DNA of 33,515 bases from Prauserella flavalba (GTDB lineage Bacteria; Actinomycetota; Actinomycetes; Mycobacteriales; Pseudonocardiaceae): contig NZ_MASU01000027.1 in assembly GCF_003202235.1 (NCBI RefSeq), positions 1-33,515 on the forward strand. The letters run 5' to 3'. A program made the translations under genes and the position numbers. The notes below the pieces were generated by a model. The model saw nothing but the letters and a program-made list of their open reading frames with translations. It did not search any database and was not told where the DNA came from. Positions 1 to 33,515 of the stretch are shown here, in pieces (positions within the stretch are counted from its first letter, which is position 1; every line of letters starts with the position of its first letter).

Positions 1-1072
1 TGTACCCGGCCAGGACGTTGGTAGCGGCGAGCCTGGTTGAACGGGCGAGAACCTCCGGATGGGATGTGGCTTGTCTAAGGCCCACTCCGACCCGGAGGTT
101 CTCGTGTCCCACGGTAGTGCCCGACTGGCTGTGCATGGTCGTCGACTGATCGTTCAACGCCACGAAGCAGGCTGGCCGCAGGCCCACATCGCCGCCGCGA
201 TGGGCGTCTCTCGCAAGTGTGTGAAGACCTGGATCGACCGCTATGCCGTCGAAGGCGACGCCGGTCTGGTCACGCGCTCGTCCCGGCCGCACACGATGCC
301 CACCAGGACCAGCGATGAGGTCGAGCAGAAAGTCCTGGCTGCCCGCGCCGAGCATCGGGCCGGTCCCGATGTCCTCGGTCCGAAGGTCGGGGTGCCCGCG
401 CGGACGGTGTCACGGATCCTGCGCCGCCATCGCGTGCCCTATCTGCGTGAGTGCGACCCGATCACCGGTGAGGTGATTCGCTGCTCGAAGCAGACCGCAA
501 TCCGCTACGAGCGTGAGCGACCAGGCGAACTGGTGCACATGGACGTCAAGAAGATCGGTCGCATCCCCGACGGTGGAGGCTGGCGTGTCCACGGCCGCGC
601 GATTCCACGCAACCGCGTCAACGGGCCCGGATACGACTACGTTCACTCGCTGGTCGACGACCACTCCCGCCTCGCCTACAGCGAGATCCTGCCCGACGAG
701 AAAGGCCCGACCTGCGCAGGCTTTCTCGAACGTGCGATCGCCTACTTCGCCGCCTACGGGATCACTCGGATCGAGCGGTTGATGACCGACAACGCCTGGG
801 CCTACCGCTACTCACTGCGGGCACTGTGTGCCGAGCACGGCATCCTCCAGAAGTTCATCAAGCCCCATTGCCCCTGGCAGAACGGCAAGGTCGAGAGACT
901 GAACCGCACCCTGGCGACCGAATGGGCCTACCGCCAGGTCTTCACCAGCAACGCCGAGCGAGCCACCGCCCTTGCGCCTTGGATCGAGCACTACAACACT
1001 CAACGCCGCCACAGCGCACTCGGAGCCAAACCCCCGATCAGCCGACTGCCACCAACCTGATGGCCGGGTACA
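1..1072 (+). mobile_element. IS481-family insertion sequence, left copy
   Basis: The element runs from TGTACCCGGCCA at base 1 to its inverted copy TGGCCGGGTACA at 1061-1072. Beyond the first 12 bases the two ends stay similar but imperfect (GTTGGTAGC against GTTGGTGGC). It carries one transposase gene filling almost its whole length, which is normal for IS481 relatives of about 1.0-1.1 kb. The base run CCTAG follows at 1073-1077. The right copy has the same CCTAG at its inner end, which points to a CTAG-containing insertion target or to slightly longer IS ends. Confidence 0.93.
104..1060 (+). CDS. IS481-family transposase (DDE, integrase core)
   Basis: This is a 318-aa transposase. The N-terminal third is a winged or helix-turn-helix DNA-binding region (about residues 15-60, with AHIAAAMGVSRKCVKTW), followed by an rve integrase core. 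The catalytic triad is visible as D147 (HMDVKK), D229 (MTDNAWAY) and E264 (GKVERLN), with 34 residues between D229 and E264 as in the DD(34-35)E class. GTG at 104 is chosen because GGAGG lies five bases upstream and the protein then begins with SHGSARL, the usual start of this family. An in-frame ATG at 59 would add 15 unlikely residues. The gene is intact and identical to the right-hand copy, so both could supply transposase. Confidence 0.93.
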   Translation: MSHGSARLAVHGRRLIVQRHEAGWPQAHIAAAMGVSRKCVKTWIDRYAVEGDAGLVTRSSRPHTMPTRTSDEVEQKVLAARAEHRAGPDVLGPKVGVPARTVSRILRRHRVPYLRECDPITGEVIRCSKQTAIRYERERPGELVHMDVKKIGRIPDGGGWRVHGRAIPRNRVNGPGYDYVHSLVDDHSRLAYSEILPDEKGPTCAGFLERAIAYFAAYGITRIERLMTDNAWAYRYSLRALCAEHGILQKFIKPHCPWQNGKVERLNRTLATEWAYRQVFTSNAERATALAPWIEHYNTQRRHSALGAKPPISRLPPT

Positions 1073-1088
1073 CCTAGGCAGCACTCTC

Positions 1089-1733
1089 TCATTTCGGTTC
1101 CCGAGGGATGGCCGTGCCCTGTGCGTACGGGGCGACGAGCGGAACCCGCGGCCACGGGCGGAAGATGTCGAGCTCGCGGACGGTGAATCCGGCCGCGCGA
1201 ATAGCCTGAACGGTGCGACGGTTCGGTCGACAGCCCGCGGCGATGCGCGCCCAGGTCGGCTCGATCCGGTCTTGAACCCAGCCGAGCAGCCCGTCGGCAC
1301 GGATGTGCTCGAAAAATACGAGCTGACCTGTGGGCTTGAGCACCCGTCGGATCTCGGCCAAGGCCCGATCGAGGTCGGTGACGCTGCACAGGACGAGGCC
1401 GCACACGACCGCATCGAACTTCGTCTCGTAGAACGGCAGTCGCTCTGCGGTTGCATCCACGATATCCACCGGTACCTGGACTGCGGCTACGGCGTCGCGC
1501 AGACGTTCGCGCATCGCTGCGGACGGCTCGGCAGCGACGAGCTCGCGAACGCCGCGGTAATGCCGGAGATTGGTACCTGTCCCGGCACCGATTTCCAGGA
1601 CGGTGCCCGTCAGCGACCCCACCATCCTTGCCCGCCGGGCGCCGGCCCAGCGGCGCTCAGCCGGGGCGTTGAAGCTGTCGTAGTAACGGGCGAACCGTTC
1701 GGCAGCCTTGCCGTCCAGATACTCACGAGTCAT
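1089..1733 (-). CDS. Class I SAM-dependent methyltransferase (methyltransferase 1)
   Basis: This is a small class I methyltransferase of 214 aa. Motif I is VLEIGAGTGTN (about residues 45-55). It is followed by an acidic motif II in VAAEPS and by a UbiE-like segment with LCSVTDLDRALAEIRRVLKPTGQLVFFEH. Such proteins resemble phospholipid or quinone methyltransferases, but no substrate can be read from the sequence. ATG at 1733 overlaps the stop of the upstream M56 gene (TGATG), so translation is probably coupled. An in-frame GTG one codon earlier is also possible. A BlaI-type dyad at 1747-1764 ends 13 bases before the start codon and lies in the M56 coding end, so this gene may have its own regulated promoter. 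The 3' end lies only 16 bp from the left IS, and the gene is intact. Confidence 0.85.
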   Translation of the reverse strand: MTREYLDGKAAERFARYYDSFNAPAERRWAGARRARMVGSLTGTVLEIGAGTGTNLRHYRGVRELVAAEPSAAMRERLRDAVAAVQVPVDIVDATAERLPFYETKFDAVVCGLVLCSVTDLDRALAEIRRVLKPTGQLVFFEHIRADGLLGWVQDRIEPTWARIAAGCRPNRRTVQAIRAAGFTVRELDIFRPWPRVPLVAPYAQGTAIPREPK

Positions 1734-2619
1734 CACGCCGCCAATCTACTACATTCTCGTAGTATCCAACCGCAGCCGGGATGGAGCAGTGAGGACGCGA
1801 GAAATGCGCTCACGACCAACCAGCTCATGAGCAGCAATCCCCCTGCACTGATCGCGATCGCCCGGCGCGCCGGTCGCCGCCGGGCCACCCGCGCGCCCTC
1901 CAGTTGCAGCACACGGGCCTCCAACATGTCCCGGTCGCCGAATCCCGAAATCACGTCAGCAGCCAAGGGAACCGGTGGCGCACTCGCGATCAGCAAGGCC
2001 CGCGCGAGCACGGCCGGACCGATGCGGTGTGCAGCGCGCCTGTCAGCGGCCAGCTCCGCATCGCACCGGGCGCGCTGCGCGAGATGCGCGAGCACTGGCA
2101 TGAGGAGCGATCTCAGCACGGCTATCCGACAGAGGAAGATGCGGAGGGGGTCACGTACTCGCACGTGTTCGGCCTCGTGTTCCAGGACGGCCGCCAGTTC
2201 GTCATCGGAACAACGGGCAATCAGGCCGTCGCTGATCACGATGCGCGGTCGCCACAACCCGTATGTAAGCGCGAAGGCACGATCGTCCAACACCCGCTCC
2301 ACGCGCGCGACCAGTCCCTGTCGTCGGACGAGTGACCGTAGCCCCGCGGGTACCGGGAACGCTGCGAGCCGGAGCCGTCGATGCGCCCGCAGCGCGGCCC
2401 GGACAGCTTGATCTCTCGGCGTAGCGCTGCGAGGTTCAGCGCTATCAACGCCAGAGCCGGGAGCACCAAGTACCACGTCGCGACGAGCCGCCCGGCTGCG
2501 CCTGTCAACAGAGTGTGGAGAACGGCAGTGATCGCCGCGCAGGACCCGATCAATGCAGTCGTCCGCAGGAGCAGGCCAGCGCCGATCAGGCTCCAGAAGG
2601 CACCGCCACGGGCCGACAT
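1733..2619 (-). pseudogene. M56-family membrane metallopeptidase (BlaR-like), frameshifted
   Basis: The N-terminal part (2619 down to about 2400) reads in one frame and carries two membrane segments (SLIGAGLLLRTTALIGSCAA, WYLVLPALALIALNLAAL). The rest reads in another frame with PVPAGLRSLV, the zinc motif HEAEH near 2165-2179, ELAADRRA as third-ligand region and a C-terminal membrane segment. The gene spans 887 bp, not a multiple of three, so about one base is missing near 2395-2425. M56 proteases such as BlaR1 cleave or inactivate their partner BlaI after sensing a signal. This one is too short for a BlaR1 penicillin-sensor domain. Its ATG overlaps the blaI1 stop, giving an operon blaI1-M56-methyltransferase. 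It is either a recent pseudogene or a sequencing indel. Confidence 0.8.
1747..1764. promoter_or_regulatory. BlaI-type operator (N8 class) before methyltransferase 1
   Basis: TACTAC-N6-GTAGTA is a perfect six-base inverted repeat of the half-site used by BlaI/MecI repressors. It lies inside the last codons of the M56-1 frame and directly upstream of the methyltransferase 1 start. The spacing between TACTA and TAGTA is eight bases, as at blaI1, against seven at most other sites in the window. Confidence 0.75.
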
Positions 2620-2963
2620 CAGCTTCTTCCTTCGATGATCCGACGCAGCCGTTCCCGGAGATCGTCGTCAGCCTCCGCCTCCGCGAGGAAATGCGCAACG
2701 GCAGCCTGACCGTGCTCGTCGATGACCCGTCTCACTGCAAGTGATGCGGGGTCGCGACCGACCGGCTCGTAGGCATAACCTCGGCCAGCCGGACGCCGCC
2801 GCGCCGCACCCTTGTCGGCCAGTCGCGCGAGAACCGTCATGACGGTCGTATAGGCCAGCGGACGGGACCTCGCCGCGTTGAGCTGCTCCAGCACGTCGCG
2901 CACGGTCAGCGGACCAGCACCTGCCCACAACAGCTCGAGGATCTCTCCCTCCAACCTGCCCAT
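2619..2963 (-). CDS. BlaI/MecI/CopY-family transcriptional repressor (BlaI1)
   Basis: This 114-aa winged-helix repressor has the family pattern LEGEILELLWAGAGPLTVRDVLEQL, then the recognition helix region LAYTTVMTVLARLADKGAARR (about residues 30-50), and a C-terminal dimerisation part. It has no Cys-rich tail, so it is BlaI-like and not a copper-binding CopY. ATG at 2963 is chosen because GGAGG lies seven bases upstream. The GTG two codons earlier is too close to that site, and the long upstream open frame has no family similarity. It overlaps the M56 gene by one base. A dyad at 2987-3004 lies 23 bases before the start, so autorepression is expected. It is divergent from ctaD. Confidence 0.92.
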   Translation of the reverse strand: MGRLEGEILELLWAGAGPLTVRDVLEQLNAARSRPLAYTTVMTVLARLADKGAARRRPAGRGYAYEPVGRDPASLAVRRVIDEHGQAAVAHFLAEAEADDDLRERLRRIIEGRS

Positions 2964-2982
2964 GACCACACCTCCCGACGAC

Positions 2983-3005
2983 CTCCTACTACAACATCGT
3001 AGGAG
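2983..3005. promoter_or_regulatory. BlaI-type operator (N8 class) before blaI1
   Basis: TACTAC-N6-GTAGGA at 2987-3004 has one mismatch to the half-site repeat at methyltransferase 1 and the same spacing. It is also nested in a perfect seven-base repeat CTCCTAC-N9-GTAGGAG (2983-3005). Its position just upstream of blaI1 fits autoregulation of the blaI1-M56-methyltransferase operon. Confidence 0.72.
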
Positions 3006-3109
3006 AAATCTGGAGCGAGGGTCCACCCCTATCGCGTGCTCCACGAGTACGCCCCTATCGGCCCGAGCACGGCCACGCACCCGTGTCGATCGACACAAAA
3101 GCCAGTAAT

Positions 3110-3128
3110 CTACTATCTCGTCTAGTAG
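3110..3128. promoter_or_regulatory. BlaI-type operator (N7 class) before ctaD
   Basis: CTACTA-N7-TAGTAG is a perfect six-base inverted repeat 38 bases before the ctaD start codon. TACTA and TAGTA are seven bases apart, as at eight other sites in the window. It is followed by TTTGGTGTGG, similar to the CTTGGTCTGG that follows the sites at 13879 and 16882. Confidence 0.78.
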
Positions 3129-3165
3129 TTTGGTGTGGCTGTGGCGCCACGAATGGAGTTCGAGC

Positions 3166-4938
3166 ATGGTTGTGACACCGGCACCTGTTGCTCCGCGCCC
3201 GTCGCCGGTGCGCGAGGGGCCGAAGGGTTCATACCTGCTGCGGTTGTTCCGCACGACTGACCACAAGCAGATCGGCATCATGTACCTGGTCACGTCGTTC
3301 GCCTTCTTCATGGTCGGCGGGGCGATGGCCATGTTCATCCGCACCGAACTGGCTCGCCCGGGGCTGCAGTTCCTGTCGCAGGAGCAGTACAACCAGCTGT
3401 TCACCATGCACGGCACGATCATGCTGCTGCTCTACGCGACACCGGTGCTGTTCGGATTCGCGAACTTCATCCTGCCTCTGCAAATCGGCTCACCGGATGT
3501 CGCCTTCCCACGGCTGAACGCGCTCAGCTACTGGCTGTATCTCTTCGGCGGCCTGACCGCCGTCGGCGGGTTCCTCACCCCGGGCGGCGCGGCCGACTTC
3601 GGCTGGTTCGCCTACACGCCACTGTCGAACGCAATCTACTCCCCCGGCGTGGGCGCGGACTTGTGGATCACCGGCTTGCTGGTGTCCGGCCTCGGCACGA
3701 TTCTCGGCGCCGTCAACATGATCACCACCGTGGTATGCCTGCGCGCGCCAGGAATGACTATGTGGCGGATGCCCATCTTCACCTGGAACATCCTGGTCAC
3801 GAGCATCCTCATCCTCATCGCCTTCCCGATCCTCACCGCCGCCCTGTTCGGCCTGCTCGCCGACCGCCGCCTCGGCGCCCATGTGTTCGATCCGGCCAAC
3901 GGCGGCGTGATCCTGTGGCAGCACCTGTTCTGGTTCTTCGGCCACCCAGAGGTGTACATCGTCGCGCTGCCGTTCTTCGGCATCGTGTCCGAGATCTTCC
4001 CGGTGTTCAGCCGCAAACCGGTGTTCGGCTACAAGGGCCTCATCTGGGCCACGCTCGCCATCGCGGCGCTCTCGGTGTCCGTGTGGGCGCACCACATGTA
4101 CGCCACCGGCGCGGTGCTGCTGCCGTTCTTCTCGTTCATGACCTTCCTGATCGCCGTGCCGACCGGTGTGAAGTTCTTCAACTGGATCGGCACCATGTGG
4201 AAGGGACAGCTGACCTTCGAGACGCCGATGCTGTTCTCGGTCGGCTTCATCGTCACGTTCCTCTTCGGCGGTCTGTCGGGTGTGCTGCTCGCGGCCCCGG
4301 CGATCGACTTCCAGGTGTCCGATTCGTACTTTGTGGTGGCGCACTTCCATTACGTGCTCTACGGCACGATCGTGTTCGCCACGTTCGCCGGCATCTACTT
4401 CTGGTTCCCGAAGATCACCGGCCGGATGATGGACGAGCCGCTGGGCAAGCTCCACTTCTGGACCACGTTCATCGGCTTCCACGCGACGTTCCTCGTGCAG
4501 CACTGGCTGGGTGCCGAGGGCATGCCGCGCCGCTACGCCGACTACCTGGTGACCGATGGCTTCACCACGCTCAACACGATCTCCACGATCGGCGCCTACC
4601 TCCTCGGTGCCTCGACGCTGCCGTTCATCTGGAACGTCTTCAAGAGCTACCGCTACGGCGAGGTCGTGACCGTGGACGACCCGTGGGGCTACGGCAACTC
4701 GCTCGAGTGGGCCACCAGCTGCCCGCCGCCGAGGCACAACTTCACCGAGCTGCCCCGGATCCGTTCCGAGCGCCCGGCGTTCGAGCTGCACTACCCGCAC
4801 ATGATCGAACGCATGCGCGACGAGGGCCACATCACCTTTACCGGCAAAGCGCTGCCCCACCCCGAAGCAACACCGACACCCTCCGAGGTGCTCACCACAT
4901 CGGTCGATTCGGGCGGCACTACCGAACCCAGCAAGTAA
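3166..4938 (+). CDS. ctaD: Cytochrome c oxidase subunit I (aa3 type)
   Basis: This is the catalytic subunit of a haem-copper terminal oxidase, 590 aa, with about twelve membrane helices. Ligands are visible: H82 (TMHGTIM) and H395 (HFHY) for low-spin haem a, H393 for haem a3, and H260 (FGHPEVYI), H309 and H310 (WAHHMYATG) for CuB, with Y264 for the His-Tyr cross-link. This is a family A oxidase with a normal length. ATG at 3166 has GGAG seven bases upstream, and the open frame extends uselessly further. Subunits II and III, cytochrome c and assembly factors are absent, so it must pair with host subunits or replace the host CtaD. A BlaI-type dyad precedes it. The multicopper oxidase follows 53 bp downstream and is probably co-transcribed. 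Confidence 0.96.
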
Positions 4939-4991
4939 CCGTCAGGAACGATCATCGATACCGGCCCATCACCGATCCACATGAGGGACGC

Positions 4992-6545
4992 ATGACCGCA
5001 CAACATCGCCGCATCAGCCGCCGCGACTTCTTGATCATGGGGGCAGGCGTGACGACCGCCGCTGGCCTGGCCGCCTGCACGCCCGGAAACGCTGGCACGG
5101 CCGGCCCCACCAGGATCGGGCCGAAGTCACCGGCGGTCGCCGCAGCGGAACGCAAGCGCCGCGCCGCGAGCAGCGCGTCGACATCAGTGTCGCTCGAGGC
5201 TAGCGTTAACGATGTTGACCTCGGTGGCGTTGCGGTGCGGACTTGGACCTACGGTGGTGACCTGCCCGGCAAGGAGATCCGGATCAAACGCGGTGACATG
5301 CTGAGTGCTGAACTGTCGAACAAGCTGCCCCAGCCGACATCCATTCATTGGCACGGCCTGGCATTGCGCAACGACATGGACGGCGTGCCGGTGCTTACCC
5401 AGCCAGAGATCAAAGCTGGAACCACGTTCCGCTACGATTTCGCAGCACCGGACGCGGGAACCTACTGGTTCCATCCCCACGTCGGCACCCAGCTGGACCG
5501 CGGTCTGTACGCACCGCTCATCGTCGAAGACCCCACCGACGGCTCCGACTACGACACCGAACTGGTCATCGTGCTCGACGACTGGTTGGATGGCGTCGAC
5601 GGCCGAGATCCGGATGCTGTTCTGGCCGAGCTGAAGAAGAACGGCATGGTGATGGCCGAGCCCAGCGGCTCCTCCATGCCCGGAATGGACCACGGCAGCA
5701 TGCCCGGAATGGGCGGAATGCCGCAGTCTGAACTGCTCGGCGGTGACGCCGGCGACGTCACGTACCGGTACGTGCTCGCCAACGGCCGCATCTCCACCGC
5801 CCCGGCCACGTTCCGGTCCAGGCCGGGACAGCGCATCCGGCTGCGGCTGGTCAACGCCGCGGCAGATACCGCCTTCCGGGTGGGCGTTCCCGGCGTGCCC
5901 ATGACCGTCACGCACACTGACGGCTTCCCCGTGGTGCCTCAGCAGGCCGATGTCGCGCTACTCGGGATGGGTGAGCGTCTCGACGCGATCATCACCGTTC
6001 CAGACTCCCCCGTCCCGGTCCTAGCGTTGGCCGAAGGGCGCGACCTCTACGCGCAGGTCCTGATCCAGAGCGGCCGCTCAGGCGATCCGGCCACGGGCGC
6101 CGCCGCCGCTCCACAACTCGCAAGGCTGCCCGTACTGACGGCAAAGGACCTCAAGGCCACCGAAGAGGTCACCTTTCCGGAAAAGTCACCCGACGTGACC
6201 CACACGCTCGTGCTTGAAGGGCCTGGCGCCAAATACAGCTGGACCATCAACGGAAAGGCCTACAATCCGAACGACGGCCTGCCAATTCGATCTGGCCAGC
6301 GAGTACGCCTTCGATTCGAGAACAAATCGGAGATGTTCCACCCCATGCACCTGCACGGGCACACCTTTCAGGTGCTCGGCAAGAACGGGCGCGGAGCCCG
6401 CAAGGACACGGCGATCGTCCTGCCCGGAACCGCTCTCGACGTGGATTTCAACGCCGACAATCCCGGCCAGTGGCTGACCCACTGTCACAACCTCTATCAC
6501 GGCGAAGCCGGGATGATGACTGTAGTGTCCTATGTAGAGGAATAG
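4992..6545 (+). CDS. Tat-exported multicopper oxidase (laccase/CueO-like)
   Basis: This three-cupredoxin-domain multicopper oxidase has 517 aa. The N-terminus has a twin-arginine signal (SRRDFL, R10-R11) and a lipobox LAAC ending at C29, so it should be exported folded and possibly lipid-anchored. Copper ligands are all present: HWHG (H119, H121), HPH (H161, H163), HPMHLHGH (H450, H453, H455, H457) and HCHNLYH-GEAGM (H497, C498, H499, H503, M508). A Met/His-rich loop (MPGMDHGSMPGMGGM, from about residue 227) recalls the Cu(I)-oxidising CueO. ATG at 4992 follows AGGGA and sits 53 bp after ctaD. The likely role is oxidation of Cu(I) or phenolics outside the membrane. Control by the dyad before ctaD is inferred. 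Confidence 0.94.
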   Translation: MTAQHRRISRRDFLIMGAGVTTAAGLAACTPGNAGTAGPTRIGPKSPAVAAAERKRRAASSASTSVSLEASVNDVDLGGVAVRTWTYGGDLPGKEIRIKRGDMLSAELSNKLPQPTSIHWHGLALRNDMDGVPVLTQPEIKAGTTFRYDFAAPDAGTYWFHPHVGTQLDRGLYAPLIVEDPTDGSDYDTELVIVLDDWLDGVDGRDPDAVLAELKKNGMVMAEPSGSSMPGMDHGSMPGMGGMPQSELLGGDAGDVTYRYVLANGRISTAPATFRSRPGQRIRLRLVNAAADTAFRVGVPGVPMTVTHTDGFPVVPQQADVALLGMGERLDAIITVPDSPVPVLALAEGRDLYAQVLIQSGRSGDPATGAAAAPQLARLPVLTAKDLKATEEVTFPEKSPDVTHTLVLEGPGAKYSWTINGKAYNPNDGLPIRSGQRVRLRFENKSEMFHPMHLHGHTFQVLGKNGRGARKDTAIVLPGTALDVDFNADNPGQWLTHCHNLYHGEAGMMTVVSYVEE

Positions 6546-6741
6546 AACCGCAGAAGCGGCCAGCGCCATGTCACGCAGGCATTGGTCGGCCAGTGCTACT
6601 AACCCCGAGCACCCGATCGGCCCGCCCTGCTTCTGTTACCAGAAAAAACGTAATCTTGTCACATCCAGGTCAGCGGCCGTCAGAGTGGGAGCAACCGAGT
6701 CACCTCGGCACGGCAGATCCGGAACTGTCGCGAGCTGATCA

Positions 6742-8353
6742 CTAACCGGACGGCTTGTCTATCTTGGCCAGAGCTACTCTGAACCCGCAACTCTTGATGG
6801 CCTCGGCATGCATTTTCAGGGCCGCCCGAGAAAAGAAGTACATGATCTCTTTGAGATCTCCCGGCTTGCTGGTAGCAATGGCAAAGACGACCGTCCAGTG
6901 CGAGGCTTCGCCGAACGTGGCCCCTGGATCGAGTTGACGAAGCCTATCCATCAGTTTGTCACGGTAGGCGTGGTTCGTCATGAGCATGCGGGCGGAGACG
7001 GATCCTTGCTGGAAGAGATGGCTCATCTTGTCCGAGCCGTCCATGCGCTTGACGCAGATCAGTTGCTTGTCCTTGGTGAGCAGGTCGCAGATTTCGACCC
7101 GCTCACCAGCGCGGCCGCGATACAGGTCGCGGTCCAGCAACATATACCCACACTTCTGCGCGACCCACCGGTTGTAGCGCTCTTCGCCATAGCGACCCTC
7201 CACATGGGCCTTGAGGTAGGAATCGTCCCACCCCGGCATGGGGCGTTCTTCCGGCCACAGCTCAAACGGAGTCGTGCAAGTAACGATCGACGAGCTCCAC
7301 GTACTCCTGATCGATCCGAAACCATGCACCCGCGGTGAGAGTGTAGTGACGGGTCTCGCCACCAATCTGATACGGGACGCTGCCCACAGCGTAGGAGCGG
7401 AGGGGTTTACGGTCCCCCACGACATGTTCGGACAGGTCGAACGGCTCCACTTTGACTGATGTCAGAGGCCTGTTCCACCCTTTGACTTGGTCGACCGCGC
7501 CGTAGACATCTTCCGTCCGCAGCTCGGTCAGCCAGGCTTGCTTCCGGTGCCGTGACAGCCGGTAGGCGTCGGCCAGCAGGTCGAACTCGTCGGGCATCGC
7601 GAAACCGACATCCCGATCGCGTCGGCACACCGCATCGGTTGCCAGGCGGTCGAGGCGCTCGATGAGCGTCTTATCCGTTTCGCGCCGAAAGTAGTCCAGG
7701 AAGGGAAAGTGTTCTCGGTAAGCGGTGGACTGGTACAGATCGAGAACCTCACGCAGTTTGGGCCCGAGCTTGGTGAGGTCGAAGTCATCGATGCTCAGCT
7801 GGAGGGAGTCGGCACCCCGGGCACTCTTGGCAAATCCGGTGACCCTGACATCTCCGCCGAACTTGCGGATCCACTCCTCGTCCGTGAGCAATCCGAGCGC
7901 GATTACCTCGTTGGGCACCGGGAGACGACTTGTGGCATTCCGGCGCCCCTTACCCAACCCACGAGCATCCGCCATCGTGATCTTGTCTGGATCGACGCAG
8001 TTGGCGGCGACACGCAAACCGAAGTCAAGCTCGATCCTTCCAGGATCTAGGGCATGGAAGCCGGTGCCAAACGTGATGGCGAAAACGCGGCCAAGAACGT
8101 GAGCCAGAAGCACAGCACCCGAACTCTTGCTCGAGATCCGGCCCTGCGACTCGACCTCAGCATCAGCGAAGATCGGGCGGACGAAGCTCACCCAACGCGC
8201 CTCGCGCTCCGGCGGCGTCCGGACGAACAAGCGCCATGCCATATCCTCCGTCGGCGGCGCCTGGAGCGGCACCTCCCGGAACAGGTCGCGCCGACGCAGT
8301 ACCTCCTTGCCCAGGGCCACGCCATCACGCAGCAGATATAGCGTGATCCTCAT
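6742..8353 (-). pseudogene. TIGR04141/DUF6119-like sporadically distributed protein, frameshifted
   Basis: The N-terminal frame (8353 to about 7265) begins MRITLYLLRDG and continues through FGTGFHALDP and DDFDLTKLG to a stop just after DRYLHDSV. The next frame takes over at once with PFELWPE and ends at 6742, containing LICVKRMDGSDKMSHLFQQGSVSA. That arrangement and the full length of about 537 residues match what I recall of the TIGR04141/DUF6119 family, whose scattered occurrence and neighbours suggest a mobile or defence role. The span is 1612 bp, one base too many, with the break near 7265-7275. No operator of the BlaI type precedes it. The gene may be dead, or one base may be a sequencing error. 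Family assignment is from memory and needs a profile search. Confidence 0.6.
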
Positions 8354-8514
8354 CCAAGCCGCCGCCTCACGGCTACTACTGTGGCCAAAGACGCCACAGG
8401 CCTCGACGCCACACGCCGCCGACCACCTGTTCAGCCGCCACGATTCCGCTCGGACAGCCCAACATGTCGTCACCGTCAGTAATCGAGCTGCGCCCGCCGG
8501 CAGGCACGCAGAGG

Positions 8515-9111
8515 TCACCGTGCTGGGCGTAGACCGGCGATGGTCACCATCACCAGCCGGCGGACCGCAGATTCGGAATGCAGGCTCCTCGCCGCACTGA
8601 GAGCATGCAAGCAATAGGTGGCGAGTTCGTCCGGCGCGACGTCATCTCGCAGACCACCCACCTCAGCGACTTCGGTCAGCAGCTCCTTGAACAAGTCATG
8701 GACCTGCTGCTCCGCCTCGACAACGTGCGCGCCCGTGTGCAAGACCGCGGCGAGTTCGAGAACAGCGTGATCGTGCGAGAAGCGACCGCTCGAGATGCGC
8801 GCATAGGCCTCCAGCATGACTTGCAGACGCTCGCCGGGAGGGCCGCCCCGCTCTCGGAGTTCGCCCAACTGGTGCAGATGGCACGCGATCTGCCGTTCGT
8901 GCCAGGCACGCAGGATTGCTTCGATGTCGGGGAAGTACTTGTACAGCGTCGCCCGCCCGATGCCGGACCGCTCGGCGATTTGCGACATCGTGACCGACAG
9001 CAACCCGTGCTCGCTCACCAGTTCGGCGGTGGCAGTCAAGATCGCCTCGTGCACCGTGTGGCGATGCGACGCGATCGTCTCGTTCCACAGCTTCGGCACC
9101 GGCACTCCCAC
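8515..9111 (-). CDS. TetR/AcrR-family transcriptional regulator
   Basis: This is a 198-aa TetR-type repressor. The N-terminal DNA-binding domain is clear: AILTATAELVSEHGLLSVTMSQIAERSGIGRATLYKYFPDIEAIL (about residues 18-62), followed by an all-helical ligand domain. GTG at 9111 is chosen because family members start near VGVPVPKLWNETI. No good ribosome site is seen, and the longer open frame upstream is not family-like. It is divergent from the membrane-protein pair at 9206-9978, the usual target arrangement for TetR proteins. The shared 94-bp region should hold its operator. The ligand is unknown. Confidence 0.88.
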   Translation of the reverse strand: MGVPVPKLWNETIASHRHTVHEAILTATAELVSEHGLLSVTMSQIAERSGIGRATLYKYFPDIEAILRAWHERQIACHLHQLGELRERGGPPGERLQVMLEAYARISSGRFSHDHAVLELAAVLHTGAHVVEAEQQVHDLFKELLTEVAEVGGLRDDVAPDELATYCLHALSAARSLHSESAVRRLVMVTIAGLRPAR

Positions 9112-9132
9112 AGTATACGGAACGTCGATCTC

Positions 9133-9161
9133 ATGACATAGTATTTCTAGAATGACAGAGT
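9133..9161. promoter_or_regulatory. Possible TetR operator: imperfect direct repeat ATGACANAGT
   Basis: ATGACATAGT at 9133 recurs as ATGACAGAGT at 9152, 19 bases on, with the palindrome TTCTAGAA between them. The repeats sit in the divergent tetR/9206 promoter region, which is markedly AT-rich. Half of this looks like a BlaI half-site (TAGTA at 9139-9143), but there is no matching TACTA at the right distance. Assignment to TetR is by position only. Confidence 0.3.
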
Positions 9162-9205
9162 GTATCGTAAAATGGTCAAGGATCGACCAAACCGAGGAGG
9201 CGTCG

Positions 9206-9457
9206 GTGTCGAACATGGCACGTGATCCCCTGACCGGCGATGACGGCGAGGGCGTGTCGCCCCCTGGTACGCCGCCCAGGGTCCCCCGCTGGGTCAAGGT
9301 GTCCGCGATCGTCGCGGGCACGCTGATCCTGCTGGTCGTCATCGTGCTGGTCACCGGCCTCGGCGGCGATCACGGCCCCGGCCGCCATCTCGGTGCAGGG
9401 CACACACCCTCGACAGGCGTCCTGGCGGTCCCGCTCCCGTCGGATGACCGCAGATGA
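9206..9457 (+). CDS. Small single-pass membrane protein, function unknown
   Basis: This 83-aa protein has an acidic, Pro-rich N-terminus, one membrane helix (VKVSAIVAGTLILLVVIVLVTG, about residues 31-52) and a His-containing outer tail (GDHGPGRHLG). GTG at 9206 is preceded by GGAGG five bases upstream. A second start at ATG 9215 is possible. Small proteins of this build are common beside DUF2269-type genes in actinobacteria. It overlaps the next gene by four bases (ATGA), so the two are coupled, and it is divergent from tetR, its probable regulator. Confidence 0.72.
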   Translation: MSNMARDPLTGDDGEGVSPPGTPPRVPRWVKVSAIVAGTLILLVVIVLVTGLGGDHGPGRHLGAGHTPSTGVLAVPLPSDDRR

Positions 9458-9978
9458 CGCTGTCGCCCGTCCTGCGGAAGGTGGTGCTCACGACCCACAT
9501 CGCCACCTCGGTCGGCTGGCTGGGCTCGGTCGCTGCCTACCTTGCTCTCGATATCACGGCCACCGCCAGCCAAGACGTACAGACAGTGCGAGCCGCGTAT
9601 CTCGCCATGGGGGCCACGGTGACCTATGTCATCGTCCCGGTGGCCATCGCATCGACGTTCATCGGAGTCGTCAACGCCCTGGGCACTCGATGGGGCCTGT
9701 TCCGCCACTACTGGGTCCTGGTCAAACTACTACTCACCCTCGTTGCCACGACCATCTTGCTGATCGAGACGTCCACCGTGAGGTCCCTAGCGAGGGCTGC
9801 GGCCGCCGGAACCGATCCACGGGAGTTGCCCGGAACGCTGCCGCATTCGATCGGCGGCTCGCTTGTGCTCGTGATCATCCTGATCCTCTCGGTCTACAAG
9901 CCCCGTGGCGTGACGACGTACGGGTGGCGCAGGCACCAGGAGCAGGGGCGTCAGCAGCGCGCGACGCAGGTCCCTTAA
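9454..9978 (+). CDS. DUF2269-like integral membrane protein
   Basis: This 174-aa protein has four predicted membrane helices: LTTHIATSVGWLGSVAAYLAL, YVIVPVAIASTFIGVVNAL, YWVLVKLLLTLVATTILLIE and GSLVLVIILILSVY. The conserved TTHI, SVGWLG and FRHYWVLVKLLLT stretches are typical of the DUF2269 type of small actinobacterial membrane proteins, whose function is not established. The start overlaps the preceding small membrane protein gene. It is convergent with the decayed MFS gene, and no terminator hairpin is evident between them. Confidence 0.75.
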   Translation: MTLSPVLRKVVLTTHIATSVGWLGSVAAYLALDITATASQDVQTVRAAYLAMGATVTYVIVPVAIASTFIGVVNALGTRWGLFRHYWVLVKLLLTLVATTILLIETSTVRSLARAAAAGTDPRELPGTLPHSIGGSLVLVIILILSVYKPRGVTTYGWRRHQEQGRQQRATQVP

Positions 9979-9979
9979 C

Positions 9980-11104
9980 ACGGGCGCCACGCCGTTTGGT
10001 GACCTCGTGCTCACTGGCCCCGCCATCGCCACGCGGCATTGCGGCGCGGCCGATGAGCGCGGCGGCGACCAGAAGGACCCCGCCCGCGGTATAAGCAGCC
10101 GCGATACCGGCCACATCTGCGAGCCAGCCGCCGACCGCGAGGGAAGCCAGGCGACCGGTCTGCCAGATCAAGTCGAGGCAGCGAAAATGCGCCCCCTCAT
10201 CGCGGGCGGCGTCTCGGGCTGCAGCAACGAGTTGAAGTAATGGCGCCGACAGACGTGGCGACTCCGTATCCGATCAAACGACCCAGAGCCGCGGCTGGGA
10301 TGCGCGCCGCGGCGAGCACGGATCCACAGCGGCACGCAGCAGGTACGGGCCGAAGACCCAGGCAGGCCGACGCGGATGCACGAGCGTCACCAGCAAGGCG
10401 CCGGTCGCACCCACGACAGTGCGGCCAGCGCCTGCGCCACAGCCAGAGCCCGTAGCACCCGGTGACGGGCCAACACGTAGAAGCCCTCGCGGGCCTCACT
10501 CCACCAGGCCGCACGAGCTGCTGTGCCCGCCGAGCACGGTAGTCACAGGCGAGCGATGACAGCGGCAGAGACAGCGAAGCTCGCGGCATTGATCCAGAAA
10601 GCCGGGCCACAGCCGAAAATCGCGACCACAGCCCCCGCCGCCGGGCAAGCACGATTTGCGAGACGACCGCGGCGGTCCAGATGCCCGAGTTCGCCGCAAT
10701 TTAATTCCTTCTCCCTTACCACAGCGGGTAGGACCGCGCCGGCTGCAGGGTTGAAGAACGACAAAGCCGCAGAGATCGCGAACGCGACGCTGTAGATGCC
10801 CAGGGACGGAACCGGATTCTAGCGGCAACAGGACGGCCAGCAGCGTCCGCGCAAAGTCGGCGACGACCATAATCCGCACGGGCGAGAGACGATCGACCAG
10901 CACCCCGGCTAACGGGTGGAGCGCCAGCACCGGCACTATTTCGGCGACCACGATCCCGGTCACGCCCAGCCCCGAGCTCATCCTCTCCAGAATCAAAAGG
11001 CTCAGTGCCACAGTGGCGAAAGCATCACCCCCAGGCTGACGCGGTTCGCGATACCTACAGCCTGCGGTAGACGGGGCGGGAGAGCGCCTGACGAAACCCC
11101 TCAT
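9980..11104 (-). pseudogene. MFS transporter, multiply frameshifted remnant
   Basis: Pieces of one major-facilitator transporter lie in different minus-strand frames. The N-terminal half is ATVALSLLILERMSSGLG and LAGVLVDRLSPVRIMVVADFARTLLAVLLP (near 10850-11050). A middle piece is SFFNPAAGAVLPAVVREKEL and NAASFAVSAAVI (10545-10765). The C-terminal piece is IWQTGRLASLAVGGWLADVAGIAAAYTAGGVLL (near 10000-10170). These match the MFS_3/EntS-like exporter pattern. At least three frame changes are needed, so it cannot be expressed. It is divergent from merR at 11200, which was probably its regulator. Confidence 0.75.
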
Positions 11105-11151
11105 TGCGGCTCACTCGGCCAGCGCCTCCGTCCACTTCCACGGCAAACGCT

Positions 11152-11174
11152 GGGAGAAGCTAGAACGTTCTCCC
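11152..11174. promoter_or_regulatory. Possible MerR dyad in the divergent merR/MFS region
   Basis: GGGAGAA-N9-TTCTCCC is a perfect seven-base inverted repeat, containing an inner AGAACGTTCT palindrome (11162-11171). It lies between the start of the decayed MFS gene and merR, where a MerR-type regulator would bind. No clean long-spacer promoter could be fixed. Confidence 0.4.
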
Positions 11175-11199
11175 GGGGGAAGATCAAGCCAGAGGTGGA

Positions 11200-11608
11200 A
11201 TGACCAGGACGATGACCGTCTGTCAGATCGCCGCGGCGACCGGACTGACCCGCAAGGCAGTGCGGCGCTACGAGGACCGCGGCCTGCTGCCGCCGGTCCC
11301 GCGGACCCCGGCCGGTTACCGCCTGTACGACCAAGCCGAGGTCGACACGCTCACCTTCATCCGCCGCGCTCCTGCACTGGATCTGTCCCTCGATGAGCTC
11401 CGAACCATCCTCACCCTGCGCCGCGACGGCGCAGCCCCGTGCCCGCAGGTAGGAATCATGCTCGACACGCGCCTCGCTGAGGTCGAAAGAGCGATCACCG
11501 AACTGCAGGCCCTTCCGTGCGAGCCTCACCGCCGCGCGCCGGGTCACGACACCCGCTCATGCCGTTCCCGAGCGAGACGTACGGATCTGCCCGGTTATAG
11601 CGCGCTGA
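11200..11608 (+). pseudogene. MerR-family regulator, frameshifted near the C-terminus
   Basis: The N-terminal winged helix (MTVCQIAAATGLTRKAVRRYEDRGLLPP) and the dimerisation helix (AEVERAITELQAL) are normal. APCPQV, near residue 85, sits where metal-sensing MerR proteins often carry a cysteine. After QAL, near 11515, the original frame degenerates. Reading one base later restores a typical tail: RASLTAARR and the ending CPVIAR, with a stop at 11608. The span of 409 bp is one base over a multiple of three. The ribosome site AGAGGTGGA precedes ATG 11200. As written, the open frame runs on to 11880 with non-family sequence. It is probably decaying together with its divergent MFS target. Confidence 0.75.
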
Positions 11609-11809
11609 CTCCGCTCCGGTGCGGACAGCGGTGCGCGGCCGAGGTGGCGTTGACGGTAAAGACCAACATTGCGGGCCGGCGACGGATACGATCGGGGTCG
11701 CCATCATGCGAGATCCGGCGAGCCGCGGGTGCTCGATCCCCACTGACGCCAATACGACAGACCGAACCGAGTGATTCCGTGCCGCACGTTGGGACGGTTG
11801 CCTCCCACC

Positions 11810-11826
11810 TACTACTACATCTAGTA
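11810..11826. promoter_or_regulatory. BlaI-type operator (N7 class) before the SLT hydrolase
   Basis: TACTA-N7-TAGTA, with exact half-sites, sits 115 bases before the start codon at 11942. It lies in a 333-bp non-coding gap (11609-11941) that shows nothing else recognisable. A shorter alternative pairing (TACTA at 11813) shares the same right half. Confidence 0.75.
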
Positions 11827-11941
11827 TCCAGTCGAACACCGCGCGGCAGCCCGGGCTCCAGGCGGGCGCTCCGCCCGTAGGGCCGCCGCAGGCAGTCTGC
11901 ACATGCCGGGTACGCCACCCGCGAGCGGTACGGGAGGGTCG

Positions 11942-13108
11942 ATGCGCGCGCGGCATGTCGTGCTGCTTGTCGGCCTGCTCGGCGCGGCTGTGATGATGGT
12001 CCCGATCGTCTTCGTCGCGGTGATCAGCGCTGTCCGATCGGCCGGCGAAGAACTGACACCCGTGCGGGCCGGGGTGGCAACGGCCAAGTTGCCGCCGTTG
12101 GCACAAAGCATGCTGCCGCTGGTGACCACACGGATCAGCGAAACGTGTCCTGAGCTGAGCGTGCTCCGAGTTCTGGCCGAGGTCCAAGCAGAGTCTGGGT
12201 GGGACCCGGCAGCGTGGAGCGAGGACGTCAACGGTGGCGCGGCGGGATTGCTTCAGATCAACCAAGCCAACTGGGTCTCCTTGGGTGGCCGGCCGTGGAC
12301 CAGCACGCCACCCCCTCCGACTGCCGATATCAGCGATCCCAGCACCCATTTGACACTCGGGATCGACTTTCTCTGCGGCAACCTGAGGGCGATCACGCCG
12401 CACCTGAAGGAGACCGGCAAGTCTGTCGACCCGATGGACGCCGTAAGCATCTGCCACATCGCGGGGTGCAGCCGGGTCGTCGGAAGTCGTACCGGGATAC
12501 CGCAGGCCGGTGAAGCCGGCTGTGGCGCGCAGTGTGCGTCGCTAGTCCGTCGGTACCTCGACAACATTCGCCGCTACGAACGCGACTGGTCGGCAACTTC
12601 AAGCGAACCTGGTCCCTCCGGGAAGCTGCCCTCGGGCATCGACATCGGTCAACTCACATCCGCGAACGCGTACACCGGTGGGCCAACAGGATGCACCGTT
12701 CCTGACCCCACGACAGACGGCTGTGTCACGGCCGCGACCGCGAATGGGATCGGCGAGGTGAAACGTGTTTTCGATTCAGAGGTCCGGTCGGCAGGGTGCT
12801 TTGCTCCTCGCCCGTGGAATCCGACCAGCGATCACCCCCAGGGCAAGGGCTGCGACATCTTCCCGGATCGGGCGGGCATCTTCCCCACCGGCGAATCGCT
12901 GAGAGCGGGCTGGCGGATGGCGGCCTGGCTCCGCGTCAATGCGGAAGCCCTGCGCGTCAAGTACGTCATCTGGCAGGGGCGATACTGGGATCCGACCACC
13001 AGCGATCAGGAGGGCTGGGGCGAGCGATACACCGGCGGTGGCGTCTATAACGTGGCCGATCCAACTGGCGGTCACTACGACCACATCCACGTCAGTTTCA
13101 GGGAATAG
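11942..13108 (+). CDS. Exported two-domain peptidoglycan hydrolase (SLT lytic transglycosylase + M15-like domain)
   Basis: The protein has 388 aa. A membrane or signal helix (HVVLLVGLLGAAVMMVPIVFVAV) at residues 5-27 is followed by a goose-lysozyme-type SLT domain (about 60-215) with catalytic E84 in QAESGWDP and with GAAGLLQIN. After a linker comes a C-terminal domain (about 235-388) with HPQGKGCD (H298, D305) and YDHIHVS (H381, H383), the zinc pattern of M15/VanY-like or ARB_07466-type domains. It could therefore cut both glycan and peptide. ATG 11942 follows GGGAGGG, and an in-frame upstream ATG (11903) lacks one. Similar enzymes serve conjugative machines, but here the gene stands behind a BlaI-type dyad. 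The next gene starts two bases after its stop. Confidence 0.86.
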   Translation: MRARHVVLLVGLLGAAVMMVPIVFVAVISAVRSAGEELTPVRAGVATAKLPPLAQSMLPLVTTRISETCPELSVLRVLAEVQAESGWDPAAWSEDVNGGAAGLLQINQANWVSLGGRPWTSTPPPPTADISDPSTHLTLGIDFLCGNLRAITPHLKETGKSVDPMDAVSICHIAGCSRVVGSRTGIPQAGEAGCGAQCASLVRRYLDNIRRYERDWSATSSEPGPSGKLPSGIDIGQLTSANAYTGGPTGCTVPDPTTDGCVTAATANGIGEVKRVFDSEVRSAGCFAPRPWNPTSDHPQGKGCDIFPDRAGIFPTGESLRAGWRMAAWLRVNAEALRVKYVIWQGRYWDPTTSDQEGWGERYTGGGVYNVADPTGGHYDHIHVSFRE

Positions 13109-13110
13109 CC

Positions 13111-13704
13111 GTGGTATGGGATGCGCGAAGGATCGCCACGGCGGCTGCGTTGGCAGGAGCGGTCGGCTTGGTTTGGCTGGTGGCGTCGGATGCCGATGCA
13201 CCGCCCGAGGAAACCATCAAATCCTCGGCAGCGCCAACGACCGAACCGATCGGCCCGCAAGCGAGGTCAGCTGCCTCCCTGCCGCCCGAACGCCCGGGAG
13301 CGCCCGGCAGCAGGGATCCGTCCGGGATTGACTTCGGTCGTCCGACTGCGGTCGCCCGCGCGTACCTTGTGGCCGCGCACACCTTGCGCGACACCGACCG
13401 GGGTAAAACCAACCGCCGCGTACTCCCCTACCTTGCACCGGACAACCCGGCCAACCCACGTGGTCTGGTCGTCGTCGATCCACCGCCTGCGGGTCAGACA
13501 ACCACCGCCACGGTTGAGCAACTCCAGATGGTTGGTTCGGATCAGGCAAGACAGCGAATCGCCTACGAGGCTCGCTGGTCGGTATCGACCGGCCGTTCGG
13601 CTCCCAAGATCGACCGGCGAGCGACGTTTGTCGTTCTCGCGCGGCAGCCGGATGGCCGTTGGCTCGTCATTCAGGAATCGACTCGACTTCAGCCTGGCGA
13701 CTGA
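13111..13704 (+). CDS. Anchored extracytoplasmic protein, unknown function
   Basis: This 197-aa protein has an N-terminal anchor helix (IATAAALAGAVGLVWLVAS, residues 8-26), a Pro/Ala-rich linker (27-70) and a C-terminal globular part (about 75-190) ending RWLVIQES. The fold looks like the NTF2/TcpC-type small domains found with conjugation or cell-wall genes, but I cannot name the family. The GTG start lies two bases after the hydrolase stop, so the two are one transcription unit. A partner role for the hydrolase is inferred from position. Confidence 0.75.
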   Translation: MVWDARRIATAAALAGAVGLVWLVASDADAPPEETIKSSAAPTTEPIGPQARSAASLPPERPGAPGSRDPSGIDFGRPTAVARAYLVAAHTLRDTDRGKTNRRVLPYLAPDNPANPRGLVVVDPPPAGQTTTATVEQLQMVGSDQARQRIAYEARWSVSTGRSAPKIDRRATFVVLARQPDGRWLVIQESTRLQPGD

Positions 13705-13878
13705 CCGGGCCGAGCGCTCGCATACGAACAGAATGGAGGTCGACAGCCTCCACGCGCCTGGGCAGATGAGTGGGGTGCGGAGAAAGCGTCCAGTTCCCCG
13801 CACCCCGTCCGCCGGGCAGCACAGGCTAGGAAGGCCGCCGACGGTGAGGCGTGGAATCAATCACCCGAACCTCAAAGG

Positions 13879-13895
13879 TACTATATCACCTAGTA
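13879..13895. promoter_or_regulatory. BlaI-type operator (N7 class) before blaI2
   Basis: TACTA-N7-TAGTA with exact half-sites. Five bases beyond its right end the element CTTGGTCTGG begins. The dyad abuts the upstream side of a predicted blaI2 promoter, so it fits autoregulation. Confidence 0.8.
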
Positions 13896-13900
13896 GTGAC

Positions 13901-13929
13901 TTGGTCTGGCAACCGGATCAACCTACTAT
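13901..13929 (+). promoter_or_regulatory. Predicted promoter of blaI2-M56-2
   Basis: TTGGTC (13901-13906) and TACTAT (13924-13929) are separated by 17 bases and match actinobacterial sigma-70-like -35 and -10 boxes. Transcription would start near 13936, about 30 bases before the blaI2 start. The BlaI-type dyad ends six bases upstream of the -35 box. Confidence 0.5.
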
Positions 13930-13967
13930 GGCGAATAGGGAGCTTACGGCACACGGCGGTGAGGTAG

Positions 13968-14330
13968 ATGTTCGGGCTAGGCGATCTGGAAGGCGCTGTG
14001 ATGGACGTGCTCTGGCGCGCCCACGCGCCAGTGAAGGTTCGCGAGGTGCTCGAGACCCTCAGCGCAAACAGAAAACTCGCCTACACCACTGTCATGACGG
14101 TGCTGGACAATCTCCATCGTAAGGGATGGGCCGAGCGCGAGCGGGATGGCAAGGCCTACCGCTACCGCCCGGCGTTCACCCGTGAAGAGGCCGCAGTTCG
14201 AGCGTTGCGCGAGGCGCTGGATGCCTCTGGTAACCCACGAGCTGCGCTCCTACATTTCGCCAACTCAGCATCGGAGCGAGAGACGGAGATCCTGCGCGCC
14301 GCGCTGGCCGATAAGGCTAACCGTCAATGA
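13968..14330 (+). CDS. BlaI/MecI/CopY-family transcriptional repressor (BlaI2)
   Basis: This complete 120-aa winged-helix repressor has LGDLEGAVMDVLWRAHAPVKVREVLETL, the recognition part LAYTTVMTVLDNLHRKGWAER (about residues 37-57), AYRYRPA, and a C-terminal dimerisation segment with FANSASERETEIL. It has no metal-binding tail. It differs clearly from BlaI1 over the C-terminal half. ATG 13968 follows GGTGAGG. Its stop overlaps the M56-2 start (ATGA). The operator at 13879 has the same N7 spacing as the sites before ctaD, lnt and other genes, making BlaI2 the best candidate master repressor for those. Confidence 0.93.
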   Translation: MFGLGDLEGAVMDVLWRAHAPVKVREVLETLSANRKLAYTTVMTVLDNLHRKGWAERERDGKAYRYRPAFTREEAAVRALREALDASGNPRAALLHFANSASERETEILRAALADKANRQ

Positions 14331-15283
14331 TCGTGGCCGTATCGCTGCTCCTGGGAGCACTTGCCGCGGGGTGGTTCGTTCCGCGTCAACTGCTTCGCGC
14401 GGACCTCCGCCGCCGCGATCCCAGGCCCTTGATCGCCGCGTGGCTGCTGGCCATGTCCGGGGTGGCCCTCGCCGGGATCACGGGTGTCGTGCTGCTCCTG
14501 GCACCGGATCACGCAGCGCCCAGCCCGCTGACCTGGGCACTGAGCCAGTGCTGGACCGCGCTGCAGCACGGCTCACCACCCAAACTCGAAGAGATCATCG
14601 GCGTGCTCAGCGCCGCGATACTCGCGGGCTTGATCGCACGTTTCGCCATCGTCGCCGTCCGGGAGTTCCTCCAGTGGCGACGGGCGAGCCACGAGCGGCT
14701 GGCGGTGCTCCGCCTGGTTGCCCGCACCGACGACCACTCCCCGAAGACGCTGTGGCTGGCGCACGATCGCCCGTTGGCGTTCAGTCTTGGCAACCGCCCC
14801 GGCGTCATAGTCGCCACGGAAGGACTGCGGCGACATCTTTCGCCTGAAGGCGTCGCGGCCGTGCTGGCGCACGAACGGGCTCACCTTCGCGGCCGCCACC
14901 ATCTGCTGATCCTGATCGCAGGCATCCTGCGTCGGACCATGCCGTTCGTGCCGCTGTTCCAGCAGGCCGACACTGCCCTGCGTGAGCTTGTGGAGCTGGC
15001 CGCCGACGTCTCGGCGGTCCGCACCTGCGGAGCGTCGGCCGTCCGCTCGGCCTTGCTGGGCGTCGCGGGTCCGGGAACACCCGAAGTCGCGCTGGCGATG
15101 GCACGGGACGCTGTGACGTTGCGACTCGCCCGCTTGCAGCACGCCGCCCAGCCCGCTGGTGGCTTTCGCGCAGCCCTCTCCTGCGGCATCGCTGGAATGG
15201 CGGCCACCGCATTGCCATTTCTCACCAGCGCTGCGCTGCTTCTCGGCGTCACCATAGTTGCTTGCCCTGCGAATGGCTGGTGA
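14327..15283 (+). CDS. M56-family membrane metallopeptidase (BlaR-like, no sensor domain)
   Basis: This intact 318-aa membrane protease has helices near residues 2-16, 36-60, 85-107 and 285-312. The zinc site H182-E183-x-x-H186 (HERAH) and E223 in ELAAD fit gluzincin M56. The length is about half that of BlaR1 (around 585-600 aa): there is no extracellular penicillin-binding sensor domain, so the signal cannot be the classical beta-lactam acylation. Overlap with blaI2 (ATGA) predicts coupled expression and BlaI2 as partner. The last 35 bases overlap the end of lnt on the other strand. Confidence 0.92.
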   Translation: MIVAVSLLLGALAAGWFVPRQLLRADLRRRDPRPLIAAWLLAMSGVALAGITGVVLLLAPDHAAPSPLTWALSQCWTALQHGSPPKLEEIIGVLSAAILAGLIARFAIVAVREFLQWRRASHERLAVLRLVARTDDHSPKTLWLAHDRPLAFSLGNRPGVIVATEGLRRHLSPEGVAAVLAHERAHLRGRHHLLILIAGILRRTMPFVPLFQQADTALRELVELAADVSAVRTCGASAVRSALLGVAGPGTPEVALAMARDAVTLRLARLQHAAQPAGGFRAALSCGIAGMAATALPFLTSAALLLGVTIVACPANGW

Positions 15284-16856
15284 CCGGCTGGCGCCGCAAC
15301 GCCGCCGCCATCAGTGCCACGAGCGCGAGGCTCACGATCGCCCATTCGGTAGTGCTGCCGAGTCTGGTCGCCACCGTGGTAGTCGACCGCAGCGGTACCT
15401 GTTCGACCATCGACTCCGAGGTGAACTGTCCGGTGCGGCGGACTACGCTGCCGTCGGGTCGTACGATCGCGCTGACTCCGCTGGTCGACGCGACGATGAC
15501 GGCACGGCCGTGCTCCACCGCTCGTAGCCTCGCCATCGCCAGCTGCTGAAAGGTCATCTCGGTGCGCCCGAACCACGCGTTGTTCGTGGGCACGACCAAC
15601 AGCTGAGCTCCCGCCCGGGTCGCATCGGTGAGCACGTAGTCGTAGGCAACCTCGTAACAGATGGCGAACCCCGCTCGAGCCGATCCCACGTCGAGGACGC
15701 CTGGTCGATCACCGGGCACCATGTCGCCCGCCGGATCGTCGCTGAACGGGGTCACCGCGGCGGCGACAGCCCGGAGCGGGACGAACTCCGAGAACGGCAC
15801 CAACTGCTGCTTGGCGTACTCTTTGGTAGCGCCACGTCCAGGGCTCCACAGGATTATCCGATTACTGACACGACCGTCCACGCTGTAGGCGGTGCCACCC
15901 ACCGCAACCGGCACACCAAGCTCACGTGCGATGCGGTCAAGGTCCGGGTCGCCGCGTCCGGGCGCAAACACGTTCGACGACTCGGGCAGGATCACGAGGT
16001 CGGGTGAAGGACCTCGGCCGGCACGGACATCATCGACAAGTTGGTTAGCCTGAGCGATATGATTGGCCCGCACCGTCGCACTCCGGCCCAGGAGCGCGAG
16101 GCCGCTGTCGGGCGCGTTTCCCTGAACCACGGCGACATTCATGGTCCCGTCCTCCGCCCCGGTCTCGATCAACGACGCCGCCAGCCAACCGGCCAGCACC
16201 GGTAACACACCGATCAGGCCTGGCGCAATCGACCGGCGCGGTGTTTGCCGGATTCGCAGCGCCACGACGCCGAGTCCGCAGCCAGCGAGCGCCACGGCGA
16301 AGCCCACCAGAACCGCTCCACCCACTACCGCGAGTGGCAGGAAGATCCCCTCAGGCTGAGTGAATGCGACGCGCCCCCACGGGAATCCGCCGTACGGAAC
16401 TCGTGAGCGCACCGCCTCCGCAGCCACGACGACCGCGGCCATCCACACAGGGGCCATGGGCAGTCGGCTGACCTTCGCCATGCCTGCTCCCATCAGGCCG
16501 AAGAACAACGCTTCCAACCCCACCAGGCCCAACCATGGCCAGACGCCGAAGGCAACCCCCAAGAAATCATCCAGCCACTGCAGTAGCGGCAAAAGGTACG
16601 TGACGCCGAACGCCACACCAGCGCCGAATGCATGCCGCACGGGGCGACCGGAGACGGCCAGCACCAACAACGCGAACGCAACCGGCGCGAGCCACCACAG
16701 CGGTCGGGGTGGTGAGGCGACAAAGAGGACAATGCCGCCGCCTGCAGCCGCACCAAGGCGAAGCCAAGGTGCAGTCCCCACCACGCGAGCGGAGAAGCGC
16801 CACCGCGATGTGCGTGCGGGCCGACTCACTCCCTGCGAATCAACCTCCACAGCCAC
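15249..16856 (-). CDS. lnt: Apolipoprotein N-acyltransferase
   Basis: Lnt transfers the third acyl chain to the N-terminal cysteine of lipoproteins at the outer face of the membrane. The 535-aa protein has a multi-helix N-terminal half (about residues 30-225) and a nitrilase-fold domain (about 235-490). The triad is present as E292 (LPESS), K349 (KQQLVPFSEF) and C400 (ICYEVAY). A further C-terminal helix follows. GTG 16856 is the furthest start and has only a weak ribosome site. A BlaI-type dyad ends 26 bases upstream. Lnt in mobile DNA is uncommon, since hosts usually have their own. Two lipobox proteins in the window (multicopper oxidase, ABC binding protein) could be substrates. Confidence 0.93.
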   Translation of the reverse strand: MAVEVDSQGVSRPARTSRWRFSARVVGTAPWLRLGAAAGGGIVLFVASPPRPLWWLAPVAFALLVLAVSGRPVRHAFGAGVAFGVTYLLPLLQWLDDFLGVAFGVWPWLGLVGLEALFFGLMGAGMAKVSRLPMAPVWMAAVVVAAEAVRSRVPYGGFPWGRVAFTQPEGIFLPLAVVGGAVLVGFAVALAGCGLGVVALRIRQTPRRSIAPGLIGVLPVLAGWLAASLIETGAEDGTMNVAVVQGNAPDSGLALLGRSATVRANHIAQANQLVDDVRAGRGPSPDLVILPESSNVFAPGRGDPDLDRIARELGVPVAVGGTAYSVDGRVSNRIILWSPGRGATKEYAKQQLVPFSEFVPLRAVAAAVTPFSDDPAGDMVPGDRPGVLDVGSARAGFAICYEVAYDYVLTDATRAGAQLLVVPTNNAWFGRTEMTFQQLAMARLRAVEHGRAVIVASTSGVSAIVRPDGSVVRRTGQFTSESMVEQVPLRSTTTVATRLGSTTEWAIVSLALVALMAAALRRQPVTSHSQGKQLW

Positions 16857-16881
16857 CCGCCCAGCCCTTCTAGCACCACTA

Positions 16882-16898
16882 CTACTATTACAGATAGT
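16882..16898. promoter_or_regulatory. BlaI-type operator (N7 class) before lnt
   Basis: TACTA-N7-TAGTA with exact half-sites, 26 bases before the lnt start on the minus strand. It is followed on the plus strand by ACTTGGTCTGG, identical over 11 bases to the flank of the blaI2 operator, although the gene here runs the other way. Confidence 0.8.
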
Positions 16899-17024
16899 AA
16901 CTTGGTCTGGACACTAGCCGGCCGAGTAACCCTCTCCTCGATGCTGCCGGGTGATCCCGGCCCGCCCGAGCACATGCCCGGGAGCTTGGCAGCGCGTCGA
17001 CTGATCCGCTCGACAGCTACTGGG

Positions 17025-18227
17025 TCACCCCATCGATGTTGCCCTTCTCACGGCATCGCACAGGGACCTGATCTCTCGTTGGGTGTTGTAGTAGTGCACC
17101 GAGGCGCGTACCAGCTCATCGAGTCCTCTGTTCTCCATGTCCACCCTCGTCGAGGGAGCGCGCGACACGCTGACATTGATCCCTCGGGTGGCGAGGCGTT
17201 GCTTGACATCGGCCGGGGCGACGCCGTCCACGGTGAAGGCCACGATCCCGCAACGTTCGGCACCCACGTCGCGGAGCTTTACTCCGGGCAACTCCTCCAG
17301 CCGTGCACGCAGTTCGTCGGCCAACATGTACACCCGCTCGCGGATGCGGTCCAAGCCCCAGCCAAGGGCGTAATCAATGGCTGTTCCCAGCCCGATCTTG
17401 GCCGCATAGTTGCACTCCCACGACTCGAACCGGCGGGCGTCCGGCCGCATGCGGTACTCATCTCGGGCTGTCCAGGTGGCCGCATGCAGGTCCAGCATCG
17501 GTGGCGAGAGTTGATCGAGCAGGTCCTGGCGGACGTAGAGTAAGCCGGTGCCTCGTGGGCCGCGAAGGTACTTGCGTCCCGTCAGTGATAGCAGGTCGCA
17601 GCCGATCTCACCGACATCGAGCGGCATCTGCCCTGCGGACTGACACGCATCAAGCAGATAGAGCACACCGGCCTCCCGCGCGACTTTGCCGACTTCGGCG
17701 GCTGGATTGACAAGGCCGCAGTTGGTCGGCACGTGGGTCAACGAGATCAGCCGTACCCGCTCGTCAATCAGCTCACGCAACCGTGGCACGGAGATCTGCC
17801 CGGATTCGTCGTTGGCGACCACCTCGACCTTGAGATCGTAGCGGGCGGCAAGCTGGAGGTATGCGATGAAGTTGCTGCCGTACTCGGCCTCGCTGGTCAG
17901 GATCCGATCGCCGGCCCTGAACGGAATCGAGTAGAACGCCATATCCCAGGCACGAGTGGCGCTGTCGAGCACAGCGATCTCGCTGGGCTCGCAGCCGAGG
18001 AGACATGCCGCAGAGGCATAGGCCGCATCGATGGTCGCGGCGGCCTCCGCGGCCGCCTCGTAGCCCCCGATACGCGCCTCCAGCCTCAAATGCGAGACGG
18101 TACTGTCCAGCACAGACGCGGGCATCAGTGAGGCACCCGCGTTGTTGAAGTGCACGACGTTGCTGCAACCTGGTGTCTCTCGCCGCGCAGTCTCCACATC
18201 AAAGGCATCGATCGCCAGCGCCGTCAT
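17025..18227 (-). CDS. Class V aminotransferase-fold PLP enzyme (cysteine desulfurase/selenocysteine lyase-like)
   Basis: This 400-aa fold-type I PLP enzyme has H165 (LTHVPTN), D193 and Q196 (LLDACQSAGQ) for the cofactor ring and Schiff-base lysine K219 (SLTGRKYLRGPRGTG). The family includes cysteine desulfurases, selenocysteine lyases and epimerases. The exact reaction is not readable, but lack of a clear mobile catalytic Cys loop argues against an IscS-type desulfurase. Its start overlaps the ABC ATPase stop (ATGA), so it is the last gene of the transporter operon. It probably acts on the imported amino acid, perhaps a sulfur amino acid. That link is inference. Confidence 0.85.
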   Translation of the reverse strand: MTALAIDAFDVETARRETPGCSNVVHFNNAGASLMPASVLDSTVSHLRLEARIGGYEAAAEAAATIDAAYASAACLLGCEPSEIAVLDSATRAWDMAFYSIPFRAGDRILTSEAEYGSNFIAYLQLAARYDLKVEVVANDESGQISVPRLRELIDERVRLISLTHVPTNCGLVNPAAEVGKVAREAGVLYLLDACQSAGQMPLDVGEIGCDLLSLTGRKYLRGPRGTGLLYVRQDLLDQLSPPMLDLHAATWTARDEYRMRPDARRFESWECNYAAKIGLGTAIDYALGWGLDRIRERVYMLADELRARLEELPGVKLRDVGAERCGIVAFTVDGVAPADVKQRLATRGINVSVSRAPSTRVDMENRGLDELVRASVHYYNTQREIRSLCDAVRRATSMG

Positions 18228-19036
18228 ACCGCCTCCTCCCCCACACGCGGTGCCGGAGCGTCGACCACCGCGCCGGAGTGATCGACGAGCCTGAGGAACG
18301 TGCGCACCCGCTCCTTCGACGGACGCGTAAAGAACGCTTCGGCCGTTGCGTCCTCGACGACCACTCCACCGTCCATGAATACGATCCGGTCAGCTACCTC
18401 CCGCGCGAAGTGTGTCTCGTGGGTAACGATCACCATTGTCATGCCATCGCCAGCAAGCTCCTGGATAACCTCCAGCACCTCGGCGTGCAACTCTGGGTCG
18501 AGGGCGGAAGTCGGTTCGTCGAAGAGCACGACCTCCGGCTCCATAGCCAGCGCACGCGCGATCGCCACCCGCTGCTTCTGCCCCCCGGACAGTCGAGACG
18601 GATGGACATCGCGCTTGTCGGCCAGTCCAACTCGGTCCAACAGGCGCTCCCCGAGTGCGATCGCTTCGGCGGTCGGTAGCTTCCGCACCTGTCGGGGGCC
18701 TTCGATCACGTTGCCCAGTGCGGTCATATGGGGGAAGAGGTTGAACTGCTGGAAAACCATGCCGGTTTGCTGCCGTGCTCGCTGCATCAGCCGTGCCCGG
18801 CCGCGTCCGTCACGGCTAGCGCCGCAGGAGAACGCGCAGTCACAGATGCGCACGTGTCCGGAGTCGGGTTCCTCGAGCAGGTTCATGCATCGCACGAGAG
18901 TGGTCTTTCCAGAACCGGATGGTCCCATGAGTACGACGACCTCACCTCGCTCGACCGAGAGATCGACGCCGCGCAGGACCTCAAGTTCGCCGAAGGCTTT
19001 GTGGATGCCGGTGAGTTCGATCGGGGGCTTTGTCAT
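18224..19036 (-). CDS. Polar amino-acid ABC transporter ATP-binding protein
   Basis: This 270-aa ATPase of the GlnQ/HisP type has Walker A GPSGSGKTT (residues 38-46), Q-loop FQQFNLF, signature LSGGQKQR, Walker B VVLFDEPTSALD and switch His in VTHE. An unusual Cys-containing insert (ICDCAFSCGASRDG, about 62-75) lies between Walker A and the Q-loop. ATG 19036 is chosen because it overlaps the permease stop (ATGA) and starts the family-typical MTKPPIEL. The open frame upstream is a shadow of the permease gene. It energises uptake with the permease and binding protein. Confidence 0.93.
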   Translation of the reverse strand: MTKPPIELTGIHKAFGELEVLRGVDLSVERGEVVVLMGPSGSGKTTLVRCMNLLEEPDSGHVRICDCAFSCGASRDGRGRARLMQRARQQTGMVFQQFNLFPHMTALGNVIEGPRQVRKLPTAEAIALGERLLDRVGLADKRDVHPSRLSGGQKQRVAIARALAMEPEVVLFDEPTSALDPELHAEVLEVIQELAGDGMTMVIVTHETHFAREVADRIVFMDGGVVVEDATAEAFFTRPSKERVRTFLRLVDHSGAVVDAPAPRVGEEAV

Positions 19037-19680
19037 GCGTACGCCTTTCCCAGTCGCCGTTCGAGCATCCCCTGCCCGACCGACAACAGCGTGTTGATAA
19101 GCCAGTACATGGCACCGATCATCAGGAACGCCTCCATGTACCGGAAGTTCGCGTTGCCGATGCTCTCCGCGACGCGAGTCAGTTCGACAACGGTAACCAC
19201 TGACGCTAGCGAGGTGTCCTTCATCAGCGCGATGAACCGGCCGCCAACGGCCGGGGTGGCGATCCTGATCGCCTGCGGGAAGATGATCCTGCGGAACGTG
19301 CGCCAGTACGGCATACCGATGGACGAGGCGGCTTCCCACTGCCCTTTGTCCACACCGAGAATGCCGCCTCTGAAGTTCTCACTGAGGTAGGCTCCGGCAA
19401 ACAGACTCAACGCAAGGATCGCCGACGGAATTGGTTCCAGCTGTACGCCAAGCTGCGGCAGACCAAAGTAGATGATCATGATCTGAATGAGCAGCGGGGT
19501 TCCCCGAAAGATCGAGACATACATGATCGCAGAACCCCTGAGGACGCGGAATGCGGAAATACGCGCCAGGGCGACCAAGGCGCCGAGAGCAGAACCCAGT
19601 ACAAAGGACACTACGCCGAGCAGCAGGGTGATACCCAGGCCCCGGAGGAGCATGGGGAACGAGTCAACCAGCATGTCCAT
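19033..19680 (-). CDS. Polar amino-acid ABC transporter permease
   Basis: This 215-aa HisM/GlnP-type permease has about five helices, the FRGTPLLIQ signature near residues 58-66 and the EAA coupling loop EAASSIGMPYWRTFRRIIFPQAIR (about 116-139). It begins nine bases after the binding-protein stop and overlaps the ATPase start. A single permease gene implies a homodimeric channel. Confidence 0.93.
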   Translation of the reverse strand: MDMLVDSFPMLLRGLGITLLLGVVSFVLGSALGALVALARISAFRVLRGSAIMYVSIFRGTPLLIQIMIIYFGLPQLGVQLEPIPSAILALSLFAGAYLSENFRGGILGVDKGQWEAASSIGMPYWRTFRRIIFPQAIRIATPAVGGRFIALMKDTSLASVVTVVELTRVAESIGNANFRYMEAFLMIGAMYWLINTLLSVGQGMLERRLGKAYA

Positions 19681-19689
19681 CGATTGCTC

Positions 19690-20532
19690 CTAGCTCTGTT
19701 CCGGCTGCAGTTCCTTGAGCTCTTCCACCATGTCCAGGCCACCCAGCCACTTGCGGGAGATCTTTGTCAGGGACCCGTCCTCAATCATTTCGGCAATTGC
19801 TTTGTCGATCTCCTTCTTGAACTCGGCCGAGCCCTTCCGGAAGGACATGGCGTTGACCTCGCTCTCCAGCAGGGGACCGACTGGCTTGACGTGGAGGCCG
19901 TTCTGCTTAGCCAGGTAGCTACCCTGGAACCGGGAAACCAGCATGGCGTCTGCGTTGCCGCGCCCCAGGTCGGTCAGGCCCAGCGTTGCATTCTGGTACG
20001 TCTTGACCTGCGCATCAGGGACTTCCTCGCTGGCGAACTTCTCTTGTGTGGTTCCGGCGGACACGGCGATGACCTTTCCTCGTAGATCTTCGAGCGAGTC
20101 GATTGAGTTCGTGGACGACGCGGTGAAGATCGAGACACCGTTGACCTGGTAGGGAGTCGAAAAGTCGACCTGCTGTTTCCGTTCGTCGGTCACCGTCTGG
20201 CCGGAGATGACGATGTCAAACCGCCCCGCCCGAACGCCCTCGATGAAGCTCTGGAAGTTCGACGCGACGAACTCGACGTTGTCAACACCGATCCGCCGGG
20301 CCACCTCACGTGCCACGTCGACGTCGTAACCGACTGGCTGCCCCGAGGCGTCGAGGAAGTTCCACGGTGGATTCGCCTGCGTAAGCGCCACGCGCAAGGT
20401 GCCGTTGTCGCGCACCTGCTGCAGGACGTCACCGGAACTCCCGCTGGAGCAAGCCACGAGCACTCCACTGACAACGACGGCAACTAGCGAGAACGCAACC
20501 TTGAACGGCCGCCGGATATGTGACATTCCCAT
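19690..20532 (-). CDS. Family 3 amino-acid-binding lipoprotein of the ABC transporter
   Basis: This 280-aa binding protein has a signal peptide ending in lipobox LVAC with C28 as lipidated residue. The mature part shows NGTLRVALTQANPPWNFLD, GYDVDVAREVARRIG and FDIVISGQTVTDERKQQVDFSTPY, typical of the SBP_bac_3 family that binds glutamine, cystine or similar amino acids. The ligand cannot be fixed. ATG 20532 follows GGAGG at four bases, and ATG 20526 is an alternative. It heads the four-gene operon. As a lipoprotein it is a possible client of the Lnt encoded nearby. Confidence 0.93.
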   Translation of the reverse strand: MGMSHIRRPFKVAFSLVAVVVSGVLVACSSGSSGDVLQQVRDNGTLRVALTQANPPWNFLDASGQPVGYDVDVAREVARRIGVDNVEFVASNFQSFIEGVRAGRFDIVISGQTVTDERKQQVDFSTPYQVNGVSIFTASSTNSIDSLEDLRGKVIAVSAGTTQEKFASEEVPDAQVKTYQNATLGLTDLGRGNADAMLVSRFQGSYLAKQNGLHVKPVGPLLESEVNAMSFRKGSAEFKKEIDKAIAEMIEDGSLTKISRKWLGGLDMVEELKELQPEQS

Positions 20533-20688
20533 AACGCCTCCATCTGCGGGTGAAAGCCGCTGGACGAAGCGGCCCGCGGCAACGACGAGCCGGCCTTCGC
20601 CGTGGTCAGGTCAGGTTTGGTGTCGGTGTCGACGACCGCCCACGGATCTGACCTTGTCAGTGGCGAGTTGTGGTAATGGCTAACTACG

Positions 20689-20704
20689 TCACTCGAGCGA
20701 GTGA
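20689..20704. promoter_or_regulatory. Palindromic operator overlapping the ABC operon start site
   Basis: TCACTCG-AG-CGAGTGA is a perfect seven-base inverted repeat directly after the predicted -10 box, where a repressor would block transcription. The sequence differs from the BlaI and CsoR classes and would suit a GntR- or TetR-type repressor, none of which is encoded beside it. Confidence 0.5.
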
Positions 20705-20734
20705 ACACTATGCCCCCGTTGGGTATGTCGTCAA
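20705..20734 (-). promoter_or_regulatory. Predicted promoter of the ABC transporter operon
   Basis: On the minus strand TTGACG (20734-20729) and TAGTGT (20710-20705) are 18 bases apart. Transcription would begin near 20698, giving a leader of about 165 bases before the binding-protein gene. I see no riboswitch that I can name in that leader. Confidence 0.5.
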
Positions 20735-20819
20735 TGGGCGAACGGAAGGGGTACGGAGGCGCAACTCGAGCGCAACAGCAAGGCCGAGATCGGGCCTCTT
20801 TCGGCGGATTGCGCGCCGT

Positions 20820-20836
20820 TACTATCTGATTTAGTA
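20820..20836. promoter_or_regulatory. BlaI-type operator (N7 class), orphan position
   Basis: TACTA-N7-TAGTA with exact half-sites. It lies 288 bases upstream of the ABC operon start and about 85 bases upstream of the operon's predicted -35 box, too far for simple blocking. On the plus strand an ORF of 40 codons begins at 20861, without a ribosome site. The target is uncertain. Confidence 0.65.
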
Positions 20837-21505
20837 TTGCCGCTCTGACGCGGGTAGCCGATGACCGACGCTGTCGGTACGCACGATTGGGTTCCTGCAC
20901 TGCGCCGAGGGCGTCGTGGTCGCACGCCGACACGGGAACAACCGGCCGCACGGCCCCTCGGCCAGGTTCCGCCCAATCGTTGATCCCGCGGTCGGGATGG
21001 TGCGGTCAATCGGCGACGCGGTGACGCTGCCGGGCGCCTCCGACCGAGCTTTGTTCGACAGCGGCGGTCGCGTATGGGGCACTTGTCGTCCGCCAGCTAA
21101 GCTTCCCGATACGGCGCGGAGACATTCGCTGTAGACGGTCCTGCGTATAGACCGCGAACACTTCAGACACGCGGTCAATCTCACCCTTCGGGCCGGGCAC
21201 ACACCAAATGGACGGCTACACCTCACGCACGCAGTCGCGAGTGTGGCAGGGTGGCCGGACTTCCGATGACGGCCCCTTGGTCCGGTACGCCGCACGCCAT
21301 GTCCGATCCGGTAGGCGTCACCACGGGAGTCCTCGACTTGGCCGAGACACCTGTCGATCCCCCACTGTCAGAGACGTATTTGCGGCACGCCGTCGGCAGC
21401 CGACGACGTGACGGTCGCAGCCACTTGACCTGCTCGCCGGAGAGCTGCCGACGGTTCCGCTCGGACCCGTGGTCCTGTTCCACCGAGTTCGGAGGTGTGA
21501 GCGCC
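20837..21505. other. Gap without a recognised gene
   Basis: Several short open frames cross this stretch, but none has family-like composition or a ribosome site. Codon-position GC bias looks disordered. A plus-strand 40-codon ORF (20861-20983) follows the orphan operator. A 91-codon ORF (21251-21526) could be a remnant. Nothing here can be supported as a gene. Confidence 0.5.
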
Positions 21506-22015
21506 TCACTGATGGGGTTGCTGTAACACACGCGCATCAGCCGTGCAGCCTGCGGGCGTGCAGGCCCGCCGACGCCAGCGCACCAGTACAGCCGCACCGA
21601 GCGCGGCGACGGACATACCGGCCAAGGCAGGCTGGATCGGCGCCCACACGCCCAACGCACCGGACACGCCGAGCATGCCCAAGACGATCTTGTTACAAAG
21701 AGGGCAGCCGACTGCGAAGGCCGACAGCAGCGAGGAGCCGAGCACACCGCTTCGCCCACGCTCATCGATCGCCTCGCGGACGATCGCGAACCACAGGCCG
21801 GTCAGTACGGCCGTCAGAGTCAGCACCGGATACTCCCACCAGCGGACGGGAGTCATCCGGGTGAACCACAGCGTGTCGATGACATCAGTGGGCACGCCGA
21901 CAACTGCCGCGCTGAGCGTAGCCGCGAGAATCCCTCGCCGCCATCGCCAGGCTCGGACCGGCGCGGTGGCCGGCTCGGCGGCGGCTTGCTGGTTCAGGAA
22001 GTTCGCTCGAGTCAT
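21506..22015 (-). CDS. Conserved-looking integral membrane protein with GCPLCNK motif
   Basis: This 169-aa membrane protein has helices around residues 28-45, 63-80, 92-112 and 125-145 and a Cys pair in the motif GCPLCNK (about residue 104) followed by GVSGALG and PIQPAL. Such a motif occurs in uncharacterised actinobacterial membrane proteins. The Cys pair could bind metal or be redox-active, but no function is established. A C-terminal tail carries two more cysteines (ACTPAGC). Its ATG overlaps the stop of the 47-aa ORF (ATGA), so both are controlled together, probably through the dyad at 22172. Confidence 0.7.
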   Translation of the reverse strand: MTRANFLNQQAAAEPATAPVRAWRWRRGILAATLSAAVVGVPTDVIDTLWFTRMTPVRWWEYPVLTLTAVLTGLWFAIVREAIDERGRSGVLGSSLLSAFAVGCPLCNKIVLGMLGVSGALGVWAPIQPALAGMSVAALGAAVLVRWRRRACTPAGCTADARVLQQPHQ

Positions 22016-22155
22016 GTTGGCCTCGATGTGATCAGGCCAGAGCCGCTGATCACCCCGGCCACCACGACACCGAAGTGCGCGAGCACCCAGCCTTGCGCCG
22101 AGGCAGGCTCAGGCGGAATCCGCAGCAATCCCATCCGCACCAGGCCTCGCTCCAT
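22012..22155 (-). CDS. Small ORF (47 aa), one membrane segment, upstream of the GCPLCNK protein
   Basis: MERGLVRMGLLRIPPEPASA is followed by a hydrophobic stretch (VLAHFGVVVAGVISGSGLIT, about residues 24-43). The stop overlaps the next gene's ATG (ATGA), and the BlaI-type dyad at 22172-22188 lies 16 bases before the start. Both features argue for a translated small protein. No family is recognised. Residues near 18-30 look like the end of a longer ancestral membrane protein, so it could also be a remnant used as a leader. Confidence 0.5.
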   Translation of the reverse strand: MERGLVRMGLLRIPPEPASAQGWVLAHFGVVVAGVISGSGLITSRPT

Positions 22156-22170
22156 GCCGTCGTCCACGAT

Positions 22171-22392
22171 CTACGATCCATCATAGTACCTGGTCGGGGA
22201 CTGCCTGGCGACGTCGGACTCCGGCAACCGCCCACCAATCAGCGCCGCGCCGACGGTGATGAGCCCCGCGCCCGCGAGATACTCACCGGCGGACCGTTCA
22301 CCAGCACCTGCGGGCACGTAAACGGCGCGCCGAGCGACAATCTGGGACGCCTCATTCTGCTGCACCGGCAGTCTCAGCGCGGCGTCGACCAC
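22171..22392 (-). CDS. Small putative membrane ORF (73 aa) behind a CsoR-like dyad
   Basis: This GTG-initiated frame reads VVDAALRLPVQQNEAS, then GAGERSAGEYLAGAGLITVGAALIGG (one hydrophobic segment), and ends RYYDGS. The frame stays open upstream with WCDCPVVAWF, so the true start may be missing or the gene may be a fragment. No ribosome site is evident. A CsoR-like dyad ends 53 bases upstream, a normal promoter distance, which is the main reason to list it. Family unknown. Confidence 0.35.
   Translation of the reverse strand: MVDAALRLPVQQNEASQIVARRAVYVPAGAGERSAGEYLAGAGLITVGAALIGGRLPESDVARQSPTRYYDGS
22172..22188. promoter_or_regulatory. BlaI-type operator (N7 class), one mismatch
   Basis: TACGA-N7-TAGTA has one mismatch to the exact repeat. 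It lies just before the 47-aa ORF and its membrane-protein partner on the minus strand. The plus-strand flank CCTGGTCGGGG resembles the CTTGGTCTGG flank of other sites. Confidence 0.62.
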
Positions 22393-22445
22393 AAACCACG
22401 CGACGACAGGACAATCGCACCAGAGCGGTCCATCAGCGGAGCGGT

Positions 22446-22468
22446 AAAATACCTCGTAGGGGTATTTT
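22446..22468. promoter_or_regulatory. CsoR-like operator near 22.45 kb
   Basis: AAAATACC-N7-GGTATTTT is a perfect eight-base inverted repeat. Its TACC-N7-GGTA core, with CGTAGGGG in the centre, matches the dyads flanking csoR, the ferredoxin and the DHA2 exporter. The only gene candidate downstream is the 73-aa ORF on the minus strand. Confidence 0.6.
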
Positions 22469-22530
22469 GGCCAAACCCGAGAGCAATATGTGACATCACC
22501 CAGTGAGGCAGCGACGGAGGGCGTGTCTGG

Positions 22531-23376
22531 CTAGCCGATGTTCGCTCCGCCTTCTTGCAGCCAGGCGAGCGGGTCGATCTTCCGACTGGACGGGTCCCAG
22601 ACCTCGAAGTGCAGGTGCGGACCGGTGGAGTTGCCCGTGTTCCCGACCTCGGCGATCACCTCACCGGCCTCGACTTGCTGCCCTACACTTACCGCGTAGG
22701 AGTTGATGTGGCCGTAGACAGTGATGGTGCCGTCCTCGTGCTGGATGCGCACCCACAGCCCGAAACCGCTGGCGGGACCGGCATCGAGCACTACCCCCCG
22801 CATCGGCGCGACGATCGGCGTGCCGGTCACGTTCGCGATGTCCAGGCCGTAGTGGGTGGTGCCCCAACGCGGCCCGTAGTTTGACGTAATCGTGCCTTGA
22901 ACTGGCGCGACTACCCGATGCCGCGCCTCCTCCTCCGCAGCCTCCCGCGCGCGCCGTTGCCGTTCCGCCTCCTCGCGGGCGATGCGGTCCTTTCTGGCCT
23001 GCTCCGCCCTGTCCAGCAGCCTGACCTCGTCACGAGCAGACCGACTGGGAGCAGAAAGTACCAGTGGCCCGGAGCCTGCCGTGGGGCCCCCGATGCCTGT
23101 GGCGGTGGCGGCTGTGCTGACCTCGCTGTTGACGTCAGCGAGAAGGTTGACGCGAGGTTCGTGCTGGGTTGGCGGCGACCCGGCCAGGAGCTGGAGCGCC
23201 GCACTTCCAGCCCCAGCGGCGACACTCAGGAGGACCGTTGCCGCCCGCAGGTTCGGGGTGGGCCCGCGGCGGGTCGTCGCCGCTGAGCGCCGCGTTGGCA
23301 CGGTGCGGCTGCCTGGAGGGACGGGTATCAAGTTGTGCTCATGGCCGGCTGGCCGGGGCATGCGATGTCGGGGCAC
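22531..23376 (-). CDS. M23-family (LytM) peptidoglycan endopeptidase
   Basis: This 281-aa zinc endopeptidase cuts peptidoglycan cross-bridges or stems. A basic N-terminus and a hydrophobic anchor (ATVLLSVAAGAGSAALQLLAG, about residues 45-66) lead to a linker, a charged coiled-coil (RLLDRAEQARKDRIAREEAERQRRAREAAEEEARH, about 118-153) and a C-terminal M23 domain with zinc ligands in HYGLDIA and HLHFEVW. Catalytic His and the NTGNSTGPHLH signature are intact, so it should be active and not a degenerate activator like EnvC. GTG 23376 is the furthest start and a later one is possible. A BlaI-type dyad ends 65 bases upstream. Confidence 0.92.
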   Translation of the reverse strand: MPRHRMPRPAGHEHNLIPVPPGSRTVPTRRSAATTRRGPTPNLRAATVLLSVAAGAGSAALQLLAGSPPTQHEPRVNLLADVNSEVSTAATATGIGGPTAGSGPLVLSAPSRSARDEVRLLDRAEQARKDRIAREEAERQRRAREAAEEEARHRVVAPVQGTITSNYGPRWGTTHYGLDIANVTGTPIVAPMRGVVLDAGPASGFGLWVRIQHEDGTITVYGHINSYAVSVGQQVEAGEVIAEVGNTGNSTGPHLHFEVWDPSSRKIDPLAWLQEGGANIG

Positions 23377-23440
23377 GCGTTGCCTCTTCGGGTCGGGGTC
23401 GGGTTGCCGAAGCGGGCCTGCTTCGTTGCGCGAACGTTAT

Positions 23441-23457
23441 CACTATCCTGCATAGTA
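23441..23457. promoter_or_regulatory. BlaI-type operator (N7 class) before the M23 peptidase
   Basis: CACTA-N7-TAGTA has one mismatch in the left half. The inner T and A after and before the half-sites match the TACTAT-N5-ATAGTA consensus. It lies 65 bases before the M23 start. Confidence 0.65.
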
Positions 23458-23673
23458 GGTTTGTGGGGTCAGCTTTGAGGCCACGCCCACCGCCTCTCCC
23501 CGCCCATCACGACCGCTGTGGATCGACCCGGCAGACTCGCAGTCGGTTCTCACGGTGTCGGTAGCTCGAAGCACCAGCACGGCGCGGCCCGCTTCGTCAC
23601 GCGGCCCATGGGACTACCGCTGACCGGTGGTCGATGGTGCAAGGGCACGTCGGAGCGTGGCCGGTCCGAGCTA

Positions 23674-24201
23674 CTACCAGCCCCCTCGGTCGCCGACGCG
23701 CCGGAGCACAAAACTGCCGAACGCCACACCGAGCAGCGCACCGCTGATATTGGCGACCAGGTCGGACAGGCTGCAATACCTACCTGCGAGCTGCGTCTGC
23801 GCCGCCTCGATGACCAATGGCAACAGAAGTGCGAGTGCCACGCCGGGCAGGACCCGGCGAGTCGTTACGACGATCGCCCCCGCGAGAGGAAGAAGCAGGA
23901 CGAGGTTGAGCAGGTCACCGGCAACACCACCCCCAGAATGCAGGATTTCGCGGGTCAAATCCGTGAAATCATCCGGCAGGCAGGCCAGCACACCGTTTCG
24001 ATGCTGCTCGGCGCCAGGCGTGAGGGTGACTGCCAGTGCCGCAGTGAACAGCAAGAGTGTCACCAAGGTGGCCCTAAAGGACCAGTTGGTGCGCCGAGCC
24101 AGTTGCCGGGCGAGTAGCACGCTGACGAGCGTGCCAACGACCAGAACTGCCAGCGTCCAGACAGAAAGGGGCACGTGGCTCCCGAAAACCGTCACCGTCA
24201 C
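23674..24201 (-). CDS. VanZ-family membrane protein
   Basis: This 175-aa protein has about five helices and the VanZ-type pattern: TPG after the second helix, DLLNLVLLLPLAG, IEAAQTQLAGRYCSLSDLVANISGALLG (about residues 130-157). In enterococci VanZ gives low-level teicoplanin resistance. The biochemical role of the wider family is unknown. It follows methyltransferase 2 on the same strand after 255 bp, so it may share that operator. No BlaI-type dyad of its own is visible. Confidence 0.88.
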   Translation of the reverse strand: MTVTVFGSHVPLSVWTLAVLVVGTLVSVLLARQLARRTNWSFRATLVTLLLFTAALAVTLTPGAEQHRNGVLACLPDDFTDLTREILHSGGGVAGDLLNLVLLLPLAGAIVVTTRRVLPGVALALLLPLVIEAAQTQLAGRYCSLSDLVANISGALLGVAFGSFVLRRVGDRGGW

Positions 24202-24456
24202 TCCTCACCGTCGGCCAGCCGGGTACCCACCGCGAGATCGTGCCGTGAATGGCGGTCTCGGAAACTAACGACGGCGGACGTGCTACATCGTCGGCGACAC
24301 CGCTTTACGTTTCGACACTGGTGGACGCGAGTGCCGCAGAACGCTAGTGCAGCAAGGTTGACCGCCCGGTGGCGAGGCTACGGCGGCCGTGCACGGAAGA
24401 AGCCGAGGTGGGCAAAGCCTTCGAATTGTCACCATGCCCTTGATGATGGCCGTCGC

Positions 24457-25323
24457 TCACACGAGAGGACGCCGAGCGGCCACTAGATAGCCGGTTCCCA
24501 TCCACCGGCGGGTTCCACGACTCGCCGTCCTCTCCGGATGGTCGCGCCATTGCCGTGCCCACCGCCGGGCCAGCCTGTCGAGTGGTGGCACGAGGGGCGT
24601 GAGGTCGTAGTAGACGACGTCCTCCGGCTGCATTCCAACCTGATGCAGCATTCGCCGCAACGTTTTCGCACCGACCGCGCGAATGCCGGAAACTCGCGCG
24701 CCGTGGCGGTTCGCAGCCGGTACACCCAGTCGCCGCTCAAGGCGACCGAGAAGCCGGAGTGCCGGCCAGTAGACACCCCATTCGAAGAGCCGATACGGGC
24801 TGGCCGGATTAAGCATGGTAACCAGCATGAGTCCACCCGGGCGGACGACGCGGGACAGCTCTCGCAAAGCGCGCGGCAGGTCCGTGTACTCCAGCACGCC
24901 CATGGCGACGACCACGTCGAAGCTTGCGTCGCCGAAAGGCATGTCCTCGATAGACGCCACCACCAGTTCGACATTGGTTGCATCAAACGTCCTGTCGACG
25001 ACGGCCTCGATCATGGCGGGGGACCTGTCGCACGCCGTAATGTGGAACTTCTCTGCGCGCGTGTCGAGCAGTCGGCGTACCAGCATGCCCGGACCACATC
25101 CGGCATCGAGGAGGTCACCGCCAGGGCAGTCTTTCAGGAGTTCCTGCACGACGTGCAGCCGAGAGTGGAAGTACCGCGCAGTTGGCCCCCAGCCGTCGTG
25201 CGCGGCGACGTATCCCGCGGCCTCGGCCGCATCCTGGTATTGACTTGCGACTGCGGCCGAGCGTGCCGCGCGGTTGGCCAAACCGAGGCGTCTCCCGCCG
25301 GGGATGGGCACACCTGCCTCCAT
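24457..25323 (-). CDS. Class I SAM-dependent methyltransferase (methyltransferase 2)
   Basis: This 288-aa methyltransferase has motif I LLDAGCGPGMLVRRLL (about residues 70-85), acidic loop TACDRSP, VVASIEDMPFGDASFDVVVAMGVLEY and LRELSRVVRPGGLMLVTMLNP. The C-terminal extension (about 190-288) is longer than in methyltransferase 1 and is rich in Arg. The pattern is UbiE/BioC/ChlM-like, and the substrate (lipid, quinone or other) is unknown. ATG 25323 begins the family-like part and lies 80 bases after the BlaI-type dyad at 25404-25420. The open frame upstream of it crosses that operator and is not coding. Confidence 0.85.
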   Translation of the reverse strand: MEAGVPIPGGRRLGLANRAARSAAVASQYQDAAEAAGYVAAHDGWGPTARYFHSRLHVVQELLKDCPGGDLLDAGCGPGMLVRRLLDTRAEKFHITACDRSPAMIEAVVDRTFDATNVELVVASIEDMPFGDASFDVVVAMGVLEYTDLPRALRELSRVVRPGGLMLVTMLNPASPYRLFEWGVYWPALRLLGRLERRLGVPAANRHGARVSGIRAVGAKTLRRMLHQVGMQPEDVVYYDLTPLVPPLDRLARRWARQWRDHPERTASRGTRRWMGTGYLVAARRPLV

Positions 25324-25403
25324 CGTGATCCGCGTAGCACGTCCGCCGCGCCGCCTCGAACAGGCCCGGTGCCTGCACGGTCGATGCTCTAAGCCGCCGT
25401 AAC

Positions 25404-25420
25404 TACTATTACCAATAGGA
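25404..25420. promoter_or_regulatory. BlaI-type operator (N7 class) before methyltransferase 2
   Basis: TACTA-N7-TAGGA has one mismatch in the right half and the consensus inner T and A. It stands 80 bases before the methyltransferase 2 start on the minus strand and about 75 bases from the separate dyad serving the divergent 93-aa gene. Confidence 0.62.
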
Positions 25421-25495
25421 CTAGTCGGGCGAGCGCACTGGCCCGTTACAGCCGTCTCGCAACCGTCTACGCCTCCACACGCCTTGGATTCCCGC

Positions 25496-25520
25496 GACAT
25501 ACTATTAGTGATAGTATGTC
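25496..25520. promoter_or_regulatory. BlaI-type operator (N7 class), strongest palindrome, before the 93-aa gene
   Basis: GACATACTAT-N5-ATAGTATGTC is a perfect ten-base inverted repeat containing TACTA-N7-TAGTA. It is the most symmetrical site in the window and sits 33 bases before the GTG of the 93-aa membrane protein gene. Confidence 0.82.
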
Positions 25521-25553
25521 CTGCGGGAAGCCGTCACGAGAGGATCCGGGCCC

Positions 25554-25835
25554 GTGCCGAAGAAGGCCGCATCACGGCTCCGCCAGCCGCAGAAGGTGAG
25601 CTACAGGCCGGGGTACCGGCGGAGGTTGCTTTGGCGGATCGCTGGTTTCGCCCTGATGGGAATCGGCGTAGTGGTGGTGCTTGTCCACATGGTCGTGCAC
25701 CTCGGCAACCTGCATTTCCTCCCGACCACTGGCTTGCAGGACCTGTTGACCGGCTACCCAGTGGGCGGACTGCTGTTTCTGCTCGGCGTGGCACTGGTGA
25801 GCCGTCAGTATCAACCACGACGTCACAGCCACTGA
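25554..25835 (+). CDS. Small two-helix membrane protein, unknown function
   Basis: This 93-aa protein has a very basic N-terminus (about residues 1-27), helix one (IAGFALMGIGVVVVLVHMVVHL, 29-50), a loop and helix two (GGLLFLLGVALVS, 71-83), then a basic tail. I recognise no characterised family, though small proteins with VLVHMVVHLG and a GLQDLL-type loop seem recurrent in actinobacteria. GTG 25554 follows AGAGG at ten bases. The perfect BlaI-type dyad just upstream makes it a likely strongly controlled member of the regulon. Confidence 0.68.
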   Translation: MPKKAASRLRQPQKVSYRPGYRRRLLWRIAGFALMGIGVVVVLVHMVVHLGNLHFLPTTGLQDLLTGYPVGGLLFLLGVALVSRQYQPRRHSH

Positions 25836-26134
25836 GCGACAGCGACGCCAACACCATTGCGCCGGATGATGCGATCCACGGCCACATCCGTTTGAGCATC
25901 GGCCACAACGAGGCTGACGAGCTGCCTCAGTGGCATTGCGAGAGAGCGGCCACAGGCAGGGTTCGCTGGGTCTCTCAACTCTCGTTCAGCACTCGGCCCG
26001 GATCGCGCCGATGGCCAGCAAGGCATAGTACGTCGGTCAGCAGCTCATGTCCGATGGCAAAGCCACCTGGATGGAAGCCGGCCTCATCAGGACGTCAGGT
26101 CCCTGCCAAACCGATGGGTGCACAAACTCAATGC
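25836..26134. other. Gap without a recognised gene
   Basis: No family-like frame or RNA gene is seen between the 93-aa gene and the copA terminator hairpin. The short frames here are disordered. Confidence 0.5.
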
Positions 26135-26174
26135 CGTCGGCGCTCACCGTGCACGTGCGCGGTGAGCGCCGACG
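26135..26174 (-). terminator. Hairpin terminator after copA
   Basis: CGTCGGCGCTCACC and GGTGAGCGCCGACG form a perfect 14-bp GC-rich stem with a 12-base loop, 24 bases beyond the copA stop. There is no T-run, as is usual for actinobacterial terminators. It would end the csoR-copZ-copA transcript. Confidence 0.7.
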
Positions 26175-26197
26175 AGGCTGATAGCGGATTGGATTGC

Positions 26198-28522
26198 TCA
26201 GGCGGCAACCGGCTCCTTGACTCTCACTTCCGTCTCGCCGTGTGCTGGTGCGGCATCGGTGATGGCGCTGCGGAACCGCTTCAGGCGGAGGCTGTTGCTC
26301 ACCACAAACACCGAGCTGAACGCCATGGCGGCGCCCGCGATCATAGGGTTCAGCAGCCCCACGGCAGCCAGCGGCAGGGCAGCCACGTTGTACGCGAAGG
26401 CCCAGAACAGGTTGCCCTTGATGGTGCGCAGGGTCGTCCGCGACAGCCGGATCGCGTCCGCCGCGACCCGGAGATCCCCGCGCACCAGCGTGAGGTCGCT
26501 GGCCTCGATGGCGACATCGGTGCCTGTGCCCATCGCCAGCCCGAGGTCAGCCTGCGCGAGCGCGGCCGCGTCGTTGATGCCGTCGCCGACCATAGCCACG
26601 ACCTTGCCCTCGGACTGCAAGCGCTTGACGACGTCCACCTTATCCTTGGGGAGGACCTCGGCGACCACCTCGTCGATGCCGACTTCGGCGGCTACCGTGC
26701 GCGCGACGGCCTCGTTGTCACCGGTGAGCAGGACGGGGGTGAGTCCGAGCTCGCGTAGCTGGGCGATGGCCTCGGCCGACGTGGGCTTGACGGTGTCGGC
26801 GACCACGAGAACTGCGCGGGCCTGCCCGTCCCAGCCCACCGCCACCGCTGTCTTGCCCTCCCGCTCGGCTGCCGCCTTCGCCTCCGCCAGCTCGGACGTC
26901 AGGTGCTGGCTCCACTCTTCGAGGAGCGCGGTGCGACCAACGAGCACGGCGCGGCCGTCGACGATCCCCTGCACGCCGAGACCTTCGACGTTGGTGAACT
27001 CGTCAACGGCGGGCAACTCCCCCACCTTCTCCCTCGCGCCCCGGGCGATGGCCTGCCCGATTGGGTGTTCCGAGGCGTCCTCCAACGCACCGGCCAAGCG
27101 CAGGACCTCGTCGCTGTCGACGCCGTCGGCGACGTGCACGTCGGCCAACGCCATCTTGCCGGTGGTCACGGTGCCCGTCTTGTCCAGCACGATCGTGTCG
27201 ATGCGCCGAGTCGACTCCAGCACCTCCGGACCCTTGATCAGGATACCCAGCTGGGCACCCCGCCCGGTGCCGACCAGCAGCGCCGTGGGGGTCGCCAGGC
27301 CCAGCGCGCAGGGGCACGCGATGATCAGCACCGCGACCGCGGCCGTGAAGGCGGCCGACACGGCGCCGCCCGTACCGAGCCAGAACGCCAAGGTCCCGAC
27401 GGCAAGGGCGATGACGATGGGAACGAACACTGCGGAGATGCGGTCGGCCAGCCGCTGCACCGCTGCCTTCCCGGTCTGCGCGTCCTCGACCAGCTTCGCC
27501 ATCTGCGCCAGCTGCGTGTCCGTGCCGACGCGGGTGGCCCGCACGACGAGCCTGCCACCCGAGTTCACGGTCGCACCCACGACGGTGTCACCAGGGCCGA
27601 CTTCGACGGGCACCGACTCGCCGGTGAGCATGCTCGCGTCGACCGCGGAGTTGCCCTCCTCGATGACCCCGTCCGTGGCGATCTTCTCGCCAGGCCGGAC
27701 GACGAAGTGGTCTCCCACCGCCAGGTGATCGGTGGGGATGCGCTCCTCCCGGCCGTTGCGCAGCACCGCCACGTCCTTCGCCCCGAGTTCGAGCAACGCT
27801 CGCAGCGCGGCGCCGGCGCGGCGCTTCGAGCGCGCCTCGAAGTAGCGTCCGGCAAGGATGAACGTGGTTACCCCTGCGGCGACCTCGAGGTAGATGTTGC
27901 CGTCGCCGCTGATGCGCTGAATGGTGAGCTCGAACGGGTGGGTCATGCCCGGTTCGCCGGCGCTGCCGAGCAGCAGCGCGTACAGCGACCAGCCGAAGGC
28001 GGCCAGCGTGCCCATCGAGATGAGCGTGTCCATCGTCGCCGCACCATGCCTCAGGTTCGCCCACGCCGCCCTGTGGAACGGCCAGGCCCCCCATACCACG
28101 ACCGGCGCCGCCAGTGTCAGCGAGACCCACTGCCAGTAGGTGAACTGCAGCGCCGGGACCATGGCCAACGCGATCACGGGCACCGACAACACCAGCGAAC
28201 CGATCAGGCGGTGCCGCAGGGACTGGGTCGGATCGTCCTCCTCGGCGGTCGGCTCCGTCGCGGGTTCGGCCTTCTTCGGCCGCGGCAGCGCCGCCGAGTA
28301 GCCTGCCGCCTCGACCTGTTCGACGAGCCTGTTTGGGTCGAGATCGCTGGGGAAGCTGACCTTGGCCTTCTCGGTGGCGTAGTTGACCGTGGCGGTGACG
28401 CCGTCGAGCTTGTTGAGTTTGCGTTCGATGCGCATCGCGCAGGACGCGCAGGTCATGCCGCCGATCGCCAGTTCGATATCGCGACCGGGAGCCTGCTGGG
28501 ATTCGTGCAGGTCAGAAGTCAT
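26198..28522 (-). CDS. copA: Copper-translocating P1B-type ATPase
   Basis: CopA exports Cu(I) from the cytoplasm. The 774-aa protein has an N-terminal heavy-metal domain with GMTCASC (C25, C28), eight membrane helices, the ion-path motif ACPCAL (about residue 401), phosphorylation site DKTGTVT (about 446), SEHPIGQAI in the nucleotide domain and [10 protein letters not shown] (about 646). The CPC motif with downstream YN and MxxSS-type segments ([24 protein letters not shown]) indicates Cu(I)-class specificity. ATG 28522 follows GGAAGGA. It is the last gene of the csoR operon, and a strong hairpin follows. Confidence 0.96.
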
Positions 28523-28549
28523 CGTGGTGTTTCCTTCCGTGGTCGCTGG

Positions 28550-29503
28550 TCAGCCGTGGCCGCCATGGCCGTCACCGGTCCCCGGTGCCGGCGGCTGGCT
28601 GGGCGCCTCCGTGGTCCCGGTACTGCTCACGGTGAACGCGGCGGTGTGGACCTTGTCTTCGTGCTGGAAGTCCAGGAACAGCCGGTAGGCACCAGCAGAG
28701 GGCACTTCCGCGTAGAAGGTGATTCCCGGCCCGGGCTTTGTGGTCCCGTCGCCTGGTTCACCGTCCGGGTGGACGTGCAGGTAGGCGAGGTCCCCGCCGC
28801 GTAACGCGACCAGGTGCCCGTAGGCGCCTAGGTAGGGCTGCAGGTTGGTGACATCCTTGCCATCCTTGGTGACGGTGAGCGTCACCTTTGAGGTCTGCCC
28901 CGGCACGAGATCGCCGTCGAGGCGCACCCGGTACCCGTCGACCTCGGCTATCCGCGATGACTCGTAGCTGACTGGCGCGAAGTCACCCGGCACGGCCAGA
29001 TCGGCCCCGAGGGTCGTGCCCTCGCCCCCCGTCGGGGCGAAGTCAGCAAACGCTCGGTAGCTACCCGCCTGGGCGACGTTCAGGGGCACCGTCCAGGTGC
29101 CATCGGCCCTCATCTGCGGGTGAACGTGCTGGAACCCTGCCGTGTCGCGGCGCACCACGATGAGGTGCATGCGCTTCTCGTGTTCGACCTCGAAACGGGT
29201 GACCGGCTCGCCGTCCGGCCCGGTGATCTGGAAGGAGAACTGGTTGGTGGTCCCCGGGGTCAGCGTCGTGTTGGTGGGCGTGAGGGTGTAACCGCCCCTG
29301 GACGATGCGAGCCCCGCGGGCTCGTCGGGTTGCGTGGCCTCCGCGACGGTGCCGCTGTGTGTGTCCCCGTGCCCGGCGTCCTCGCCACCGGACGGGCCAG
29401 CTGCGCTGGTGAGGGGACCGACAGCGGTGCCGACCGCCCACGCGCCAGCGGCGACGAGGGCAAGGGCTACACCGTAGGCGGAGAGCTTCCCTGCAGTGTT
29501 CAT
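28550..29503 (-). CDS. Exported His-rich copper-module protein with internal duplication
   Basis: This 317-aa secreted or anchored protein has a signal helix (YGVALALVAAGAWAVGTAVG, residues 10-29), then a His/Gly-rich segment (GHGDTHSG) and a tail GDGHGGHG. The body contains two related beta-rich units (about 73-170 and 192-293). The first has MHLIVVRRD, FQHVHP and AGSYRAFADF; the second has GHLVALRGGD, YLHVHP and AGAYRLFLDF. Each carries an HVHP motif that could hold metal. Its place between copZ and copA suggests periplasm-side copper handling. I know this type from copper operons in actinobacteria but cannot give it an established function. ATG 29503 follows AGGA. Confidence 0.82.
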   Translation of the reverse strand: MNTAGKLSAYGVALALVAAGAWAVGTAVGPLTSAAGPSGGEDAGHGDTHSGTVAEATQPDEPAGLASSRGGYTLTPTNTTLTPGTTNQFSFQITGPDGEPVTRFEVEHEKRMHLIVVRRDTAGFQHVHPQMRADGTWTVPLNVAQAGSYRAFADFAPTGGEGTTLGADLAVPGDFAPVSYESSRIAEVDGYRVRLDGDLVPGQTSKVTLTVTKDGKDVTNLQPYLGAYGHLVALRGGDLAYLHVHPDGEPGDGTTKPGPGITFYAEVPSAGAYRLFLDFQHEDKVHTAAFTVSSTGTTEAPSQPPAPGTGDGHGGHG

Positions 29504-29531
29504 GACGTTCCTGTCTGCTCCGCTGCCCGCG

Positions 29532-29738
29532 TCAGGCGGTCAGCTTGTATCCGGCCTCTTCAACAGCGGCGCGCACGTCGTCCACGCCGAGCTCCTGGTC
29601 GCTGGTCACAGTGACCTCGCCCGTGGGCAGGTCCACGGCCACGTCGGTCACCCCGCTAAGGGCCCCGACCTCCTCGGTCACCGAACGCACGCAGTGCTCG
29701 CAGGTCATGCCGGTCACGGTGTAAGTCTGCTGAGCCAT
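29532..29738 (-). CDS. copZ: Copper chaperone, heavy-metal-associated domain
   Basis: This 68-aa ferredoxin-like HMA protein has GMTCEHC (C13, C16) for Cu(I) and the usual beta-alpha-beta ending EEAGYKL. It delivers Cu(I) to CopA or CsoR. AAGGTGA precedes the ATG. It lies 19 bp after csoR in the same operon. Confidence 0.94.
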   Translation of the reverse strand: MAQQTYTVTGMTCEHCVRSVTEEVGALSGVTDVAVDLPTGEVTVTSDQELGVDDVRAAVEEAGYKLTA

Positions 29739-29757
29739 CCGTCTTCACCTTTCTGCA

Positions 29758-30039
29758 TCAAGAACGGACAAGTCGGGCGATAGCGTCGCTCGCCTCGCGC
29801 ACTTTTGCGTCCGCAGTCTCGCCACCCTCGGCGATCGCCTCGGCCACGCAGTGCTTGAGATGTTCGTCCATCAGCCCGAGGGACACCGCCTGCAGCGCCT
29901 TGGTAGCCGCCGCGATCTGCGTCAGGATGTCGATGCAGTACTCATCGCTCTCGACCATCCGCTGCAAGCCCCGGATCTGCCCCTCGATGCGGCGCAGCCG
30001 CTTGAGGTAGCCGTCCCTGTCACCGGTGTATCCCCGCAT
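29758..30039 (-). CDS. csoR: Copper-sensing transcriptional repressor
   Basis: This 93-aa all-helical CsoR/RcnR-family repressor carries the Cu(I) triad C35-H60-C64 (YCIDIL, DEHLKHC) and the basic motif RLRRIEGQIRGLQRM (about residues 14-28). Cu(I) binding releases it from DNA. ATG 30039 follows AAGGAGAG. Five TACC-N7-GGTA-type dyads in the window, two of them between csoR and the divergent ferredoxin, are its expected sites. Confidence 0.95.
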   Translation of the reverse strand: MRGYTGDRDGYLKRLRRIEGQIRGLQRMVESDEYCIDILTQIAAATKALQAVSLGLMDEHLKHCVAEAIAEGGETADAKVREASDAIARLVRS

Positions 30040-30075
30040 TGTTCTCTCCTTACCTGCGTCAATGAGCCCCCATCT

Positions 30076-30090
30076 TACCCCTTACCCGTA
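30076..30090. promoter_or_regulatory. CsoR-like operator, csoR side
   Basis: TACC-N7-CGTA, one mismatch to the TACC-N7-GGTA core, lies 36 bases upstream of csoR and probably mediates autoregulation of the csoR-copZ-copA operon. Confidence 0.55.
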
Positions 30091-30130
30091 TCTAGGAGAG
30101 GCACGACTGGACCCGTCGACCAGTTCATGT

Positions 30131-30147
30131 ATACCGTAGGGGGGTAC
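30131..30147. promoter_or_regulatory. CsoR-like operator before the ferredoxin
   Basis: ATACC-N7-GGTAC with a G-rich centre (GTAGGGG), 25 bases before the ferredoxin start on the plus strand. It matches known CsoR sites of the TACCCC-to-GGGGTA form and shares its core with four other dyads here. Confidence 0.7.
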
Positions 30148-30171
30148 GGCAGTCAATTGAGAGGATGAGCG

Positions 30172-30420
30172 ATGCGGGTCACCATCGACTTCGAGAAGTG
30201 CGACAGCCATGCCGTCTGCGCACTGACTGCTCCGAAGATCTTTTGGGTCGACGATCACGGCTACACCCAGTTCGACCCCGCGCCGGACGAAGCCGAGCGG
30301 GAGAACGCTGTCCGCGCCGCTCAGCAATGCCCAGCGCAAGCGATCCAGATCGTCGAGAACCGCGAGGCAGGATGCGGGCGAGCGAGCAGACAACAGGGAA
30401 GCAACGGTCCACAACGATAA
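30172..30420 (+). CDS. [3Fe-4S]-type ferredoxin with CxxHxxC
   Basis: This 82-aa small ferredoxin has C10-x-x-H13-x-x-C16 and C53-P, the pattern of actinobacterial ferredoxins with a His in place of one Cys, expected to hold a [3Fe-4S] cluster and often paired with cytochromes P450. No P450 or reductase gene is present. The tail (QQGSNGPQR) is basic. ATG 30172 follows GAGAGGA. It is divergent from csoR and has a CsoR-like dyad just upstream. Copper damages Fe-S clusters, so copper-induced replacement of a ferredoxin is a plausible role. Confidence 0.85.
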   Translation: MRVTIDFEKCDSHAVCALTAPKIFWVDDHGYTQFDPAPDEAERENAVRAAQQCPAQAIQIVENREAGCGRASRQQGSNGPQR

Positions 30421-30690
30421 GCGCGAGCCGAGGCCAGCGACTGCCCATGCGCCACCGAGAACTCCACCAGATAAGGGCTGCGACATGGAAGAACTGTGGA
30501 GAACGCACCGAAGCGCCCGGGTCGGCGACTGGTTGGTATCCGGCGAGGCGGCGGTAAAACTGTGCTGTCGAACTCTGCTGCCATTGCTACAAGCCGGCGT
30601 GAAGCGCCGAGGTCGCCTGACATCCATCCGAGCGACCGTGGCTGTGTCCCGTACTCAGCACTGCATCAAGCCCGACTGACGTCAAGGCCC
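30421..30690. other. Gap without a recognised gene
   Basis: A 64-codon plus-strand frame (30485-30679, MEELWRTHRSARVGDW) has an ATG but no clear ribosome site and no family likeness. I see nothing else here until the CsoR-like dyads. Confidence 0.45.
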
Positions 30691-30694
30691 TCAA

Positions 30695-30709
30695 TACCCC
30701 CCTAGCGTA
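30695..30709. promoter_or_regulatory. CsoR-like operator, distal site before the DHA2 exporter
   Basis: TACC-N7-CGTA with CCCCTAG in the centre; one mismatch to the core repeat. It overlaps the possible -10 region TATATA and lies about 62 bases before the exporter start. Confidence 0.58.
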
Positions 30710-30742
30710 TATAGCAGAGCGGTGCTAGCTTCGCAGCGAACA

Positions 30743-30761
30743 CATACCCCTAACTGGTATG
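30743..30761. promoter_or_regulatory. CsoR-like operator, proximal site before the DHA2 exporter
   Basis: CATACC-N7-GGTATG is a perfect six-base inverted repeat containing TACC-N7-GGTA. It ends nine bases before the chosen start codon and touches the ribosome site, so a bound repressor would block the transcript early. Confidence 0.65.
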
Positions 30762-30770
30762 GAGTACATG

Positions 30771-32177
30771 ATGGCTACAACGACATCAGGCCAGCCGACA
30801 AGACGGCGATGGTGGGCGCTGACGCTCATCGCCGCAGCACAGTTCGTGGTGATCATGGACACCTCGATCATCGGAGCCGCGTTAACCCGGATACAGGCCG
30901 ACCTGGGCTTCTCGCCGGAGAACCTGTCCTGGGTTTTCAACGCCTACGTCATCGCCTTCGGCGGCTTACTGCTGCTCGGCGGGAGACTTTCGGACCTGCT
31001 GGGCGCCCGCCGAATCTTTATGACCGGGTGGGCGGTCCTGCTCGCCGGATCGGCGGTAGCCGGTGCCGCAGGCGAAGTCTGGGTCGAGCTCACCGGCCGC
31101 GCGCTGCAGGGCGCCGGGGCCGCGCTCATCGCACCCTCGGCCCTGACCCTGCTGATGATGCTCTTCGGGAGCGAGCCCCGAGAGCTGGCCAAGGCCCTCT
31201 CGCTTTACGGGGCCGCCGCGCCCGCTGGTGGCACGGCGGGCGTGTTCCTCGGCGGCGTCATTACCGAGTACGTCAGCTGGCCGTGGGTCTTCTACATCAA
31301 CATCCCGATCGCCCTGTTCGCTTTGGCCGTCGCCCCTGCCCTGATGCCCAAGGCGGCCGCACGGCGTGGCGCCACCGACCTGCTCGGTGCCGTGACCGTC
31401 ACCGCGGGCCTCTCTGTGGCCGTCTACGCCATCGTCCGAGCTCCCGAGCTCGGCTGGGGCTCAGGGGGCACCGTGGTCAGCCTGATAATCGCGATCGGGC
31501 TCCTGGCAGCGTTCCTGGTCATCCAGGCCAGGAAGAGCGCCCCACTGGTGCGCCTGGGCATCTTCCGAACACCGGACCTGGGCGCCGCCAACGTCGCCCA
31601 GCTGTTGCTGGGTGCGGCATGGATCCCCATGTGGTTCTTCCTCAACCTCTACCTGCAGCAGGTTCTCGGCCTCGACGCCTTCGCGAGCGGTTCGGCCCTG
31701 CTGCCGATGACCACGGTCATCCTGCTCATCATGGTTGCGGCGGCTCCGCGCGTGGTGGCACGAATCGGAGCGAAACCCATGATCGTGAGCGGCCTACTCG
31801 TGTTGGCGCTCGGACTGTTCTGGCTCTCGCTGGCGCGGCCAGATGGCACCTTCTGGGCGGACGTGCTCCCAGCATCACTCGTCGCCGCCCTCGGCATGGC
31901 ACTGGCGTTCGTTCCGTCACTGGGCACGGCCATCTCAAGTGCCCGCCCAGAGGAAGGCGGACTCGTTTCGGGAATCGTCAACACCAGCTACCAAATCGGC
32001 TCCGCACTAGGGCTGGCCGCGATGACAGCCGTGGCCACCTCGTTCGGCGCCAACGAACTTGGGAGCACCGGCGCAGTCACCACCGGACTTTCCGCGGCCT
32101 TCATCGGTACTGCGGCGATCGCCGTCGCGGGTGCGCTGATCGCCGGCGCCACCCTCCGCAGGAAGGCGGCAGCGTGA
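30771..32177 (+). CDS. DHA2-family (EmrB/QacA-like) major facilitator exporter
   Basis: This 468-aa proton-driven exporter with 14 predicted helices has FVVIMDTSIIGAALTRIQADLG in helix one, GRLSDLLGARR between helices two and three (motif A), and GGVITEYVSWPWVFYINIPI (motif C region, drug-antiporter type). The substrate is unknown. QacA/EmrB relatives export cationic drugs and antibiotics. ATG 30771 has GGAG six bases upstream. ATGs at 30759 and 30768 are in frame, but the first lies in the operator. Two CsoR-like dyads precede it, so copper control is predicted. The next gene overlaps its stop. Confidence 0.9.
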   Translation: MATTTSGQPTRRRWWALTLIAAAQFVVIMDTSIIGAALTRIQADLGFSPENLSWVFNAYVIAFGGLLLLGGRLSDLLGARRIFMTGWAVLLAGSAVAGAAGEVWVELTGRALQGAGAALIAPSALTLLMMLFGSEPRELAKALSLYGAAAPAGGTAGVFLGGVITEYVSWPWVFYINIPIALFALAVAPALMPKAAARRGATDLLGAVTVTAGLSVAVYAIVRAPELGWGSGGTVVSLIIAIGLLAAFLVIQARKSAPLVRLGIFRTPDLGAANVAQLLLGAAWIPMWFFLNLYLQQVLGLDAFASGSALLPMTTVILLIMVAAAPRVVARIGAKPMIVSGLLVLALGLFWLSLARPDGTFWADVLPASLVAALGMALAFVPSLGTAISSARPEEGGLVSGIVNTSYQIGSALGLAAMTAVATSFGANELGSTGAVTTGLSAAFIGTAAIAVAGALIAGATLRRKAAA

Positions 32178-32443
32178 TGCGACGGTTGCGCGCACTCGGT
32201 CCGGCCGAAGCGCCCGAGAAGTCCACCGAGTTACTCACCGCGATCCTCGATCGCCATGGCTCCGCGGGCGACATGGTCCGCACCATGGCCCACTCGCCCG
32301 CACTGCTGCGGGGCTACTTGGATTTCTCCCGGGCATTGAAACGAATGAAGGTGCCTCGCGCACTCAGCGAGAAGCTCGCGCTCGCGACGCAGGAGTGGAT
32401 CGGATGCGCCACATGCCTGGCCGCCCACACCGAAGGCGCTAGG
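32178..32443 (+). pseudogene. AhpD/carboxymuconolactone decarboxylase-family gene, truncated by the right IS
   Basis: The first 88 codons of an AhpD-like protein remain: RGYLDFSRALKRMKVPRALSEKLALATQEWIGCATCLAAHTEGA. The active-site pair is intact as C-A-T-C and is followed by AAH, as in alkylhydroperoxidases. The reading frame then enters the IS at 32444, so the C-terminal half is lost. ATG 32178 overlaps the exporter stop (TGATG), showing it was the second gene of a CsoR-controlled unit. Confidence 0.85.
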
Positions 32444-33515
32444 TGTACCCGGCCATCAGGTTGGTGGCAGTCGGCTGATCGGGGGTTTGGCTCCGAGTGC
32501 GCTGTGGCGGCGTTGAGTGTTGTAGTGCTCGATCCAAGGCGCAAGGGCGGTGGCTCGCTCGGCGTTGCTGGTGAAGACCTGGCGGTAGGCCCATTCGGTC
32601 GCCAGGGTGCGGTTCAGTCTCTCGACCTTGCCGTTCTGCCAGGGGCAATGGGGCTTGATGAACTTCTGGAGGATGCCGTGCTCGGCACACAGTGCCCGCA
32701 GTGAGTAGCGGTAGGCCCAGGCGTTGTCGGTCATCAACCGCTCGATCCGAGTGATCCCGTAGGCGGCGAAGTAGGCGATCGCACGTTCGAGAAAGCCTGC
32801 GCAGGTCGGGCCTTTCTCGTCGGGCAGGATCTCGCTGTAGGCGAGGCGGGAGTGGTCGTCGACCAGCGAGTGAACGTAGTCGTATCCGGGCCCGTTGACG
32901 CGGTTGCGTGGAATCGCGCGGCCGTGGACACGCCAGCCTCCACCGTCGGGGATGCGACCGATCTTCTTGACGTCCATGTGCACCAGTTCGCCTGGTCGCT
33001 CACGCTCGTAGCGGATTGCGGTCTGCTTCGAGCAGCGAATCACCTCACCGGTGATCGGGTCGCACTCACGCAGATAGGGCACGCGATGGCGGCGCAGGAT
33101 CCGTGACACCGTCCGCGCGGGCACCCCGACCTTCGGACCGAGGACATCGGGACCGGCCCGATGCTCGGCGCGGGCAGCCAGGACTTTCTGCTCGACCTCA
33201 TCGCTGGTCCTGGTGGGCATCGTGTGCGGCCGGGACGAGCGCGTGACCAGACCGGCGTCGCCTTCGACGGCATAGCGGTCGATCCAGGTCTTCACACACT
33301 TGCGAGAGACGCCCATCGCGGCGGCGATGTGGGCCTGCGGCCAGCCTGCTTCGTGGCGTTGAACGATCAGTCGACGACCATGCACAGCCAGTCGGGCACT
33401 ACCGTGGGACACGAGAACCTCCGGGTCGGAGTGGGCCTTAGACAAGCCACATCCCATCCGGAGGTTCTCGCCCGTTCAACCAGGCTCGCCGCTACCAACG
33501 TCCTGGCCGGGTACA
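32444..33515 (-). mobile_element. IS481-family insertion sequence, right copy
   Basis: It is the exact mirror of the left IS as far as can be read, with TGTACCCGGCCA at 32444-32455 and its inverse at 33504-33515. GCTAGG precedes it, matching the CTAG next to the left copy. It has inserted into the AhpD-like gene. Confidence 0.93.
32456..33412 (-). CDS. IS481-family transposase, right copy
   Basis: This 318-aa protein has the same translation as the left transposase, with the same DD(34)E residues and GTG start after GGAGG. It is intact. Identity of both copies suggests recent duplication or insertion. Confidence 0.93.
   Translation of the reverse strand: MSHGSARLAVHGRRLIVQRHEAGWPQAHIAAAMGVSRKCVKTWIDRYAVEGDAGLVTRSSRPHTMPTRTSDEVEQKVLAARAEHRAGPDVLGPKVGVPARTVSRILRRHRVPYLRECDPITGEVIRCSKQTAIRYERERPGELVHMDVKKIGRIPDGGGWRVHGRAIPRNRVNGPGYDYVHSLVDDHSRLAYSEILPDEKGPTCAGFLERAIAYFAAYGITRIERLMTDNAWAYRYSLRALCAEHGILQKFIKPHCPWQNGKVERLNRTLATEWAYRQVFTSNAERATALAPWIEHYNTQRRHSALGAKPPISRLPPT

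Follow-up and report, generated by a model that had tools for sequence, protein, structure and literature searches.

BlaI is taught as a beta-lactamase switch, and the staphylococcal bla and mec systems contain one or two operators of the TACA/TGTA type. BlaI/M56 pairs are already known. The genes described here resemble staphylococcal BlaI/BlaR1 and MecI/MecR1 in that a Penicillinase_R repressor is followed by an M56-type membrane protease; they differ in having no penicillin-binding sensor, no PF13354 beta-lactamase by the sites, and about 20 operators of 17 bp with a seven-base spacer. BlaI of Mycobacterium tuberculosis (Mtb; Rv1846c) is comparable in its recognition helix (LAYTTVM) and in a regulon that is not limited to beta-lactamase and takes in energy genes, but that regulon is chromosomal, whereas the lipoprotein, cytochrome c and mobile content is new here. 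CopY, a BlaI-related repressor with a C-terminal cysteine metal site, controls lit2 of Listeria. Plasmid-borne lit2, described as copper-inducible lipoprotein tailoring within a Listeria copper-resistance operon (PMC7387801), offers a parallel, since it too provides a lipoprotein acylation function in an additional, mobile copy linked to copper; it is a single gene, however, where the present kit lies behind some 20 sites. Similarly, CpxAR/NlpE of E. coli is reported to sense failed lipoprotein maturation under copper (PMC6593411), as is predicted here, but by a two-component system with host genes instead of mobile second copies.

A literature search found no description of such a BlaI/M56 regulon, the operator of the 2009 study of Mtb BlaI lying outside the comparison. 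The results presented below, obtained computationally, concern the sites and how specific their spacing is, the link to blaI, the genes present, redundancy and recent transfer. They indicate that a BlaI/M56-protease regulon probably induces a second, mobile complement of extracytoplasmic housekeeping enzymes via predicted, BlaI-bound operators.

Operator-like dyads in the window and the genome

The window, the whole stretch of DNA analysed (33,515 nt), is an entire contig (C27) and carries six exact and three one-mismatch copies of TACTA-N7-TAGTA (Table 1). The initial annotation had listed all nine, at coordinates correct within four bases, and had counted five as exact, which the recount raises to six. 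Its statement that eight stand before gene starts agrees with the eight that precede a plausible gene (starts at 3166, 11903, 13968, 16856, 22015, 23376, 25323, which is internal, and 25554); the site at 20820 has no convincing adjoining gene, the nearest being a cystine-type ABC operon that starts at 20532, 288 bp off. Allowing up to two mismatches, 15 matches are found in the window, where 100 dinucleotide shuffles average 0.65, and 60 shuffled windows, a check which the annotation had proposed, contained no exact motif and at most one match with one mismatch or fewer. When spacers of 0 to 20 were compared, six exact pairs occurred at 7 and no more than one at every other spacer. Chance or a dispersed repeat as the source of the dyads is ruled out by these shuffles, by the spacer controls and by the position of the sites. 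The reversed pattern (ATGAT/ATCAT) was found more often than the motif in the same genome at up to one mismatch (173 versus 31), less often when exact (7 versus 15), and more often in many relatives; this control was set aside since its letters are judged to be common in such DNA, and the shuffles and spacer controls were preferred.

Contig C26 holds 12 further sites (one of them, C26:23492, with no clear target gene), bringing the two contigs to at least 21, so that the regulon stands while nine as its total does not. Across the genome of this GC-rich actinobacterium (8.09 Mb), 12 of 15 exact sites are located on C26 and C27, and the proposed whole-genome count leaves three exact sites in the other ~8.03 Mb, each less than 2 kb from a blaI gene. 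One-mismatch sites outside the two contigs number just seven, not all of them annotated.

Table 1. Features of the window, with positions numbered from its first letter.
Feature	Coordinates	Strand	Remarks
IS481-type insertion element, left copy	1..1077	+	
M56 membrane metalloprotease 1	1733..2698	-	open frame, start not settled
blaI1, Penicillinase_R repressor	2622..2969	-	start inferred, GTG 2969 or ATG 2963; frame open further upstream
Operator 1	3111..3127	.	exact, TACTATCTCGTCTAGTA; between divergent blaI1 and ctaD
ctaD, aa3 oxidase subunit I (COX1)	3166..4938	+	start ATG
Multicopper oxidase	4965..6545	+	above Pfam cut-off; top NCBIfam match is CopA-type but scores below its cut-off
Operator 2	11810..11826	.	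exact; before SLT-domain protein
SLT-domain envelope protein	11903..13108	+	weak match, over cut-off
Operator 3	13879..13895	.	exact; before blaI2-M56
blaI2, Penicillinase_R repressor	13968..14330	+	no cysteine
M56-type membrane metalloprotease 2	14327..15283	+	318 aa, lacks a sensor domain; Pfam match above cut-off for M48, just below it for M56
lnt, apolipoprotein N-acyltransferase	15249..16856	-	
Operator 4	16883..16899	.	exact; 27 bp before lnt
ABC transporter and class-V aminotransferase	17025..20532	-	best NCBIfam match cystine type, below cut-off; possible operator 5 target
Operator 5	20820..20836	.	exact; no clear adjoining gene, 288 bp upstream of cystine-type ABC operon
169-aa membrane protein	21506..22015	-	weakly MerT-like, below cut-off
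Operator 6	22172..22188	.	one mismatch; 157 bp before 169-aa membrane protein
M23 peptidase, probable peptidoglycan hydrolase	22531..23376	-	
Operator 7	23441..23457	.	one mismatch; 65 bp before M23 peptidase
Class I methyltransferase	24457..25323	-	
Operator 8	25404..25420	.	one mismatch; upstream of methyltransferase (internal start at 25323 assumed)
Operator 9	25500..25516	.	exact; within palindrome with 9-bp arms, 38 bp before 93-aa protein
93-aa membrane protein	25554..25835	+	no family
Copper block: HMA P-type ATPase, 317-aa protein, 68-aa CopZ-like protein (by eye), CsoR-family repressor	26198..30039	-	
IS481-type insertion element, right copy	32439..33515	-	100% inverted repeat of left copy

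Repressors, proteases and recurrence in actinobacteria

The genome encodes five BlaI proteins, all above the PF03965 (Pfam, Penicillinase_R) cut-off and all with the helix LAYTTVMTVL, and its blaI-M56 pairs comprise three on C26 and C27, which are presumably linked, and two elsewhere, with blaI genes on C12 and C1. With five paralogues, three of them on these contigs, BlaI2, which had been put forward as the binder, cannot be named as such. BlaI2 is similar to the solved structures 2g9w (E 4e-22), 1p6r (E 5e-5) and 1okr (E 1e-4). For the M56 model, Foldseek ranks BlaR1 first with a probability of 1.00 but an E of 0.036 and a TM of 0.45.

Among 80 actinobacterial BlaI loci, which span several families (the control regions come only from the family of the window), an M56-type frame directly follows blaI in 62; the search required H[ED]xxH and 200-460 aa, and presence of the motif is therefore by construction. 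These frames encode 294-342 aa, apart from one of 237 aa at a contig end (58 of the 62 proteins were aligned with that of the window), and nine annotated plasmid M56 genes beside blaI encode 305-319 aa. A search of the same 80 loci for a penicillin-binding sensor, with no length cap, gave no HExxH frame of at least 400 aa after blaI. Judged by these predicted lengths, the M56 proteins beside blaI have no room for a C-terminal penicillin-binding sensor.

A predicted BlaI-operator regulon, as the initial annotation had proposed, is strongly supported, the motif being tied to blaI in its own genome, in the family survey and in the 80 BlaI loci. In the survey (150 genomes), PF03965 was detected in 58 of 60 motif-bearing versus 54 of 90 motif-free genomes, and blaI in all 34 genomes with at least two sites. 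A de novo dyad search of the 80 loci returned TACTA-N7 85 times against 0.06 expected, with the motif at spacer 7 in 39 loci; the other 41 have no exact site within ~10 kb, and some BlaI proteins thus use other operators. As loci were picked for BlaI or the motif, counts of motif presence are biased while positions are unbiased: of 156 distinct exact sites, 22 are intragenic, gene bodies (heuristic gene caller, first 120 nt trimmed) making up 76% of the sequence. These data put the claim of novelty in proportion: the regulon does appear undescribed in the literature searched, but it is not confined to this DNA, its layout recurring on plasmids and chromosomes of other actinobacteria. Plasmid pROB01 of Rhodococcus opacus B4, for example, bears a cluster of this type, in which ctaD and thioredoxin-domain genes are among those behind sites.

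Mycobacterial plasmids carry one to three sites (up to one mismatch) per 31-42 kb stretch; there, the de novo search placed TACT-N9-AGTA, the same core, first at word length 4 and did not have it among the leaders at 5, and two of the plasmid clusters carry a beta-lactamase-fold protein. Where BlaI is encoded in the stretch, 11 of 12 ctaD genes are preceded, within 150 bp, by a dyad matching 9 or all 10 of the arm bases, with a variable spacer. The same holds for one further ctaD (L175, no BlaI in its 31 kb), and for none of four ctaD genes in stretches without BlaI.

A mobile and redundant set of predicted targets

The genes which recur behind the sites encode COX1, Lgt, Lnt, L,D-transpeptidase, NlpC/P60, M23, DsbA/TlpA/CcdA and multicopper oxidase. 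COX1, M23 and the methyltransferases do not fit a catalytic-cysteine theme. A hydrophobic segment is present in 117 of 169 non-BlaI target candidates versus 42 of 119 random genes (drawn from 279 called genes, 120 being drawn and one, open at a region end, omitted). First-gene Pfam tallies cover 180 of 227 unique candidates, 47 having been dropped by hand (antisense, overlapping, short) with no written rule; compared family by family with a ceiling of 1/119 random genes, none is significant singly (p 0.05-0.41). Significance lies instead in the pooled exported fraction and in several clustered-locus tests. In loci with at least three sites, siteless BlaI loci and control regions, respectively, Lnt was found in 5/11, 0/41 and 0/19, L,D-transpeptidase in 6/11, 5/41 and 0/19, M23 in 6/11, 4/41 and 0/19, multicopper oxidase in 6/11, 5/41 and 0/19, and TlpA in 5/11, 1/41 and 0/19.

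Much of this set is duplicated in the genome. C26 and C27 together carry two COX1 genes, and further copies of COX1 lie on C2, C6 and C15, of Lnt on C5 (twice) and of Lgt on C9, none of them near a site of up to one mismatch. The Lgt-like protein of C26 is divergent, scoring above the Pfam LGT cut-off and below the NCBIfam lgt cut-offs. CcmB, CcmE and CcmH are encoded on C26, and CcmE nowhere else in the genome. The 169-aa membrane protein of the window appears by eye to be a paralogue of a C12 gene, which also has an exact site.

Mobility, another proposal of the annotation, is supported by the presence of both C26 and C27 in another species at an identity of at least 99.98%, while a sampled chromosomal region of the same species pair is 93-94% identical; both contigs have therefore moved recently. 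Conjugation genes are present on the counterpart contig in the other species. The 1077-bp identical, inverted IS copies at the ends of the window may be those of a composite transposon, but contigs end at repeats and target duplications are not visible. A regulon of beta-lactamase genes was rejected: the PF13354 (class-A-type beta-lactamase) profile has no match on C26 or C27, and its four matches in the genome are not near any site of up to one mismatch. The absence of beta-lactamase claimed earlier is thus borne out for the PF13354 class on these two contigs.

Proposed mechanism, trigger and alternatives

In the resting state, BlaI dimers would occupy the TACTA-N7-TAGTA sequences that overlap the promoters, silencing the genes downstream of some 20 sites. 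Failure of an envelope function would lead the short M56 membrane protease to inactivate BlaI; in staphylococci, the protease domain of BlaR1 is reported to be involved in BlaI derepression (PMC9834060). Derepression would then yield Lnt, the Lgt-like enzyme, M23, NlpC/P60 and SLT-type cell-wall proteins and a class E sortase, together with TlpA- and CcdA-type thiol proteins, Ccm-type cytochrome-c maturation, two COX1 subunits and the multicopper oxidase. Many of these proteins act on or through an exposed cysteine, copper's point of attack outside the membrane, and the kit may therefore replace envelope functions damaged by copper or thiol chemistry, with copper export itself probably left to a separate CsoR-family regulator.

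As to what sets off binding release and proteolysis, we infer copper or thiol damage as the likeliest trigger from the copper genes, the CsoR-type operators and the published copper targets, copper being reported to block the Lgt step, L,D-transpeptidases and disulfides via cysteine (PMC6593411). The CsoR-type dyad TACCC-N5-GGGTA, an operator form described for CsoR (PMC3902906), occurs 34 times in the 80 BlaI loci and not at all in 380 kb of control sequence; ten of such dyads also occur in 8 of the 41 BlaI loci without the BlaI motif, and no exact one in the window or C26. The window's copper block, with its ATPase and CsoR, has no BlaI-type site at up to two mismatches, so that the trigger need not be copper. 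Neither CopA (2/11 loci with at least three sites, 14/28 with one or two, 10/41 siteless) nor CopC/D (0/11) is enriched near dense motif clusters. A wider reading, tentative at present, is that actinobacteria share a mobile regulon with an alternative oxidase and a conditional second set of cysteine-dependent extracytoplasmic machinery (lipoprotein lipidation, disulfide and cytochrome-c maturation, L,D-transpeptidase, NlpC/P60, sortase), in which a sensor-less M56 protease detects poisoning, likeliest by copper, and removes BlaI. As the poisoned resident machinery would be sensed and a second set expressed, resistance would be achieved by replacing the target set and not by exporting the poison.

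The regulon could instead be a classical cell-wall one, in which beta-lactams or damaged peptidoglycan would be the signal for M56 and the kit would serve wall repair, the oxidase genes supplying energy, as for Mtb BlaI and the ATP synthase genes. M23, NlpC/P60 and L,D-transpeptidase are among the targets and the recognition helix is similar to the one in Mtb BlaI (2g9w), whose overexpression in M. smegmatis is reported to lower ftsQ and Rv1303 (ATP synthase operon) transcripts, with binding to both promoters (PMC12565901), and whose regulon is stated to include atpH and sigC (PMC8265638). Nevertheless, Lgt, Lnt, Ccm and multicopper oxidase are unsuited to wall repair, and together with the PF13354 result and the short M56 proteins they make this account unlikely. 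We consider it equally unlikely that the regulon serves respiration, the signal being a cytochrome c or terminal oxidase that fails under copper starvation, cyanide or sulfide, with the island as the source of an alternative oxidase and its own maturation system. The two COX1 genes, the Ccm genes of C26 with their unique CcmE, the CtaG-type, ResB and CcsB genes on plasmids and a site kept at ctaD in 12 of 13 such clusters all fit, but lipoprotein and wall enzymes are about equally frequent among the targets, and no oxidase subunit II or quinol-cytochrome c reductase was recognised by eye on C26 and C27.

BlaI binding is a prediction and the sites are concentrated on mobile DNA, as would be expected if the dyads served another regulator of the mobile element with blaI as a mere neighbour; this is very unlikely, however, since isolated exact sites elsewhere also adjoin blaI, the motif tops the blaI-centred dyad search across many genera and every family genome with two or more sites has blaI. 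Least credible of all is a CopY-like role of BlaI in sensing copper directly, as nearby copper genes and CsoR-type operators might suggest: neither BlaI2 nor the C26 BlaI contains a cysteine on inspection of their sequences, on which ground this role was rejected, and an M56-type gene so often follows blaI directly.

Thus, a repressor with the BlaI fold and a pared-down BlaR-like protease seem to control an extensive mobile programme of envelope biogenesis and respiration across actinobacteria. The concrete operator and target list bear on what sensor-less M56 proteases sense, and suggest that mobile DNA can bring a replacement set for metal-damaged envelope enzymes.

Probable operator sites on two mobile contigs

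Nine sites with a seven-base spacer had been claimed in the initial annotation, and these stand: the window carries six exact TACTA-N7-TAGTA sites and three with one mismatch, while shuffled sequence and other spacers fall far below. At up to two mismatches, 15 matches were found against 0.65 in dinucleotide shuffles. The exact motif was absent from 60 shuffles of the window and 60 of contig C26 of the same genome, and six exact pairs occur at spacer 7, compared with at most one at every other spacer from 0 to 20. The set extends beyond the window: C26 adds 12 sites of up to one mismatch. A scan of the genome (8,093,541 bases, 39 contigs) gave 15 exact sites (six each in the window, which is contig C27, and on C26, two on C12, one on C1) and 16 further one-mismatch sites (six on C26, three in the window, seven elsewhere). 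The window and C26 (32,430 bases) together hold 12/15 exact sites and 21/31 of up to one mismatch, making such sites approximately 487-fold and 256-fold denser there than in the remaining genome. Among the five Penicillinase_R (PF03965) genes, two lie in the window and one each on C26, C12 and C1; since the C12 blaI sits between that contig's two sites and the C1 blaI about 1 kb from its site, all three exact sites elsewhere also adjoin blaI. A one-mismatch site on C33 looks real, lying 43 bp before a BNR-repeat gene, a family recurring among targets (4/85).

Coordinates of sites and associated features
Feature	Location	Remark
Exact TACTA-N7-TAGTA	window 3111, 11810, 13879, 16883, 20820, 25500	20820 without clear target gene
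One-mismatch TACTA-N7-TAGTA	window 22172, 23441, 25404	
Site	C26:23492 (= L017:3492)	no clear target gene found
Site	C26:28318	no clear target gene found
One-mismatch site	C33:26418	before BNR-repeat gene
CTCCTAC-N9-GTAGGAG dyad	window 2983-3005	directly upstream of blaI1
One-mismatch CsoR-type dyad	window 30132	beside csoR
One-mismatch TACCC-N5-GGGTA	window 30695-30709, 30745-30759	before MFS gene (30759)
DUF6119 gene	window 6742-8614	seemingly split; two overlapping frames match first and last part of family
Beta-lactamase-fold (PF13354) protein	L030:34752-35513, L179:28572-29333	mycobacterial plasmid clusters; no adjoining site of up to one mismatch

The two nearly identical sites lacking a clear target gene, TACTATCTGATTTAGTA (window) and TACTATCTGAGTTAGTA (C26), perhaps stand before untranslated RNAs. 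The CTCCTAC-N9-GTAGGAG dyad may serve BlaI1, the more divergent repressor, as an operator before its own gene.

C26 codes for blaI-M56 (M56 being a membrane metalloprotease), a CopM/DUF305 protein, a second COX1 and CopC/CopD; TlpA-type redoxins, two CcdA-type proteins, CcmB, CcmE, CcmH, a CcmF-type and a rhodanese-like protein; and a class E sortase, Lgt-like protein, M23, NlpC/P60 (RipC-like), MFS protein and cysteine-synthase-like protein, several of these names (CcmF, RipC, rhodanese, cysteine synthase, MFS) being matches below curated NCBIfam cut-offs or read by eye. Its sites lie close upstream of ctaD, TlpA, a divergent CcdA/ABC pair, the sortase, CcdA, a pair of small genes, the Lgt-like gene, M23, NlpC/P60 and a DUF418/acyltransferase-type gene. 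CcmE is found only here within the genome. Further copies of COX1 (C2, C6, C15), Lnt (twice on C5) and Lgt (C9) have no site of up to one mismatch nearby. The island Lnt retains a Glu, a Lys and a Cys that also occur in one of the two C5 copies and in three copies from plasmids; we take these to be the catalytic residues.

The proposed mobility is supported by a second genome of the genus, where C26 is 99.98% identical across 32.4 kb and the window 99.99-100%, against 93.2-94.3% for 16 kb surrounding the C1 blaI. There, the C26 counterpart belongs to a contig of 105,665 bases that codes for PrgI-, TraG- and TrwB/TraD-type conjugation proteins at its far end. The first 70 bases of this contig are identical to the outer end of each IS copy flanking the window; C26 therefore abuts a copy of that IS. 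The two contigs are probably neighbours.

Conservation and probable targets across actinobacteria

The exact motif occurs in 60/150 family genomes and 141/298 genomes of the order; PF03965 is present in 58 of those 60 compared with 54/90 motif-free genomes (p 8e-8), and in all 34 having at least two sites. Within the best 80 actinobacterial BlaI loci from one scan (1.44 Mb; Lentzea, Saccharothrix, Amycolatopsis, Tsukamurella, Mycolicibacterium, Nocardia, Gordonia, Nocardioides, Kribbella, Streptomyces and others), 85 exact occurrences stand against 0.06 expected from word counts, a ratio exceeded, runs of N set aside, only by the inner form ACTAA-N5 (10 occurrences); spacers 10, 14 and 15 gave 4, 13 and 1. 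At least one exact site is present in 39/80 loci, while 19 control regions of 20 kb hold none, and a single one-mismatch site. In L093, L105, L112 and L121, which lack the exact motif, a TACTATCTACGTACGTA-like sequence or its reverse complement precedes blaI, which suggests a second operator class.

Gene bodies, as delimited by a heuristic gene caller and with the initial 120 nt of every gene trimmed, make up 76% of the sequence yet contain only 22 of 156 distinct exact sites (p 4e-60). Sites lie a median of 37 bp from the chosen start, a figure that is indicative only, as starts were sought just within 220 bp downstream. Pfam tallies of 180 first genes, in two lists that each show their first 25 families, included BlaI (11), DsbA-like thioredoxin (10), COX1 (8), NlpC/P60 (7), LGT, LNT and multicopper oxidase (6 each), L,D-transpeptidase (5), DUF305 (4) and M23 (at least 4). 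In 119 random genes, 24 families recur (two or more occurrences), and these include none of the above; taken singly against that ceiling of one, the target families are not significant. Pooled non-BlaI products have a hydrophobic segment in 117/169 cases versus 42/119 (p 1e-8) and 103/299 (p 5e-13) control genes.

Loci with each feature, by number of exact sites
Feature	3 or more	1-2	None	Control
Lnt	5/11	0/28	0/41	0/19
L,D-transpeptidase	6/11	3/28	5/41	0/19
M23	6/11	4/28	4/41	0/19
Multicopper oxidase	6/11	7/28	5/41	0/19
TlpA	5/11	4/28	1/41	0/19
CcdA	4/11	3/28	1/41	0/19
NlpC	4/11	8/28	6/41	1/19
CopA	2/11	14/28	10/41	0/19
CopC/D	0/11	1/28	1/41	0/19
DUF305	4/11		6/41	0/19
CsoR-type dyad	6/11	7/28	8/41	

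On plasmids, annotated stretches from Rhodococcus, Gordonia and Mycolicibacterium/Mycobacterium carry overlapping parts of one gene package: ctaD, BlaI-M56, copper ATPase, CtaG-type assembly protein, M23, L,D-transpeptidase, Lgt or LspA, Lnt, ResB/CcsB/CcdA/TlpA, a thioredoxin-domain protein and VKOR. Two Pseudonocardia stretches have a cytochrome package with neither BlaI nor sites, and two more ctaD stretches lacking BlaI also lack sites. At least 9/10 arm bases are found within 150 bp upstream of ctaD in 11/12 genes whose fetched stretch includes BlaI (the exception being M. poriferae), in a thirteenth from R. pseudokoreensis with no BlaI in its 31 kb, and in 0/4 others; the arms are conserved and the spacer is variable.

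Regulators and the possible trigger

The genome's five BlaI proteins all share LAYTTVMTVL, of which plasmid copies retain YTT(V/I), and the best match of BlaI2 among solved structures is Mtb BlaI (2g9w). A CopY-type sensor reading was rejected, as BlaI2 and the C26 BlaI contain no cysteine. An M56-type frame (H[ED]xxH, 200-460 aa) follows blaI in 62/80 loci, at 294-342 aa except for one at a contig end; with the length cap removed, an HExxH frame of at least 400 aa follows in 0/80. A penicillin-binding sensor therefore does not fit within these lengths. The other 18 loci (L080, L083, L093, L109, L113, L119, L121, L123, L124, L129, L135, L137, L139, L141, L143, L144, L147, L149; eight Nocardia, eight Streptomycetaceae, two Amycolatopsis) have no HExxH frame within 400 bp of blaI, and an M56 relative is wholly absent from 9/80 by tblastn. 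For the M56 AlphaFold model (pLDDT 89), the first Foldseek match is BlaR1, a resemblance in predicted fold that is suggestive only because E is 0.036 despite a probability of 1.00.

Copper is suggested as a possible trigger by the CsoR-family/ATPase block of the window and by multicopper oxidases and DUF305 near dense site clusters. CsoR-type TACCC-N5-GGGTA dyads, which agree with the Streptomyces consensus ATATACCCCTNAGGGGTATAT (PMC3902906), number 34 in the 80 loci and 0 in 380 kb of control; their spread over all site classes makes them a general mark of BlaI loci. The window has only one-mismatch forms. Copper reacts with cysteine thiols and reportedly blocks the Lgt step, L,D-transpeptidases and disulfide formation (PMC6593411); Listeria has a plasmid-borne lipoprotein transacylase that copper induces (PMC7387801). 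Since no BlaI site accompanies the window's genes for copper export, BlaI/M56 would respond to damage rather than to copper itself.

Judged from sequence comparison, this is a real, widely conserved and mobile BlaI-type regulon, larger than initially seen. The sites are very probably BlaI operators, and release of repression by the M56 protease is reasonably likely; leaving the trigger aside, the explanation as a whole appears likely. That the regulon replaces functions damaged by copper or thiol attack is a tentative proposal. The protein families are already known, while the regulon and its cargo are new as far as the literature searches show.
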